A DNA stretch of 64,000 nt from Candidatus Hydrogenedentota bacterium. GTDB lineage: Bacteria > Hydrogenedentota > Hydrogenedentia > Hydrogenedentales > JAGMZX01. How positions within the stretch are numbered: the first letter of the stretch is position 1; every line of letters starts with the position of its first letter. The notes under the pieces were generated by a model that saw only the letters and a list, made by a program, of their open reading frames with translations, was not told the DNA's origin and searched no databases. Positions 1 through 64,000 of the stretch are shown in pieces. The position numbers and the translations under genes are program-made. Location of the stretch: contig JAKQEQ010000086.1 in the NCBI GenBank assembly GCA_029556545.1, forward strand, positions 23,182 to 87,181, written 5' to 3'.

Positions 1-2
1 AC

Positions 3-104
3 TGCTACCCGAGCGCGGCCGTATCCCGTAAGCTGTTACGCATGAACGGTTTCCGGATGGCGCCGCGGCGGCACGCGCACGTTGCCGCGAACAAGAACTC
101 CTGA
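3..104 (+). CDS. 3' end of an upstream gene (partial, unidentified)
   Basis: The frame is open from base 3 to a TGA at 102-104 and would encode about 33 residues ending in HVAANKNS. The stop is directly followed by the hemY ATG, the usual spacing inside an operon. The fragment is too short to assign to a family. A haem-pathway gene is a natural guess because of hemY, but nothing in the residues shows it. The open frame could also be chance in GC-rich DNA. Confidence 0.3.
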   Translation, partial: CYPSAAVSRKLLRMNGFRMAPRRHAHVAANKNS

Positions 105-1505
105 ATGCGTGACGAAACGGACATCCTGATCCTTGGGGCGGGCATGACGGGCCTGTGCGCGGCGCATTACGCGGTCGAGCTGTTTGGCCGCGACCGGATA
201 CTGGTCGTCGATGCGGCGGATGCGCCGGGCGGTACGGCCCGCACGGACCGTGTGGACGGCTTCACCATCGAGTGGGGACCGAACGGATTCCTGGACAAGG
301 AACCGAAGACGTTGGAATGGATGGCGGACCTCGGCCTGGAAAACGAGCTTGTGCGCGTGAACGAAGCGGCGGCGCACCGGTTCATTCTCCGGGGCGGGCG
401 GTTGCACGAGGTCAAGCCGCCACCCGGGTTCCTGGTCTCGCCGCTGCTCTCGGTGCGTGGGCGGGCGCGTCTGCTGTGCGAACCGCTGATTCCGGGTAGA
501 CGGGACGACGCGCCGGAGTCCATTTGGGATTTCGCGGCGCGGCGCATCGGCCGCGAGGCGGCGGACATTCTGGTCAGCCCGATGGTCACGGGCATCTTCG
601 GGGGCGATGCGAAGCAATTGAGCCTCGAACACTGCTTTCCGCGCATGGCGGAGTTGGAGCGGACCTACGGCGGGCTGTTCAAGGCGATGCGCGCGCTGCG
701 CAAGAGCGGTGCGTCGGCCATGGGGCCTTCCGGCACGCTTACCAGCCTGCGGGACGGCATCGGCGGCGTGGCGGAGGCGGTGCAGGCACGGCTCGGGGAC
801 CGCATGCGGTTCGGCGTACAAGTCACGGGCATTGCGCCGCTGCCGGACGGCGGATTTCGGGTCGATACGGCGGGGTCGAGAATGAGCCCTCACCCTCACC
901 CGCTCCCGCGGGAAGAGGGAATCACGGCGCGTAACGTGATCGTGGCGCTGCCCGCGTATGGGGCGGCGGGGTGCTGCGCCGCGTTCGGCAGTCAACTCAC
1001 CGCGGCGCTTGAAGGCATCCGCTACGCGGGCATCACGGTTGTATCGGCGGGGTACCGGCGGGATCAGGTGGGCCACGACTTGAACGGTTTCGGTTTTCTC
1101 GTGCCGCGCACGGAGGGCAAGCGACTGCTCGGGTGCCTCTGGGACTCGACGCTGTTTCCGGGGCGCGCGCCGGAGGAACATGTCCTGCTACGGGCGATGT
1201 ACGGGGGCTACTCGGACCCGGAGGCCGTCGGGCTGAGCGACGGCGAACTGCTCGAATACCTGCGGCGCGAGGTGCATCCTCTCCTGCGCATCTCCGGCGA
1301 TCCCGAACTACTCCGCATCTACCGGCATCCGCGCGGCATCCCGCAATACCTCCTCGGGCACGAGGCGCGCCTGCGCGCCGTCGAGGCCGCGGAAACGCGT
1401 TTTCCGGGCCTCATTTTCGCCGGAAACGCCTACCGAGGCATCGGCTTGAACGACTGCGTGCTGTCCGCGCTGCGCGCCGTTGCGCGATTGGAACCGCCGG
1501 GTTGA
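105..1505 (+). CDS. hemY: protoporphyrinogen / coproporphyrinogen oxidase, HemY type
   Basis: FAD-dependent oxidase of late haem biosynthesis, 466 aa, the usual size for the HemY family. The N-terminal FAD-binding motif GAGMTGL is at residues 11-17. It is followed by the family block EWGPNGFLDKEP near residue 64 and the C-terminal flavin-contacting block FAGNAYRGIGLNDCV near residue 440. The ATG follows the stop of the preceding frame directly, which suggests an operon. Odd feature: residues about 262-272 (PHPHPLPREEG) are encoded by a 33-nt palindromic repeat at 887-919, inserted in frame in a surface-type segment before the conserved NVIVALPA strand. Whether the substrate is protoporphyrinogen or coproporphyrinogen cannot be told from sequence alone. 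Confidence 0.88.
   Translation: MRDETDILILGAGMTGLCAAHYAVELFGRDRILVVDAADAPGGTARTDRVDGFTIEWGPNGFLDKEPKTLEWMADLGLENELVRVNEAAAHRFILRGGRLHEVKPPPGFLVSPLLSVRGRARLLCEPLIPGRRDDAPESIWDFAARRIGREAADILVSPMVTGIFGGDAKQLSLEHCFPRMAELERTYGGLFKAMRALRKSGASAMGPSGTLTSLRDGIGGVAEAVQARLGDRMRFGVQVTGIAPLPDGGFRVDTAGSRMSPHPHPLPREEGITARNVIVALPAYGAAGCCAAFGSQLTAALEGIRYAGITVVSAGYRRDQVGHDLNGFGFLVPRTEGKRLLGCLWDSTLFPGRAPEEHVLLRAMYGGYSDPEAVGLSDGELLEYLRREVHPLLRISGDPELLRIYRHPRGIPQYLLGHEARLRAVEAAETRFPGLIFAGNAYRGIGLNDCVLSALRAVARLEPPG
887..919 (+). repeat. 33-nt dispersed palindromic repeat, copy 1 (in frame inside hemY)
   Basis: The element runs from CCCTCACCC to GGGAAGAGGG. A second copy of exactly the same length lies at 54516-54548 inside murF, with 29 of 33 positions identical; mismatches are at element positions 10, 12, 16 and 22. 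It is 11 codons long, so insertion preserves the reading frame. Its 3' half can fold back on itself (CTCCCGCGGGAAGAG). Similar CCCTCACCC...GGGAGAGGG elements are familiar to me as intergenic REP-like repeats in many bacteria. Confidence 0.8.
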
Positions 1506-1555
1506 GCGGCGTCCTTTCTTGTTTCGGCGGCCATGCCGCGCGGCGTTCAACGCGG

Positions 1556-1585
1556 TTGCCCGTTGGGGTGCGGGGGCACTATACT
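1556..1585 (+). promoter_or_regulatory. probable sigma70 promoter of lolCD
   Basis: TTGCCC at 1556-1561 and TATACT at 1580-1585 are separated by 18 nt. They lie about 40 nt upstream of the lolC ATG at 1626. The -10 is good (5 of 6) and the -35 is moderate. The position between hemY and lolC fits a separate transcription unit. Confidence 0.45.
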
Positions 1586-1625
1586 CCGTTCTCGACCGGA
1601 GCCTCCGGCGCAATTCCCGGGGAGT

Positions 1626-2918
1626 ATGCACCTCGTGCGATTTGAGTTGTTTGTCGCGGCGCGCTACCTGCGCAGCAAACGCCGCAATCGCTTCGTCAGC
1701 CTGATCGCGATCATTTCGGTGGCGGGCGTGTGCGTGGGCGTTATGGCGCTTATCGTGGTCATGAGCGTCATGACCGGATTCGACATCGCGCTGCGCGACG
1801 CCATCATCGGGAACCGCGCCCATCTTACCGTGCTGCCCAGTTTCGGCGGCCGCCTCGAAGACCCCGACCAGGCCATCGCGCGCCTGCGCGCCGTCGCGCC
1901 CGAGATCGTGGCGGCGGGCCCGCTGGCGCAGGTCGAGGCGCTGATCACCCACGACCAGAACTCGACCGGTGCGTACATCCTCGGCGTGGACCCGGTCCGG
2001 GAGCAGGAAATCACGATGCTCTCGGAGAACCTGACCACCCAGGGCGGGCGCAAGTATGGCGCGGGCGCGTTGCCGGGCGAGAAGGAGATCGTGCTGGGGT
2101 ACCGGCTAGCGCAGCGCCTTCTCGGCGCGCACTACGCGGACCCGAACCTGATGATCGGCCGGCGGGTGACCGTCACGACGGCGCGGCAAACCCTGACCCC
2201 GCTCGGGCCGCGCAGGGGCAGCCAGATTTGGCTGCGTGTCAGCGGCATCTCGCAGGCGAAGATGTCCGAGTTCGACACGTTGTATGCGTTCGTGGACATT
2301 CCGACCGCGCAGATGCTCACCGGCGAAAGCGGCGTGGACGGCATCCACATGAAGCTGCGCGACCCGTTCCTCGCCGAGACGGTGAAGCGCCGCATCAACG
2401 AGGATACGGACCTGCCCTATCAAGCCATCACGTGGTACGACAGTCAGGCCGAGTTTTTCGAGGCGCTCTACCAGGAAAAGCTGGCCATGTTCATCATCCT
2501 CGCGTTCATCATTCTGGTCGCGGCATTCAACATCACCAGCACGCTGATCATGGTCGTGATGGAGAAGCGGCGCGACATCGGCATCCTGCGCACGATCGGC
2601 ACGAGCACGCGATCCATATTTCAATTGTTCATCTTCGAGGGACTGATGATCGGCCTGACGGGCACCGTCGCCGGGCTGATTCTCGGCACGCTGTTCGCCC
2701 ACAACATCAACCCGATCATGGTGTTCATCGCGAAAGCGATCGGCTGGGACATCTTCAACAGCACGATCTATTACTTCGACGGCGTCCCGGTGGCGGTCAT
2801 GCCGGGGGACATTTTCTGGGTGTGCGTGTCGGCGGTCATCCTGACGTTGATCTCGACCCTGTATCCGGCGTGGAGCGCGGTGCGCGTCGACCCGGTGGAT
2901 GCCTTGCGCTATGAATAA
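1626..2918 (+). CDS. lolC: lipoprotein-releasing ABC transporter permease LolC/LolE
   Basis: Inner-membrane permease that extracts mature lipoproteins from the inner membrane and hands them to LolA. The frame is open from 1533, but the ATG at 1626 is preferred: it has a close GGGGAG ribosome site and gives the family N-terminus HLVRFELFVAARYLRSKRRN. Length is 430 aa, close to the usual 400-415. A first membrane helix lies around residues 22-47, followed by a large periplasmic domain. Three more helices lie in the last third, with the FtsX-type coupling segment EKRRDIGILRTIG after the second helix. The stop overlaps the lolD start by 8 nt, as expected for a co-translated LolCD pair. A single permease gene suggests a LolC2D2 homodimer arrangement rather than LolCDE. 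Confidence 0.9.
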   Translation: MHLVRFELFVAARYLRSKRRNRFVSLIAIISVAGVCVGVMALIVVMSVMTGFDIALRDAIIGNRAHLTVLPSFGGRLEDPDQAIARLRAVAPEIVAAGPLAQVEALITHDQNSTGAYILGVDPVREQEITMLSENLTTQGGRKYGAGALPGEKEIVLGYRLAQRLLGAHYADPNLMIGRRVTVTTARQTLTPLGPRRGSQIWLRVSGISQAKMSEFDTLYAFVDIPTAQMLTGESGVDGIHMKLRDPFLAETVKRRINEDTDLPYQAITWYDSQAEFFEALYQEKLAMFIILAFIILVAAFNITSTLIMVVMEKRRDIGILRTIGTSTRSIFQLFIFEGLMIGLTGTVAGLILGTLFAHNINPIMVFIAKAIGWDIFNSTIYYFDGVPVAVMPGDIFWVCVSAVILTLISTLYPAWSAVRVDPVDALRYE

Positions 2919-3624
2919 CGTGCTTGCATGCAAAGACGTGGTAAAGACGTTCCGCGACGGCGCGCGCGAGTTGCGCATCCTGTGCGGCGTGGACCTCGAG
3001 GTGCGCGAGGGCGAGTCGCTGGCGATCAGCGGGCCCTCGGGCGTGGGCAAGAGCACGCTCCTGCACATCCTGGGCACGCTCGATCGCCCTACAAGCGGCG
3101 ACGTGTTCTTCCGCGGCGCGTCTCTGGCAAGAATGAGCCGCAGCGCCGTCAACCGCATCCGCAACGAGGACATCGGCTTCGTATTCCAGTTCTACCACTT
3201 GCTGCCCGAGTTCACGGCGCTCGAAAACGTCATGATGCCCGCGCTCTGCAAGGGCGCCGCGCGCGGGGTGTGCCACGACCGCGCCGCGGAGCTTCTCGGG
3301 AAGGTCGGGCTCGCGGACCGCGTGTCGCATAAGCCGGGCAAGCTCAGCGGCGGCGAGCAACAGCGCGTCGCCATCGCCCGGGCTCTTTACAACCGGCCGA
3401 GCGTCGTACTCGGCGATGAGCCGACCGGCAACCTCGACGAGCATACGGGCGCGGGGATAATCGAACTGCTGCTGGACCTGAACCGTTCCGAAGGCGTAAC
3501 GCTGGTCTTCGTCACCCACGACGAGGCGCTGGCGCGACGCGCCCACCGCTGGGTGCACCTGCACGAAGGAAGAGCGTACCCGCGCGGCGAAACGCCGGAC
3601 CTCGGGAACGCGGGCGTCGATTAG
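2911..3624 (+). CDS. lolD: lipoprotein-releasing ABC transporter ATPase LolD
   Basis: ATPase partner of LolC, 237 aa. Walker A is GPSGVGKST at residues 41-49, the signature is LSGGEQQRVAIARAL, and Walker B is VVLGDEPTGNLD followed by the switch-region FVTHD. The ATG at 2911 lies inside the end of lolC; an in-frame ATG 12 nt upstream exists but would lengthen the overlap. The LolD/MacB-like subfamily is supported by the adjacent FtsX-type permease. The gene converges on the sulfatase gene, the two stop codons overlapping by a few bases, so no room remains for a terminator between them. Confidence 0.93.
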   Translation: MNNVLACKDVVKTFRDGARELRILCGVDLEVREGESLAISGPSGVGKSTLLHILGTLDRPTSGDVFFRGASLARMSRSAVNRIRNEDIGFVFQFYHLLPEFTALENVMMPALCKGAARGVCHDRAAELLGKVGLADRVSHKPGKLSGGEQQRVAIARALYNRPSVVLGDEPTGNLDEHTGAGIIELLLDLNRSEGVTLVFVTHDEALARRAHRWVHLHEGRAYPRGETPDLGNAGVD

Positions 3625-5072
3625 CCGAGGCGCTTGCCTTCCCGGTCCGTGGACCAATAGGCGTCGAATTCGGTGTCGCCGTGGTCGCGCATCCAGCCAT
3701 CGAGCATGTCGGCGAGCATGCGTTTGGTCTCGCGATGGGCCGGGTCGCTCGCGAGATTCACCATTTCATCCGGATCATTCTCGATATCGTACAACTCCTC
3801 GCCGTGCCGGATGTAACGCGTGTATTTGAACGCGCTCGTGCGGACCATGCGAATCGGATTCACCCACCGCTGCTTGTTGTAGTACTGCCCAACGACGAAC
3901 GCGCGCTCGGGCATCGCGCCCGCGCCGGTCAGGAACGGACGCAGCGATTGCCCGTCCGCGGCGCCGGGGTCCGCCCCGGCGAAATCGCACACCGTCGGCA
4001 ACACGTCCGTTAACGGGGCGAAGGCGTCCGTGGCGCGCGGCGCGACACCGCCGCACGCGTCGGGCACGCGGATGATAAGCGGCACGCGGACCAGGTGCTC
4101 GTACATGAATGGGCCCTTGAAGATGAGGCCGTGGTTCGCGTCCATGTCGCCGTGGTCCGAAAGGAGAACGACGATCGTGGACTCGGCGAGTCCAAGTGCA
4201 TCGAGTCGTTTCAGCACCGCGCCGATCTCGGCGTCGACCATGCGGCATTTCTCGCGGTAGAGCGCGCGATAGCGCTCCCAGAAGACGCGCGGCTTGTTGT
4301 AAAGCAGGTCGCCTTGGTCCTCGCGCATGAACCGCAGTTGTGGCGCGGGTTTCTTCGTCAAGTCGTCCCGCCAGGACGGCGGCAGCGGGACCGGGACCTC
4401 GGGCGTCTCGATATCGCCTGTCAGACCCTTTCGTGTGAATTCGTAAATGTCGTGGGGGTTAATGTAATTGACGAACAGGGCGAAGGGTGTCTCCGGCAAA
4501 TGGCGGCGATGTTCGAGATAGAACAGCGCCTTCTCCGTTGCGCCGGCCTGCGCGTCGCCGTCCAGTTCCGAAACGTCGAAGTGCGTCTTGAAATGATCGC
4601 GATTGCCCAAATGCCATTTGCCGAAATACGCGGTGTGGTAACCCGCACGGCGCAGCTTCGCGCCGAGCGTATCGGTCCCCTCCGCCAGCGGCGGCACGGG
4701 CGCGCCGTCGTGCCGCACGGACTCGATGTTCCCGATGACGCGCGTCTTGTGCGGGTACAGGCCCGTGTAGATGGACGATCGGCTCGCGGAACACTGGGGC
4801 GTCGTGCAGAAGGCGTGTGTGAACACCGTGCCGCCGCGCGCGAGCCCGTCGATGTGGGGCGTGTCGAAAAACGGGTCCACCGCGCCATAGGCCCGCCAGT
4901 GCTGCTGGTCCGTCGTGATGAAGACTATGTTCGGCCGGGGCCGGGGATCGACGGCGCGAATGGTTCCGGGAGCCCCGAGCAGGATCGCGCCCGCCGCCGC
5001 CGTTTGCAGAAAGCGCCTGCGCGGGAGCCGCCCCGCAAGTGAGTGTATTGTTTGCTCGCACATGGTGGTCAA
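3621..5072 (-). CDS. Tat-type secreted sulfatase (family S1)
   Basis: Sulfate ester hydrolase of the alkaline-phosphatase superfamily, 483 aa. The N-terminus carries a twin-arginine-like signal (LPRRRFLQTAAAGAILL, residues 17-33), so export in folded form is likely. The metal site begins with NIVFITTDQQHWR near residue 48. The formylglycine precursor is Cys94 in CSASR (residues 94-98), the C-x-A-x-R variant of the C-x-P-x-R motif. Further conserved elements are GKWHLG and SDHGDM. FGly formation needs a maturase (FGE or anSME), not encoded in this window. Substrate is unknown; phyla rich in such enzymes use them on sulfated polysaccharides. Start alternatives are the ATGs at 5072 and 5063. Confidence 0.85.
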   Translation of the reverse strand: MTTMCEQTIHSLAGRLPRRRFLQTAAAGAILLGAPGTIRAVDPRPRPNIVFITTDQQHWRAYGAVDPFFDTPHIDGLARGGTVFTHAFCTTPQCSASRSSIYTGLYPHKTRVIGNIESVRHDGAPVPPLAEGTDTLGAKLRRAGYHTAYFGKWHLGNRDHFKTHFDVSELDGDAQAGATEKALFYLEHRRHLPETPFALFVNYINPHDIYEFTRKGLTGDIETPEVPVPLPPSWRDDLTKKPAPQLRFMREDQGDLLYNKPRVFWERYRALYREKCRMVDAEIGAVLKRLDALGLAESTIVVLLSDHGDMDANHGLIFKGPFMYEHLVRVPLIIRVPDACGGVAPRATDAFAPLTDVLPTVCDFAGADPGAADGQSLRPFLTGAGAMPERAFVVGQYYNKQRWVNPIRMVRTSAFKYTRYIRHGEELYDIENDPDEMVNLASDPAHRETKRMLADMLDGWMRDHGDTEFDAYWSTDREGKRLG

Positions 5073-5391
5073 AATTTTCCCGCTATTCGGACACTTGTCG
5101 CGCTATTATGCAGAAGTTCTCGACGGAATGGTATCGCAACTTGAGGCGGAAACTTCCGTAAGACTTGCCGCACAGCCCGCACACGGAGCCTCGCCTGTGA
5201 GTCACCTCCGCACACGATGCGGCGGCAGCGGCTAAGCAAACGGCTGATTGTCGGCCTTTCAAAGTGTGCGAACGATGGGATCTCTTCAACGTGGGACCAG
5301 CCGGGATGTAATCAGCATCTGCTGCATCAGACCTTGCGATCGCGTTCGAAGACGGGAACGCCGATTCTCCGGGAACTAACGGGAATCCATG
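5073..5391. other. intergenic region, nothing convincing
   Basis: This 319-nt spacer separates two minus-strand genes. I find no plausible coding frame (the 68-codon minus-strand frame at 5083-5289 has no family look and no ribosome site), no tRNA-like fold and no clear hairpin with a T-run. A CATAAT on the minus strand near 5104-5109 could be a -10 for the sulfatase, but no matching -35 is visible. Confidence 0.5.
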
Positions 5392-8136
5392 TCATTTCGC
5401 CTGGACGTTTATCCAAAGGTTGAAGTCCCACGATTCCCGCTGCCCCGGCCACTTGTGGACGCGCCATTCATCCCAGAACACCACGGCGGGATAGGCGGGC
5501 GCCCAGCGCTCGATGCAAAGGTAGACTATCGGATCGGGCGTTGGGGCCGTCGTAAACGTACCCCAATACGTTGAGAATTCATCACAGGGCACAACGCGAA
5601 GGACCGGCTGGCGCAATCGCGTGGGAGGACGCGAGAAATCGATGCTGCCTGATTCGGTCGTGGGAAGGTCCCAAGCTGACAGCAAGATGTTACTAGCGGA
5701 CGGGTTTCGCGCGGAAACGATTACCTCGTAGATCGTCGCAGGCTCAAGGCCGCGCACAAAGCACCCGAAAGGAGTCGATGCGCTCCCGCCGCTGCCATCT
5801 ATCAGCCATTCCTGACGCACGGCGGCGTGTCCCGCCAAGACGTGTTCCGCCTCCGGCTGAATGGTGAACGACGGTCCGCCGTGGGTAAATCCCATCGGAG
5901 CGCCGTCCGCCCAATCCTCGAAGCCGCCATTGGCAAGTAGATTGTGCTTTGTTGCCTTCATCGCGCGAAAATGCAGGGGACGCATTTCATTCCGCAGTAC
6001 CTTGTATCGCCGGCGGCTTGTCCAATCGTCCGCCATCGTCATCATGAACCATAAGGGAATCGATTCCGCGCCAGTTACTTCGTAGAGCCCTTTCCATTGG
6101 TGTTCCTGGCTCTTCCAGAGTTCAAAACCGTTGAACTCGGAATACCGGTACCGCTGCCATGTTTTCGACTCATAGACGGGTAGAAAGTAGCGGAGACTGT
6201 CCCCGGGGTCCCGCGGCCCGTCACCCCGCACCAGGCAACGATAGGACAAGGTGGGAAGCCCGGTTTTTGCCTCCTTCGTATAGAGACCGATCGGCACGTC
6301 TTGGCCCCTCCCGAACTCGGCCACAAGCAATCGCTGCCTCATGAGCCACTTCGGTCTTTCGCTCGCTGGCTGCGCCTCTTCCGGGGTCTCCGCGATACCG
6401 ATTCGCATAACCCGCGGGTCCGCGCCGGTTGTCGTTTCAGTCTCGAGGCGGCGCAGGGGACTCGCGGCGTATCGGGAAAAAAGGTCGGCGTAAGCGTGAT
6501 GCTGGTAGGCGCGCGCGGCGACCAGCGGAACCGTGAGAGCGACGCCCAGCACAACGGCGGACAGTGCCATCCTGAGCGCCTCGGGCCTTCGGAGGGTTCC
6601 GAGGATGCGCATGCCGCGGCCCGCCGTGCTCGATGAGCGGCGAACGCCGGCAAGGGCCGGGGCGACTCGCACCATCGCGTGGCAAGTGAAGAGCAGCGGC
6701 AGCCACCACAGGAATTCGAGGTGAAAGTGATGTCGCAAATCGTACTGTAGCGAGGTGTAGCCACAGTAGTAGATCACAACCAGCGCGAACGCCAGGCCGT
6801 AACGGACCGCTATGCCGGAGAGCGTCAGAAAACAGAACAGCAGCAGGGGGACTTGCAGGCGGGACATTCCGTGGAGCCAGTCAAAACGAAGCGCGAACAG
6901 ATGCTCGATCATGGGCACGCGCACGGGACCGTAACGGGACTCATGAGACGCCACAAATACTCCGTAACGCATCTTGCTCAGTACGGCGGCGTACCACCGC
7001 ATGATGATATCCGCCGGGAATGTGGATACGTATTGACGGAGAAAGGCGTTGCAGGCTTCGTCGTATCGCGGGGTATAGATGCGGAGCGGGTCGTTGTCCA
7101 AGTCCGCGGCGTTGCGTTCGGCGTAGCCGCCCGCAATATCGGACGTGATCGCGTCATTGGACGCCGGAGCAAGTTCGTAATCGACACCGCCGACGCCCAG
7201 GAAGTCATCAAAGGGCGGAAGCAGGCCGTAGATTAGCACGTGTCCGGACGAACTGCCCTGCTCTTCCATGCCTGCCCACAGCGGCCATGAGGTTGCGAAA
7301 AAGGTCGCGAGAAGGAGCAATGCAGCCAGGGCCTTTTCCCAGAGCCGTCGCCGCAGCCCCCCAGGAAGAAACAGGAACAGGACGGCAATTGTCGGCCAGA
7401 CACAGATTAAGACGTCCTTGCGAAACCCCATCATCAGACCGAGGAAGCTTCCCAGGGCGAGGCAGGTACCGATGGTCTTGGTGCGAGACGTGCCGTGTTT
7501 CACCAGATAGCCGGCGGCGCACACCGCGGCGATGATTGGCGGCGCCTTCGAGTAGTCTCGCAAGTGCGGCAGGAAATACAAATTGGTTGGCGAAAAGATG
7601 ATCAGCAACGTTCCAACCAATGCCAAAGGCCAGCCAACCAACAATCGGAAGGCCAGATACGAGAACACGGCGACCAAGCCGTAAAGGGCCGCGTACAAAG
7701 GCGTGATCGCGTCCCAAGAGATGACGCCGGCGTACCGCCAAATCCAGCCCACGACGTGGAGACAGTAACGCCATCGCAAATGGGTTTGTTCGAGAGGCCG
7801 CGTCTGGAGAGTATCGGGCAAGTCGGCCGCGGTGATAGCCAACGTTCGTGTTTCCAGATTGAGGAATTCCGTCAGGCCCGGCACACTCCGCCATTCCGGG
7901 TTCACAAACCCGCGCCCCAACGCGATCATGACCGCCGGCGCATAGTTGCCCTGCTCGAAACGAGCATAACCGCCGAACAGGCTCGAATAGCGGCCGCCCA
8001 CCATGATCGCGAGCACGAATAGCGCAGCAACGGCCAAGCCCTCCAGGAAGGTTCCTCTGGAGCGGGAAGCCGACGCACAGACTCGCTTGAGAGGAGTGAG
8101 ACGTTTCCTTTGGCTTCGGAGTTCTATCGCTGACAC
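5392..8136 (-). CDS. large polytopic membrane protein with C-terminal extracytoplasmic domain (unknown)
   Basis: 914 aa. After about 30 basic residues, residues 30-560 hold roughly ten hydrophobic helices (for example LEGLAVAALFVLAIMVGG and ALVGTLLIIFSPTNLYFLP). The segment PHLRDYSKAPP between helices is polar and charged, as in GT-C glycosyltransferase loops. The remaining 350 residues look extracytoplasmic. They include a stretch starting NLLANGGFEDW near residue 735, the usual opening of a carbohydrate-binding-like beta-sandwich, followed by a Trp-rich tail. The GT-C or O-mannosyl-transferase relation is an inference from this layout; no catalytic motif is certain. No operon partner is evident. 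Confidence 0.7.
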   Translation of the reverse strand: MSAIELRSQRKRLTPLKRVCASASRSRGTFLEGLAVAALFVLAIMVGGRYSSLFGGYARFEQGNYAPAVMIALGRGFVNPEWRSVPGLTEFLNLETRTLAITAADLPDTLQTRPLEQTHLRWRYCLHVVGWIWRYAGVISWDAITPLYAALYGLVAVFSYLAFRLLVGWPLALVGTLLIIFSPTNLYFLPHLRDYSKAPPIIAAVCAAGYLVKHGTSRTKTIGTCLALGSFLGLMMGFRKDVLICVWPTIAVLFLFLPGGLRRRLWEKALAALLLLATFFATSWPLWAGMEEQGSSSGHVLIYGLLPPFDDFLGVGGVDYELAPASNDAITSDIAGGYAERNAADLDNDPLRIYTPRYDEACNAFLRQYVSTFPADIIMRWYAAVLSKMRYGVFVASHESRYGPVRVPMIEHLFALRFDWLHGMSRLQVPLLLFCFLTLSGIAVRYGLAFALVVIYYCGYTSLQYDLRHHFHLEFLWWLPLLFTCHAMVRVAPALAGVRRSSSTAGRGMRILGTLRRPEALRMALSAVVLGVALTVPLVAARAYQHHAYADLFSRYAASPLRRLETETTTGADPRVMRIGIAETPEEAQPASERPKWLMRQRLLVAEFGRGQDVPIGLYTKEAKTGLPTLSYRCLVRGDGPRDPGDSLRYFLPVYESKTWQRYRYSEFNGFELWKSQEHQWKGLYEVTGAESIPLWFMMTMADDWTSRRRYKVLRNEMRPLHFRAMKATKHNLLANGGFEDWADGAPMGFTHGGPSFTIQPEAEHVLAGHAAVRQEWLIDGSGGSASTPFGCFVRGLEPATIYEVIVSARNPSASNILLSAWDLPTTESGSIDFSRPPTRLRQPVLRVVPCDEFSTYWGTFTTAPTPDPIVYLCIERWAPAYPAVVFWDEWRVHKWPGQRESWDFNLWINVQAK

Positions 8137-8357
8137 GTATCAACACCCTTTGATCTGTGGCCCCTCTGTTCCACGCCTCTCGGGCAGTCTTGCACGTCCC
8201 TCACGGCCCCCTCCCGAAAGGCGCAGCGGAGTCTAGTCGAAGAATGCGGCAGCCTTCAACACGAATCTCGCTGTTTGTGGCAATACAGCGGTGATCCTAT
8301 GAGTCGATATGCGCGTGACCTTTTTCGGTGTGACGAAACCGTATCCCGCCGGTACGA

Positions 8358-8366
8358 TGCTATACT
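8358..8366 (+). promoter_or_regulatory. extended -10 promoter element
   Basis: TGC followed by TATACT (TG at 8358-8359, hexamer at 8361-8366) forms an extended -10, about 55 nt upstream of the lipoprotein gene start. No good -35 is visible at 17 nt, which is tolerated for extended -10 promoters. Confidence 0.4.
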
Positions 8367-8420
8367 GAAGGTGGATCCCGACTTGCCGGAGCGTAAACCG
8401 TGGACCATGGAACTTCGGGA

Positions 8421-10007
8421 ATGCGATGCTTAGCGAGACCCGCCGCGCTCGGTGTGCTGTTGCTGTCGCTGGGACTGGGCGCATGCCCGCCGCCCCCACC
8501 CGCGCCGCCCACGCGGGCCGCGTTGCCGCTCATCGTGGGCATGGAATACGCGCAGCCGGGACTGGGCAACGGATTGACCGGCACGCGCATGCAGGGGGTG
8601 AAGTTCTTCCCCTCCCTTTTCAACTGGGGCGAGATGCAGGCGGGTCCGGACAGCGCCATTGATTTTCAGGTGCTGGACCGGCTTGTGAAGGAGTACCAGG
8701 ACGCGGGGTTCACGGAGTGCATGATCGCGCTGCACTCGAAATGCCCGTGGGGCTCGATCGACGCGGGACTGCTCGCGCAGAACCCGAACTATGCGCCCAA
8801 ACCCGAGTACCTGGACGAGTACGCCGCCTGGGTTCGGGCCGTGGTGGAACGCTACGATTATGACGGGCAGGCGGACATGCCCGGTCTGCGCCGCGCCGTT
8901 CGTTACTATGAAATCGGCGTCGAGTTCTCCTCTTACGAGCCGGAACCCGTCGCCGACTATCTCGGCATGCTGGCCGTCGCGTATTCGGCGGCCCACGCGG
9001 CGTTCCCGGAAGCCATCGTGATGCACGCCGCCTTCCTGGCGACCACGGCGTTTGTGGACGATCCGGGTCCGGACGACTACGAGGCGGCGTTCGCAAGCGT
9101 CAGCCCGCGTATCATGCACCACGGCCTCGATGATATCCGGGCGGTGCTGGACCGGCCCGATCTGTTCGACGCGGTGAATTTCCACGCGCTGGCGTCGCCC
9201 CTCGAAATCGAGGCGACCGTGGAATGGCTTCGGTTCGAAATGGGCCGACGCGGTTACGACAAGCCCCTGGTCGTCTCCGACACGTCGCCGAACCCCTTCA
9301 TCGGTTGGGGTCCGGCGACCATCTGCGACGCATTGCCGCAGTTCATGGGTCTGGTCTTGCCGCCCGCGACGGAAGCGGACCGCTGTCGTCTGGCGGACTT
9401 CTTCTCGCTGCTCGTCGAGAAAGACCAGGCGACGCTTGAATGGGCCTATGGGCAGGTCGCGCGGGATATGGCGAAAATGGTGGTCATCGCGGCCAATCAG
9501 GGGATTGCCTTCATCAATACGTCGTTCATGGAGGACCTGATCCAGTTGCAGGCGCCGGTCTTTCAGGCGGGGGCGGGTCTGAGCGCATGGGCCGGTATGG
9601 CGACCACGACCTACAATGTCGTCACCCGCGCGCACGAAATCCAGGAACTGCGCCCCCTCTATTTTGCGATCCGGCAGACGATCGGGAAACTGGACCACGC
9701 GGACCAGGTGGAACGAATCGCCACGGACGATCCCGCCGTGTACCTCTATCAAATACGGCTGGCTGACAGCATCGCCGGAACGACGTACTGGATTGCCTGG
9801 CATGAACCGGGCACGCTGCTGCTTCCCGGCGACCCCGAGCCGGGGGTCAACCTCCTCCTCGACACGACCGCCGCCTCCGTGACTATCGAGTACCTGATCA
9901 CGGAGGCCAACCCCGCAGCGGAGCCCTATACGCTTCCGGTATCGGGCGGCGTGGCAAGTATCCCCGTCACCTCGACCCCTCTGTTCATTGTCGCGGGCGC
10001 CGGCTGA
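8421..10007 (+). CDS. secreted lipoprotein with glycoside-hydrolase-like fold (unknown)
   Basis: 528 aa from the ATG at 8421; a GTG at 8400 is also in frame. The ATG is preferred because it starts a compact lipoprotein signal (MRCLARPAALGVLLLSLGLG) ending in lipobox LGAC, followed by a Pro-rich linker. The body resembles a TIM-barrel glycosidase of the GH39/GH42/cellulase type. It has an opening strand with FFPSLFNWGEMQ, the block VRYYEIGVEFSSYEPEPVADY near residue 160 (the region where such enzymes carry the acid/base Glu), and KPLVVSDTSPNPFIGWG near residue 285. A small beta domain ends the protein. Catalytic residues are not certain, so I call only the fold and export. Confidence 0.72.
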   Translation: MRCLARPAALGVLLLSLGLGACPPPPPAPPTRAALPLIVGMEYAQPGLGNGLTGTRMQGVKFFPSLFNWGEMQAGPDSAIDFQVLDRLVKEYQDAGFTECMIALHSKCPWGSIDAGLLAQNPNYAPKPEYLDEYAAWVRAVVERYDYDGQADMPGLRRAVRYYEIGVEFSSYEPEPVADYLGMLAVAYSAAHAAFPEAIVMHAAFLATTAFVDDPGPDDYEAAFASVSPRIMHHGLDDIRAVLDRPDLFDAVNFHALASPLEIEATVEWLRFEMGRRGYDKPLVVSDTSPNPFIGWGPATICDALPQFMGLVLPPATEADRCRLADFFSLLVEKDQATLEWAYGQVARDMAKMVVIAANQGIAFINTSFMEDLIQLQAPVFQAGAGLSAWAGMATTTYNVVTRAHEIQELRPLYFAIRQTIGKLDHADQVERIATDDPAVYLYQIRLADSIAGTTYWIAWHEPGTLLLPGDPEPGVNLLLDTTAASVTIEYLITEANPAAEPYTLPVSGGVASIPVTSTPLFIVAGAG

Positions 10008-10062
10008 GGAACCCGGGCATCTTTGCAGGTAATTTGTAATCCCCTTGCCTTTTTGTGCGCTC

Positions 10063-10092
10063 TTGGTATTTGATCGCGGAGTGTGGTATAAG
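10063..10092 (+). promoter_or_regulatory. probable sigma70 promoter of the SGNH hydrolase gene
   Basis: TTGGTA at 10063-10068 and TATAAG at 10087-10092 are 18 nt apart and about 100 nt upstream of the ATG at 10190. The surrounding DNA is clearly more AT-rich than the flanking genes. Confidence 0.45.
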
Positions 10093-10189
10093 GTAGTCAG
10101 TGTTGCTCCTGGTGGGATGCCAGCGCAGTCGTTGTGGATATGCACCAAGAAAGCAACGGGCGATAGCGAAAATAGCCGGGGTATGCCAA

Positions 10190-12208
<2,019 letters not shown>

Positions 12209-12257
12209 CGGGGATCGGGGACGTCTCCCCCGCAAAGCGTGGGGTCGCTTGGGGGAT

Positions 12258-12300
12258 CGGGGACAGGCACGTCTCAAAGACTCGCTTGTGCCAGTCCCCG
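12258..12300. repeat. REP-like palindrome with nested stem
   Basis: CGGGGACAGGCAC (12258-12270) pairs with GTGCCAGTCCCCG (12288-12300) with a single mismatch. The 17-nt loop begins with GTCT, which can pair with AGAC. It lies between the SGNH hydrolase stop and the MFS start. GGGGACAGGCAC-type palindromes are familiar as RAYT-associated REP sequences. It could also act as a transcription barrier, but has no T-run. Confidence 0.65.
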
Positions 12301-12402
12301 TTGTGGGCGGGGGCGGCCGCGCACGTGAAAGGCCCGCGGTCGAATCCGCCGAATCACGTCCGTCTTGATCCGCATAGGGAAAAGCCCTAGACTCCCGCCG
12401 CT

Positions 12403-13674
12403 ATGTTCACCCCGCTGCGCCGCATGTATCTGGTCGGCTTCCTCTTTGATTCCGCCATCATGGTCGGGATCACGGCGACACCGTTCTTTCTGTTCGACGT
12501 CTTGCACGGCGACGAGCGGATGTCGGGCTATATCGGCGGGGTGCAGATGGCGGCGTACTCGATGGCGTGCATCGTGGCGTCGCGGTTCGTGGCGCGTGTC
12601 CACAACGGACTCGTGTTCGCCATGGCCGGCATCGGCCTTTTCTCGTTGACCTATGCGACGCTGCCCTTGCACGGGAGCGCGGTGATGTGCGGCGCGATCA
12701 GCGTGGTCGCGTTCGGCGCGTTGGCGCTGGCGTGGCCCGCGCTGCATTCGTGGGTCGGCGCGGAGCCGGACCCGGCGAAGCGCGCGCGGGCGCTGGGCTG
12801 GTTCAACGTGTCCTGGAGCTTCGGGTTCGCGTTAAGCCCGCTGCTGGCCGGGCCGCTCTACGACGTGGACTACCGCCTGCCGTATGTCGCGCTGCTGGTG
12901 CTGGGCGCGGGCAGCCTCGCGCTGGTGTGGTCGCTGCCGCACGAACGGGATCACTTCGGCGCGGCGATCGAGGATGTTTCCGAGGAGCGCGTGGCGCACG
13001 ATCGCGCGAGCGAGGTCCATCTCCACGCCGCGTGGTTCGCCACCTTCGTGGCCAACGCGCTGGTCGGCGTCACGCGCACGGTCTACCCGAAGCGCATCCA
13101 GGACCTCGTGCAGTCGGGCGAATTGCGCCTCCTCGAGGGTTGGCCCTTGCCAGGTTTCCTCGAAGCCGCGCCCGCGACCACGTTCGCGCTGCTGGCGTCC
13201 ACGCTGAGCTTCCTGACGGCGATCGCCTTTGTCGTTCTTGGCGGCACGCACTTCTGGCGGCACAGCTTCCGGCTGCTCTTCTGGCTGCAAGCCGGCTGCG
13301 CCCTCGCGTTCTGGTGCCTGGGCCGCACGACCAGCCTGCTGCTCATGGCGCTGTGTTTCGCCGTCGTGGGCGCGAACCTCGGCGTCGCCTTCTTCTCGGG
13401 CGTCTACTACAGCATGACGAACACCGCGCTAAAACATGGCCGGGCCGCCATCAACGAAGGGGCGGTGGGGCTCGGCGGATTCACGGGCTGCGTGGTCTTC
13501 GGCTATGTCATCGGACGCTTTCACGATCTCGCTTTGCCGTTCACCTGGACGCCGCTCTTTATTCTCGCGGCCGTGATCGCGCAGCGCGCCCTCCTCGCCC
13601 ACGGCGAACGCCGCGTCGGCCCGCCCAACGGCGCGGCCAGGACCGCCGAGGCCGCGGCCCGGCGCGTTGCTTGA
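12403..13674 (+). CDS. MFS transporter (substrate unknown)
   Basis: 423 aa major facilitator with about 11-12 hydrophobic helices, starting MFTPLRRMYLVGFLFDSAIM at the ATG at 12403. The loop between the two halves (residues about 185-210, HERDHFGAAIEDVSEERVAHD) is charged, as usual. A second cytosol-facing stretch near residues 225-255 is unusually rich in charged and aromatic residues. The C-terminal tail is Arg/Ala-rich. No substrate motif is recognised; the general look is of DHA-type multidrug or sugar-efflux carriers. The alpha/beta hydrolase gene follows on the same strand after about 100 nt. Confidence 0.75.
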   Translation: MFTPLRRMYLVGFLFDSAIMVGITATPFFLFDVLHGDERMSGYIGGVQMAAYSMACIVASRFVARVHNGLVFAMAGIGLFSLTYATLPLHGSAVMCGAISVVAFGALALAWPALHSWVGAEPDPAKRARALGWFNVSWSFGFALSPLLAGPLYDVDYRLPYVALLVLGAGSLALVWSLPHERDHFGAAIEDVSEERVAHDRASEVHLHAAWFATFVANALVGVTRTVYPKRIQDLVQSGELRLLEGWPLPGFLEAAPATTFALLASTLSFLTAIAFVVLGGTHFWRHSFRLLFWLQAGCALAFWCLGRTTSLLLMALCFAVVGANLGVAFFSGVYYSMTNTALKHGRAAINEGAVGLGGFTGCVVFGYVIGRFHDLALPFTWTPLFILAAVIAQRALLAHGERRVGPPNGAARTAEAAARRVA

Positions 13675-13772
13675 TCTCGTCTCCCCGTGTGGGGTCAACT
13701 CATGCGACGGGTTACGGAAATACTTGCAGCGTGGGCGGCTTCGGCTGCATACAAGAAACGGGAGGAAACCCC

Positions 13773-14753
13773 ATGTTGCGTCGCGCTCTCATCGTTGTTG
13801 CACTGGCACTCATTCTCGCGGTGGCGGCGTTGCTCGCCGTCAAGACCTATGCGGACCGGCATTTCTACAATGGATACGACCCCGGCCAGCCGTTGAACGC
13901 CGAAGCCACGCCGCCCGAGCCTGTCGAGGGCACGGTCGAGGCGTTCGGGCAACAATTGCCGGCACGCTACCGGCGCGTGCGCGTCGAATTCGACGCCCGG
14001 CCCGGCGAGCGCGTGCCCGCCATCCTCACGCTGCCGATGGACGCCGCCGCGCCCGCGCCGGTCGCGGTGCTGCTGCACGGCAGCCATCAGGAAAAGGAAT
14101 TCGTCGAGGAGATTTGCACGCCGTTCAACGAGGCCGGTTTCGCGATGGTCTGTTTCGATCAGTACATGCGCGGGGAGCGCCGGGTGAGGGGCAACTTCCT
14201 CGAAATGGCGCGCGCCTTTCGCGAGCGGTCCTGGAAGACGATTCACGATGCGCGCCGGTTGATCGACTACCTGCAAACGCGGTCCGACATCGACGGGGAC
14301 CGCGTCTACCTCGTGGGCGCGAGCTACGGCGCGATCACGGGAACGGCCCTGCTGGCGCAGGAGGACCGGATCAAGGCGGCGGTGCTCGTTGTGGGCGGCG
14401 GCAACCTGCGCCTGCTCGCAAAGGCGCCCGAGGTGCGCCGCGAACTGCCGTCCTGGCTGTTGCCCTTTGCCGGGCCGCTGCTCGCCTTTATCGTCGGCCC
14501 CGCTGAACCGCTGCGCCACGCGCCCAAGGTTTCGGGCATCCCAATCCTGATGCAGAACGGCGCGAACGACGGCGTCGTCATCCCGGAATCCGGCGAGGCG
14601 CTCTACGCGGCCCTCGGCGAACCCAAGGAAATCCGGTGGTACCCGATCAACCATCCCGACCGCGAAGACAAGGGCGAGGAAGTGGTCAAGATGCTCCAGG
14701 ACGGCCTTGAATGGCTCATCGCGCGGGACGCGATGCTACGCGGACAGCCTTAA
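13773..14753 (+). CDS. membrane-anchored alpha/beta hydrolase (dienelactone hydrolase-like)
   Basis: 326 aa. The ATG at 13773 has a GGAGGA site 6 nt upstream and opens an N-terminal signal anchor (residues 4-24, LIVVALALILAVAALLAV). The oxyanion region is LLHGSHQEK near residue 102. The nucleophile elbow is VGASYG with Ser184. The acid NDGVVIPES and a His in NHPDRED close to the end complete a triad in the expected order. The same frame is open far upstream through the MFS gene, but only from 13773 is there a ribosome site and a protein-like sequence. The catalytic domain should face the periplasm. Substrate is unknown. Confidence 0.78.
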   Translation: MLRRALIVVALALILAVAALLAVKTYADRHFYNGYDPGQPLNAEATPPEPVEGTVEAFGQQLPARYRRVRVEFDARPGERVPAILTLPMDAAAPAPVAVLLHGSHQEKEFVEEICTPFNEAGFAMVCFDQYMRGERRVRGNFLEMARAFRERSWKTIHDARRLIDYLQTRSDIDGDRVYLVGASYGAITGTALLAQEDRIKAAVLVVGGGNLRLLAKAPEVRRELPSWLLPFAGPLLAFIVGPAEPLRHAPKVSGIPILMQNGANDGVVIPESGEALYAALGEPKEIRWYPINHPDREDKGEEVVKMLQDGLEWLIARDAMLRGQP

Positions 14754-14781
14754 GCCAATCGAAACGGCTCGGAAAAGCGCT

Positions 14782-14826
14782 GTCCACACCGTCCACACCG
14801 TCCACACCGTCCACTCCGTCCATGAT
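14782..14826. repeat. 9-nt tandem repeats (GTCCAYNNN), downstream of pilin gene
   Basis: Five consecutive 9-mers start at 14782: three identical GTCCACACC, then GTCCACTCC and GTCCATGAT. The same GTCCAT-type 9-mers occur at the other end of the neighbouring pseudopilin gene (15536-15562). No coding role is evident on this side. Confidence 0.75.
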
Positions 14827-14851
14827 GCGATTTCCTCGCGCCGCGCTCGCA

Positions 14852-15559
14852 TCACCGCCGCCTGAGCCAGCGGGATTCAGGCGCCGACGTCAATGCCTGG
14901 GGCGGATCGTCGTAGGCGACGCCGTCGGGCCGGTACGGGAGGTTCGCCTGCGCCATGCCGGGCCACTTCATGAAACGGACGGAGCCGTCGAGTGAGAGCA
15001 CGTTGCTTCCGCCGGGGATGTGATTGAAATCTTGAACACTGGTGAGCGCAAGGTCCCACATGACCGGTATCCGCGGGATGGGCAGGGGCAACGGCGGCAG
15101 TTCGATGGGCGCGTGCGTGTACGCGCCGAAGTACTCGTAGCTGCACCGCAACGACGCGGGGGTGTCGTAGCCGGTCGTGTATGCTTGACCTTCGGGGCGT
15201 TCGACGAACCAGGCCGTGCTTGCAGTGGGATCCGACGGACAGAGGAAGACTTCGAATGTCGAGACGTACTGCGTCTCAAGTTCGAGCAAGGCGTCCGCGT
15301 TGCCGCCGCCGCCGCTCCAGGGCAGCAGGCGCTCGTGTTCACTGGCGTACAGCGCGAAGGCGATGCCGATCTGCATGAGGTTGTTGGCGCAACTGACCCG
15401 GCGCGCCCCCTCCCGCGCCCGCGCCAGCGCCGGCAGGAGTATGGCCGCCAGGATACCGATGACGGCGATGACGACAAGCAGCTCGATCAGGATGAACCCG
15501 CGCCGAGCCGCATCCGTCGCCCTCGTGTCGATTCCGTCCATATCGTCCATCGTGTCCAT
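14852..15559 (-). CDS. type II secretion-type pseudopilin (major-pilin-like)
   Basis: 235 aa with a class III prepilin signal: cleavage after Gly21 before Phe22, Glu at +5 (Glu26), and a hydrophobic helix [22 protein letters not shown]. The ATG at 15559 has a GGAAG site 8 nt upstream. The leader is odd: it contains repeated Met-Asp steps ([11 protein letters not shown]) encoded by 9-nt repeats. The mature part has the [19 protein letters not shown] segment and a C-terminal [19 protein letters not shown] block, the layout of the H-X9-DG pseudopilins common in Planctomycetes and relatives. It is the last gene of a minus-strand operon with three minor pseudopilins and two GspF proteins. It probably forms the main subunit of a short pseudopilus. 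Confidence 0.85.
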
Positions 15560-15562
15560 GTC
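15536..15562. repeat. 9-nt tandem repeats (GTCCATNNN) at the 5' end of the pilin gene
   Basis: Three consecutive 9-mers (GTCCATATC, GTCCATCGT, GTCCATGTC) overlap the start codon and first codons of the pseudopilin gene on the minus strand. They encode its Met-Asp repeats and match the family at 14782-14826 in period and core. Confidence 0.7.
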
Positions 15563-16030
15563 TCATTCTTCCAGCGTGAACCGCCGCACCGCGCCCGACG
15601 CCGCGAGTTCTAGTTGCGCCTCCCGCGACACCGCGCGCAACACCCGGCCCTCGTGGACCACCTCGCCGGTCGCGGCGAGGCGGTAGCCCCGGCCCTGGCG
15701 CGTCACGGCGACGGAGAAGCGTCCGCCGCCGAGGGGCGTGTTGTCTTCGCCGCTATAATTGGGGTCGATGCGTAAGCACGCAACCGCATTCTCGATGCCG
15801 GCCTCGGCGAGTTGCCGCGCCACCTCGGTCTTGACGGCGCGGGTCGATTCGCGAAACGTGATGTGATAGAGGCGCAGGGCCGCCGCCGCGCCGATGGACA
15901 CCACAGCCAGCAGCACCACGGCCATCAGCAGCACGGAACCCGCCTCAGTTCGTAGCGCAGCCTTCAGGTTGTTCTTAGGACACGCTGAAGCGTGGACTAC
16001 GAACACGCTTCTTTGTTCTCCGTCGTTCAT
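15563..16030 (-). CDS. minor pseudopilin, PilX/GspK-like
   Basis: 155 aa from the ATG at 16030, which overlaps the stop of the preceding gene. One hydrophobic helix (residues 30-52, AGSVLLMAVVLLAVVSIGAA) is followed by QLAEAGIENAVACLRIDPN, typical of PilX/GspK N-terminal regions that lack the +5 Glu. It is much shorter than a true GspK (about 300 aa). Residues about 9-18 (FVVHASACPK) are encoded by a dispersed palindromic repeat at 15978-16007, so the original N-terminus was probably different. It sits between two other pseudopilin genes and likely belongs to the pseudopilus tip. Confidence 0.7.
   Translation of the reverse strand: MNDGEQRSVFVVHASACPKNNLKAALRTEAGSVLLMAVVLLAVVSIGAAAALRLYHITFRESTRAVKTEVARQLAEAGIENAVACLRIDPNYSGEDNTPLGGGRFSVAVTRQGRGYRLAATGEVVHEGRVLRAVSREAQLELAASGAVRRFTLEE
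15978..16007. repeat. dispersed palindromic repeat family III, copy inside pseudopilin gene
   Basis: The core CACGCTGAAGCGTG folds into a hairpin (CACGCT / AGCGTG with a 2-nt loop), followed by GACTACGAAC. The same core plus TACTACGAAC occurs at 41566-41593, and a partial copy at 41596-41617. Here it is translated on the minus strand as VVHASAC within the minor pseudopilin. Confidence 0.75.
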
Positions 16031-16578
16031 GGCGCGACTCCCCGGGGCGCGGCGAGCACCCGATGCGTTGTCCTCACGCGGCCCGACGGACTCGATACTT
16101 CGAGGTCCAGCGCGAACAGTGCGTCCTCTCCCCCACTCGCGCCCCCGCTTGTGCTCGACATCGTAGCGGCGGCCACCGGCAGCAAGAACGTCTTTGCGGC
16201 GGTCAGCGCAGCCTCCCCGCCACGGGATTCGAAGCGTAAGCGCATTAAGCGTTGTTGTTCGGGCAAGAAGTGAAACACCACGTAGCGGTCGCCATCGGCG
16301 GTCGGCGGCATGCACAGGACGAGGGTCTCCGGACCGGTGCGATATATGCCAATTCCGTCCGTCGCGCCGCAGGAGGTGCGCACGGCATCCACGAACGCGC
16401 GTTCGAGTTCCCCGAGCTGCGCGGTCCCGTCGAGCGCGCGCGTCGTGGCGGCGGAGAGGCGCGTGCTCTTGGTGACGACGGTCCCGGCGAGATTGAGCGC
16501 CATCATCATGACCGCAAACACGGCCAGCATTTCGAGCAGCGTGTAGCCCGCGTTGTTTTTTCCGCGCGCGCGCATCAT
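16027..16578 (-). CDS. minor pseudopilin, GspJ-like
   Basis: 183 aa with a prepilin motif: cleavage after Gly11 before Tyr12, Glu16 at +5, helix YTLLEMLAVFAVMMMALNL. The remainder has the size and beta-rich look of GspJ-type minor pseudopilins. Its start overlaps the stop of the upstream gene and its stop overlaps the start of the next (ATGA type), so translation is coupled. The assignment to J rather than H rests mainly on gene order and length. Confidence 0.75.
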   Translation of the reverse strand: MMRARGKNNAGYTLLEMLAVFAVMMMALNLAGTVVTKSTRLSAATTRALDGTAQLGELERAFVDAVRTSCGATDGIGIYRTGPETLVLCMPPTADGDRYVVFHFLPEQQRLMRLRFESRGGEAALTAAKTFLLPVAAATMSSTSGGASGGEDALFALDLEVSSPSGRVRTTHRVLAAPRGVAP

Positions 16579-16979
16579 GGCGCATTCCCCTTATCCGCGA
16601 TGAGCGTCACCAACTCGTACCTTATGGTGCGGCCCTTTTCGCCGGTCCAGGCAAGACGCGCCCGCACTTCCTTAAGTCCGGGCGCGGTTTCCGCGCGGTC
16701 CAGGATCGTGAGCGTGGGCGTCGCGTTGACGAGTCGTTCGAGGCCGGGCGTTTGGCTTCGGAACGGCGCGGCCTCCGCCGCTTCAAGCGCGGCGAACGGC
16801 AACGCGCGGAGAAACTCGATCTCGTTGCGGACTATCCGCTCGGCCAGCGCGTACTCGTTGAGCGCGCGCGTCTTGTCCATGACCAGTTGATAGGTGCCGA
16901 GCACGCCGAAGATGCCCGCCGTAACTACGAACAGCGCGCAATTCAGCTCGATGAGCGAGAAGCCCCGATTCTTGCGCAT
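16575..16979 (-). CDS. minor pseudopilin, GspI-like
   Basis: 134 aa with a prepilin motif: cleavage after Gly6 before Phe7, Glu11 at +5, helix FSLIELNCALFVVTAGIFGVLG. A GAGGA site lies upstream of the ATG at 16979. Length and the ALAERIVRNEIEFLRALP segment after the helix suit GspI, which has a short body. It is transcribed directly after the second gspF homologue. Confidence 0.76.
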   Translation of the reverse strand: MRKNRGFSLIELNCALFVVTAGIFGVLGTYQLVMDKTRALNEYALAERIVRNEIEFLRALPFAALEAAEAAPFRSQTPGLERLVNATPTLTILDRAETAPGLKEVRARLAWTGEKGRTIRYELVTLIADKGNAP

Positions 16980-16989
16980 GGTCTTTTCC

Positions 16990-18507
16990 TCAGGGAACTA
17001 ACACGTCCACCAGGGACGCCAATGTGGTGAATATGGCCGCTTCGAACGCAAGGGTCAGACCGCCGAGGGCCACGACGCCCACCGGCGTGATCATATCGAC
17101 GAGGAACCGCGCCCACCGCTCGGTGCACTCCCGGTATTGCGCCGCAAGCGTGCCGAGGGCGTCGGGCAGCATGTCGGACCGCTCGCCTACGGCGACCAGC
17201 GTGCGAAACGACGCCGGAAGCAGCCACGCCTCGGGTACGCACGCGGCGGCCAGGCCCTCGCCTTGGGATACGCGCCCGCGGATTCGTTCGAGCATGCGCC
17301 GGTACGCGGGGCGTATATCGGCGCGCGCGGCGCTATCGAGGGCCGCCGGCAGCGGCGCGCCCGCGCGCAGGAGTTTCTCGAGCATTAGCGACACGACGGC
17401 GGCGTTCTGCCGCACGATAAACGTACGGAGTCCCGGCACGAGCATCAGCAGTCCGGCCGCCGGTTTGGCGGCGAACGCGCGGCGCGGGCGCACGAGGCAC
17501 TTGATGCAGTAAACGACGAGCAGGGCGAAGATCAGCGGGACACCGTACCAGTGGTAGTAGATGAAATCGGCTGCGAATATAACCCACTGCATTAAGCCGG
17601 TCGGTTCCGTGCCGAAGTCGCGGAAAATCTCATCGAATACAGGAACGATTTTCAGAAACATAAAGGTCATTATTAGCGACTGAATGGCAAGAACCGTGCA
17701 TAGGTATCCCAGTTGTTGCCGGACCTTTCCCCGGAAGGTCACGGCGTCGAGCGTGTCCTCGCCCAGTTGTTCCAGACATTCTAGGAGACGGCCCGATTCC
17801 TCGCCCGCCCGGACCATGTCCGCGTAGAAGGCGGGAAAGAAGCGGGGCCGCCGCGACAACGCCTCGGATAGCTGTATCCCCGCGAGCAAGTCGTCGCGCA
17901 AGGATAAGAGAACGGCTTCGCGCGCGCCCGAGCGGAAGAACAAGCGAAGGACGAGGAAAGCGATCAGCGCGGTGAGCGCGCCAAGGAGGCTGAGCGCCAG
18001 CAGTTCCGCGTTGTAGAGCCGATATATGCCGAATACAGAGCCCATACCCTCCGCCAACGCTTTGACCGCCGGCCCCGAGGCCAACCAGAGGAAACCGCCG
18101 GTGATGAGCGCCACCCAGAGCACGATCGTCGCCGTTGCCGCGATGCGCCTGTGTCCCCAGCGGGTATCCAGCCGGTGCTCTTCGCGCGCGGCGGCCTCAA
18201 GCCCCTGAGGCAGGCTGGCGTTCACGCGTACAATCGCCGTGAGTTCACTGACGACGCCAAGCAGGTCTTGTTGCCACCGCCGCGGGCGCAAGTAAAGGGG
18301 ACCGCGCCAGGGCCGCCGCCGCGGGCGGCTAACCCGGCAGTAATAGCGCCCGGGTAGGTAGCACGTCTCGTGGCGGGGCTCCCGCCGCCGGGCGAAGAGC
18401 CACACGAACCACAGGTCGCGCCAATGGCGCCCCGGCGGTTCCGGCGCGCTCTTGCGCGACGGCAGGAGCCGCCCGAGGTCAAAAAGCAGTATCTTGCGCA
18501 GACCCAT
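16990..18507 (-). CDS. second GspF-type inner-membrane protein, N-terminally extended
   Basis: 505 aa, about 100 longer than a usual GspF. Residues 1-85 are Arg-rich and unlike known GspF. Two extra hydrophobic segments lie near residues 122-145 and 168-190. One T2SSF-type helical bundle begins near residue 200 (SLRDDLLAGIQLSEALSRRP) and another near residue 365 (VVSLMLEKLLRAGAPLPAAL), each followed by a membrane helix pair. The start is 3 nt after the upstream gspF stop. Having two different GspF proteins side by side suggests a heteromeric platform. Whether it still docks a GspE ATPase is unknown; none is encoded here. Confidence 0.78.
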   Translation of the reverse strand: MGLRKILLFDLGRLLPSRKSAPEPPGRHWRDLWFVWLFARRREPRHETCYLPGRYYCRVSRPRRRPWRGPLYLRPRRWQQDLLGVVSELTAIVRVNASLPQGLEAAAREEHRLDTRWGHRRIAATATIVLWVALITGGFLWLASGPAVKALAEGMGSVFGIYRLYNAELLALSLLGALTALIAFLVLRLFFRSGAREAVLLSLRDDLLAGIQLSEALSRRPRFFPAFYADMVRAGEESGRLLECLEQLGEDTLDAVTFRGKVRQQLGYLCTVLAIQSLIMTFMFLKIVPVFDEIFRDFGTEPTGLMQWVIFAADFIYYHWYGVPLIFALLVVYCIKCLVRPRRAFAAKPAAGLLMLVPGLRTFIVRQNAAVVSLMLEKLLRAGAPLPAALDSAARADIRPAYRRMLERIRGRVSQGEGLAAACVPEAWLLPASFRTLVAVGERSDMLPDALGTLAAQYRECTERWARFLVDMITPVGVVALGGLTLAFEAAIFTTLASLVDVLVP

Positions 18508-18510
18508 CGG

Positions 18511-19731
18511 TTACACCCCGGAAATGGCGCTGCCCAACGAAAAGATGGGCAGATAGAGCGAGACGACCAGGAAACCGATAATGCCGCCGATAATGAATAT
18601 GAAGGCCGGCGTGACGAGAGCGACCGCCAGGCGGTCGCGCAGCGCTACCTCGCGTTCGTAGGACTCGGCCAGGGATTCGAGGGCGGTCTCGACCTCGCCG
18701 CGGTTCTCGCCGGTGCCGATCATCCAGCAGAAGTTGTGGCCGAAGAACTTCGTGCTTTCGAGGGCGTCCACGAGGCGTTCACCGCCGGCCACCAGGAGGT
18801 TCGCCTCGCCGACCGCACGTTCGAGGATGGCGCTGCCTGTCGAGGCCGCGGCCAGTTCGAGGCTGTCGAGGACGGGCACGCCCGATCGCAGCAACAGAGC
18901 GAGGGTCCGGCAGAAGCGGGCCAGCGCCACAAGATAGTTCAATGTCCCGACGATGGGCGCGTGCATGCGCAGCCAGTCGCCCAGGATGCGCCCGCGGTCC
19001 GCGCGCCGCGCGATGCGCCAGAGCAACACTACGCCAAACACGCACAGCGGGACCGCGAGGACCAGCGTCCGCGAGTGATGGAGCAAGCCGTCGGAGAGGG
19101 CGAGCCAGAACCGAGTCGGCCCAGGCATACGCGCGCCGAAATCCTCGAATATGTCGGCGTATACCGGCACCACCGTCACAAGGAGAAAGCCGATGATCAG
19201 GACGGCCGCGACAAGCACCGTGACCGGATAGGTCAACGCCAGCCGCACGCTGCCGCGCAGTTGCAGGACGCGCCCCGTGTACCGCGCCAACGCCTGGAGC
19301 ACGCCCGCCATGTTGCCGCTGGCCTCGCCCGCGCGCAGCGCGCTCGTAAACAGGTGCGGAAACACGTGCGGCTGCCGCGCCATGGCTTCGTCCAGCGACG
19401 CGCCCCGCTCGATGTCGATGCGCAGGCGGTCGACCGCCCCTTTTAGACGGGACCGCCCCAAGTCCGCCGCGAGGGATTGCAGGGAGGGCGCGAGCGGCAG
19501 CCCGCTGCGCACAATCGACCCGAGCTGCTCGATAAAGAAGTGCAGTTCCTGCCACGCGAGTTGGCGGGACACCCGGCGCAGCCCCGGCGCTGGATTCGCC
19601 TCCTCGACGGCGGCCACGTGCAGCCCGCGTTCCTGCAACACGGCGACCACCCGGTGCGCCGATGGGGCGTCCATCGTTCCCTCCACCGGATTCCCCTCAT
19701 GGTCCGCGGCCCGATAACGGTAGAGCGTCAT
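18511..19731 (-). CDS. gspF: type II secretion / pilus assembly platform protein GspF
   Basis: 406 aa from the ATG at 19731 (GGAG site 9 nt upstream); the frame is open to 19800 but the extension is not family-like. The N-terminus YRYRAADHEGNPVEGTMDA is the classic GspF/PilC start. Two T2SSF domains follow, with FFIEQLGSIVRSGLPLAPSLQ near residue 70 and FCRTLALLLRSGVPVLDSLE near residue 275, and three membrane helices. It is the first gene of the minus-strand operon: gspF, gspF-like, I-like, J-like, K-like, pilin. The gene diverges from the kinase gene at 19883. The missing GspE/GspD partners must be elsewhere. Confidence 0.88.
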   Translation of the reverse strand: MTLYRYRAADHEGNPVEGTMDAPSAHRVVAVLQERGLHVAAVEEANPAPGLRRVSRQLAWQELHFFIEQLGSIVRSGLPLAPSLQSLAADLGRSRLKGAVDRLRIDIERGASLDEAMARQPHVFPHLFTSALRAGEASGNMAGVLQALARYTGRVLQLRGSVRLALTYPVTVLVAAVLIIGFLLVTVVPVYADIFEDFGARMPGPTRFWLALSDGLLHHSRTLVLAVPLCVFGVVLLWRIARRADRGRILGDWLRMHAPIVGTLNYLVALARFCRTLALLLRSGVPVLDSLELAAASTGSAILERAVGEANLLVAGGERLVDALESTKFFGHNFCWMIGTGENRGEVETALESLAESYEREVALRDRLAVALVTPAFIFIIGGIIGFLVVSLYLPIFSLGSAISGV

Positions 19732-19882
19732 GGCGTCAATCTCCGGAAAGGCTCGGCCTCCGCAATACATATGACCGGATTCGCGGGAATCGATCACCAA
19801 ACGTTTCGCGCGGTAATGTTTGCATTATTTCCGGGGTATTCCTTATGCTCGCTTCCTCTGCGAAGCGTTGGAAAGGCGATCT

Positions 19883-20881
19883 ATGGCGTGTGAAGCGGTG
19901 GCGTATGCGCGGGCGGGATTGATCGGGAACCCGTCGGACGGCTATTTCGGCAAGACGATCAGCTTTGTGATCCGCGATTTTTCGGCAAAGGTCAGTCTCT
20001 ACGAGCACCCGGAAATCGAGATTGTTCCGAGTTTTCAGGACCGGTTCCGGTACGAGTCCATCCGCGAACTGGCCCGCGATGTGAAGGCAAATGGCTACTA
20101 CGGGGGCATTCGGCTGATGAAAGCGACCATCCGCAGGTTCGTCGAATACTGCGATCAGCATAAGAAGCCTCTCGCCGAAAAGCATTTCTCGATTCGCTAT
20201 CGATCGACGATCCCGCGGCGGCTCGGTTTGGCGGGTTCGAGCGCCCTGGTCACGGCCACGCTCCGCTGCCTCATGGAATATTACGAAGTCGATATCCCGA
20301 AGGCCGTCCAACCGAATCTCATTCTCAGCGTCGAGACGGAGGAACTGGGTATCTCGGCGGGCTTGCAGGACCGGGTGATCCAGGTCTACGAGGGGTGCGT
20401 GTTCATGGATTTTGATCGCGGACTCATGGAATCGCGCGGCCACGGGACCTATGAAGAAATCGATCCGTGCCTGCTGCCGCCGCTGTTTATCGCGTACCGC
20501 CGCGACTTGGGCGAAGGATCCGAGACCTTCCACAACAATATCCGCGAGCGCTGGCGGCAGGGCGACCCGGAGGTCGTTCAGGCCATGAAAGACTTCGCGA
20601 GCTACGCCGCGGCCGCACGGGAACTCCTGCTCGAACGCCGGGGACGGGAAATCGGGCCGCTCCTCGACGCCAATTTCGAGCGCCGGCGTTCCATCTACAC
20701 ATTGGACCCGCGCAACATCGACATGGTCGAACGGGCCCGGAGCGTGGGCGCGCACGCGAAGTTCGCGGGCTCGGGCGGGGCCATCGTGGGAACTTATGAG
20801 GACGACGCCATGTTTGAGCGACTCGTGAAGGTGTTTCAGGAGGCAGACATCGCGGTATTCAAGCCGCGGATCGAACCGTAG
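19883..20881 (+). CDS. GHMP kinase, plant-type glucuronokinase-like
   Basis: 332 aa from the ATG at 19883 (GGAAAGG site 6 nt upstream); an earlier ATG at 19820 gives a poor N-terminus. GHMP motif 1 is ARAGLIGNPSDGYFGKT (residues 10-25), motif 2 is IPRRLGLAGSSA (residues 110-121), and motif 3 is AKFAGSGGAIVGTY near residue 295. Segments such as PNLILSVETEELGISAGLQDRVIQVYEG and GLMESRGHGTYEEIDPCLLPP strongly recall plant glucuronokinase, which phosphorylates D-glucuronate at C1 on the way to UDP-glucuronate. Substrate is therefore inferred, not shown. No uronic-acid pathway gene lies next to it; rsmI follows after 59 nt. Confidence 0.78.
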   Translation: MACEAVAYARAGLIGNPSDGYFGKTISFVIRDFSAKVSLYEHPEIEIVPSFQDRFRYESIRELARDVKANGYYGGIRLMKATIRRFVEYCDQHKKPLAEKHFSIRYRSTIPRRLGLAGSSALVTATLRCLMEYYEVDIPKAVQPNLILSVETEELGISAGLQDRVIQVYEGCVFMDFDRGLMESRGHGTYEEIDPCLLPPLFIAYRRDLGEGSETFHNNIRERWRQGDPEVVQAMKDFASYAAAARELLLERRGREIGPLLDANFERRRSIYTLDPRNIDMVERARSVGAHAKFAGSGGAIVGTYEDDAMFERLVKVFQEADIAVFKPRIEP

Positions 20882-20940
20882 GTTCCGGTTCTTGCCCGGG
20901 GCGGCGCAGGCGCGGCGCCGGTCCGCAAGGGAGTAAGCGC

Positions 20941-21669
20941 GTGGGCACGCTATACGTCATTGCGACACCGATAGGCAACCTCGAGGACCTTACCCATCGC
21001 GCGGCACGCGTACTGGGCGAGGCCGGCGCGGTGGCCTGCGAGGATACGCGCGTGACGCCGCGCCTATTCGAGCGGTATGGCATCGCGCGGCCCAAGACAC
21101 TGTTCTCATGTCACGAACACAACGAGGATCACGCAGCAAAACGCATTGTCGGTCTCCTCGCCGATGGCGTCTCCGTGGCGCTATGCAGCGAAGGAGGTTT
21201 TCCCGGCGTCAGCGACCCGGGATACCGTGTGATCACCGCCTGCATCGAGGCGGGACACGATATCGTCGTAGTGCCTGGCCCGAGCGCGGTTCACGCGGCC
21301 TTGCTCGCGTCCGGCCTGCCGACTTCGAGTTATATCTTCAAGGGCTTCCCGCCGCGCAAGCCTGGACCGCGCGCCCGTTTTCTCGAGATGGATCGCGACG
21401 CCCCGCATACCCTGATATTCTTCGAGTCGCCCTTTCGCCTGACCGCCCTGCTCGAGGCGGCACACGAGGCGTTCGGAGACCGCCAAGCTGCCGTCTGCGT
21501 CGAATTGACAAAAAAATTCGAGCGCGTGCGCCGTGGGTTCCTTTCCGAACTGGCGGAATGGTATAATGCAAACCCGGTAAAGGGCGAGATCACGGTTGTC
21601 GTCGCGGGCCGGCATCCGAAGTTCACGCGAGCAACGAGGAACCTGGGAGAACCGGGCGATGCAACGTGA
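20941..21669 (+). CDS. rsmI: 16S rRNA (cytidine1402-2'-O)-methyltransferase
   Basis: 242 aa from GTG 20941 with a GGGAG site. The SAM-dependent tetrapyrrole-methylase fold shows LYVIATPIGNLEDLTHRA at the start, CEDTR near residue 36, the GGFPGVSDPGYRVI loop near residue 85, and VVPGPSAVHAALLASGLP. It methylates C1402 in the ribosomal P site. The family is usually 280-290 aa; here the C-terminal helical tail is short, but the catalytic domain is complete. Confidence 0.92.
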   Translation: MGTLYVIATPIGNLEDLTHRAARVLGEAGAVACEDTRVTPRLFERYGIARPKTLFSCHEHNEDHAAKRIVGLLADGVSVALCSEGGFPGVSDPGYRVITACIEAGHDIVVVPGPSAVHAALLASGLPTSSYIFKGFPPRKPGPRARFLEMDRDAPHTLIFFESPFRLTALLEAAHEAFGDRQAAVCVELTKKFERVRRGFLSELAEWYNANPVKGEITVVVAGRHPKFTRATRNLGEPGDAT

Positions 21670-21826
21670 AGGGTTTAACGGTTCGCCGTGCGGGATTGCA
21701 TGCGGCCGTTCGTAACCAGGATTCGGAAGCGCCGAATCGCCATGTGGTACGCTGCGGGCGGGTTGAGGTTTGGCATTTGATGTCTTTGTGTCGTCACGGT
21801 AACAAACGCGGAAAGGAATTCGCACC

Positions 21827-22243
21827 ATGGCCAACAGACCGGAACAGACCTATTACGTCAACTTTGACAGCGCCGTCGCGGTGTACGTGCAAATCGAGAA
21901 CCAAGTCCAATTCGCCGTGGCTTCGGGCAAGCTCAAGCCGGGAGAAGCGCTGCCCACGATACACAATATGGCCGCCATGCTCGGGCTGAACGCCAACACC
22001 ATCGTGAAGGCCTATCGTGATCTCGAGGTGCTCGGCGTGGTGCAAACACGCCGTGGCGCGGGCGTGCTGATCGCCGACAAGGCGCCAGCCGCCTGCCGCG
22101 ACCGTATCCGCGCGGCGATGCGCGCTCACCTGAAGGAAGCCGTGGCCGAATGCATCGCGTGCGGCGTGGCCGAGGCCGAAATCCGGAAGATCGTGGGGAA
22201 AACCGTCCAGACCGCCCCGAATCCTTATGAGGCCAAGGCCTGA
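21827..22243 (+). CDS. GntR-family regulator, YtrA-like
   Basis: 138 aa with an N-terminal winged helix: AVYVQIENQVQFAVASGKLKPGEALPTIHNMAAMLGLNANTIVKAYRDLE (residues 18-67), with the wing GVVQTRRGAGVLIA. The C-terminal part (about 55 residues, helical) is short, as in the YtrA subfamily, which lacks a large ligand domain. It lies just upstream of acs on the same strand. The palindrome at 22322-22339 in the acs leader is a reasonable candidate target. Typical YtrA partners are ABC transporters, which are absent here. Confidence 0.82.
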   Translation: MANRPEQTYYVNFDSAVAVYVQIENQVQFAVASGKLKPGEALPTIHNMAAMLGLNANTIVKAYRDLEVLGVVQTRRGAGVLIADKAPAACRDRIRAAMRAHLKEAVAECIACGVAEAEIRKIVGKTVQTAPNPYEAKA

Positions 22244-22276
22244 GACAAGGCCCATCCCGGGGCGCCGTTCGTAAGG

Positions 22277-22305
22277 TTGCAAAGGGGTACGGAATAGAGT
22301 ACAAT
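22277..22305 (+). promoter_or_regulatory. acs promoter
   Basis: TTGCAA at 22277-22282 and TACAAT at 22300-22305 are separated by exactly 17 nt, a good sigma70 match. This places the transcription start near 22312, giving a leader of about 150 nt before the acs ATG at 22461. Confidence 0.6.
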
Positions 22306-22321
22306 CGGGGAACCCTATCGA

Positions 22322-22339
22322 CCGGTAGGTATATACCGG
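22322..22339. promoter_or_regulatory. operator-like inverted repeat in the acs leader
   Basis: CCGGTA at 22322-22327 and TACCGG at 22334-22339 form a perfect 6-bp inverted repeat with a 6-nt spacer (GGTATA). It lies about 10-27 nt downstream of the expected acs transcription start, a classical repressor position. The GntR gene ends 80 nt upstream. Confidence 0.45.
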
Positions 22340-22460
22340 ACGGGCTGCGCCCGGGAGCCCCTGTGGGGGGGCGGATAGGGCCGTGCGCGCCGCCGGCGCT
22401 CGCGAAAAGAGATTCCCGCACTATGGAACCGCAGTACAAGCGTTATGGAGGTCCTGTTAC

Positions 22461-24458
<1,998 letters not shown>

Positions 24459-24558
24459 CAGCGGGCGCGGGGGAACAACATGGCGGGAATGCCGGGGCCG
24501 AGCGCCTGACCGCGTTCGGCCCCGTTTTGCCAAGGTCTGAACCGGGGAGACACGAAAT

Positions 24559-25857
24559 ATGTCATCCGAAACCAAAGTCATGAATCGTTGGATTGTCGTA
24601 GTGGGCGCCATTCTGGTCCAACTATGCCTCGGGGCCATTTATGCCTGGTCCGCCTTCACCGGCAAGCTCAACGCGGAACCGTTCTCGTTCACAAAGACCG
24701 AAACGCAGGTGATATTCTCGGTCGGGTTGTTCGCGTTCGCCGTCGTCATGGCCCTCGTCGCGGGCAATTGGCAGAAAAAGGCCGGGCCGCGCGTCGTGGC
24801 GCTGGCCGGCGGCCTTGTGCTGGGGATCGGCTACGTCATCGCCGGATTCGCGGGCACGAGCTTCTGGGGCATCTTGATTGGCGTCGGCGTGCTCGGCGGC
24901 GCGGGCATCGGCCTCGGCTATGTGTGCCCGATCGCGGCGCTGGTCAAGTGGTTCCCGGACAAGAAGGGACTGATTACCGGCTTGGCGGTAGCCGGCTTTG
25001 GGTTTGGCGCGCTCATCTGGATCAAGCTGACCAGCGGATTCGTGTTCGGCCCGGTGAACCTGACTCCCGGCTGGACCGGCCTCTACGGCATGGGGTGGAC
25101 GGTCAACAATGTGTTCCTGTTGTACGGCGGCTTGTTCGCGGCCCTCGTGGTGCTGGGTTCGCTGGTGCTGATCAATCCGCCCGACGGCTGGCTGCCCGCG
25201 GGCTGGACGCCGCCGAGCGGCGCGGCGGCCGCGGCGAGCGGGGGCGACGACTATACGACCGGCGAAATGGTCAAGACCCCGCAGTTCTGGGGGCTGTTCT
25301 TCATTTTCATGGTGGGCGCGACAGCGGGCCTCATGGTCATCGGCGTTATCGCCCTTTTCGGCAATGACGCCTTGACGGCAAAGGGCATTGCTCTGGACAA
25401 CGCGAAGGTAATCACGGGGACCGCGATGGGCCTCTTCTTCGCACTCATGAACGGCTTCGGCCGCATCGCCTGGGGCAGTATCTCCGATAAACTGGGGCGG
25501 AGAAACTCGATAGCACTGATGAGCCTCCTGCAGGGCGGCATGATGATCGCCTTCTTCTTCATTGGCGGCAACGAGATTGGCCTGTACATCGGCGCCGCAG
25601 TGATCGGCTTCAACTTCGGCGGCAACTTCGCCCTGTTCCCCGCCGCCACGGCGGACTTCTTCGGAAACAAGAACGTCGGCACGAATTACCCGTGGGTGTT
25701 CATGTCCTATGGCGTCGGCGGCATCGTCGGTCCGATTCTCGGCGGCATCATGGGCGACGCGCAAGCCTGGATGTGGGCCTTCCTGCCCGCGGGCGTCGCG
25801 TGCATCATCGCGGGCTTCGTCGGGACAACGCTCCGTCCGCCAAAACGCGCCGCGTAA
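24559..25857 (+). CDS. OxlT-type MFS carboxylate transporter
   Basis: 432 aa with 12 hydrophobic helices and a GGGGAG site before the ATG at 24559. The first helix, RWIVVVGAILVQLCLGAIYAWSAF, is the signature start of the oxalate/formate antiporter-like MFS group. LVKWFPDKKGLITGLAVAGFGFGA (helix 4/5) and GRIAWGSISDKLGRRNSIALM (loop 8/9) are also typical. It follows acs by 100 nt on the same strand, so a monocarboxylate such as acetate, pyruvate or lactate is a plausible substrate. Exchange versus proton symport cannot be told. Confidence 0.82.
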   Translation: MSSETKVMNRWIVVVGAILVQLCLGAIYAWSAFTGKLNAEPFSFTKTETQVIFSVGLFAFAVVMALVAGNWQKKAGPRVVALAGGLVLGIGYVIAGFAGTSFWGILIGVGVLGGAGIGLGYVCPIAALVKWFPDKKGLITGLAVAGFGFGALIWIKLTSGFVFGPVNLTPGWTGLYGMGWTVNNVFLLYGGLFAALVVLGSLVLINPPDGWLPAGWTPPSGAAAAASGGDDYTTGEMVKTPQFWGLFFIFMVGATAGLMVIGVIALFGNDALTAKGIALDNAKVITGTAMGLFFALMNGFGRIAWGSISDKLGRRNSIALMSLLQGGMMIAFFFIGGNEIGLYIGAAVIGFNFGGNFALFPAATADFFGNKNVGTNYPWVFMSYGVGGIVGPILGGIMGDAQAWMWAFLPAGVACIIAGFVGTTLRPPKRAA

Positions 25858-25866
25858 GGATACGAC

Positions 25867-25976
25867 GTGGCACGGGCGTCTCGTCCGTGAACCCAGACCG
25901 TGGGCAAGGCGTCCGTGCCGCGTGGCACGGACGTTTCGCCCGTAACCCCAAGACATGGGCAGGATGCCCATGCCAC
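25867..25976. repeat. tandem pair of 55-nt dispersed repeats
   Basis: Two direct copies of 55 nt (25867-25921 and 25922-25976) start with GTGGCACGG. The second ends TGCCAC, complementary to its own start, and contains the perfect hairpin CATGGGCA-GGA-TGCCCATG (25954-25972). This fills the convergent gap between the MFS gene and the acyl-CoA dehydrogenase gene. Repeats whose shadow translations read HGRDARAT or ASCPCHG are common, in my memory, across several high-GC environmental phyla. Confidence 0.75.
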
Positions 25977-25987
25977 GACATTGTCCA

Positions 25988-27130
25988 TCAGCGGCCCTTG
26001 GCGACCTCACGGGCAATGACCAGCCGCTGAATTTCCTGCGTGCCCTCGTAAATCTGCATGAGCTTCGCGTCGCGCATGAGCTTCTCGACGGGGTACTCGC
26101 GCGAATAGCCCCGTCCGCCCAGAATCTGCACCGCCTCCGTTGTGACTTCCATGGCGACGTCGCCTGCGTAACATTTCGCCATGGCCGCCTCCTTCGTCTG
26201 GCGTACCCCGTGGTCCGCCATCCACGCGGCTTGCCACGCGAGCAGGCGCGCGGCCTCGACCTTCATCGCCATGTCCGCGAGTTTGAATTGTATGGCCTGG
26301 TTCTTCACGATGGGCGCGCCGAACTGGACGCGCTCGTTCGCGTACTTGACGGCCTCCTCGAGGGCGCGCCGCGCGATGCCGACCGCGCCGGCCGCCGTGC
26401 CCGCGCGGGTGCGGTCCAGCGTGCCCATCGCCACCTGGAAACCGCGTCCCTCCTTGAGCAGCAGGTTCTCCGTGGGCACGCGCACGTCGCGGAAATGCAG
26501 TTCCACCTGATTCGAGGCCCGCTGGCCCATCTTGTCCTCCGCCTTCCCCACCTCGACCCCCATGTCGCGCTCGACGATGAAGGCGCTCATGCCGAGGGGG
26601 CCGCGGTCCGGGTTCGTGGATGCGAACACGACGTAGAAGTCCGCGAAGCCGCCGTTGGTGCAGAAGCATTTGTCGCCGTTGATGACGTAGTGGTCGCCGT
26701 CGCGGACGGCGGTGGTCTTCGCGGCGCCCGCGTCGGATCCCGCCTCCCGCTCCGTCAGGGCGAAGGCCGCGATGCGAAACGCGCGGGCGTGGGGGCGCAG
26801 GTACCGTTCCTTCTGAGCGGCGCCGCCGAAGAGGATGATCGGCGCCAGCGCCAGCGAGTTCGCCATGATGCATGTGCCGATGCCCATGCACGCCGCGCCG
26901 AGTTCCTCCGTCATGAGGGCTGCGTCAAGATTCGATAGGCCGGGTCCGTCGTATTCCTTCGGTATCCCCTCGCTCATCAGTTTCGCGTCAAAGGCCTTCT
27001 GCATAATCTCGATGGGAAACTCGCCCGTGCGGTCGTGGTGCGCCGCCGCCGGCTTGATTTCCGTCTCGGCGAACGCGCGCGCCCGCGCGCGCAACTGTTC
27101 CTGATCCTCCGACAGACTGAATCCAATCAT
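25988..27130 (-). CDS. acyl-CoA dehydrogenase (short/branched-chain type)
   Basis: 380 aa flavoenzyme, full length for the family. FAD-contacting AFALTEREAGSDAGA is near residue 122 and CFCTNGGFADFYVVF near residue 155. The C-terminal catalytic base lies in QIYEGTQEIQRLVIAREV (Glu near residue 362). A GAGGTGA site precedes the ATG at 27130. It oxidises an acyl-CoA to the 2-enoyl-CoA with ETF as acceptor. The AtuA-like gene directly upstream and the carboxylase and second dehydrogenase further on suggest branched or isoprenoid acyl-CoA substrates (isovaleryl- or citronellyl-CoA-like); this is inference from context. Confidence 0.9.
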   Translation of the reverse strand: MIGFSLSEDQEQLRARARAFAETEIKPAAAHHDRTGEFPIEIMQKAFDAKLMSEGIPKEYDGPGLSNLDAALMTEELGAACMGIGTCIMANSLALAPIILFGGAAQKERYLRPHARAFRIAAFALTEREAGSDAGAAKTTAVRDGDHYVINGDKCFCTNGGFADFYVVFASTNPDRGPLGMSAFIVERDMGVEVGKAEDKMGQRASNQVELHFRDVRVPTENLLLKEGRGFQVAMGTLDRTRAGTAAGAVGIARRALEEAVKYANERVQFGAPIVKNQAIQFKLADMAMKVEAARLLAWQAAWMADHGVRQTKEAAMAKCYAGDVAMEVTTEAVQILGGRGYSREYPVEKLMRDAKLMQIYEGTQEIQRLVIAREVAKGR

Positions 27131-27245
27131 GGTTCACCTCATCCTCCGATATGGTCGGTTGCGTTTCGGCCTGGGCGCGCGCCGCCTCCCGCATCGGCAC
27201 GCATTACGGGGGGCGTCCTACGAGTGTCCGGACTGTGCCGGCCAG

Positions 27246-28598
27246 TCATGCATCGAGGATGCGCGTCTCAACGTGGACGCGGTCGCGCTCGATTAGGCAC
27301 GACCAGTAGCTGAACATCGGACGGGGACTGGGCCGTCCGGCGGCATAGCCGGTGACGCCCTGCGGGCCGCTCGTGACCAGGGGCGCTATCTCTTTCGCGA
27401 AGCGCTCAACGGCTTCTTTGCGCGGATCCGCCACGCTGATGCGCAAGACGGTCTCGAGCAATGGCGGCGCGTCGAGCACACCGGGGACACAGGCGTTCGC
27501 ACCGATGCACTCGATGTTCGATCGCGCGTACTCGAAGCCCGCGCGGCGCAGCCGTTCGAGCACGATCTCGCCGCCGCGGCGGGCCTTCTCCACGGCGTCG
27601 CGCCCGAATACCGTGAGCAGGCCGTGCGCCCAATAGCCATCGCGATAGGTCGCGCTGACCTTGTACGTGTTCGTGGGCCGCGCGCCGCGCGCGCCGGTGA
27701 CGCGCACGCGGTCCAGGCCGACTTCCTCGACCGAAAGCGTCGTGAAATCGACGCGACAATCCGGGCTGAGATAGTGGGCCGGGTCGCCGATCTCGTAGAC
27801 AAGTTGCTCCTTGACCGTTTCGAGATTTACCCGTCCGCCGGTCCCTTCCGGCTTTGTGACGATGAAGTCGCCCGTCTCGTCGATTTCGACGATGGGGAAT
27901 CCGATGCCGGCGGGGTCCTGCAGTTCGAGCCAGTTCGTCGCGATGCCGCCGCAGCACTGGGTCCCGCACTCGATGACGTGTCCGGCGACCGTCGCGGCGG
28001 CAAGCCTCGGGTAATCATCAAGGGCCCATCCGAACTCGTGTACACAAATACCCACCGTGAGGCTCGGGTCGGCGACGCGCCCCGTAATCACCAAGTCCGC
28101 GCCCGCCGCCAACGCACGCGCCACCCCTTCCGCGCCGATGTAGGCATTTGCCGTGACAAGCCGGTCCGCCACTTCCGCGAGCGCGCGATAATCCTCGCCG
28201 TTTGCGAAGAGCGGGTTTGCCGGTTCCGCCCGCAGCGCCGGCAACACGTCGTCGCCCGAGACCACCCCGATCTTCAGGTGGGCCAGGCCGGCGCCCCGCA
28301 ACACCGCGGCGCACGCCTCGGCGCAGCCCGCCGGGTTCAAGCCGCCCGCGTTGCAGACCACCTTCACCTTGCGGCCCAGTCTCCAGTGCGGCACGAGATT
28401 GTGGAGCACCTCGACGAAATCCCGGGCGTAACCCGCCTGCGGGTCGCGGTCCCGTTGCAGCGCCATGATGCTCAACGACACCTCGGCCAAGTAATCCAGC
28501 GTCAGATAGTCCACCTCGGGACACTGCGCGACCAAACGCGCCGCCGCGTCGGTGCTGTCGCCCCAGAATCCCTGAGTGTTGGCTATGCGGATTCGCAT
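27246..28598 (-). CDS. AtuA-like acyclic terpene utilisation family protein (DUF1446)
   Basis: 450 aa. The opening MRIRIANTQGFWGDSTDAA, the block KVVCNAGGLNPAGCAEACA near residue 78 and LVITGRVADPSLTVGICVHEFGW near residue 168 are typical of the AtuA/DUF1446 family. Biochemical function is not established; in Pseudomonas the atuA gene heads the cluster for citronellol/geraniol degradation. Here it is flanked by acyl-CoA dehydrogenase and, beyond small toxin-antitoxin-type genes, by an acyl-CoA carboxylase beta subunit. A role in branched-acyl-CoA catabolism is therefore likely. The C-terminal small domain found in longer homologues (about 590 aa) is absent. Confidence 0.82.
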   Translation of the reverse strand: MRIRIANTQGFWGDSTDAAARLVAQCPEVDYLTLDYLAEVSLSIMALQRDRDPQAGYARDFVEVLHNLVPHWRLGRKVKVVCNAGGLNPAGCAEACAAVLRGAGLAHLKIGVVSGDDVLPALRAEPANPLFANGEDYRALAEVADRLVTANAYIGAEGVARALAAGADLVITGRVADPSLTVGICVHEFGWALDDYPRLAAATVAGHVIECGTQCCGGIATNWLELQDPAGIGFPIVEIDETGDFIVTKPEGTGGRVNLETVKEQLVYEIGDPAHYLSPDCRVDFTTLSVEEVGLDRVRVTGARGARPTNTYKVSATYRDGYWAHGLLTVFGRDAVEKARRGGEIVLERLRRAGFEYARSNIECIGANACVPGVLDAPPLLETVLRISVADPRKEAVERFAKEIAPLVTSGPQGVTGYAAGRPSPRPMFSYWSCLIERDRVHVETRILDA

Positions 28599-28620
28599 AA
28601 TGTGCCGCCTTCGTTTTCCG

Positions 28621-28800
28621 TTACCGCGCCAAATGAATGTAAATCGCTTCGTGACCGACGTAGAGCATGGCCGCTTCCCGAATGTTGCTCAGCGCATCCT
28701 CGAACGTGTCGCCCTGGCTGTGGCGCCCCGGCAAATCGGGACAATAGGCAAGAAGCCTATCTTCGTCGTGCTCAATAATCGCGGTAAGCTTCGCGGACAT
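28621..28800 (-). CDS. HicB-like antitoxin-family protein, solitary
   Basis: 59 aa from the ATG at 28800, which has GGGAG 8 nt upstream; longer in-frame starts up to 28851 lack this. The sequence (KLTAIIEHDEDRLLAYCPDLPG, then QGDTFEDALSNIREAAMLYV) is the partial RNase-H fold of HicB / UPF0150 proteins. No DNA-binding tail and no HicA toxin gene lie next to it, so it is either an orphan antitoxin or a relic. It ends 23 nt before the AtuA-like gene start on the same strand. Confidence 0.75.
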   Translation of the reverse strand: MSAKLTAIIEHDEDRLLAYCPDLPGRHSQGDTFEDALSNIREAAMLYVGHEAIYIHLAR

Positions 28801-29007
28801 ACGGCTGACTCCCTTCATCATTGCTTCAATGCCTAAGGAAGATCCTGGCACTTATTATAGCCTGTTCGAACTCCGCGAAGTCCTGTTCCCGCGCGAAGTG
28901 ACCGCACCTCCAAGGCTCCCGCTCCACCTTGGCCCCACGTACCAGAGGGGAGAATCCGAGATTACCGGCGTGGCGCGTCATGGCAAGGCCGACGCGGAAG
29001 TGAGCGG

Positions 29008-29400
29008 TTACGCCCAGTCCTCGCACGTGACATCAGGTACTTCGTGGAAGTGCTTGTCGCGTGTGACCAAGACCAAGCCGTGCTGCAAGGAAAGCGTCGC
29101 GATCCAGAGATCATTCTCGGGAATTGGACAACCTTTCCGCTTGAGATTTGCGCGGATCAGACCATAGCAGCGCGCCGTATCGATGTCGCAAGGCAATATA
29201 TGAAAGGCCGCAACCAAGTTATCCAGCCGTCGCCGATTCTCTTCCCTCCTAAGCGAGTTCTCTACTCCGTAGTACAGTTCCCCTAACGCGGTACTTGAGA
29301 GGAATACGTGTTGAGCCGCGGACAAGCGTTCCAACACTACGGGGTCCTCGTCAAGCAGGGCAATCACGATATTCGTATCGAGTAGATATTCACCAGGCAT
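29008..29400 (-). CDS. PIN-domain RNase toxin, VapC-like
   Basis: 130 aa. The four acidic residues of the PIN active site are present: Asp8 (YLLDTNI), Glu41 (LGELYYG), Asp97 (NDLWIA) and Asp115 (VTRDKHF). These coordinate Mg/Mn for cleavage of RNA, often tRNA. The start overlaps the end of the upstream antitoxin gene by 11 nt, the classical antitoxin-first arrangement. The target is not predictable. The pair sits inside a run of acyl-CoA metabolism genes, compatible with acquisition as a unit. Confidence 0.88.
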   Translation of the reverse strand: MPGEYLLDTNIVIALLDEDPVVLERLSAAQHVFLSSTALGELYYGVENSLRREENRRRLDNLVAAFHILPCDIDTARCYGLIRANLKRKGCPIPENDLWIATLSLQHGLVLVTRDKHFHEVPDVTCEDWA

Positions 29401-29614
29401 CGTAATCGATTCGCTCGCAGTCTTCTTCGATCACGGCGCGCATGCGCTCGATATCGTCCTTCGGGATACAGCCCACGAATCGCAGCAAGTCCTTGCCCGG
29501 GCTCCCCTCGGGCTTCGGGACTTTTATCCGAATTGCGAACGCGAGAACGCGCTGCTGTTGGTCCTCGTTCAATTCGGACACCACCCGAAGAATCTCATCC
29601 GTCGTCTTCACCAT
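29390..29614 (-). CDS. antitoxin of the VapC-like toxin
   Basis: 74 aa from the ATG at 29614, which has GGAGG 4 nt upstream; the frame is open to 29665 but that extension lacks a ribosome site. The N-terminal half (KTTDEILRVVSELNEDQQQRVLAFAIRI) is helical. The C-terminal half (SPGKDLLRFVGCIPKDDIERMRAVIEEDCERIDYDAW) is the acidic toxin-wrapping tail seen in a common group of antitoxins preceding PIN genes. No AbrB or RHH DNA-binding motif is obvious, so autoregulation is uncertain. Confidence 0.78.
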   Translation of the reverse strand: MVKTTDEILRVVSELNEDQQQRVLAFAIRIKVPKPEGSPGKDLLRFVGCIPKDDIERMRAVIEEDCERIDYDAW

Positions 29615-29683
29615 GTTGCCTCCAGAGTCAACGGAATTATAGCACGGCTGGGAGTACACAAACATGGCCGCGTCAGGAGAGCG

Positions 29684-31348
29684 TCAGGTCTGGATCACGC
29701 CGGTGTGGAAGGGGGCGCGGGGCATGGGGCGCTTGACGAGGCCAAGTGCGGTGATGAGGACTTCGCGGGTCTTGTCGGGCGTGATGATGGCGTCGACCCA
29801 GCCGCGGGCGGCGGCGTATCGCACGTCCGTCTGTTCGTCATAGTCGCGGTATACCTGGGCGCGCAACGCTTCGAGTTCTTCTTTGTCCACTTCGTGGCCG
29901 TGCTTGCGCGCTTCCGCTTCGAGCACTTTCTGCCGGATCGAGAAGATGACCCCGCTGGCCTGGGCCGCGCCCATGACGGCGTACTTCGCGTTCGGCCACG
30001 CGAAGATGAACCGGGGATCGTACGCCTTGCCGCACAACGCGTAATTGCCCGCGCCGAAGCTGCCGCCGACCACGACGGTAATCTTCGGGACCGTGCTGTT
30101 GCTCATGGCGTTCACCAACTTCGCCCCGCTTCGGATGATCCCCGACTGCTCCGCCTGCTTGCCGACCATGAAGCCGACCACGTCCTGGAGGAAGACGAGC
30201 GGCAGGCCGGTTTGGTTGCAGTCGAGCACGAAACGCGCGGCCTTGTCCGCGCTGTCAGCGTAGATGACGCCGCCTATCTGCACGCCCTGTTGCGGGGCCT
30301 GACATTGCAGGCGCTGGTTCGCCACGATGCCTACGGCGTGGCCGCCGATGCGCGCGAAGGCCGTCACGAGCGTCTTGCCGTAATCGGCCTTGTATTCGGT
30401 CATCGAGTCGCGGTCGATGACGCACTCGATAAGCCGCCGCGCGTCGTAGGGCTTCTTTCCCTCGACCTCGACGAGGGCGTAGACCTCCTCTGGGTCGCGA
30501 TGCGGCGGGATATCGAACGTGTCGGCGTGCGGCCAGCCCCACTGCCGCTCGGGGAGCAGCGCGATGAGTTCGCGAATCCGTTCGAGACACGCGGGGTCGT
30601 CCGGCTCGCGAAAATCGACGGTGCCGCTGATTTCGGCGTGCATCTTCGCGCCGCCGAGTTCCTCGGGGTCCACGTCCTGGCCGATGGCCGCCTTCACGAG
30701 CGCCGGCCCGGCGAGGTAGAGCCCGCTGCCGTCCGTCATGAGCGTCTTGTCGCACAACACGGGAAGATACGCGCCGCCAGCGATGCAGTTGCCCATGATC
30801 GCCGCGTATTGCGGGATGCCCGCCGCCGAAAACACGGCGTTGTTGCGGAAGATGCGCCCGAAATCGTCCTCGTCCGGGAATATCTCGTCCTGCATCGGGA
30901 GATAGACGCCCGCCGAATCCACGAGATAGACGACGGGCAGCGCGTTCTCGAAAGCGATCCGCTGGGCGCGCAGCAGCTTCTTGCACGTCATGGGAAAAAA
31001 CGCGCCCGCCTTCACCGTGGCGTCGTTCGCGATGATCATGCAGGGTCGATGATGGATGAGCCCGATCCCCGCCACACAGCCCGCCGCGGGCGTCTCCCCC
31101 ACTTCGGGATACAGCCCAAATCCGGCCCACAGACCCAGTTCGAAGAAGAATTCGTCGTCGTCGAGCAGACGCGCAAGCCGCTCGCGCACGAACAGGCGGC
31201 CGAGCTTGTGCTGGCGTTCGAGTCCTTTCGCGCCGCCCCCCTGTTGCAGCGCCTGCTCCTGTTCGAGGACCGCCTCGGTCAGCGAGCGCAGATCGTGCCG
31301 TCGCGTCCGTGGCGCCTCGTTCGCACTCGCCATGCTTCGCACCGCCAT
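29684..31348 (-). CDS. acyl-CoA carboxylase, carboxyltransferase (beta) subunit, MccB/AtuC-like
   Basis: 554 aa. Transfers CO2 from carboxybiotin to an acyl-CoA. The two crotonase-like halves are visible: an N-terminal half with GIGLIHHRPCMIIANDATVKAG near residue 95, FENALPVVYLVDSAGVYLP and GNCIAGGAYLPVL, and a C-terminal half with QTGLPLVFLQDVVGFMVG, GGSFGAGNYALCGKAYDPRF and FAWPNAKYAVMGAAQASGV. The DSAGVYLP and QDVVGFMVG blocks resemble methylcrotonyl-/geranyl-CoA carboxylase rather than the propionyl-CoA type. The biotin carboxylase subunit is not in the window. The start lies 2 nt after the stop of the acyl-CoA dehydrogenase gene, so both share one mRNA. Confidence 0.88.
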   Translation of the reverse strand: MAVRSMASANEAPRTRRHDLRSLTEAVLEQEQALQQGGGAKGLERQHKLGRLFVRERLARLLDDDEFFFELGLWAGFGLYPEVGETPAAGCVAGIGLIHHRPCMIIANDATVKAGAFFPMTCKKLLRAQRIAFENALPVVYLVDSAGVYLPMQDEIFPDEDDFGRIFRNNAVFSAAGIPQYAAIMGNCIAGGAYLPVLCDKTLMTDGSGLYLAGPALVKAAIGQDVDPEELGGAKMHAEISGTVDFREPDDPACLERIRELIALLPERQWGWPHADTFDIPPHRDPEEVYALVEVEGKKPYDARRLIECVIDRDSMTEYKADYGKTLVTAFARIGGHAVGIVANQRLQCQAPQQGVQIGGVIYADSADKAARFVLDCNQTGLPLVFLQDVVGFMVGKQAEQSGIIRSGAKLVNAMSNSTVPKITVVVGGSFGAGNYALCGKAYDPRFIFAWPNAKYAVMGAAQASGVIFSIRQKVLEAEARKHGHEVDKEELEALRAQVYRDYDEQTDVRYAAARGWVDAIITPDKTREVLITALGLVKRPMPRAPFHTGVIQT

Positions 31349-31350
31349 GC

Positions 31351-33102
31351 TCAGAACCCTGTAAGGCGCCGCGCCACGTCGCGAACGGCGTCGTCGTGGT
31401 TGCGCATCAGGCCGCCCAGCGCCCGGTCAATCGTATCGAGCGCGAGCGCGCAGTACAACTTGCCCACGGCGAGGTCCGCCGTCTCGCGTCCGTTATGCGC
31501 GAGTTCGCTGTCGAGACGCCCGAGCACGGCCGTCATGCCGTACAGGGCCATCGCCGCATCGGCGACGCGGTTCAACTCCATCTGCGCGTCGAGAATCGCC
31601 TCTTTGTAGTGAACGATCAGCCGCTGGACCGCAAGCCCGAACTTGCGGATACGGTCCCCGAGTTGCCGCGCTTCCTCTTGCAGTTCCGGCGCGCGCACGG
31701 GGACGGTCGGCGTCACGAGCAGCTTGCGCATGCTGTCCTTGCCCAGCCCGAAGACCTTGCCGAAGAACATACCCGGCCTCGTGAGGGTGTCCGCTACCTC
31801 CTTGAACTGCATGCCCACGTCACGCATACCCACGAGCCCGATGAATACGCGCAGCACGTCGTTCGAGCCTTCGCCTATCGGATTCAGGCGCGCGTCGCGC
31901 ATCATGCGCTCGAACGGTTCGTCCGTGAAGAATGACCGGCCTCCGAAGAGTTGCATGGTGTCGTAGAGGATGTCCCACTGCTGCTCGCTCGCGAAGACCT
32001 TGAGCATCGCCGTTTCAAGCATGTAATCCTCTTCGCCGCGGTCGACCAGTCCGGCCGTAAGCTGGGTCATGGCTTCCATCGCGTAGGCGTAGGCGGTCAT
32101 GCGCGCAATCTTGTCCTTCACCAGGTCGAAATTGGCGATGGGCTGCTTGAACTGCACGCGATTCCGCACGTGCTCGATGGCGCGCTCGACGCAGTACTTG
32201 GCCGCGCCCGTACAGGTCGCGCCGAAAGTCGTGCGCCCGAAGTCAAGCACGTGGAGCGCGACGTGAAGGCCGCGCCCGAGTTCGCCCAGAATGTTCGCCG
32301 CTGGCACTTCCATGTCCTTGAACGCCAGCTTCGCCGTGCGCGTGCCGCGCATGCCCACTTTTTCGAGGGCGGGCACGGTCACCTTGAATCCCGGCATGTC
32401 CGGCGTGACGAGGAAGGCGGTGATCCTGTCCTCGCCGTCGACCTCCGTGCGCGCCATGACCGTGAGCACGTCGGCAATGGCTCCATTCGTGATCCATTGC
32501 TTCGTGCCGTTGATGACCCAGACGTTCCGGGCAGCGTCGAACACGGCGCGGGTCTGCACGTTCGCGGCGTCGGACCCGGCGTGCATTTCGGTGAGCGCGA
32601 ACGCGGCGATGGCCTCGCCGCGCGCCAGCCTCGGGAGCCACGTGTTCTTCTGATCCTCCGAGCCGTAGAGCAGCAGCGCCTTCATGCCGATGCTCTGTTG
32701 CACGTTGACGAAGAGGGCGGTCGACCCGCAGCGCCGCGCCACCTGCTCGACCGCCTTGCAGTACTGGATTTGCGAGAAGCCCTGGCCGCCGTACTGGGGA
32801 TCGATGGTGCAACTGAGCAGCCCGATGTCGAATAGGCCCTTGATCACCTCGCCCGGGATGTCCGCGTTTCGGTCGATGGCGTCCGGGTCGAGGTGTGCGT
32901 CCATGAACGCGTTGAGCCGATCGTTGAACTCCGCAATCACGCGGGCCTCTTCCGGGCCGGGCTGCGGGAAGGGGAACACGCGGGCCGCGTCGAACAGGCC
33001 GGCGTACAGGCCCTTGGCGAAACTCGGCAGGCGCGCCCCCGAAAAGAGCAGTTCCTCGGCGAGTCTGATTTGTTCTTCCTTGACGGCCTGGTCTACCGGC
33101 AT
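31351..33102 (-). CDS. long acyl-CoA dehydrogenase (VLCAD/ACAD9-like, with C-terminal extension)
   Basis: 583 aa from the ATG at 33102 (GGAGG 7 nt upstream); the open frame continues to 33525 but over a macro-gene region, so it is not used. The core has AAFALTEMHAGSDAANVQTRA near residue 165 and KQWITNGAIADVLTV. The catalytic Glu is in NPIGEGSNDVLRVFIGL near residue 425. A further 150 helical residues follow, as in the membrane-associated VLCAD/ACAD9 group. It is the first gene of the operon with the carboxylase beta subunit. Chain length cannot be told from the sequence. Confidence 0.88.
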   Translation of the reverse strand: MPVDQAVKEEQIRLAEELLFSGARLPSFAKGLYAGLFDAARVFPFPQPGPEEARVIAEFNDRLNAFMDAHLDPDAIDRNADIPGEVIKGLFDIGLLSCTIDPQYGGQGFSQIQYCKAVEQVARRCGSTALFVNVQQSIGMKALLLYGSEDQKNTWLPRLARGEAIAAFALTEMHAGSDAANVQTRAVFDAARNVWVINGTKQWITNGAIADVLTVMARTEVDGEDRITAFLVTPDMPGFKVTVPALEKVGMRGTRTAKLAFKDMEVPAANILGELGRGLHVALHVLDFGRTTFGATCTGAAKYCVERAIEHVRNRVQFKQPIANFDLVKDKIARMTAYAYAMEAMTQLTAGLVDRGEEDYMLETAMLKVFASEQQWDILYDTMQLFGGRSFFTDEPFERMMRDARLNPIGEGSNDVLRVFIGLVGMRDVGMQFKEVADTLTRPGMFFGKVFGLGKDSMRKLLVTPTVPVRAPELQEEARQLGDRIRKFGLAVQRLIVHYKEAILDAQMELNRVADAAMALYGMTAVLGRLDSELAHNGRETADLAVGKLYCALALDTIDRALGGLMRNHDDAVRDVARRLTGF

Positions 33103-33149
33103 GGCGTTTCCTCCCGGTGAATGCGGGTGTTGTTTAGTCACAAGCGAGG

Positions 33150-33155
33150 TATAAT
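33150..33155 (+). promoter_or_regulatory. -10 element upstream of the macro-domain gene
   Basis: A perfect TATAAT at 33150-33155 lies 95 nt upstream of the macro-domain ATG. No -35 at 16-18 nt spacing is better than GTGTTG/TGTTGT, so strength is uncertain. Confidence 0.4.
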
Positions 33156-33249
33156 GGAAACCCGCACGGTTGGCGGCGTTATTCCTGTCGCGGTGTGCGC
33201 GCGGGCGAAGAAGGGCGAGAACGAACATGAAGGCGAGAAGGAGCATGTC

Positions 33250-33780
33250 ATGCGGGTGACTCTGGGCGAGGCGGTTGTCGAGGTGGTGCAGGGCGACATC
33301 ACGAAGGAGGCGGTGGACGCGATCGTCAACGCGGCAAACTCGACGCTGCTGGGTGGCGGCGGGGTCGATGGCGCGATTCACCGCGCCGGAGGACCGGCTA
33401 TTCTCGAAGAATGCCGCAAACTGGGCGGGTGCGCCACGGGCGACGCCAAGATCACGACTGCCGGGCGCATGCCCGCGAAGTACGTGATACATACCGTCGG
33501 CCCGGTCTATCGCGACGGGCAACACAAGGAACCGGAGTTACTGGCAAGCTGCCACCGGCGCAGCCTCGAAGTCGCCCTCGAAAACGGGGTCAAGAGCGTA
33601 GCGTTTCCCGCGATCAGTTGCGGCGTGTATGGCTACCCCGTCCGCGAGGCGGCGCGCATCGCCGTGGACACGGTCAAGGCGTTCCTCGAAGCACGCGCGG
33701 GGATCGAGCTGGTCCGCTTTGTCACGTTCGGGCAGGATATCTTCAATGTGTTCAGCCAATCCCTCGCGCGTCACAAGTAA
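33250..33780 (+). CDS. macro-domain ADP-ribose / O-acetyl-ADP-ribose deacetylase, YmdB type
   Basis: 176 aa from the ATG at 33250 with an AAGGAG site 6 nt upstream. The macro fold shows the ADP-ribose-binding loops EVVQGDITKEAVDAIVNAANSTLLGGGGVDGAIHRAGG (residues 14-50) and KSVAFPAISCGVYGYPVREAA near residue 118, both with the residues used by MacroD/YmdB hydrolases. It removes O-acetyl-ADP-ribose or mono-ADP-ribose from proteins or nucleic acids. It is divergent from the acyl-CoA dehydrogenase operon and is followed by a sulfatase 70 nt downstream. No ADP-ribosyltransferase or sirtuin gene is adjacent, so its partner is unclear. Confidence 0.88.
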   Translation: MRVTLGEAVVEVVQGDITKEAVDAIVNAANSTLLGGGGVDGAIHRAGGPAILEECRKLGGCATGDAKITTAGRMPAKYVIHTVGPVYRDGQHKEPELLASCHRRSLEVALENGVKSVAFPAISCGVYGYPVREAARIAVDTVKAFLEARAGIELVRFVTFGQDIFNVFSQSLARHK

Positions 33781-33850
33781 GGGTGCTTGACGCGCCGATT
33801 CGTGTAGTATGCGGGAAGGCCGAGGACGCCCAACAAGGGGAGGACGCAAG

Positions 33851-35278
33851 ATGAAACGTCGAACATTTCTTGCCGCCGCGGCGGCGGGGGCGTGGAGCGC
33901 GACACACGCCGGACAAGTGGAACAGGTGCCGTCCCGGAGACGCCGCCCGAACCTGGTGTTCGTATTCGCGGACCAGTGGCGGGCCCAAGCCACCGGCTAC
34001 GCGGGAGACCCGAACGTACGGTCGCCCCGCGTGGACGCGCTCGCCGCGGAGAGCGTCAACTTCGTAAACGCGGTGTCGGGGTGCCCGGTCTGTTCGCCGT
34101 ACCGGGCGAGTCTGATGACGGGGCGCTACCCCCTGACGCATGGGGTGTTCCTAAACGACGTGTGCCTGAACAACGAGGCGGTCTCGTTCGCGCAGGCGCT
34201 GAACGAGGCGGGCTACCGGACAGCGTACATCGGCAAGTGGCACCTGGACGGGCATGGCCGCTCGAATTTCATCCCACCCGAACGGCGGCAGGGGTTCCGC
34301 TTCTGGCGCGCGCAGGAATGCACGCACGACTACAATAAGTCGGCGTACTTCGCGCAGACGGACGCGCCGTTCATGTGGGACGGCTACGACGCCATCGCGC
34401 AGACGCGGGAAGCGCAGCGCTATCTCCGGGAGGATGTGGAGGAACGGCCCTTCGCCCTGTTCCTGTCCTGGGGCCCGCCGCACAATCCCTACGAGACCGC
34501 GCCGGAGGAGTACCGCGCGTTGTACGACCCGGAGCGCTTGGAATTGCGCCCCAACGTGCCCGAAGCGGCGCAAGCAGCGGCCCGGCGCGACCTCGCCGGG
34601 TATTACGCCCATTGCACGGCCCTCGACGCCTGTGTCGGGAATTTGCTCGATACCTTGCGCGATCTCGGCTTGGACGACAACACCGTGTTCGTGTTCACCT
34701 CGGACCACGGCGACATGCTCGGATCACAGGGAGAACAGCGCAAGCAGCGGCCTTGGGACGAGTCCATTCGCGTGCCGTTGCTCGTGCGATATCCGGCGCG
34801 TCTCGGGCGCGCGGGACGGGTTATCGAACATCCGATCAGCACACCGGACCTCATGCCGACGCTGCTCGCACTATGCGGCGTCGATCCGCCGGCCACAGTC
34901 GAGGGGCGGGATTTCTCCGGGCATCTCAACGGCGGGCCGCCGCCGGACACGGCCGGGGCGCTCATCGCGTGTTACTCCCCGTTTGGCGAATGGACGCGCG
35001 AAAAGGGCGGGCGCGAGTATCGCGGACTACGCACGGCGCGCCACACTTACGTGCGCAGCCTTGACGGACCGTGGCTGTTTTTCGACAACGCGCGCGACCC
35101 GTATCAGCAGCGCAACCTGTGCGGTGTTCCCGAGCACGAGGCACTCCGGCAAGAACTCGATGCCGCGCTCAGCCGCGTCCTCGAGGAGCGCGGCGATGCC
35201 TTCCTCCCCGGCGATGACTACGTCGCGCGGTGGAGCTATCGGGTCGACGCATCGGGCACCGTGCCATACGCGCCGTAG
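33851..35278 (+). CDS. secreted sulfatase (family S1), second
   Basis: 475 aa from the ATG at 33851 (GGGAGGA site). The signal MKRRTFLAAAAAGAWSATHAG is Tat-like (RRTF). Metal and FGly site: NLVFVFADQWRAQATGY near residue 34 and CPVCSPYRASLMTGRYPL with Cys81 as the formylglycine precursor in C-S-P-Y-R. GKWHLDGHG and TSDHGDMLGSQG follow. It differs from the sulfatase at 3.6-5.1 kb in both the FGly motif and overall sequence, so the two are not recent duplicates. Neither sits beside glycan genes, so the substrate is open. The gene converges on gyrA with only 28 nt between stops. Confidence 0.87.
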   Translation: MKRRTFLAAAAAGAWSATHAGQVEQVPSRRRRPNLVFVFADQWRAQATGYAGDPNVRSPRVDALAAESVNFVNAVSGCPVCSPYRASLMTGRYPLTHGVFLNDVCLNNEAVSFAQALNEAGYRTAYIGKWHLDGHGRSNFIPPERRQGFRFWRAQECTHDYNKSAYFAQTDAPFMWDGYDAIAQTREAQRYLREDVEERPFALFLSWGPPHNPYETAPEEYRALYDPERLELRPNVPEAAQAAARRDLAGYYAHCTALDACVGNLLDTLRDLGLDDNTVFVFTSDHGDMLGSQGEQRKQRPWDESIRVPLLVRYPARLGRAGRVIEHPISTPDLMPTLLALCGVDPPATVEGRDFSGHLNGGPPPDTAGALIACYSPFGEWTREKGGREYRGLRTARHTYVRSLDGPWLFFDNARDPYQQRNLCGVPEHEALRQELDAALSRVLEERGDAFLPGDDYVARWSYRVDASGTVPYAP

Positions 35279-35306
35279 CGCGCGGCCGGGTCCGTGAACG
35301 GCGCTC

Positions 35307-37853
35307 TCACTCCTCCTCGTCGCCGGCGGCCTCCTCGGGCACGCCGTCTTCCGAATCGATCGAGGTAGGGGCAATAGGATCGGCCATCGTCGGCGCGGCT
35401 TCGGTGACGGCTTCTTCCTGTTCCTCGGCGACGGCGCGGGCCACGGCGCTGACTTTCGCGCCTTCGTCAAGGCGCATGATCCGCACTCCCTGGGTGTTGC
35501 GGCCAATCGTGCGGATGTCGCGCACGGGCGTTCGGATGACGACGCCGTCCGTGGCGACGATCACAATGTCGTCTTCGTCATCGACGGTGAGCATCTCGAC
35601 CACGTGGCCGTTGCGCTCGGTGGTCTTCATGTTGATGATGCCTTGGCCGCCGCGGTGCTGCATACGGTATTCGCCGATGGTCGTGCGCTTGCCGTAGCCG
35701 TTCTCGGAGATGCTGAGCACGGTGCGGTCGTCGTGGGCGAGCGACATGCCAATGACGTAGTCGTCTTCGCGGGCCAGTTTGATGCCGATGACGCCGCGGG
35801 TGTTGCGGCCCATGGCCCGCACGTCCTTCTCCGGGAAGCGAATCGCCATGCCCTCGTGCGTCGCTATGAGGATGTTGTCCTTGCCGGACGTGATCCGCAC
35901 GTCGATCAACTGGTCGTCGGCGTCGAGCAGGAGGGCGATGATGCCGATGGACCGCACGTTGCTGAAGAGTTTCAGCGCCGTCTTCTTCACGATGCCCTTG
36001 CGCGTGACCATGAAAATGTACTTGCCTTCCTCGGTCAGATCGCGCACGGCAAGATACGCCGTGACTTTTTCGTCGGCCGCGAGTTCAAGGAGGTTGACGA
36101 TGGCCCGCCCCCGCGCGGTGCGGCTCGCCTTCGGCAACTCATGCACCTTGCGCCAGTAGACCCGGCCCTTGTTCGTAAAGAACAGAATGTATTCGTGGGC
36201 GCTGGCGATGAAGAGGTCCTTGACGAAGTCCTCGTCCTTCGTCTCCATGCCCGTGACGCCGCGGCCGCCGCGCCGTTGCTTGCGGTAGGTGTCCACGGGC
36301 AGCCGCTTGATGTAGCCCTGATTTGACACGGTGACCACCATGTTTTCGTCGGCGATGAGGTCCTCGACCGAAAGGTATTCGGCCTCGCCTTCGATGATGG
36401 AGCGCCGCGGGTTCCCGTACTTCTTCTTGACCTCTTCGATTTCCTTGCGCACTTCGGCGAGAATCGTTGCGCGCCCGGAGAGAATATGGCGCAAGCGCTC
36501 GATCTCTTTGAGCAGTTCGCGATACTCCTTGAGCAATTCGTCCCGTTCGAGGCCGGTCAACTGGCGCAGGCGCATGGCGAGGATCGCGTTGGCCTGGACC
36601 TCGGTGAATTCGAAGCGTTGGATCAGCCGCGTGCGCGCCTCGTCCACGTCGGCCGATCCGCGGATAATCTGGATAACCTCGTCGATGAAGTCGATGGCCC
36701 TGAGCAGCCCCTCGAGGATGTGCGCCCGGTCCTCGGCCTTGCGCAGGAGGAAGCGCGTCCGCCGTTCGATGATTTCCGCGCGATGCTCGACGTAATGAAA
36801 GATGAGTTCGCGGAGGGATAGGACGCGCGGCGTGTTGTTGACCAACGCGAGCATGATGATGCTCTGGTTCGCCTGCAACTGCGTGTGCTTGAACAATTGA
36901 TTCAGGATGACCTGCGGCTCTTCGCCCTTGCGCAGCTCGATGACGAGGCGCATGCCGTCCTTGTCGGACTCGTCGCGCAAATCCGTGATCCCCTCGATGA
37001 CCTTGTTATGCACCAGGAGCGCGATCTTTTCGATGAGCGCCGTCTTGTTGACCTGGTACGGGATTTGCGTGACGACGAGGCTGTCCTTCCCGCTTTTCTG
37101 GTCCGATTCGGTCTCGACGCGCGCCCGGACGGTGCAGCGGCCCCGGCCCGTGCGGTACGCCTCGACGATGCCCTCGACGCCGCAGATGATGCCGCCGGTC
37201 GGGAAATCGGGCCCGCGCACGAAACGCATCAACGCATCGGAGGTCGCGTCGGGATTCTCGATGAAATACACGACGGCGTCGCACACCTCGGTAAGGTTGT
37301 GCGGCGGCAGGCTCGTCGCCATGCCGACGGCGATGCCATACGAGCCGTTGACCAGCAGGTTCGGGATCGCCGAAGGCAGCACTGTGGGCTCCTGCTGGCT
37401 ACCGTCGAAGTTGTCCTGCGTATTGACGGTTTCTTTGTCGATATCCGCCAGCATCTCGGCGGCAATGGGCGCCATGCGCGCCTCGGTGTACCGGTAGGCC
37501 GCGGGGTTGTCGCCGTCGATCGAGCCGAAGTTGCCTTGCCCGTCCACGAGCGGGTAGCGCATGTTCCAGTCCTGCGCCATGCGGACCAGCGCGTCGTACA
37601 CCGATTGGTCGCCGTGCGGGTGAAACTTGCCGAGCGCCTCGCCCACGATGGCCGCGCACTTGCGGTAGGGCCGGTTATGCTGCAGGCCGATCTGTTGCAT
37701 CACGTAGAGGATGCGCCGGTGCACCGGCTTCAGCCCGTCCCGCACGTCCGGCAGCGCGCGGCTGACGATTACGCTCATCGAGTAGTCCAGAAACGCCGTC
37801 TTCAGTTCCTGCTCGATGGCGACCGCTTTCACCCGATCCTGAGAAGTAGGCAT
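35307..37853 (-). CDS. gyrA: DNA gyrase subunit A
   Basis: 848 aa, full length. The active-site Tyr122 is in AAYRYTEARM, with the same numbering as E. coli. The helix at residues 79-87 reads HPHGDQSVYD, so the quinolone-contact position 83 is Gln instead of Ser while Asp87 is kept. The C-terminal domain shows six GyrA-type beta-pinwheel blades, with the GyrA-box QRRGGRG near residue 536. An acidic tail follows. It is transcribed after gyrB, with a 115-nt gap, and an AAGGA site before the ATG. Introduces negative supercoils with GyrB. Confidence 0.96.
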   Translation of the reverse strand: MPTSQDRVKAVAIEQELKTAFLDYSMSVIVSRALPDVRDGLKPVHRRILYVMQQIGLQHNRPYRKCAAIVGEALGKFHPHGDQSVYDALVRMAQDWNMRYPLVDGQGNFGSIDGDNPAAYRYTEARMAPIAAEMLADIDKETVNTQDNFDGSQQEPTVLPSAIPNLLVNGSYGIAVGMATSLPPHNLTEVCDAVVYFIENPDATSDALMRFVRGPDFPTGGIICGVEGIVEAYRTGRGRCTVRARVETESDQKSGKDSLVVTQIPYQVNKTALIEKIALLVHNKVIEGITDLRDESDKDGMRLVIELRKGEEPQVILNQLFKHTQLQANQSIIMLALVNNTPRVLSLRELIFHYVEHRAEIIERRTRFLLRKAEDRAHILEGLLRAIDFIDEVIQIIRGSADVDEARTRLIQRFEFTEVQANAILAMRLRQLTGLERDELLKEYRELLKEIERLRHILSGRATILAEVRKEIEEVKKKYGNPRRSIIEGEAEYLSVEDLIADENMVVTVSNQGYIKRLPVDTYRKQRRGGRGVTGMETKDEDFVKDLFIASAHEYILFFTNKGRVYWRKVHELPKASRTARGRAIVNLLELAADEKVTAYLAVRDLTEEGKYIFMVTRKGIVKKTALKLFSNVRSIGIIALLLDADDQLIDVRITSGKDNILIATHEGMAIRFPEKDVRAMGRNTRGVIGIKLAREDDYVIGMSLAHDDRTVLSISENGYGKRTTIGEYRMQHRGGQGIINMKTTERNGHVVEMLTVDDEDDIVIVATDGVVIRTPVRDIRTIGRNTQGVRIMRLDEGAKVSAVARAVAEEQEEAVTEAAPTMADPIAPTSIDSEDGVPEEAAGDEEE

Positions 37854-37968
37854 GTCAAAAACGTCCTTATCCGTGCTTTCCTGTCGGCAGCATTATCTTG
37901 ACGCGGTCATTGCAGAACCACCCGCCCTCCGCGTCCGTCCGCGCACGGCCCCGTAGACGCCGCGGTGT

Positions 37969-40458
<2,490 letters not shown>

Positions 40459-40460
40459 TT

Positions 40461-40489
40461 ATTATAGCAAAACGGGCAGGGGAAGACAA
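40461..40489 (-). promoter_or_regulatory. gyrB promoter
   Basis: On the minus strand, TTGTCT (40484-40489) and TATAAT (40461-40466) are spaced by exactly 17 nt. The perfect -10 lies 57 nt upstream of the gyrB ATG. Supercoiling-sensitive control of gyrase genes usually acts through the -10 region, but nothing beyond the hexamers can be read here. Confidence 0.7.
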
Positions 40490-40768
40490 GGGAAAACGCA
40501 AGATTTTGCGCTTTGTAAGTCGTTGCGCCACTTCATCTTGTGGATTTACGAGAAAAAGACCACTTTTTGACACGGGAATGACTGGGATTTTCCATCCAAT
40601 GAACACTCAATTTTCAGTATTTCTTCTCGAATACGGCTTGCGACTTTACGTAGTAATCCATTACGATAGACAGACTTACAGCGTCTATATCGCGACCGCA
40701 TATTTTCAGTAGATTCGCCGCCCGGCCGCCGTTGGAGGCCGCCTCGCGAAACGCCGCCGCGCGCGCGC
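40490..40768. other. AT-richer intergenic spacer, no gene seen
   Basis: Between the gyrB promoter and the end of the SDR gene the DNA is notably AT-richer than its surroundings. Frames such as 40380-40712 (plus) have no family look. I find no tRNA, no DnaA-box cluster (TTATCCACA) and no T-run hairpin. It may contain an untranslated tail or a small RNA, but nothing supports one. Confidence 0.5.
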
Positions 40769-41536
40769 TCACTTCGGCTGCATGCGCAGCGCGCCATCCA
40801 GACGAATCGTCTCGCCGTTGATCATCGTGTTTTCGACGATGTGCCGCGCAAGAAGCGCGAACTCTTCGGGTCGCCCGAGGCGCGACGGAAACGGCACGGA
40901 CGCCGCCAAGGCATCCTTTGCTTCCTGAGGCAGCGCGTCGAACATCGGGGTGTCGAAGAGTCCGGGCGCGATGGTCACGACGCGGATTCCGGCGCGCGCA
41001 AGTTCTCGGGCGACGGGCAGCGTGAGGCTGACCACGCCGCCCTTGGAGGCGGCATAGGCCGCTTGGCCGAGCTGTCCCTCGAACGCGGCTACCGACGCCG
41101 TGTTGATGAAAACGCCTCGCTCGCCGTTTGCTTCCGGTTCGCACTTGAGCATGGCGTCCGCGGCGAGCCGGATGACGTTGAATGTTCCGATGAGGTTGAT
41201 CTCGATGACCAGCTTGAACAGGTCGAGCGGGTGCGGCCCCATCTTGCCGCAAACGCGCTGCGCGGCGCCGATGCCCGCGCAGTTCACCGCGCCGTGGAGC
41301 CCGCCGAACGCTTCAAGGGCGGCGTTGACCGTCGCCTGCACCTGCGCGTCGTCGGTCACGTTGCACATGGAGAAGCGCGCCCGCGCGCCGAGCGCGTCCG
41401 CGACAGCCGCGCCCTTCTCCTCGTTGACGTCCGCGACGATCACGTTGGCGCCCGCCGCCGCGAAACAGCGCGCCGCGCCCTCGCCGAGCCCCGATCCGCC
41501 GCCGGTGATGATGAAAGTCTTTCCTTGCAGTTCCAT
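40769..41536 (-). CDS. short-chain dehydrogenase, HSD17B10-like 3-hydroxyacyl-CoA dehydrogenase
   Basis: 255 aa. Rossmann motif TGGGSGLG at residues 11-18, Asp in VIVADVNEE selecting NAD, NCAGIG, and catalytic Ser / Tyr-x3-Lys in [23 protein letters not shown]. The long insert [36 protein letters not shown] is typical of type-2 3-hydroxyacyl-CoA dehydrogenases (HSD10), which act on 3-hydroxy-2-methylbutyryl-CoA and related acyl-CoAs. Together with the dehydrogenases and carboxylase at 26-33 kb it fits branched-chain acyl-CoA oxidation. A GGAGG site precedes the ATG. The CoA-transferase gene lies upstream on the same strand, separated by repeats. Confidence 0.87.
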
Positions 41537-41565
41537 GTTGGCGTCCTCCCGTTCTTAATCCTATC

Positions 41566-41617
41566 GGGACACGCTGAAGCGTGTACTACGAACAAGACAC
41601 GCTGATGCGTGGGCTAC
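41566..41617. repeat. dispersed palindromic repeat family III, tandem copies
   Basis: A full copy (41566-41593; hairpin ACACGCT-GA-AGCGTGT then ACTACGAAC) is followed by a partial copy (GACACGCTGATGCGTGGGCTAC, 41596-41617). The second overlaps the last codons of the CoA-transferase gene and supplies its stop codon. The family is the same as at 15978-16007. Confidence 0.75.
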
Positions 41618-42450
41618 AATCTGGTTTGGACCGCCGCGAGGGGCAAATCGCGTTCAACGGCCCAACGCTCCCAAGCGATCGCGGTGCGCGTGCGAAAGAC
41701 GGAGTGCAGATCGTCGTACCCGGCGCGGTCCAATCCAAGTTCACGCTTCAAACGATCAAGAAAGTGCGTCTCGAGCGCCGCGACGGCCAGCCAGCCGTCC
41801 GCGGCGGCGTACAGGTTGTAGTTGGGCAAGCCGCCGCCGAGCACGCCTCCGTGTGCCGTAGCGCCGTGCCGCAAAGGCGCGGCAAGGGCCGCCGCCGCGT
41901 CGGAAAGCGCCACCAACCGATGCCCGGCGTCCGCGCCCCGCTCCCGCGCGAGGACCAGTGCCAACCCTTCGCTTGCGGCGCGCTCTGCACCCGCGAGGTC
42001 CGCCACGAGCGTGGGCGGCATCCGGGGCGGCGTCAAGAGCCCATACGCGGCGGCGTAGGTCAGGTCGTGGCCCGCGCGATTTTCATTCGGCGGCGGATAC
42101 CCGACAATGGCGACATGACACAGGCGAGGCCAGGCGACATGCAGCGCGCTCCAGTCCAGCCCGAGATTCGCCAAGGCGGCAGGACGGTTCGACGTGATGA
42201 GCAGATCGGCATCGGCCAGGTGCGCGTCCAGTTCCGCGCGTTGCGCCGTGTCCTTGAGGTCCAGCGTGACGACACGCATGCCGCGCGTGAGTTCGGCGTA
42301 CCACGCCGGGGACGCAATCGCGAGTGGGTCTCCGGAAGGCGGCTCGACTTTGGTGACCCGCGCGCCAAGGTCGCGCAAACGCGCGGCGGCGGCGGGGCCG
42401 GGCACATTGGCGGCGACACATAGTACGCGCACCTCATGCAGAAGCGGCAT
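41614..42450 (-). CDS. class III CoA-transferase (CaiB/BaiF), short
   Basis: 278 aa, against about 380-410 for the family. The N-terminal Rossmann half is complete (VPGPAAAARLRDLGARVTKVEPPSGDP; ADLLITSNRP). The catalytic Asp region is MPPTLVADLAGAERAASEGLALVLA near residue 150, followed by NYNLYAAADGWLAVAALE. The protein stops where the usual C-terminal part of about 80-100 residues would begin, and its stop codon is formed by a dispersed repeat (41596-41617). A truncated but possibly functional enzyme, or a gene shortened by the repeat, are both possible. Natural short homologues are known in the AMACR-like group. CoA acceptor unknown. Confidence 0.72.
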   Translation of the reverse strand: MPLLHEVRVLCVAANVPGPAAAARLRDLGARVTKVEPPSGDPLAIASPAWYAELTRGMRVVTLDLKDTAQRAELDAHLADADLLITSNRPAALANLGLDWSALHVAWPRLCHVAIVGYPPPNENRAGHDLTYAAAYGLLTPPRMPPTLVADLAGAERAASEGLALVLARERGADAGHRLVALSDAAAALAAPLRHGATAHGGVLGGGLPNYNLYAAADGWLAVAALETHFLDRLKRELGLDRAGYDDLHSVFRTRTAIAWERWAVERDLPLAAVQTRL

Positions 42451-42557
42451 AAGAGTCCTCGGGAGGCACGGACATCCCGCGTCGTGCCGATGGAGTCAAG
42501 GGTAATCGAGGGCGAAGCGGTTTTCAACCCCGAAGCGCGGGAGACCTCGTCCGGTTC

Positions 42558-45464
<2,907 letters not shown>

Positions 45465-45772
45465 TCTGACCCGCTCCTGACGCCCTCCAAGGCGCCGCCC
45501 CGGCGACGCCCGGCAACTTACCGTAATCCTCCCTCCCTATAGCCTATCACAAATCCGAGGAAAACGCAGCACGCGAATCTCGCGCGGGCTACACCGGATA
45601 AGGCCCCCCGGATCGGCGCGGACTATGCCGGAATTCCGTCCTTTGCGGCCCGCCGCGGCCGTCGCTTCGCCCGAAACGAATTGCGCATTACCACCTGCTT
45701 TGTTAGAGTGATGGTGATCGCCGCGGCTCGGTAAGCGCCGACCGCCGGCGGGACCGGCGTGCGCGAAAGGGA
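45465..45772. other. divergent intergenic region
   Basis: About 310 nt between the kinase gene (minus) and the zinc-ribbon gene (plus). It should hold both promoters. A weak pair TTGCGC-17-TAGAGT (45681-45709) points to the zinc-ribbon gene. No ORF, RNA gene or strong hairpin is visible. Confidence 0.4.
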
Positions 45773-45781
45773 ATGGGTATC

Positions 45782-46432
45782 ATGGAATGCATGGTATGCG
45801 AGGTGCGGGCGGCGGCGGGTCGGTGCCCGGTGTGCGGAAAACCGTTATGCGAGTCGTGCGGGGCGGCGTGTGAGGTCTGCGGGCGCCCTTCATGCGGCAA
45901 TCACACGTATTGGACGTCGGCGGGACAGGCGCTATGCAAGAAGTGCATGCATGGCCACCGCGGCAATCGGGCCGCGCCCGCGCCAGCGCGGCCCTCGGAA
46001 CAGCCGACTCGGGCCGCCAGTTCGACGAGTTTCGCCGCGTTGCGGGACGCCGCGCCGTATATCGAGGAGGATTCCTCCGAGACCGACGCGCCAAGGCAGC
46101 CGAAGAAGGAGATTTCGTCGCAGGCATTGAGCGGCAGCGCGCCGCGAGGGACGCCCGTCTGGGTATCGAGTATATTCGTGGGCGGCCTTGCCTGGGTGCT
46201 TCTGATCCCGCTCGTGCCTTTCCTCTCGCGCGGCAACGTCTTTCGCCAGGCCCAGCCGTGGATGTCCTATTGCATTGTGTTGCTGGGGCTCGGCGCGATG
46301 GTGTGGGCGGGCGCGGGCGCCGTCGGGGCGCAGCCGCGCCGGGAACGCTGGTTGTGTCTGATCGGATTGGCCATGGGTTTGGGCGCCGCGGTGGTCGCGT
46401 TTCTGGTGCGGCTTCCGGGACCGCCCGCCTGA
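45782..46432 (+). CDS. zinc-ribbon / B-box-like membrane protein (unknown)
   Basis: 216 aa from the ATG at 45782. An ATG at 45773 is also in frame, but the AAGGGA site abuts it and is correctly spaced for the second. The first 60 residues are Cys-rich in four pairs (CMVCEV, CPVCGKPLCESC, CEVCGRPSCGNH, CKKCMHGH), a B-box or double zinc-ribbon pattern also typical of membrane proteins that bind peptides or protein partners. A Pro/Ala/Ser linker follows. Then come three membrane helices (residues about 125-147, 160-180, 190-210). The function is not recognised. A 35-codon ORF follows after 25 nt and may be co-transcribed. Confidence 0.7.
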   Translation: MECMVCEVRAAAGRCPVCGKPLCESCGAACEVCGRPSCGNHTYWTSAGQALCKKCMHGHRGNRAAPAPARPSEQPTRAASSTSFAALRDAAPYIEEDSSETDAPRQPKKEISSQALSGSAPRGTPVWVSSIFVGGLAWVLLIPLVPFLSRGNVFRQAQPWMSYCIVLLGLGAMVWAGAGAVGAQPRRERWLCLIGLAMGLGAAVVAFLVRLPGPPA

Positions 46433-46457
46433 GGCCTCGTATGCGGAGGCGCATTCT

Positions 46458-46565
46458 ATGGAAATTGTCGAGACGGTCGTCGAGTTCGTAGTGGCGAACA
46501 AATGGTGGTTTATCGCGGTAATTCCGATTTTGCTGGCCGTGATTGCGGTCAAGGCGCAAGGCTGA
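46458..46565 (+). CDS. 35-aa single-helix membrane microprotein
   Basis: ATG 46458 to TGA 46565, 35 residues: an acidic-amphipathic start (MEIVETVVEFVVANK), then one strongly hydrophobic helix (WWFIAVIPILLAVIAV) and KAQG. GGAGG lies 8 nt upstream of the ATG, the ideal spacing. It follows the zinc-ribbon gene by 25 nt and stops 9 nt before the convergent esterase stop, so it fills the gap completely. No homologue is recognised. A true ORF is favoured by the ribosome site and the clear membrane-helix pattern, but chance cannot be excluded. Confidence 0.55.
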   Translation: MEIVETVVEFVVANKWWFIAVIPILLAVIAVKAQG

Positions 46566-46574
46566 TCCCAGGTC

Positions 46575-47477
46575 TCAACGGGAGGCGGCACGCACTTTCT
46601 CGCGGATAAACGCGCCCGCCGCGTCTAGAGCCTGCTGTCCTTCGTCAAGCTGATGCGCGAAAAAGTGCCATACGTGCACCATGCCGTCCCAGATATCGAT
46701 CCGCACGTCGACGCGGGCGGCACGAAGACGGCCCGCCATGCGGGTGGCGTCGTCAAGCAGCGTTTCCCGCTCGCCGACCTGAATCAATATCGGGGGCAAG
46801 CCCCGCACGTCCGCGTACAGCGGCGAGGCCAGCGGGTGCTTGAGGTCACCTTCGCCCACATAAGCCCGCGCATAGAGGAGCGCACCGGCCTTCTGGATGA
46901 CGGGATCGGCCGCCACCTTCGTGCGCATCGACTCGCCGCTGCAGGCCAGGTCCGTCCACGGCGAAAAGCACACCGCCGCCGCGGGCCGCGGCAGGCCGCA
47001 GTCGCGCAGGGCCACGAGCACTGCCAAGACCAGCCCCCCACCCGCGGAATCGCCCGCGATGACTACACGCTTCGGGTCTATGCCCCGGCCCAGGAGCCCG
47101 CGGTAGGCGGCGACCGCATCCTCGACGGCGCCGGGGAAAGGGTGTTCCGGCGCCAGCCGGTAGTTGATGGCGCAACAGCGCGCGCCCGAGGCCTTTGCCA
47201 GCCGGGCAATCAGGGCGCGGTGCGTGTCGACGGAGCCGATGACGTAGCCGCCGCCGTGGAGGTAGAGCACGGTAGTCTTATTTGGCGCGCCAAGGAACGA
47301 AAACCACCCGCCGCGCAAACCATCGAGGTCAGCCGGCGAGCATTCCACTCCCTCGGGAACAGGCATTATGGCCGTAAATGCGTCGAAATCCGCGCGCATG
47401 CCCTCGATAGTCGGCGGCAGGTTCTTCGCCCGTTCCCGCAGCAGTTCGATTATGGGCTCCAATTGCTTTAAGCTCAT
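46575..47477 (-). CDS. HSL-family (HGGG) alpha/beta hydrolase esterase
   Basis: 300 aa from the ATG at 47477 with GGAGG 7 nt upstream; the same frame stays open to 47915 but that part is not protein-like. The oxyanion motif HGGG is at residues 74-77, the nucleophile Ser144 in GDSAGGG, and the acid is expected in ERETLLDDATRMAGRL. The His is in WDGMVHVWHFFA. NYRLAPEHPFPGAVEDAVAAYR is diagnostic for the hormone-sensitive lipase (family IV) group, which hydrolyses short to medium acyl esters. No secretion signal, so it is probably cytoplasmic. Neighbouring genes do not suggest a pathway. Confidence 0.9.
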   Translation of the reverse strand: MSLKQLEPIIELLRERAKNLPPTIEGMRADFDAFTAIMPVPEGVECSPADLDGLRGGWFSFLGAPNKTTVLYLHGGGYVIGSVDTHRALIARLAKASGARCCAINYRLAPEHPFPGAVEDAVAAYRGLLGRGIDPKRVVIAGDSAGGGLVLAVLVALRDCGLPRPAAAVCFSPWTDLACSGESMRTKVAADPVIQKAGALLYARAYVGEGDLKHPLASPLYADVRGLPPILIQVGERETLLDDATRMAGRLRAARVDVRIDIWDGMVHVWHFFAHQLDEGQQALDAAGAFIREKVRAASR

Positions 47478-47664
47478 GCAGGCTCCTCCGCCTACATGAT
47501 AATCGGTCGGAACACACTTCCGCCACCGCGTGCGCGAAGAATGGGCAAGCCTGTCTGACAGTGCTGAGTCCCGTCTGGTAGAATGCCGATGCGCGCGCCG
47601 CGGACGTTCAGCGAGGGCATGGGCCTCACGCCGTGCGGGCGGCGGCGTTCGGGGAGACACTCCA

Positions 47665-47820
47665 ATGGCGACTTTCGACGGTATGGATGCCAAGGCGTCC
47701 GGTGACTGGCTCGGCCTGCTTTCCTTGTTCGCGGGCCTTCGGTTGCTGCTGGCGCTCGTGGTCGGCGCGGCCTTTACACTGATGCTCCTCTTCGGGGTCC
47801 CGGTGGAAGAAGAAGCATAG
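47665..47820 (+). CDS. 51-aa single-helix membrane protein
   Basis: ATG 47665 to TAG 47820. GGGGAG lies 8 nt upstream. After a polar start (MATFDGMDAKASGDWLG) comes a helix of about 26 hydrophobic residues (LLSLFAGLRLLLALVVGAAFTLMLLF), ending GVPVEEEA. It occupies a 385-nt plus-strand gap between the esterase and murG genes and converges on murG. No family recognised. The acidic C-terminus and single helix resemble small accessory or stress membrane proteins. The open frame extends upstream to 47530 but without a ribosome site. Confidence 0.5.
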   Translation: MATFDGMDAKASGDWLGLLSLFAGLRLLLALVVGAAFTLMLLFGVPVEEEA

Positions 47821-47862
47821 CCGACAGCTTCCCCGCCCGCTCTCGCCCGTTGACGAGGCCAC

Positions 47863-48975
47863 TCACAATTCCGCCGCGGGTTCGGGTCCGAAAATGAGGT
47901 CGAAAAGGTCGTCAACGAGCGCTTCGGCGGCGTTCGGATGCGCCAGGGCGCGGGCGGCCCCGGCCATGCGCGCGCGAGCGTCGGGGTCGGCGAGTAGGCC
48001 GCGGATGGCCTCCGCCAGACGGTTTCCGGAGCACTCGCTGTCGAGAATTAGCACGGCGGCCCCGGCATCAGCGAACGCGCGCGCGTTCTCCTCCTGATGA
48101 TTGTCGGTCGCGTGGGGGTAGGGAATGAGAATCGAGGGCTTGCCGAGGACGGCGATTTCCGCCGTGGTCGACGCGCCCGCCCGCCCCACGATCACGTCGG
48201 CAGCGGCGCAGGCCGTGGGCATGTCCTCGATGAAATGAAAGACACGAACGGAAGCCGCAACGGCCGCCGCACATTCGCGCGCAGCGGCTGCGCCGTCGGC
48301 CCCGGTCATCCAGAGGAATTGGGCTTCGTCGGCGGCAAATGCGGGCAAGGCCTCGTTCACGGCCCGGTTTATCGACCCCGCGCCCTGGCTGCCGCCGGTG
48401 ATCAGGATGACCGGGCAGTCTGGGTCGAGTTCAAGCCGCTGCCGCGCCTCGGCGCGACCGGGAGGGTCGAGGAACCCGGCGCGGACCGGGTTGCCCACGA
48501 CGCGAGCCCGCTCGCGGGGGTACTCGCCCAGAGTATCGGGAAAACCAAGGTAGATGCGGTTGGCCTTGTCCGCGAGCATGCGGTTGGCCATGCCGAGGCG
48601 TTTGTTCTGCTCGTGCAGGACGGTGGGCGTTCCGAAACGCTGGGCGGCCCAGAGGAGCGGCAGCGAGACGTAGCCGCCCACGCCGATGACGACCTGCGGC
48701 TGAAACTTGCGCAGGTGGGTGGTGGCCCGGGCCAGTCCGGCGGCGAGTTTCACCGCCACCCAGGCGCGGCGGACCACCGCCTTGCGCGGCCAGCCCTCGA
48801 CGGGCACCGCGCGAAAGGGGATGTCATGGGCGGCGGCCACGCGCTCTTCGATGCCGCCCTCGCAGCCCACCCATTGAACAAGTAGTTGGGGATCCCGTTT
48901 CCGAAGCTCTTCCACAATGGCGAGGGCCGGCGATGTATGGCCGCCCGTCCCGCCGCCGGTGATCATGACTTTCAT
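47863..48975 (-). CDS. murG: UDP-GlcNAc:lipid I GlcNAc transferase MurG
   Basis: 370 aa GT28 glycosyltransferase making lipid II on the cytoplasmic face. The N-terminal GGGTGGHTSPALAIVEEL (residues 7-24) is the membrane/lipid I loop. VIGVGGYVSLPLLWAA, HEQNKRLGMANRML and the C-terminal UDP-GlcNAc site VIVGRAGASTTAEIAVLGKPSILIPYPHATDNHQEENA are all family blocks. It is the last recognisable gene of the dcw cluster here; murC, murB, ddl, ftsQ, ftsA and ftsZ do not follow. Confidence 0.95.
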   Translation of the reverse strand: MKVMITGGGTGGHTSPALAIVEELRKRDPQLLVQWVGCEGGIEERVAAAHDIPFRAVPVEGWPRKAVVRRAWVAVKLAAGLARATTHLRKFQPQVVIGVGGYVSLPLLWAAQRFGTPTVLHEQNKRLGMANRMLADKANRIYLGFPDTLGEYPRERARVVGNPVRAGFLDPPGRAEARQRLELDPDCPVILITGGSQGAGSINRAVNEALPAFAADEAQFLWMTGADGAAAARECAAAVAASVRVFHFIEDMPTACAAADVIVGRAGASTTAEIAVLGKPSILIPYPHATDNHQEENARAFADAGAAVLILDSECSGNRLAEAIRGLLADPDARARMAGAARALAHPNAAEALVDDLFDLIFGPEPAAEL

Positions 48976-49060
48976 CCGCGTTCCTCAGTGCGTGGCGTCG
49001 CTATCGGGCAAGTGTACGCGCGCGGACCGGGCCAAGGTCAACCCCGCGGTCCCACGTATC

Positions 49061-49086
49061 GCTCGCGGCTCTTCCGAGCCGCGAGC
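49061..49086. repeat. perfect 11-bp hairpin between ftsW and murG
   Basis: GCTCGCGGCTC (49061-49071) and GAGCCGCGAGC (49076-49086) pair perfectly around a 4-nt loop. In the transcript of the dcw operon the loop reads GGAA, a stable GNRA tetraloop. No T-run follows, so it is not a standard terminator; it may be an RNA-processing or mRNA-stability element, or another dispersed repeat. Confidence 0.75.
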
Positions 49087-49100
49087 CTGCTCACGAGGCG

Positions 49101-50231
49101 TCACGCATGCGCTGGCTGCTGGGCGGGCATAATCGAGCGGCCCTCGCGTTCCTCGACGCGCACCTGCGCGCCCACGTTCACGAGCACACCCGCGCAGGCC
49201 AGGAACACAATCAACGCGGTGCCGCCGTGGCTGATAAACGGAAGCGGCATGCCCTTGGTCGGCGCCAGGCCGATGGTGACGGCCATGATGAACGCGGCTT
49301 GAAACGCGATCAGGACGGCGCACCCGGAGGCCAGGAGCGCGCCGAACATGTCGGGGGCGCGATGCGCGATGCGGAACGAGACAAACGTGAGGGCGGCGAA
49401 GAGCAGGACAATGAGGAGGGTACCCGCCAGGCCGCGTTCCTCGCCGATGACCGAGAAGATGAAGTCGGTGTGCGCGGCGAACAGGTAATCGAGCTTCTGC
49501 TCCCCGGCGCCGAGCCCCTGCCCCCACGCGCCCCCTTCCGCGAATCCGCGCAGCGACTGCACCAACTGATAGCTGGCGTCGTCGCGATGGGCTGCGGGGT
49601 CCCGAAAGGCGAGCATGCGCTCGATGCGGTGCGGAGTGGTGTACGCGATATAGAGCACGCCGCCGATCCCCGCCGCGCCGGTGAGCGCGAGATATACGGG
49701 GTTGACGCCGGCGTTCCACATGACCAGCAGCGCCACGGCCATCAGGACGGCCGGCAGCCCGAGATCGTTTTCGAGGAACACGAGGGTGGCGTAAAGCCCC
49801 GTAACCGCTATCGGCGGGAGGAAACCGAACCAGAACCTGTTGAGGTGCATGCGCATGACGGTCAAGTTTCCCGCCAGCCAGACAACAAGGGCGAATTTCG
49901 CGCATTCGGAGGGCTGAAATTGAAACGGGCCAATCTTGAACCAGCGGCGCGCGCCGTTTACCTCCTCGCTGAAATACGGCAGCAACACAAGAATCAAGAA
50001 CAGTATCGAAACGCCCTGGATAATCCAGAACAGCTTCTTCCCGCCAAAGCCGTGATAGTCGAAGCGCGCGCAGAAGAAAAACGCCCCCAAGCCAAGCACC
50101 GCGCAAGCGATCTGGCGTTTGAGCGCGCCGGTCCCGTCGCCCCCGAAGCCGGTGGCGCTGTACACCATGAGCACCCCGCAGGTGACAAGCAGCAGCACGA
50201 TGACGGTGAGCGCGGTGGTTTCCCTGGTCAT
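49101..50231 (-). CDS. ftsW: SEDS peptidoglycan polymerase FtsW
   Basis: 376 aa from the ATG at 50231, which has GGAGGGG upstream and overlaps the murD stop (ATGA). About 10 membrane helices. SEDS signatures: NGARRWFKIGPFQFQPSECAKFALV near residue 92, FLENDLGLPAVLMAVAL near residue 155, QSLRGFAEGGAWGQGLG, HTDFIFSVIGEERGLAGT near residue 265, and PTKGMPLPFISHGGTALI near residue 325. It polymerises glycan strands at the septum with the PBP encoded upstream in the same operon. A 125-nt gap with a hairpin separates it from murG. Confidence 0.94.
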   Translation of the reverse strand: MTRETTALTVIVLLLVTCGVLMVYSATGFGGDGTGALKRQIACAVLGLGAFFFCARFDYHGFGGKKLFWIIQGVSILFLILVLLPYFSEEVNGARRWFKIGPFQFQPSECAKFALVVWLAGNLTVMRMHLNRFWFGFLPPIAVTGLYATLVFLENDLGLPAVLMAVALLVMWNAGVNPVYLALTGAAGIGGVLYIAYTTPHRIERMLAFRDPAAHRDDASYQLVQSLRGFAEGGAWGQGLGAGEQKLDYLFAAHTDFIFSVIGEERGLAGTLLIVLLFAALTFVSFRIAHRAPDMFGALLASGCAVLIAFQAAFIMAVTIGLAPTKGMPLPFISHGGTALIVFLACAGVLVNVGAQVRVEEREGRSIMPAQQPAHA

Positions 50232-51589
50232 GACGACCCCTCCTCGATGTTGTCGCGAGACGTCCCTTCGCGCACGCAGGCGCGGAAATGGCGGCCCCGT
50301 TCCTCGAAGTTCTGGTACATATCGAAACTGGCGCACGCAGGCGAAAGCAGCACGATGTCGCCGTCCGCGGCGCAAGCGCGCGCAAGGCGCACGGCGTCCT
50401 CCATGCTTGCGGCGCGGGTGGCCGGCGCGAACGCGCCCAGTTCCTTCTCGATACGCGGGGCGTCTTCGCCGAGGGTGATCAACGCCTTCACGCGATCGCG
50501 CACGAGCGGGCCCAAGCCCAGGTACGGGTCGCCCTTGCCGCGTCCGCCCGCAATCAGGACGATTGGCCGGCCGAAGCTCTCGATCGCCACGCGAAGACTA
50601 TCCACGTTGGTCGATTTCGAGTCGTTGTAGTAATCCACGCCGTCAATGGTGGCGACATGCTCGATGCGGTGTTCGACGCCCCGGAACCCGCGCAGGCCCG
50701 CGATCACGCCCCCTTGCGGGAACGCGCCCGCCCGCGTCACGGCGAGGGCGGCGGCCACATTCTGCGCGTTGTGGCGCCCGGGAAGCGGCGAATCGGCGGC
50801 GACAGCGACAACGGTCTCCCCGGACCGGTACGCGGTCCCGTCGAACCACACGCCGTCCGCGACCGGGCGTTCGAGGCTGAAACCGATTCGTCGCGCGCCG
50901 GGTGGCACGGGCATTGCCGCGACGCAAGGATCGTCCTCGTTAAGCACGGCGGCGTCCCCCTCCCCCTGGAAGGCGAACAGGCGAGCCTTCGCCGCAGCGT
51001 AGTCCGCCATCGTCTTGTGGCGCGCGAGATGGTCCGGCGTCAGGTTGAGGACGCAGCCAATCCACGGACGAAACGATATAGACATTTCGAGTTGATAGCT
51101 GCTGACCTCGAGCACGATAAACGCGGGTGGCGGATCGGCGAGGACCGCCGCCGAGAACGGCACCGCATTGTTGCCCGCCAGCAATACAGGGAGGCCGCAG
51201 GCGTCGATCATGGCGCGGAGCAGTTCCGTCGTGGTCGTCTTGCCGTTCGTGCCGGTCACGGCCAGCACGCGGGAACGGCAACAACGCCCCGCGAGTTCCA
51301 TTTCGCCGAGCAAGGGCACGCCGCGACGGCGCATCTCGCGCGGAAGCGGCGCATCCAGCGGCACACCCGGACTGGGCACCGCCAACGCAACGCCGTCGAA
51401 GGCGCGGTCGGTGTGGCCGCCGGTCTCGTAAGGCACGCCCAGCGCGTCGAGAGCCGTGCAAAGCGCCGGCCTGCGCGGACCGAGTTCGCTGACGAAGGGG
51501 CGCGCGCCGACGCGGCGCAGCAGACGGGCGAGGGCGACGGCCGTCTCGCCCAGTCCGATAATCGTCACGTTGGCGTCGCGCAGTTCCAT
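50228..51589 (-). CDS. murD: UDP-MurNAc-L-alanine:D-glutamate ligase MurD
   Basis: 453 aa from the ATG at 51589; the frame is open to 51685 but that part overlaps mraY and is not MurD-like. N-terminal Rossmann GLGETAVALARLL, ATP loop AVTGTNGKTTTTELLRAMI near residue 108, NLTPDHLARHKTMADYAAAKARLF near residue 180, and YYNDSKSTNVDSLRVAIESF near residue 310. Adds D-Glu to the nucleotide precursor in the cytoplasm. It lies 8 nt after the mraY stop and is translationally coupled to ftsW. Confidence 0.94.
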   Translation of the reverse strand: MELRDANVTIIGLGETAVALARLLRRVGARPFVSELGPRRPALCTALDALGVPYETGGHTDRAFDGVALAVPSPGVPLDAPLPREMRRRGVPLLGEMELAGRCCRSRVLAVTGTNGKTTTTELLRAMIDACGLPVLLAGNNAVPFSAAVLADPPPAFIVLEVSSYQLEMSISFRPWIGCVLNLTPDHLARHKTMADYAAAKARLFAFQGEGDAAVLNEDDPCVAAMPVPPGARRIGFSLERPVADGVWFDGTAYRSGETVVAVAADSPLPGRHNAQNVAAALAVTRAGAFPQGGVIAGLRGFRGVEHRIEHVATIDGVDYYNDSKSTNVDSLRVAIESFGRPIVLIAGGRGKGDPYLGLGPLVRDRVKALITLGEDAPRIEKELGAFAPATRAASMEDAVRLARACAADGDIVLLSPACASFDMYQNFEERGRHFRACVREGTSRDNIEEGSS

Positions 51590-51597
51590 TACGTTCT

Positions 51598-53082
51598 TCA
51601 CCGCAGTTTGAGGGTGCCCAGGCTCATGATCGCGAAAAGGATCGCGATGATATAGAAGCGCATCGTCACTTTCGTCTCGGACCATCCGAGCAACTCGAAG
51701 TGATGGTGCAACGGGGCCATGCGAAAGACGCGACGGCCCGTCAGCTTGAACGAGGCCACTTGTATCAGCACGCTGAGCGCTTCGAGCACAAACATCCCCG
51801 CAACAATGGGCAGCAGCAGTTCCTGTTTCGTCAGGATAGCCATCGTGCCGAGCGCGCCGCCGAGCGCCAGCGATCCCGTGTCCCCCATGAAGACTTCCGC
51901 CGGATGGGCGTTGAACCAGAGAAACCCGAGCCCCGCCCCGAGCAGGGTCGCGCCAAACACGAACAGCTCGCTGGCCTCGGGCACGTAGGTCAGATAGAGA
52001 TAATGAGACCAGTCAGACCGGCTGACGATATAGGCAATTCCCGTATAGGCCATGAGCGAGATAATCGAAACCCCAGCGGCAAGGCCGTCGAGGCCGTCGG
52101 TAAGGTTGACGGCGTTCGAGGCGGCGACCAGGATAAAGATGACCAGGACAACGTAGAACGCGCCGAGCGGGATGAGCAGGTTCTTGAAGCCTGGGACATT
52201 GACCTTGGTGTGCAGGTCCGTGCCGCTTCCGACGATATGCACGGGCAGGGCGCTTTCGAGGAGCATACGGTTGCGGCGCAGGCGTTCCGGCCGTTCGAGC
52301 GTCTCGGGATCGCGCGCGACAAGCCCCGTCAACTCGACCGGCATCTCGTAGCCGGCCCACACCGCCGGGTCGTAGAAATCGGCGCGGTCCAGGAGCCGGT
52401 CAAGACCCCGGATTATGGCCCTTTCCTGCGTATCGGTCATGCGGTCCTTGCCGACGGCGGTCCGCACCGCTTCCTGGGCCTCTTCGTCCAGCCACTCCCA
52501 CACCCGGCGATCCGGTGAGTCCGCCGGCGCGACCGCCCCCGCCGCGAGAACATTGACGAGCCCGGGCCAGTCGCGGATATCGTTCGGGGCCACGTCCATG
52601 GCGCCAACGGTAATCGGGAAGACAATCAGGTAGCCGCCAAGCATCGCGCCGGTGAGTATCTGCCCGATGAACTTGGCGCGCGCGCTGAGGCCCTCGTTGC
52701 GTTTGCGCCGCAACTTGATGAAGTCGTCCAGAAAGCCGACCGCACCCAAGGCGCAGAAGACCAACACGGCGAGCCACAGCAGGCGATTCGTCAGACGGCC
52801 CCAGAACAGGAGGGCGGCCACGGCCGCAAGGATAATCATGGCGCCGCCCATCGTGGGCGTGCCGGCCTTTCCCTTGTGGAGTTCGTGCAAGGCCGCTACG
52901 TGCTCTTTGCGGATGTACTGCCCAATCTTGAGGGACGTCAACAGACGGATGATGCCCGGCCCGAACAGAAGACAGAAAAGGAACGCGGTCACAGCGGCGC
53001 CGCCCGCGCGCACCGTGTGGTAGGTAAACACGTTGAACGGCCCGAAAACGGGCACGAGTTTGAGGGCCAGGTAGTACAGCAT
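51598..53082 (-). CDS. mraY: phospho-MurNAc-pentapeptide transferase MraY with large periplasmic insertion
   Basis: 494 aa from the ATG at 53082, which aligns MLYYLALKLVPVFGPFNVFTY with the family N-terminus; an ATG at 53124 is in frame. Catalytic landmarks are intact: KAGTPTMGG near residue 72, the Asp pair FLDDFIK (119-120), NAVNLTDGLDGLA near residue 323, GFLWFNAHPAEVFMGDTGSLALGG, and MAPLHHHFE. The family is usually 320-360 aa. Here about 135 hydrophilic residues (about 162-298) lie between helix 4 and helix 5, a loop that faces the periplasm. The insert is rich in Asp, Glu and Arg, has no Cys and no evident domain. It forms lipid I from UDP-MurNAc-pentapeptide and undecaprenyl phosphate. 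Confidence 0.94.
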   Translation of the reverse strand: MLYYLALKLVPVFGPFNVFTYHTVRAGGAAVTAFLFCLLFGPGIIRLLTSLKIGQYIRKEHVAALHELHKGKAGTPTMGGAMIILAAVAALLFWGRLTNRLLWLAVLVFCALGAVGFLDDFIKLRRKRNEGLSARAKFIGQILTGAMLGGYLIVFPITVGAMDVAPNDIRDWPGLVNVLAAGAVAPADSPDRRVWEWLDEEAQEAVRTAVGKDRMTDTQERAIIRGLDRLLDRADFYDPAVWAGYEMPVELTGLVARDPETLERPERLRRNRMLLESALPVHIVGSGTDLHTKVNVPGFKNLLIPLGAFYVVLVIFILVAASNAVNLTDGLDGLAAGVSIISLMAYTGIAYIVSRSDWSHYLYLTYVPEASELFVFGATLLGAGLGFLWFNAHPAEVFMGDTGSLALGGALGTMAILTKQELLLPIVAGMFVLEALSVLIQVASFKLTGRRVFRMAPLHHHFELLGWSETKVTMRFYIIAILFAIMSLGTLKLR

Positions 53083-53155
53083 GGCCGTTGTCACCGCAAC
53101 TTCATTGTTCGCCGCATTCCTCAAGGGTCGTGGGCGCGTGGCCGCCCGACGACCG

Positions 53156-54595
53156 TTATAACCAGGCGTCCGCGTACCGCGTCGCGTATACGGTGCGCAA
53201 CGCCTCGATTACCTTTTCCATGCGCATGCCCCGCGATCCCTTCACCAGCAGCCTGTCGCCGAATTGCGCCCGCGCCGCCACCGCCTCCGCGATGACGCGG
53301 TGGTCGGCGAGGACCGTCGCCTCGGCTACGCCCGCCGCGCCTGCGGCTTCCGCCATCTCCTCCGCGTTCGGGCCATAGGCGAATAAGGCCGCGACGCCCG
53401 CCGCGCCCGCCCGACGCCCGACTTCCCGGTGGAGTTCCCGCGCCGCGTCGCCCAGTTCGAGCATGGAGCCCAACGCGGCGAAGCGCGCGCCCGGACCGGG
53501 CCGGTCGGCGAGAGCTTCGAGCGCGGCGGCCATGCTGGCGGGGTTCGCATTGTACGAATCGTCGAGGATTTCAAGGGGACCGAGACGCAGTATGCGGAAA
53601 TGCGCCAACTTGGCGCAGGCCTCGCGCAAGGGTCCTTCGAACTCGTCGATGCCGTGGCGCAGCCCCACCGCGACGGCAATCAGCACGTGCACGGCATGAG
53701 CGCGCACGGCCAACGGCAGGCGCAAGCGCCCGATGGGGTCAATCGTCAATAGCATGTCACCGGAGGCGTCGAAGTCGCAAGCGCGCAGCGCCACGTCGCC
53801 GGACGCGCCAAAGCGCACCTGGTCGCCGCCGTAGGCCACGGCAAGCCGCACGCACCACGGGTCGTCGGTGTTCACGTAGAAGCAGCCGTCCGGCGGAAGC
53901 GCCTCGACAATCTCCCCCTTCGCGCGGGCCACCGCGTCGAGGCTGCCAAAGCCCTCGAGGTGCGCCGGCGTCACGACCGTGATCGCGGACTCGGTGGGCC
54001 GGACCAGCGAGCACAGGGCCGCAATTTCGCCGGGGTGGTTCGCGCCCAGCTCCATCACGGCAAATTCGGTGGTCTCGTCCATGCCAAGCAACGACAGTGG
54101 ACAACCGATGTCGTTGTTGAGGTTGCCTTCGGTCTTGGCGACGACGTAGCGCGAGGCCAGCACCGCCGCCGTGAGGTCCTTGGCGGTCGTCTTGCCGCAC
54201 GATCCCGTGATGGCCAGAACCGGAATATCGTGCTTCGCACGGTGATGCGCCGCGAAGGTCTGCAAGGCGCGAAGGGGGTCCGCGACTACGAGGCACGGGC
54301 CCTCCGCATGAAACTCGCGGCACAGTGCGCCCGCGGCGCCCCGCTGAAAGGCTTCGGGAACAAAGGCGTCGCCGTCGAAGCTCGGGCCGCGCAGCGCCAC
54401 GAACAGGTCGCCCACCCGCAGTTGGCGCGTGTCAGTGCAGACCCGCGCGAAGCCGGTTGTTGTGGCCGGTCTCCCGACCGCGCCACCCGCCCGACCGCAG
54501 GTCTCCACTTGGTAACCCTCACCCCCGCCCTCTCCCTCGGGAAGAGGGGCGCCGACGATGCGGGCCAACTCGGCCAGTGTATATCGCCAGGCCAT
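53156..54595 (-). CDS. murF: UDP-MurNAc-tripeptide:D-Ala-D-Ala ligase MurF with repeat-derived insert
   Basis: 479 aa. ATP loop AITGSCGKTTAKDLTAAVL near residue 117, NNDIGCPLSLLGMDETTEFAVMELGANHPGEIA, and DDSYNANPASMAAALEALAD near residue 345 are diagnostic. The N-terminal substrate domain is interrupted: residues about 16-27 are encoded by a 33-nt palindromic repeat (54516-54548) and about 30-46 by another dispersed element (54457-54506). Homologues go from the first helix (here LAELARIVGA) to the VCTDTRQLRVGDLFVAL strand in about a dozen residues. Its ATG overlaps the murE stop by one base. The enzyme is likely still functional because all core motifs are present. Confidence 0.93.
   Translation of the reverse strand: MAWRYTLAELARIVGAPLPEGEGGGEGYQVETCGRAGGAVGRPATTTGFARVCTDTRQLRVGDLFVALRGPSFDGDAFVPEAFQRGAAGALCREFHAEGPCLVVADPLRALQTFAAHHRAKHDIPVLAITGSCGKTTAKDLTAAVLASRYVVAKTEGNLNNDIGCPLSLLGMDETTEFAVMELGANHPGEIAALCSLVRPTESAITVVTPAHLEGFGSLDAVARAKGEIVEALPPDGCFYVNTDDPWCVRLAVAYGGDQVRFGASGDVALRACDFDASGDMLLTIDPIGRLRLPLAVRAHAVHVLIAVAVGLRHGIDEFEGPLREACAKLAHFRILRLGPLEILDDSYNANPASMAAALEALADRPGPGARFAALGSMLELGDAARELHREVGRRAGAAGVAALFAYGPNAEEMAEAAGAAGVAEATVLADHRVIAEAVAARAQFGDRLLVKGSRGMRMEKVIEALRTVYATRYADAWL
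54457..54506. repeat. dispersed palindromic element II inside murF
   Basis: The segment contains GGTC-TCCC-GACC (54468-54479) as a small hairpin and a near repeat of CCGACCGC. Its shadow and sense translations (GRSGDRPQQ, GRPATTT) are familiar to me from intergenic repeats of high-GC environmental genomes. It abuts the 33-nt element at 54516-54548 and with it forms about 90 nt of foreign-looking DNA inside murF. Confidence 0.55.
54516..54548. repeat. 33-nt dispersed palindromic repeat, copy 2 (in frame inside murF)
   Basis: Same 33-nt length and 29 of 33 identical positions as the copy at 887-919 in hemY. Here it is antisense to the gene, giving PLPEGEGGGEG in MurF, whereas in hemY it is sense, giving PHPHPLPREEG. 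Eleven codons in both cases. Confidence 0.8.
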
Positions 54596-56061
54596 CAGGG
54601 GCGGTCCTCGAGCAGTTTGCGGGCAATCTCCCGGTCGTCGAAGTGACGTCGCGTCGTCCCGATAATCTGGTAGTCCTCGTGCCCCTTCCCTGCAATCAGG
54701 ACCAGGTCGCCGGGTCGCGCCATCGCGAGCGCGCGGGCGATGGCTTCGGCGCGGTCCTCGATAACCAGGTAGCCGTCTCCCTTTTGTCTGTTGGCCGACT
54801 GCACGCCGGCCTCGACGTCCAGCAGGATGCGCACGGGGTCCTCGGTGCGCGGGTTATCCGACGTAAGGATCACGAAGTCCGCCATTTCCGCAGCTACCCG
54901 GCCCATTTTCGGGCGCTTGCCACGGTCGCGGTCGCCGCCGCAGCCGAACACGACGAGGACACGCTTGCCGCAGATGGCCCGCGCCGCCTTGAGGACGTTT
55001 CGGAGCGCGTCGTCGGTGTGCGCGTAATCGACGACGACCTGAAAGTCCTGCCCGGCGTCGACGGGCTCGAAACGGCCCGGCACGCGTTCGACGGCGGCCA
55101 CGCCCTCGGCAAGCGCGGCGACGGGAATGCCCAGGCCGCCGCAAATGGCGATGGCGCAGAGGGCGTTGCTCACATTGTGCTCGCCGAGGAGGCTCATGGC
55201 CACCTCCGCGCCGCCCCAAGGGGTTTCCAGATGGAACGTGGTGCGGCGCAATTCGGCCCGGACGCGCGCGGCGCGGCAGTCGCCCCGCTTGCCGAAGGTG
55301 TAGCAGGGAACCCGCGCGGCGGCGATAAAGACGTCCGCGGCGGGGTCTTCGCGATTGACGACGACAAAACGGCCGGGACCTTCGATCTCCTGGAAGAGCT
55401 TGAGCTTGGCGCGCCGGTAGTCGTCCATGTCCCTGTGGTAATCGAGATGGTCCTGTGTAAGATTCGTGAACGCGGCTACGTCAAACGCAATCCCCGCGAC
55501 ACGGTCCTGGTCCAGGGCGTGGGAACTGGCTTCCATGACGACGTGCGACATCCCCTTGTCGCGCGCGCGCGCGAAGTTTTCCGCGAGCGTCTCGGCGAAG
55601 GGGGTCGTGTGCGGCGCCGGGAGCGTTTCCCCGGCGATTTCGTAGCCAAGCGTGCCGAACTTGGCGGCGCGGAAGCCCGCGCGTTCGAGGATCGACTGCA
55701 CGAGGCACACCGTGCTCGACTTGCCGTTGGTGCCGGTCACGCCGATCACCGTGAGACTTGCCGACGGGTTGCTGTGCAGGGCGTGCGCCACGATGCCCGC
55801 AGCGCGGCGCGGCGCCGCATGGAAAATGTACGGCAGGCCCGACAACTCGGCGCAGCCCGCGCGGTCCCCGAGGATCGCCACGGCGCCGGCGGCCGCGGCC
55901 TGGGCCGCGAACGCGTGGCCGTCATGCGCGCCGCCGCGCACTGCCACAAACAGGGCCCCGGGCCGTACGGCGCGGGAGTCCTCCGTGATGCCGGCAAATG
56001 CGAAATCCGGGCCGGGCGCGGGCGGCAGGCCGAGGAGTTCACATAGCTGTGCTTTGGTCAT
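54595..56061 (-). CDS. murE: UDP-MurNAc-L-Ala-D-Glu:meso-diaminopimelate ligase MurE
   Basis: 488 aa. N-terminal ITEDSRAVRPGALFVAVRG, ATP loop VIGVTGTNGKSSTVCLVQSIL near residue 105, MEASSHALDQDRVAGIAFDVAAFTNLTQDHLDYH near residue 180, and FGCGGDRDRGKRPKMG near residue 370. The specificity motif is DNPR (in SDNPRTEDP near residue 400), which selects meso-DAP over lysine. Peptidoglycan in this organism is therefore of the DAP type. The start overlaps the end of the PBP gene by 23 nt. Confidence 0.95.
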   Translation of the reverse strand: MTKAQLCELLGLPPAPGPDFAFAGITEDSRAVRPGALFVAVRGGAHDGHAFAAQAAAAGAVAILGDRAGCAELSGLPYIFHAAPRRAAGIVAHALHSNPSASLTVIGVTGTNGKSSTVCLVQSILERAGFRAAKFGTLGYEIAGETLPAPHTTPFAETLAENFARARDKGMSHVVMEASSHALDQDRVAGIAFDVAAFTNLTQDHLDYHRDMDDYRRAKLKLFQEIEGPGRFVVVNREDPAADVFIAAARVPCYTFGKRGDCRAARVRAELRRTTFHLETPWGGAEVAMSLLGEHNVSNALCAIAICGGLGIPVAALAEGVAAVERVPGRFEPVDAGQDFQVVVDYAHTDDALRNVLKAARAICGKRVLVVFGCGGDRDRGKRPKMGRVAAEMADFVILTSDNPRTEDPVRILLDVEAGVQSANRQKGDGYLVIEDRAEAIARALAMARPGDLVLIAGKGHEDYQIIGTTRRHFDDREIARKLLEDRP

Positions 56062-58186
56062 GCTCCGAGTCCAATGGGCGGTTCGAAAAGACGAGGCGGC
56101 AGGTGTCGACCTCCTCGACCGGGGTGCCGGGGGCGGGGTGCTGCGCGATCACGCGCCCCACGCCCTGCGGGGTCCAGGATACGCCGAGTTCGCGCAGCCG
56201 CTGGTACGCCTGCTGCTTGGTCATTCCCGTGAAATCCGGCAGGCCCGTCACCCACTCCGTACCATCCCGTTCGCGCGCGACGAGTTCCCGGTCGTCGAAC
56301 GGTTCGAGGAACAACGTGCGCGCGGCCTCTTCCTTGGCGAGCAGGACGCGCGGCCTGATGACGTGCATGTCTTCCTCCATGCTCGCGTTCGGGTCGACCG
56401 TCCCTTGAACGGGGTCCGGCGGCACGCCCAGCCGAATGAGCGCCTCCCGCACCACCTCGCGAAACACGGGGCCGCAGACGTACCCGCCGTAATGCCGCTG
56501 GATCATGGGCTCGTGAATGACGATAACCCCGACGAGGCGCGGGTCGCCGACCGGCGCAAACCCCGCGAATACGGCGGTGACCTTGTCGCTCGAGAAGCCG
56601 CCCCGCTGCACCTTCTTGGCGGTGCCGGTCTTGCCGCCCACGCGGTACTCGGGGATGTTCGCCATAGTCCCCGTGCCGTGAAGCACCACTTCGTGGCAGA
56701 GTTCCCGCATCGTGGCGGCGGTCTCGGGCGAAAGCACGCACTGGCGCGCGCCGCCGCCGCCGCGATGGACCACCTCGCCTTCCCGGCTCTGGACGCGGTC
56801 CAACAGGTACGGCTGGATGAGATAGCCGCCGTTGGCGATCACGGCCATGGCGCGCGCCAGTTGCTGCATCGTCACCATGACCTCATAGCCCATCGGCAGC
56901 GACCCCATCGTCAACCGGGACCACCGCTCGCGGCGCGGCACGAAGCCCGGTTCCTCGAAGGGGCGAATATCCAGGGTGCAACGGGTTCCAAAACCGAATC
57001 GGCGAATCCATTCGTCGAGATGGCCCGCGCCCACCCACGAGGCCACCTCGATATGGCCGATATTGCTCGATTCGGCGAAGACCTCGCGGAACGGCGCCTC
57101 CCACATCCGGTGCACGTCGCGGACGGTGTGCCCGTAGAAGTTGTGGCTGCCGCCGCGGCAGTTCACGACCTTTTCCGGCGTGACGACGCCCAGTTCGAGC
57201 GCGGCGGCGGCAACGACAATCTTGAATACGGAACCCGGCTCGAACACGTCGCGAAGCGCGCGATTCTTCCACAGTTCCTTGTCGAATTCCTCGTAGTGGT
57301 TCGGGTCATAGCCCGGGCGGTGCGCCAACGCGAGGATCGCGCCGGTGTGGGCGTCCATGATGATGCCCGCGCCGCGGACCGCGTTGCAGCGCTCGATGTT
57401 GGCGTCAAGGGCCTGTTCAAGCGCGTGCTGGATCACCGCGTCAATGGTGAGAAAGACGTGGTCGCCGCCTTGAGGCGGCTTGAATTCGAGCGTAAGCGAG
57501 TTCAGCAGGTTGCTCTTGGCGTCCTTGCGCGCCCGGTATTCTCCCGGGATGCCGCGGAGCCACTTGTCGAATTCGAGTTCCACGCCCTCGCAGGGGTCCC
57601 CCACGAGGTTCACGAATCCAAGCAACGAAGACGCCAACTTTCCCTGGGGGTAGTAGCGCATGGGCTCGTGGATCACGAATACGCCCTTGCCCGCGAGTGC
57701 CGCAATTCGCTTGACCTCGTCGCTGGATACGTCCGTAATGCGGCTCTTCAGGTACACGAACGGGCGGGGCCCGCCCTCCTGTGTGCGCCAGGACAAGCGC
57801 GCCAGGGTCTCTTCTTCGTCCAGTCCCAGGGCCACATCGAGCAGGAGCGCGACCCGTTCCGGCTCCTTGACGACCTTCGGATCGCCGCACAACGACGGGA
57901 TGCGGTCGTCGGTCGCAAGGAGTACGCCGTTCTTGTCATAGAGATTGCCGCGAGTGACATGCACGGCCACCCGCCCCTCATGCGCTTTCGCCTCGTCGGC
58001 AAGATACTCGGCGGGCCAGAGGTGGACGTAGAAGAGTCTGCCGACAATAACCGCGAACGCGACGAGGAAGAAACCCATGGTGGAATAGACACGGAATCTG
58101 TACCACGCGCCGGGCATGGCGGCGCGAAAGCGGTCTTCCGCGCGCCTTGCGCGACGCCGGTGAAACGAGGTGTTTGCCGGTGACAT
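56039..58186 (-). CDS. ftsI: septal class B penicillin-binding protein FtsI with PASTA domain
   Basis: 715 aa from the ATG at 58186 (GGAGGT 6 nt upstream). A single N-terminal membrane helix (YSTMGFFLVAFAVIVGRLF, about 35-53) precedes the PBP dimer domain (VTRGNLYDKNGVLLATDD). The transpeptidase motifs are all present: SxxK in EPGSVFKIV, SxN in AESSNIGHIEVA, and KTG in GGKTGTAKKVQRGG. The last 65 residues form a PASTA-like domain (LPDFTGMTKQQAYQRLRELG...VIAQHPAPGTPV). PASTA on a division PBP is typical of Gram-positives and some other phyla (the PBP2x/SpoVD type). It cross-links septal peptidoglycan together with FtsW. Confidence 0.93.
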   Translation of the reverse strand: MSPANTSFHRRRARRAEDRFRAAMPGAWYRFRVYSTMGFFLVAFAVIVGRLFYVHLWPAEYLADEAKAHEGRVAVHVTRGNLYDKNGVLLATDDRIPSLCGDPKVVKEPERVALLLDVALGLDEEETLARLSWRTQEGGPRPFVYLKSRITDVSSDEVKRIAALAGKGVFVIHEPMRYYPQGKLASSLLGFVNLVGDPCEGVELEFDKWLRGIPGEYRARKDAKSNLLNSLTLEFKPPQGGDHVFLTIDAVIQHALEQALDANIERCNAVRGAGIIMDAHTGAILALAHRPGYDPNHYEEFDKELWKNRALRDVFEPGSVFKIVVAAAALELGVVTPEKVVNCRGGSHNFYGHTVRDVHRMWEAPFREVFAESSNIGHIEVASWVGAGHLDEWIRRFGFGTRCTLDIRPFEEPGFVPRRERWSRLTMGSLPMGYEVMVTMQQLARAMAVIANGGYLIQPYLLDRVQSREGEVVHRGGGGARQCVLSPETAATMRELCHEVVLHGTGTMANIPEYRVGGKTGTAKKVQRGGFSSDKVTAVFAGFAPVGDPRLVGVIVIHEPMIQRHYGGYVCGPVFREVVREALIRLGVPPDPVQGTVDPNASMEEDMHVIRPRVLLAKEEAARTLFLEPFDDRELVARERDGTEWVTGLPDFTGMTKQQAYQRLRELGVSWTPQGVGRVIAQHPAPGTPVEEVDTCRLVFSNRPLDSEHDQSTAM

Positions 58187-58210
58187 AGCCGTACCTCCGA
58201 CGATCAACCG

Positions 58211-58720
58211 TCAGAACGAGCCCAACTGGTTCTCGGGTGACTCATCCAGCAGCCACGGCGCGGCGGGCGGTCGCGCAGGCGCCGTGGGCGCGCGGGCGGC
58301 GGAAGCGTCAAGCAAAGGCGGCCGGCCGCCGCCCGCGGCCGACGCGCCGCGGGCCAGTTCAAACTGCGGTGTGTCGCCGTATTGCAGGTCGAAACGCGGA
58401 TCGACGTAGATCGTCTCGATCTGGCTGGGTTGAGGTTCGACGAGCCCGAGATGCGGCGCGCGGGTTTCGAGGTACTCCAGAGGAAGCAACCGGGCCTCCT
58501 CGACACGGAGGGTGTGCAGGCGTTCCTCAAGGCGCTTCATCTCCGCCGAGATTTCGATGAGCTTATAGTCGTTGCGCCACGTCTGGGTATTGAGCCAGAC
58601 CTCGTAGAAGGCGACCGTGAACGGCGCCGCGAACAACGGCGCCCACACGATCCACCCGAACAGGGAGGCGCGGCGCGCTTCCTTTTCCCGTTTTCGACCT
58701 GTCCTCGCCATGCTGCTCAT
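58211..58720 (-). CDS. ftsL: FtsL-like cell division protein
   Basis: 169 aa from the ATG at 58720, overlapping the rsmH stop (ATGA). A basic cytoplasmic start (ARTGRKREKEARR) is followed by one membrane helix (LFGWIVWAPLFAAPFTVAFYEVW, about 20-42). A periplasmic coiled coil (YKLIEISAEMKRLEERLHTLRVEEARLLPLEYLE, about 52-86) follows. The tail of 80 residues is Pro/Ala-rich and longer than usual. Sequence conservation in FtsL is poor, so the call rests on position between rsmH and ftsI, topology and the coiled coil. Confidence 0.78.
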   Translation of the reverse strand: MSSMARTGRKREKEARRASLFGWIVWAPLFAAPFTVAFYEVWLNTQTWRNDYKLIEISAEMKRLEERLHTLRVEEARLLPLEYLETRAPHLGLVEPQPSQIETIYVDPRFDLQYGDTPQFELARGASAAGGGRPPLLDASAARAPTAPARPPAAPWLLDESPENQLGSF

Positions 58721-59652
58721 AATCGTTCCCCTACGCGGAGCCGCGCGCTCTTCGCGCGCGGGTTGTTGCGCACCTCTTCGTCGTCAGGACGCACCGGCGC
58801 GCGCGTCAGAAGGCGCAGCCGCGGCGGGATGCGATCGCGCACCCGGCCGTCCGGATAAAGCAGGCGCTGCTCGCGCGCTGCGTCGCGCATAAGCGTCTTC
58901 ACGACCCGGTCCTCGCCGGAGTGAAACGCGATGACACACACCCTGCCGCCGGGGCGTAAGGCGTCGATGGCCTGGGCCAGCCCCGCCTCGATCCAGCGCA
59001 GTTCCTCGTTCACCCGGATTCGCACCGATTGAAACACAGTTCTCAACTCTTCCGGTTCCGGCCCCGCGAAAGGCAGGGCCTCGCGCACCGCCGCCGCCAG
59101 ATCGTCCGTGGTCTCCATTGCGCCCGCGTCGCGCCGCCGCAAGATCGCCCGCGCGATGCGGCGCGCGGGCCGCACGTCGCCGAACTCCTTCAAGTCCCGG
59201 ACGAGGTCCTCGATCGAGACCCGGCGCAGGTACGCGGCCGCGGTCGTGCCGCCGGTCGGATCCATGCGCATGTCCAGCGGCGCGGTCCGGGACCAACTGA
59301 ATCCTCTCTCGGGCGTATCGATTTGCATGCTGCTCACACCGCAGTCGATGAGGATGCCGTCCACCCGGCCCACGCCGAGCCCGTCCAGAATGGCGCGGAG
59401 TTCGGCGTAATTGGCCCGGACCACGGTAACGCATTCAAATGTTTCGAGCCGCCGCCGCGCGAGGGCCGCGGCATGCGGGTCCCGGTCCATCGCAATCAAC
59501 CTGCCGCCGTGCAAGCGCCGCGCGATAAGCGCGGCGTGGCCGCCCGCGCCCGCCGTGCAATCCACGTAGGTCCCCTCCGGCCGGACAGCAAGCCACTCGA
59601 TGGCCGGTCCGGCCAGGACGGGCACGTGCGGGGCATCGACTTCGCCCGGCAT
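58717..59652 (-). CDS. rsmH: 16S rRNA (cytosine1402-N4)-methyltransferase
   Basis: 311 aa. SAM site VDCTAGAGGHAALIARRL near residue 30, MDRDPHAAALARRRL, ILIDCGVSSMQIDTPERGFSW near residue 100, PLDMRMD, RARRIARAI-type helix (PARRIARAILRRRD), and the C-terminal FHSGEDRVVKTLMR, where the family usually has FHSLEDR. It modifies the same nucleotide, C1402, as RsmI encoded at 20941-21669. Both enzymes for m4Cm1402 are therefore in this window, although not linked. Confidence 0.95.
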   Translation of the reverse strand: MPGEVDAPHVPVLAGPAIEWLAVRPEGTYVDCTAGAGGHAALIARRLHGGRLIAMDRDPHAAALARRRLETFECVTVVRANYAELRAILDGLGVGRVDGILIDCGVSSMQIDTPERGFSWSRTAPLDMRMDPTGGTTAAAYLRRVSIEDLVRDLKEFGDVRPARRIARAILRRRDAGAMETTDDLAAAVREALPFAGPEPEELRTVFQSVRIRVNEELRWIEAGLAQAIDALRPGGRVCVIAFHSGEDRVVKTLMRDAAREQRLLYPDGRVRDRIPPRLRLLTRAPVRPDDEEVRNNPRAKSARLRVGERL

Positions 59653-59691
59653 GGGGCCTTCTCCCGGCGGCGGCGCCCGCGCGCCCCCGCG

Positions 59692-60036
59692 CTACGCGGC
59701 CTTGCGGTACGAGTCGATGGCGACGGCCTCCTCGTCATAGATGGCGAAAAGGCGAATAACCCCGGCCATCCGCATGAGCCGCTGCGTGTACAGGTTCACG
59801 CCCGCAAGACGGAGGTCGCCCCCGCAGGCGCGGCAGTGCCGCAGGCGCTCGACAAGCAGGCCTAGTCCTAGATAACTAACATAATTCACGTCGGCCAAGT
59901 TGAGCACCACCCGCGTGCGTTGGTCATGAATGCACCCGCCCAGGCTGAGCCGCAACTCCTTCGAACCCTCCTCGTCCAGATCGCCCGCCGCCCGCAACAC
60001 CGTCACCGCCCCCGATTCCAGTCTGTCCACGTTCAT
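59692..60036 (-). CDS. STAS-domain protein (anti-sigma-factor-antagonist-like) in the dcw operon
   Basis: 114 aa from the ATG at 60036, which overlaps the mraZ stop (ATGA), so it is co-translated with mraZ. The fold is clear: VTVLRAAGDLDEEGSKELRLSLGGCI, RVVLNLADVNYVSYLGLGLLVERLRHC and LRLAGVNLYTQRLMRMAGV. In SpoIIAA/RsbV relatives the loop reads DSSGLG with a phosphorylated Ser; here it is SYLGLG, so the acceptor Ser is Tyr. Phospho-switching by an anti-sigma kinase is therefore doubtful. A role as a structural or signalling adaptor at the start of the cell-wall operon is inference. A STAS gene is not part of the standard dcw order. Confidence 0.85.
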   Translation of the reverse strand: MNVDRLESGAVTVLRAAGDLDEEGSKELRLSLGGCIHDQRTRVVLNLADVNYVSYLGLGLLVERLRHCRACGGDLRLAGVNLYTQRLMRMAGVIRLFAIYDEEAVAIDSYRKAA

Positions 60037-60578
60037 GTTCGCGCCCTTTCTCCCTCGCTGGGAACGTTGGATGTATTGTCGGTGTCGTCGCCGATCGCGG
60101 CGACGGCACGGCCCTGACCTAGTCGCGGCGGGGAAATGTCCCCGGCCAATTCCTTGAGTTGCGCCTCGCGCTGCTCGCGGAAGGCGCGCCACGCCGGCAC
60201 GCTCCAGATTTCGATGTGCCGCCCCACCCCGATGATCACCGCCTCTTGTCGCGGCTCGAGCCCGGCGTGCTCGCGGAGATACGGAACAAGCTGCATCCGG
60301 CCCTGCCCGTCGAGAACCGCTTCCGACACGCTGCTGAAAAGGAGACGCCGGAAATCCAGCGCGCGCGGATCCAGGGGGCCGAACTGATTGAAGTGTTCAA
60401 GGACCCGCTGCCACTCCTGTTCCGGATAGAGGAAGATGCAACCATCGTAGCCACACGTCATATACCAGTCGGAGTGTTTGAGCACGCGCATGGTTTGACG
60501 CATGCGCGACGGAATCGTGACGCGCGACTTGTCGTCGATCGTTGTTTTCAGTTCGCCGTAATACACAACTTCACCCAC
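60033..60578 (-). CDS. mraZ: MraZ, transcriptional repressor of the dcw operon
   Basis: 181 aa from GTG 60578. Two SpoVT/AbrB-like halves: GELKTTIDDKSRVTIPSRMR near residue 8 and EAVLDGQGRMQLVPYLREHAGLE near residue 85. The C-terminal tail of about 40 residues is longer than in E. coli (152 aa). A GTG at 60566 (MYYGELKTT) matches the family N-terminus better and would keep all three operator repeats in the leader, so the true start may be 12 nt downstream. MraZ binds repeated GTGGG boxes; three lie right here (60574-60598). It heads the minus-strand operon mraZ to murG. Confidence 0.93.
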   Translation of the reverse strand: MGEVVYYGELKTTIDDKSRVTIPSRMRQTMRVLKHSDWYMTCGYDGCIFLYPEQEWQRVLEHFNQFGPLDPRALDFRRLLFSSVSEAVLDGQGRMQLVPYLREHAGLEPRQEAVIIGVGRHIEIWSVPAWRAFREQREAQLKELAGDISPPRLGQGRAVAAIGDDTDNTSNVPSEGERART

Positions 60579-60598
60579 GATTTCCCACGTGGACCCAC
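60574..60598 (-). promoter_or_regulatory. MraZ operator (three GTGGG boxes, 10-bp period)
   Basis: On the minus strand GTGGG occurs at 60594-60598, 60584-60588 and 60574-60578, exactly 10 bp apart and thus on one face of the helix. This is the known arrangement of MraZ-binding repeats. The last box coincides with the annotated GTG start, another hint that translation may begin at 60566. Confidence 0.85.
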
Positions 60599-60610
60599 TT
60601 CATAAGCCAT

Positions 60611-60639
60611 CTTGTAGCAATTCTCGATGATTCTGTCAA
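60611..60639 (-). promoter_or_regulatory. dcw operon promoter
   Basis: TTGACA at 60634-60639 (perfect) and TACAAG at 60611-60616 with exactly 17 nt between them, on the minus strand. The expected transcription start, near 60604, lies just before the MraZ boxes, so bound MraZ would block initiation or early elongation. Confidence 0.75.
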
Positions 60640-60730
60640 GAGAATATTTCATCCCCTCGGCACAGCGAACAAGCAACGTAGCAAAAAGATAACGTGGCAA
60701 TAAGAAAGATTAACACAATATGTTGTGGTC

Positions 60731-60770
60731 ATTGGTCCAATAAGGTCAAGATTAGTCCAATATATTGAAA
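60731..60770. repeat. two 20-bp-spaced direct repeats of ATTRGTCCAATA
   Basis: ATTGGTCCAATA at 60731-60742 and ATTAGTCCAATA at 60751-60762 differ at one position and are spaced by 20 bp, two helical turns. The core TTGGTCCAA is itself a palindrome around one base. They lie upstream of the dcw promoter and far upstream of the glycine-rich gene. Confidence 0.5.
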
Positions 60771-61037
60771 AGGCGAAAGTTCGCGGTTCCCTCTGTCCAG
60801 ATCGACCGCGCGGGACGAATAGGGGTGGGTGAAATTGGGGGAAAGTCTGCACACGCGCGCACGTCTTGCCCCATAACCCGATGGAAGGCCAGGAAAGACC
60901 CCGATCGCGACACACCGCGGAAAAAGGGAGATCCCCTTGTGCTTTCAGGAACATTTCCGCGCCCGACGAGGGTTACCGCGGATACCGCTCGTTGCCGGCG
61001 GCGCACTCGTCCCCGGGAACGGCTCGGCATCGTGTTG

Positions 61038-61052
61038 ATTTGACGGTCAAAT
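61038..61052. promoter_or_regulatory. operator-like palindrome ATTTGAC-G-GTCAAAT
   Basis: A perfect 7-bp inverted repeat with a single central base, 38 nt upstream of the -35 of the promoter at 61091. The place and symmetry fit an activator or repressor site for the glycine-rich gene. Confidence 0.45.
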
Positions 61053-61090
61053 AGGTCGTGTTCAAAGAGCGGGATGCTAAGGCACCATTG

Positions 61091-61119
61091 TTGACAGGTT
61101 TCTTGTCTTATTGTATCAT
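61091..61119 (+). promoter_or_regulatory. promoter of the glycine-rich secreted protein gene
   Basis: Perfect TTGACA at 61091-61096 and TATCAT at 61114-61119 with 17 nt between. The expected start near 61126 gives a long leader of about 210 nt before the GTG start at 61339. Confidence 0.65.
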
Positions 61120-61338
61120 TCAAACGGCTTGGGGCGGCGTCGGCGCTGCGGCGTAACTCGGGTCTTAATTGTGCGGTCTTGCAGGCCAAGAACGGCGGCC
61201 CTGAAGTCCGCGAGTGCGGTGGTCGCACGGAGTGGCGCGGTGAAGAACGGTTTTGCGCTCTATCGGCTGTATCGGCAGTCGTTCAGGTCTCATCTTTTGA
61301 CACGAGGGCCTCGTGTCGCAACGGAAAGGGCAGGAATC

Positions 61339-64000
61339 GTGAAGAAGAATCCGGGAATCCTTTTTGCTCTCGCGGCGGCGCTGTTGTGCTGCGCGACCCT
61401 GGCGCAGGCCCAAGTGTCCCCGCCGGTCGATTATGACACGACCCTGGACCGTTACGACGAGCAGTTGGGGGCGCTGCTGGTGAACACGCAGGGCACCAAC
61501 CTGTGGCGGAACGGGTCGCCGCCGGCCTATACGGAGGTGCCGCAGAGCACGCACCTGTTTGTGGCGGTGGACAACGATCAGAACGGGATACGCGACGACG
61601 ATCATTTCGCGCTGCTCGAAGCACTACTGAACGGCACGGGCTGCGTGCCGGGCACCGTGCCGCGCCAGGCGATTCGCGATTCCTTCCAGTTCAACCGCGC
61701 GCGAATCACGGCAACGGAACTGACGCTGACGAACGTGCGCGTAAGTTTTACCGCCCTCGGTGGTCTAATCAGCTACGATAGGACGATCACCGTCAAGACC
61801 GGCGAAGGCGGTAGTCCCGAGGCCAACTGTCTGCCCGAAATACCGATCGTGGGCACGACGTGCTTCGACGTTCCCAGCCTCTACGACCCGAACAAGCCGG
61901 GCGGATCGTTGCTCGACAGCGATGATTATCCGTTCATGCGTTCCGACACGGTCGATCTGGCGGCGGGATTTATGACGATGGGCGACCAGTACGGGATCAA
62001 CTACTGGAAGGACCTGCAGGCGGTGGTGATTAAGCGCGTCATCGTGGACGTGTTGCCCCGGCTGCTGCAGGACCTGAAGAAAGGCGCGCCGCTGCCGAAG
62101 GACTACGGCGAGGCGGTATTGCGCGGGATCATGGAAGGCTTGGCCGCGCAGGCATTCCCCCCGGACGCAGCGAAGGGCGCCGCGACCAACTGGAGCTGCG
62201 CCGGCATAGTGAACATTGACCAGACCGTCCCCGTGGATATTTCAGGGGTAGGAACCGTAAACGTCCGCATTCGCGTACCCGCGGCGTCTATCTGCACCGC
62301 CCTGACCAACTACATCAACTCGTTCAGTTGCGCGAATTATCAGTGCCAAGGAGCGCGTCTTTCCATCGCCAACCCCGTGGGCAATCTCAACGCGGACGGC
62401 CAGTCCAACGTGACGTCCTATGCGCTCGCGCCGGGCAACCGCTCGATGTTTCTGGGTTACGAGTGCGCGGAGTATCCCGAGAGTTACATCTTCTCGCAGG
62501 TACCCCAAGGCAACCTCGACGCGGGCGGCGTGCGCGTGCCCGGCTCCGATATCTCGCCGGGGAGTTGGACGTACGACGTGCAATTGTCCATGGCGGACAA
62601 GCCGTACCGCTTCCAGTGGTATTACAAGGCGCCGGGAGAACCGGCGTACGCGCCTTACGGTGACATACGGATAGGCGGACTGCTCCAGATTGACGGGCTC
62701 ACCGCGGGCGATCACTATTTCTACGCCAGGGTGCTCGGCAGTTGCTGCGCGTCCGATACGGACACCGTGATCACCGGCATCCGCGTGGTGCCGATTACCA
62801 TCACGCGCCAGCCGCCCGACAATTTCTCGTTTGTTATCGGCGAAGGCGCGGATGAGGACCTGGTGGACGCCACTATCTCCGACTCCACGGAACTGGTCTA
62901 TCAATGGTATCGCCGCTTAATCGGCGAGACGACATTCGTGCCCTACGGCGCGCCGAACGCGGACGGGCGCCTCATCTTTGACATCGGGGCCACCCAGGCG
63001 GACCGGGGAACCTACTTCTGCCGGGTCACGTCCGTCGTACACGAACATCACCGCGATACGCAGCATATTCAGGTGTTTCCCACTGTGTTCAGCACGCGTA
63101 TCTATGACCCCTATGCCGGACTGGGCACGCAAGGCCGCTCGCTCATAGTCAGCGGGAAAGCCTTGGGCGATATCACGATCAACACGGACGCGAATCCACC
63201 GACGCTGGCGGTCGAAGGCGGTTCGACCTATACGGGCGAAGTGGATTCCGGCGTCGCGGTGTTCCGCTTCGACAAGGTCGAAGTCACCACCGGTACAGTG
63301 ACGGTCTCCGGTTCGCGTCCGTTATCGATTGTGGCCGCGGGCGACGTGCTCTGGGGCGTGGGCGTCATTGTCCCGCCCGGAACGCTGGGCGGCGGCGCGG
63401 GCGGCCAAGGCGGCACGGGCGGCGGCGGCGGCGCAGGCGGCACAGGCGGCGCGGGCGGACGCGGCGGCAGCGGGGGCGGCGGCGCTTCCGGACGCAGCGG
63501 TGACGGTGACGGCAAGACCGGCGGTTCGGGAAGTAGTGGCTTGCCGGGCTCGGGCGGTGGTTCGGGCGCGGAAGGCGACGATGGCGAAGTCGGTAGCAGC
63601 GGCTTACCGGGCTTCGGCGGCTTCAGCGTCGCCGGCGGCGGTGGGGGCGGAGGCACAGGCGGCGGTGGCACGGGCGCTGGAGCATCGAGCGGCAGCAGCG
63701 GTGGCAGCGGCGGCGGGGGCGGGATAGGCGGAGCAATTCTTACCGGTGTGGATGGTCAGCCCGGTGGAGCAGGAGGCAGTGTTGCTGCCGCTGCCCCGGC
63801 GGGTGATAACGCCGAAGCCGGCGGCGCGGGCAGTCCGGGCGGGGCGGCGGAAACGCTGGTAGATGCAAATGCTTTGGCGCTTGCCGCAGGCGGCGGCGGC
63901 GGTGGCGGCGGCGGCGGCCAAGGCGGTGGCGGCGGTGGTGGCGGTGGTGGTGGTGGGGGTGGTGGCGGCGGCGGCGGCGGCGGCGCGGGGCGGCGCGGGA
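61339..64000 (+). CDS. very large secreted protein with Ig-like domain and glycine-rich region (5' part, runs off the window)
   Basis: The frame from GTG 61339 stays open to the last base (at least 887 codons); I checked it row by row and found no stop. The signal peptide is MKKNPGILFALAAALLCCATLAQA, cut before QVSPP. Residues about 25-320 have no recognised family (several Cys; a segment YGINYWKDLQAVVIKRVIVDVLPRLLQ). Two beta-sandwich segments follow (FQWYYKAPGEP and LVYQWYRRLIG...DRGTYFCRVTS; the latter is Ig-like). Then comes a beta-rich stretch (SLIVSGKALGDITINTDAN). From about residue 684 a PGRS-like region of Gly-Gly-X repeats continues to the window end. It is probably an extracellular or surface protein. 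The stop and length are unknown. Confidence 0.8.
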   Translation, partial: MKKNPGILFALAAALLCCATLAQAQVSPPVDYDTTLDRYDEQLGALLVNTQGTNLWRNGSPPAYTEVPQSTHLFVAVDNDQNGIRDDDHFALLEALLNGTGCVPGTVPRQAIRDSFQFNRARITATELTLTNVRVSFTALGGLISYDRTITVKTGEGGSPEANCLPEIPIVGTTCFDVPSLYDPNKPGGSLLDSDDYPFMRSDTVDLAAGFMTMGDQYGINYWKDLQAVVIKRVIVDVLPRLLQDLKKGAPLPKDYGEAVLRGIMEGLAAQAFPPDAAKGAATNWSCAGIVNIDQTVPVDISGVGTVNVRIRVPAASICTALTNYINSFSCANYQCQGARLSIANPVGNLNADGQSNVTSYALAPGNRSMFLGYECAEYPESYIFSQVPQGNLDAGGVRVPGSDISPGSWTYDVQLSMADKPYRFQWYYKAPGEPAYAPYGDIRIGGLLQIDGLTAGDHYFYARVLGSCCASDTDTVITGIRVVPITITRQPPDNFSFVIGEGADEDLVDATISDSTELVYQWYRRLIGETTFVPYGAPNADGRLIFDIGATQADRGTYFCRVTSVVHEHHRDTQHIQVFPTVFSTRIYDPYAGLGTQGRSLIVSGKALGDITINTDANPPTLAVEGGSTYTGEVDSGVAVFRFDKVEVTTGTVTVSGSRPLSIVAAGDVLWGVGVIVPPGTLGGGAGGQGGTGGGGGAGGTGGAGGRGGSGGGGASGRSGDGDGKTGGSGSSGLPGSGGGSGAEGDDGEVGSSGLPGFGGFSVAGGGGGGGTGGGGTGAGASSGSSGGSGGGGGIGGAILTGVDGQPGGAGGSVAAAAPAGDNAEAGGAGSPGGAAETLVDANALALAAGGGGGGGGGGQGGGGGGGGGGGGGGGGGGGGGAGRRG
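63390..64000 (+). repeat. glycine-codon-rich low-complexity tract
   Basis: GGC/GGT-dominated codons coding Gly-Gly-X with X mostly Ala, Thr, Ser or Asn; the last 110 nt are almost pure glycine codons. The tract is interrupted near 63735-63880 by a less repetitive stretch (ILTGVDGQPGGAGGS...). Opposite-strand Pro-rich frames are shadows. Confidence 0.85.

Follow-up and report, generated by a model that had tools for sequence, protein, structure and literature searches.

The BoxC/PIT/TM_ECO repeat has been under study for decades as an oddity of intergenic DNA, and to our knowledge neither a function nor a mover is known for it. It is defined by the pattern 5'-CCCTCNCCC N3-6 GGGNGAGGG N3 GGGNGAGGG-3' with at most one mismatched base pair, occurs 3610 times in 262 proteobacterial genomes, has 23 copies in E. 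coli MG1655, every one of them between genes, and has been linked to local instability (Holder et al. 2015, PMC4666352). Palindromic repeats in frame within genes are known from other systems. Rickettsia palindromic elements (RPEs), of 100-150 bp and found in Rickettsia and Wolbachia, enter pre-existing ORFs of conserved genes in frame and at exposed sites without destroying them, are absent from relatives and also have many intergenic copies (PMC2229807, PMC3767692). REPs, which are hairpins of 20-40 nt, lie within ORFs singly, as dimers or in groups in several species, mostly in Opitutus terrae and R. conorii and also in Thauera (Di Nocera et al. 2013, PMC3733652), and the enterobacterial RU-1, RU-2 and RU-3 are small non-autonomous repeats of 103-168 bp with MITE features that are fused in frame to ORFs (Delihas 2007, PMC2759123). 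Since in-frame palindromic repeats have been published in Rickettsia, Opitutus, Thauera and enterobacteria, the phenomenon reported here is of a known kind. New are the in-gene copies of TM_ECO, its abundance in Hydrogenedentota, a companion repeat (R2) and a contrast between two genomes (G000 and G009); in the literature searched, which included few subscription journals, we found neither R2 nor any report of TM_ECO within genes or from this phylum.

The window, a stretch of 64,000 nucleotides on contig C12 of the Hydrogenedentota genome G000 (6.1 Mb, 195 contigs), carries a repeat of 33 nt, R1, in hemY and in murF (Table 1). The best named relatives of this MurF are MAGs of Candidatus Hydrogenedentota, which places the window in that phylum; the bacterium is uncultured. 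The initial annotation had seen that the two copies have the same length and share 29 of 33 bases, here aligned ungapped, and that the element is in frame in both genes, in sense in hemY and from the opposite strand in murF. Its placement of the inserts between conserved blocks agrees with AlphaFold2 models and with alignments of relatives. The model of HemY (mean pLDDT 89.2) falls below 50 only at segment 259-269, between strands 251-256 and 273-280, and in MurF (mean pLDDT 89.5) the sole segment below 50 is 21-41; in either protein the segment coincides with the insert. About 12 codons of hemY are missing from most relatives, the gap versus the same-genus sister genome G001 being 9 codons, and the insert is absent from all 29 relatives aligned, G001 included. 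The murF insertion had been taken for a single 33-nt element, which has to be corrected: placed after residue 19, it consists of R1 plus R2 and adds about 24 residues, not 11, relative to 32 relatives, the sister again included, all of which lack it. MurF residues 1-19 align with the start of the G001 protein, MPWEYTVTRLAQTVGAPTP; at about 75% identity to the sister, the insertion ends were placed by codon alignment, not by base-level empty-site comparison. Besides, when the window was compared without selection with two sister contigs over about 18 orthologous genes, the HemY and MurF inserts were the sole G000-specific insertions of at least 8 aa.

Table 1. Host genes, repeats and insertion in the window (positions in the window unless a contig is named).
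Feature	Position	Strand	Details
hemY, protoporphyrinogen oxidase, 466 aa	105..1505	+	TIGR00562 249.7 bits, cut-off 97.85
R1 in hemY	887..919	+	in frame; about residues 261-272, reads SPHPHPLPREEG
murF, UDP-MurNAc-tripeptide--D-Ala-D-Ala ligase, 479 aa	53156..54595	-	TIGR01143 365.6 bits, cut-off 288.6
R2 in murF	54459..54506	-	encodes about ETCGRAGGAVGRPATT; adjoins R1; G000:C12:77640-77687
Net murF insertion, 72 nt = 24 codons	54467..54538	-	codon alignment with the same-genus G001; ends accurate to a few codons
R1 in murF	54516..54548	consensus strand +, antisense to murF	in frame; PLPEGEGGGEG
MurF peptide across the insert region			LPEGEGGGEGYQVETCGR

Judged by its sequence, R1 is an already known repeat, as it fits the BoxC/PIT/TM_ECO intrastrand-triplex motif. 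Its consensus, AA-CCCTCACCC-YRA-CCCTCTCCC-TCG-GGGAGAGGG-RR (complement CCCTCTCCC-CGA-GGGAGAGGG-TCG-GGGTGAGGG), measures 33-37 nt and places one C-rich and two G-rich arms of 9 nt on one strand. Secondary-structure folding of the consensus as DNA gave a z of -3.3, with two arms competing for the third. In 531 kb of G000 sequence around the elements, from which all location figures for this genome were drawn, the published pattern was found 33 times exactly and 48 times with at most one mismatch. The complement of the murF copy, CCCTCTTCC-CGA-GGGAGAGGG-CGG-GGGTGAGGG, departs from it by a single base and stays within the definition. The hemY copy, CCCTCTTCC-CGC-GGGAGCGGG-TGA-GGGTGAGGG, has two departures, which exceed the definition, and this one copy therefore counts as a decayed member of BoxC/PIT/TM_ECO. 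A version of the R1 pattern with a GGGAAGAGGG arm and a 4-nt loop had zero matches and another 4-nt-loop version only three weak ones, from which we take the loop to be 3 nt. R1 resembles the published repeats in its three 9-nt arms, loop spacing, dispersal, inverted pairs and a copy number that is very variable between relatives. However, the published copies are proteobacterial and always intergenic in MG1655, whereas R1 resides in Hydrogenedentota, partly within conserved genes, and is often joined to R2. An intergenic location belongs to the description of TM_ECO, not to its definition; it does not hold for R1 of G000, where 10 clear and 4 probable clusters of 68 lie in genes, but it does in the 53 R1 clusters sampled from G009. 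Rfam gave no relevant match for the element, and the peptides that it encodes were not mentioned in the literature searched.

R1 is present in about 70-76 copies genome-wide in G000. A generalised pattern allowing up to 3 mismatches yielded 78 matches, 28 of them exact and some being both-strand duplicates of one palindrome, versus 0 for the reversed-pattern control; with up to 4 mismatches and both-strand duplicates removed, the sampled sequence holds 76 non-overlapping copies. A looser pattern was dropped for mixing R1 with arrays of the hexamer CCCTCA/CCCTCG, a C-rich unit that is itself common in the genome as tandem arrays. The second palindromic family, R2, is about 51 nt long with a consensus near GGAGACCTTCGGTCGGGCCGGTGGCGCGGTCAGGAGACCGGCCACAACGGA, counts 57-60 copies genome-wide (control 0) and is also seen as tandem units of 51 bp and 24 bp. 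It adjoins R1 at several loci besides murF, and a third palindrome, with a sequence close to CACGGGCGTCCCGCCCGTG, borders some of the R1 copies. Like R1, R2 is found in frame within genes.

The share of copies in genes was estimated with a home-made fifth-order three-periodic codon model of only moderate sensitivity; the sampled sequence served to train it, and it then scored the DNA on either side of every cluster. By strict calling, coding sequence holds 10 of the 68 clusters of R1 and 9 of the 51 of R2; another 4 and 3, respectively, are probable, and a few composite clusters are common to both counts. The strict total of 19 of 119 clusters (~16%) compares with 218 of 400 random positions (54%) in the same DNA, so the elements are depleted in genes, yet far from absent. 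The picture of a repeat that invades genes, drawn from hemY and murF, is thereby confirmed as to its many copies and further host genes, but most copies are intergenic. The murF copy lies 51 nt from the start codon, too short a left flank for the coding test to detect it, and is counted by alignment instead. At least 19 clusters fall within coding sequence, and besides hemY and murF about 15-20 other genes are affected, with 11 to 35 flexible residues added to surface loops and absent from close relatives. Pfam matches among the hosts comprise a polyprenyl synthetase, a class II FBP aldolase, an ABC exporter, a FAD-linked oxidase (with the insert within the FAD-oxidase_C domain), DUF6259, HEAT, FG-GAP, TPR and PMT/STT3-like proteins. 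The insert of the FBP aldolase (~23 aa, with R2) directly follows the conserved GGEEDGI motif and is missing from 14 of 14 relatives. That of the polyprenyl synthetase (~33 aa) is made of R1 and the third palindrome and is missing from 16 of 17; the sister's enzyme has at the same place a different, unrelated-looking insert of ~20 aa. In-frame TM_ECO in MurF, HemY, FBP aldolase and polyprenyl synthetase indicates that this repeat can enter conserved genes and stay there.

The parallel with Rickettsia suggested by the initial annotation is sound for the phenomenon, as R1 and R2 are likewise palindromic repeats found in frame at exposed sites of conserved genes that they leave intact, absent from relatives and with many copies between genes. 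It is not borne out for the kind of element: with 33-37 nt for R1 and about 51 nt for R2, both fall short of the 100-150 bp of RPEs, and R1 has a triplex pattern, so that length and pattern description set the two apart. Intragenic REPs are close in being short hairpin repeats inside ORFs that reach high numbers and form mosaics and inverted pairs. Unlike GTAG/CGTC REPs, however, R1 and R2 show neither an end tag (column counts over 76 R1 copies give AA at -2/-1 and RR at +1/+2) nor a linked RAYT gene, and DNA repair genes do not predominate among their hosts, most of which are enzymes of metabolism and the cell wall. RU-1, RU-2 and RU-3 share the in-frame fusion of small non-autonomous repeats to ORFs, but differ from R1 in size, MITE features and sequence.

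We consider it quite probable that R1 is a non-autonomous BoxC/PIT/TM_ECO repeat that has recently proliferated and survives in genes if its insertion is in frame and falls in a flexible loop. R1, which can form competing hairpins or, according to published work, an intrastrand triplex, would have multiplied in G000 to its present number, often beside R2, with copies landing mostly between genes. Insertions that break a gene would presumably be removed by selection. Those in a flexible loop and an open frame may be tolerated, probably as neutral changes, and translated as an unstructured extension rich in Pro, Gly, Glu and Arg. Such tolerance would follow from the repeat itself, whose 11 codons are free of stops in five of six frames; R2 is also in frame in genes. 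Since most copies are intergenic, the coding insertions represent a tolerated minority. Recent proliferation is deduced from the sister genome, which lacks both inserts and has a single R1 copy. The proposal of an active or recent process is accordingly retained for its recency, but not for its activity. Divergence from the consensus did not differ between in-gene and intergenic R1 copies (Mann-Whitney p 0.66), and neither group appeared older or younger than the other. As to the mover, copies may arise when replication stalls at the hairpin or triplex and switches template, or a transposase may act in trans.

An alternative would be a RAYT-type REP system, in which a Y1 transposase of G000 would mobilise R1 and R2, its cognate REPs. 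Mobility through TnpA-REP is the favoured model for REPs (PMC8266576), and G000 has five Y1_Tnp loci. None of these five genes, however, has R1 or R2 within 1.5-3 kb, and G009, with 157 R1 matches, has no Y1_Tnp match at 93% completeness. The sole R1 copy of G001 does lie ~350 bp from a Y1_Tnp gene, but, on inspection by eye, another palindrome flanks that gene. Together with the missing GTAG or CGTC tag of R1, these observations make such a system unlikely. Even less probable, in our opinion, is that the inserts were selected as useful linkers or regulatory elements, through an mRNA hairpin, a translation pause or a protein interaction. Essential enzymes are among the hosts and a position in loops is a consistent feature of the sites, as this explanation would have it, but the hosts are functionally unrelated, the elements are depleted rather than enriched in genes, and neither promoter nor terminator activity of BoxC/PIT was found in published tests (PMC4666352). 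Moreover, the in-gene R1 copies listed are read in the five open frames, so that their peptides differ (PSPQPSPSGRG, PHPHPLPREEG, LTPTLSLGER, PLPEGEGGGEG and LSPRERAGVR types). Finally, it is hardly credible that low-complexity sequence arose by chance in GC-rich genes or that the inserts are an assembly artefact. G000 is a metagenome assembly in which the CCCTCA/CCCTCG hexamer abounds, but the excess of the full three-arm pattern over its reversed control refutes chance, and with it the reservation of the initial annotation that base composition alone might have placed the element in only these two genes. Nor would a misjoin give both flanks of an insert in one orthologous gene, as found for HemY and MurF, whose complete ORFs are 77% and 70% identical to those of the sister.

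The non-autonomous repeat thus preferred is unevenly spread among relatives. Across 68 genomes of the phylum, R1 matches numbered 59 in G000, 1 in G001, 157 in G009 and 19 in G003, with 0 in nearly all others and in the control, so high R1 numbers are confined to G000, G009 and G003, the last with a variant. R2 is abundant in G000, G009, G008 and a few more genomes. In the part of G009 sampled around the listed matches, none of 53 R1 and 30 R2 clusters lies in a gene; this 0 of 83 differs from the 19 of 119 in G000 (Fisher p 3e-5), at similar copy numbers for both families. The coding test is less sensitive in G009, where 144 of 400 random positions were called in-gene versus 218 of 400 in G000, and about 9 in-gene clusters would be expected after scaling for this sensitivity; the contrast is weaker for it, but persists. 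In G008, 3 R2 clusters of 20 are clearly and 1 probably in genes. One may speculate, with considerable doubt, that this Hydrogenedentota genus has an activity or permissiveness peculiar to its lineage, through which triplex-motif and R2 repeats get into coding sequence at a noticeable rate and keep supplying core enzymes with new in-frame loops, while both families stay strictly intergenic in a different family of the order. G000 and G009, alike in copy numbers but not in their entry into genes, offer a natural comparison of insertion mechanism versus selection as determinants of where such repeats reside. Annotators of these genomes should take PLPEGEG, LSPRERVGVR, GRPATT and similar peptides for translated repeats, not domains.

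R1 sequence strings also led, in the literature, to an example from E. coli. The R1 consensus has matches in 4370 of 5426 E. coli genomes, at a median of 5 places, with no annotated feature under the matches listed, and was also matched on plasmids of Enterobacter and Azospirillum.

In the same-phylum genome G009, which carries many copies of the 33-nt R1 repeat and of the second palindromic family, R2, intergenic arrays of 54-bp units are capped at both ends by the R1 motif in inverted orientation. Each unit consists of a 21-nt hairpin, CCCTCTCCCNNNGGGAGAGGG, and a 33-nt conserved spacer, and the cap-to-cap distance takes the successive values 66, 120, 174 and 228, corresponding to one to four units.

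Within genes, the R1 copy of the FAD-linked oxidase of G000, the genome of the window, is flanked by more simple repeats that are likewise translated (MRNAECGLSNAECG, NPKSEIRNLKS), and a single domain therefore contains a mosaic of repeats. At the positions of the G000 inserts, the polyprenyl synthetase of the sister genome G001 (L300) and the HemY of G028 (L195) display other extra residues (GRRARAQGRGQTAACAHDAG; CGRAGARPSPSDPG), which may mark these loops as hot spots for insertion. In R2, the first hairpin, GACCTTCGGTC, is swapped for the longer GACCACGCGCGGCGCGTGGTC in some copies and looks as if it were an exchangeable module.

Several copies of the AGGGCGTTGCCCTGGG palindrome flank a Y1 transposase (Y1_Tnp) gene in G001 (C18, L374), and this palindrome is a candidate cognate REP of that enzyme.

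The window contains a further small palindromic repeat, TGTTCGTAGTCCACGCTTCAGCGTGTCC (five copies in the 531-kb sample of G000 sequence around elements), whose copies there are apparently intergenic or upstream of a start. It also includes a 6-bp GAGGGY-type repeat tract inside ORFs overlapping on both strands; CCCTCA/CCCTCG arrays are present throughout the G000 genome, several of them at contig ends.

Location of the repeat-associated features
Feature	Position or stretch	Genome and contig
FAD-linked oxidase gene with R1 copy	L033:47-1876	G000:C52
R1-capped arrays	L384, L393, L396, L402, L407, L408, L409, L412	G009
R2 copies with GACCACGCGCGGCGCGTGGTC replacing GACCTTCGGTC	L145, L179, L290 region	G000:C142, C145, C179
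TGTTCGTAGTCCACGCTTCAGCGTGTCC palindromic repeat	window 15978-16005, 41567-41594, 41595-41622	
GAGGGY-type tract	window 11423-11931

Follow-up and report, generated by a model that had tools for sequence, protein, structure and literature searches.

A predicted six-helix domain inserted in MraY of Hydrogenedentota has homologues in LptA and dozens of unrelated bacterial proteins

The window analyzed here, a stretch of 64,000 nucleotides from a Candidatus Hydrogenedentota bacterium, carries on its minus strand an mraY gene with an inserted domain (51598..53082; ATG start at 53082, stop ending at 51598), which encodes a protein of 494 amino acids. As read from the translations, the gene lies in a dcw cluster with the order rsmH, ftsL-like, PBP, murE, murF, mraY, murD, ftsW, murG. 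The product scored 361 bits with the mraY equivalog model TIGR00445 (cut-off 192), the match falling in two stretches with the insert between them. Using phmmer, it also matched solved MraY structures (8g01, 4j72); this alignment was broken at query residues 137-151 and picked up again at 278-302. The fold of the protein matches solved MraY as well. A preliminary description of the locus had held that the catalytic motifs are intact, and indeed D119, D120, D329, D332, D401 and H459-461 are invariant among 21 MraY relatives. They belong to the catalytic Asp pair D119-D120 (52723..52728, minus strand, like all features of this gene), the NAVNLTDGLDG motif (residues 323-333, 52084..52116; mostly invariant in the relatives' alignment), the GDTGS motif (residues 400-404, 51871..51885; invariant) and the HHH motif (residues 459-461, 51700..51708; invariant). 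By equivalog model and catalytic residues the protein is MraY, with transferase activity predicted.

When the protein was aligned with MraY from 11 further lineages, a segment of about 130 amino acids proved to be extra (residues ~157-289, 52216..52614, minus strand). This segment sits on the tip of the periplasmic loop that joins TM4 to TM5, after TM4 and ahead of the conserved vPgFK strand before TM5. Within it, profiles and AlphaFold2 models (of MraY and of the domain alone) delimited what we term the plug-in domain, i.e., the part with homologues elsewhere (residues ~163-287, 52222..52596, minus strand). The MraY crystal structure shows a β-hairpin on the periplasmic side, where the N- and C-terminus also lie (PMC4790310), and the TM4-TM5 loop is assigned to the periplasm because of this position of the N-terminus together with the helix count. 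A hydrophilic insert in the periplasmic loop linking helix 4 to helix 5 had been proposed earlier, and the alignment, TIGR00445 and phmmer agree with that placement; the insert is real, but rather than residues 162-298, as first given, it occupies a segment slightly upstream. MraY catalyses its reaction at the cytoplasmic face, where its catalytic residues work. The insert lies opposite to that face, so that contact with substrate is not expected, and the best reading is that it takes no part in catalysis. Nucleoside antibiotics also bind MraY from the cytoplasmic face, as seen in MraY-inhibitor structures, which makes the suggested hindrance of these compounds by the insert unlikely. The MraY of a Bacteroidia MAG (L036, 3001-4341) also has extra residues in the TM4-TM5 loop, PDZ-like by eye (AGFRKGDKLLRIEQEPF...); their sequence is unrelated to the plug-in domain, with no match to it by hmmsearch --max at E-values up to 100.

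The named relatives of this MraY, at 64-66% identity, are from Candidatus Hydrogenedentota. As the preliminary description had recommended, MraY was aligned across this phylum, using 68 genomes, all of one order, of which 66 contained MraY. All 62 genomes whose MraY match runs across the site as a single alignment had the insert, and none of these copies contained a stop codon, which rules out a sequencing artefact. There was no sign of it in 78 non-Hydrogenedentota MraY loci: a profile search with filters off, covering those MraY frames that were readable in the loci, recovered it from Hydrogenedentota only. In the closest pairs the dN/dS ratio of the insert was 0.20-0.36 (distant pairs, which are near saturation, were left out), and the median dN was 0.83 for the insert versus 0.19 for the MraY core. 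These values are best read as an insert kept under purifying selection, with a rate of evolution about four times that of the enzyme core.

Structure prediction of the insert alone, also recommended earlier, gave a confident fold: with 50 homologues, AlphaFold2 returned a model of six helices with a pLDDT of 94.3 and a pTM of 0.86. In MraY numbering these helices are residues 172-184, 190-197, 200-209, 217-231, 249-256 and 264-278. The domain-alone model has just two bridge residues, 7 close to one end and 121 close to the other, and the ends of the domain therefore appear to pair. The domain is thus predicted to be a self-folding unit of ~125 residues and six helices, with adjacent N- and C-termini. 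In a model of full MraY the insert was one of the most confidently predicted regions, with a pLDDT of about 80-92 for most of its length, while much of the transmembrane core was poorly modelled because the alignment was shallow. No convincing relative of the fold was found in the PDB (best Foldseek E 2.7, best VIA Z 2.3), which leaves a new fold unproven, or among viral structure models (best Foldseek E for the domain 1.8).

Residues 167-285 of the MraY query also matched a second gene of the same genome (L003:973-1851), which encodes an LptA-like protein and is flanked by an LptC-like gene and lptB (TIGR04406, 354 bits). The LptA label is based on the place of the gene in the operon and on an LptD_N match that falls below threshold (E 0.017); long repeat forms in relatives exceed the cut-off. 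Its last ~115 residues are the plug-in domain. The MraY insert matched this C-terminus by BLASTP with an E-value of 2e-9 (single comparison), and a reciprocal genome-wide search with the LptA-like copy recovered the MraY insert at 1e-11. A third copy in this genome occupies a loop of a Na+/solute symporter (L116), in the relatives of which the PF00474 match is split. A profile search over the phylum found from one to four copies per genome. The host is nearly always MraY, and in most genomes the C-terminus of LptA as well; in some, a copy lies just past the signal peptide of an outer-membrane β-barrel protein, as read from the sequence, and in some the further hosts are an ABC permease or LptB. 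A few Hydrogenedentota genomes encode long LptA/LptC-repeat proteins with the domain at the end (L150-L153; open frames of 657-834 amino acids in the fetched stretches). Two AAA_15/DUF3696 ATPases of one Hydrogenedentota genus (L164, L165) contain a split, degenerate copy with weak E-values.

Relationships between the copies were examined by HHalign, using alignments made separately for each host. MraY matched LptA with a probability of 100% over 121 columns, RpoB with 97%, OadB with 97-98% and GH129 with 99%; with LptA, RpoB, SSS, OadB, GH129, OMP and others together, the probabilities were 94-100%, mostly over 87-121 columns. When single sequences were matched to the RpoB or GH129 profiles, some pairs scored low. 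Controls using reversed alignments or a host segment reached at most 4%, save for one self-reverse match of 35 columns. Five residues (D168, N228, N271, R272 and L274 in MraY numbering) are conserved over 15 host families. By these sequence comparisons, the MraY insert shares ancestry with a domain that LptA and dozens of unrelated proteins contain. In a tree the copies fall into two subtypes, one with a DxxDW...SP pattern (MraY, LptA, LptB, OMP, GH129) and one with DPxSxYL (RpoB, OadB, LptE, SSS, CBM), and they group mostly by host, so that each host lineage appears to go back largely to a single capture with later descent.

Outside Hydrogenedentota, where many of the genomes sampled are MAGs, the distribution is patchy. 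The domain occurred in 14 genomes in a sample of 386 (~318 from other phyla); its hosts there, in Pfam terms, are RpoB, FtsW, oxaloacetate decarboxylase beta (OadB), GntP, MFS, LptE, an AMPK1_CBM protein, a PorV-like protein with several tandem copies, and GH129. The RpoB copy is present throughout one family (f239, about 50 genomes) of the order of genome G375, and for the sister families f245 and f246 there is no domain among the matches listed; the insertion opens a gap in the alignment with solved RpoB from query residue 436 to 574. Two further phylum samples had the domain sporadically, in 3/39 and 7/296 genomes. It was found in all ten genomes from the phylum of G197, and in 66/294 from that of G340, with up to 13 copies per genome. 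Four high-copy genomes add SecA, LspA, COX3, PBP2, two ABC permeases with two copies each, SNF, SSF, NupC, AI-2E, DctM, a cytosine/purine permease, ExbB, band-7, a solute-binding protein, a CHASE2 cyclase, a kinase-FHA protein and a RAMP protein. SecA aligns with solved SecA up to query residue 547 and then from 733, the domain being at 621-736. By our count the hosts represent about 36 families in Pfam terms. Most are envelope proteins; RpoB, SecA, DndB and a UvrD-like helicase are cytosolic. In a crude positive-inside analysis, 18 of the 26 domain stretches that were scored came out as external, but FtsW was miscalled, and a preference for the periplasmic side is only suggestive. Two PorV-like outer-membrane proteins (L219, L220) have several tandem or partial copies of both subtypes. 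In another sequence (L351, G1007:C492:1-5800), an ORF at 1-3120 on the minus strand has a SecA-like N-terminus with the domain, and the SecA DEAD segment appears again only at residue ~1012; there may be a second large insert, possibly an intein, between the two. A tblastn search of plasmids and phages with two domain copies gave no match.

No Pfam model corresponds to the domain, and comparison with NCBIfam and PHROGs gave nothing above noise. A weak NCBIfam match to the BTA121 lipoprotein domain (E 0.09) and a match to a penicillin-amidase protein (E 0.03) were left out of the interpretation. No PDB sequence matches it, and a full-text literature search found no description, although it may have a name in InterPro, UniProt or AlphaFold DB. 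The domain is therefore apparently undescribed and unnamed.

In the four high-copy genomes, 24 of 39 copies had their nearest copy in the same genome, versus 9.2 when labels were shuffled. However, in a control preserving composition only, the nearest copy was in the same genome for 14.5 ± 3.6 copies, and the highest of 60 runs reached 25. Because amino-acid composition alone can reach 25, spread of the domain within genomes is suggested by these protein comparisons but not proven. Terminal inverted repeats were not detected in 107 copies (p = 0.85), nor was a palindrome at the DNA level, where the best arms were only 12 nt at 83%. Comparison of the copies of the four genomes by blastn yielded mainly short matches and one tandem pair at 76%, with no near-identical DNA copies other than partial tandem ones. 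With no inverted repeats, palindrome or near-identical copies, no active element was caught.

The explanation we favor, with a probability of about 0.6, is that repeated in-frame insertions dispersed the plug-in domain and that it persists as a tolerated passenger. Its adjacent termini would let it enter a surface loop, or join an end, of almost any protein, and a domain with side-by-side ends would leave the host fold undisturbed. MraY would have captured it on a single occasion that predates the radiation of the sampled Hydrogenedentota, and passed it on by vertical descent since, with catalysis going on around the insert. Copies in general would come from repeated in-frame insertion, mostly out of copies of the same lineage, and the passenger would be mainly tolerated, being retained because misfolding or imprecise loss harms. 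Three observations weigh against this account. The composition control, which reached 25 same-genome nearest copies, leaves spread within genomes suggestive; the lack of terminal inverted repeats, of a palindrome and of near-identical DNA copies other than partial tandem ones means that no active element was caught; and the conservation of polar D168, N228, N271 and R272 in 15 host families may reflect a function in common instead of the needs of folding. Those same polar positions favor the main rival, i.e., that the domain is a binding module common to MraY and LptA, whose copies would bind one periplasmic partner or each other and so couple lipid I/II synthesis with lipopolysaccharide transport, other lineages reusing the module on envelope proteins. 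The presence of both copies in most Hydrogenedentota genomes, the independent recurrence of LptA, LptB, LptC-like and LptE hosts, and the prevalence of envelope proteins among hosts are all consistent with it. However, the MraY and LptA copies gave no signal of co-evolution (partial Mantel r = 0.15, p = 0.16, 14 genomes), and the cytosolic hosts fit no single compartment; we regard this rival as rather unlikely.

The preliminary description had sought the role of the insert in MraY itself. A loop expansion of one lineage, serving to bind a flippase or the divisome, would agree with its fixation in MraY of Hydrogenedentota, any resemblance elsewhere being helical convergence. A domain homologous across dozens of unrelated proteins cannot, however, have an explanation specific to MraY: the profile matches to unrelated hosts are full-length while reversed controls fail, and with reciprocal genome-wide detection, BLASTP and HHalign already contradicting it, we consider this idea most improbable. 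Equally slight are the chances that the insert is intein-like and is excised from the translated protein, leaving an ordinary MraY. Like inteins, which occur in polymerases and helicases, the plug-in domain is found sporadically inside essential, highly conserved enzymes (RpoB, SecA, MraY). Unlike them, it has no intein motifs, and no Pfam intein/Hint model matched MraY at E-values up to 1; its junction residues vary, with no conserved nucleophile or Asn, and neither its position at the end of LptA and other proteins nor its tandem copies fit splicing.

Among described systems, the Rickettsia palindromic elements and their Wolbachia equivalents are in-frame selfish coding insertions, consisting of palindromic DNA repeats of several codons (PMC2996958). 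Like them, the plug-in domain lies in frame in genes for many unrelated proteins, housekeeping ones included, at tolerated sites. However, it is a folded unit of ~125 residues without a palindrome, it occurs in several phyla, and its copies are related in protein but hardly in DNA, so that they form no DNA repeat family. The palindromic amphipathic repeat elements (PARCEL) consist of 25-residue units repeated in tandem, in ORFs to which no function is assigned (PMC2996958). These resemble the plug-in domain in being modular coding sequence with a punctate distribution, within-genome dispersal and an association with envelope proteins, whereas the plug-in domain is a single globular unit inside known enzymes; there was no Pfam match to DUF285 (PARCEL) in MraY or the other host proteins scanned.

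More tentatively, and with the odds somewhat against it, the globular domain may act as an element that is mobile as coding sequence, copied in frame into unrelated, even essential, proteins of a genome, persisting because its side-by-side termini make it nearly invisible to the host fold, and crossing phyla; it would be the first such element made of a complete folded domain. An apparently unnamed domain lies inside highly conserved bacterial enzymes (RpoB, SecA, MraY, FtsW, LspA and PBP2), and its copies have probably been recorded so far protein by protein, as lineage-specific inserts. They provide a natural experiment showing where the loops of essential proteins tolerate an entire domain, how domains travel, and whether protein modules can be selfish. 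Should the domain bind a single partner instead, cell-wall synthesis, lipopolysaccharide export, secretion and transport would be connected through it in large uncultured phyla.
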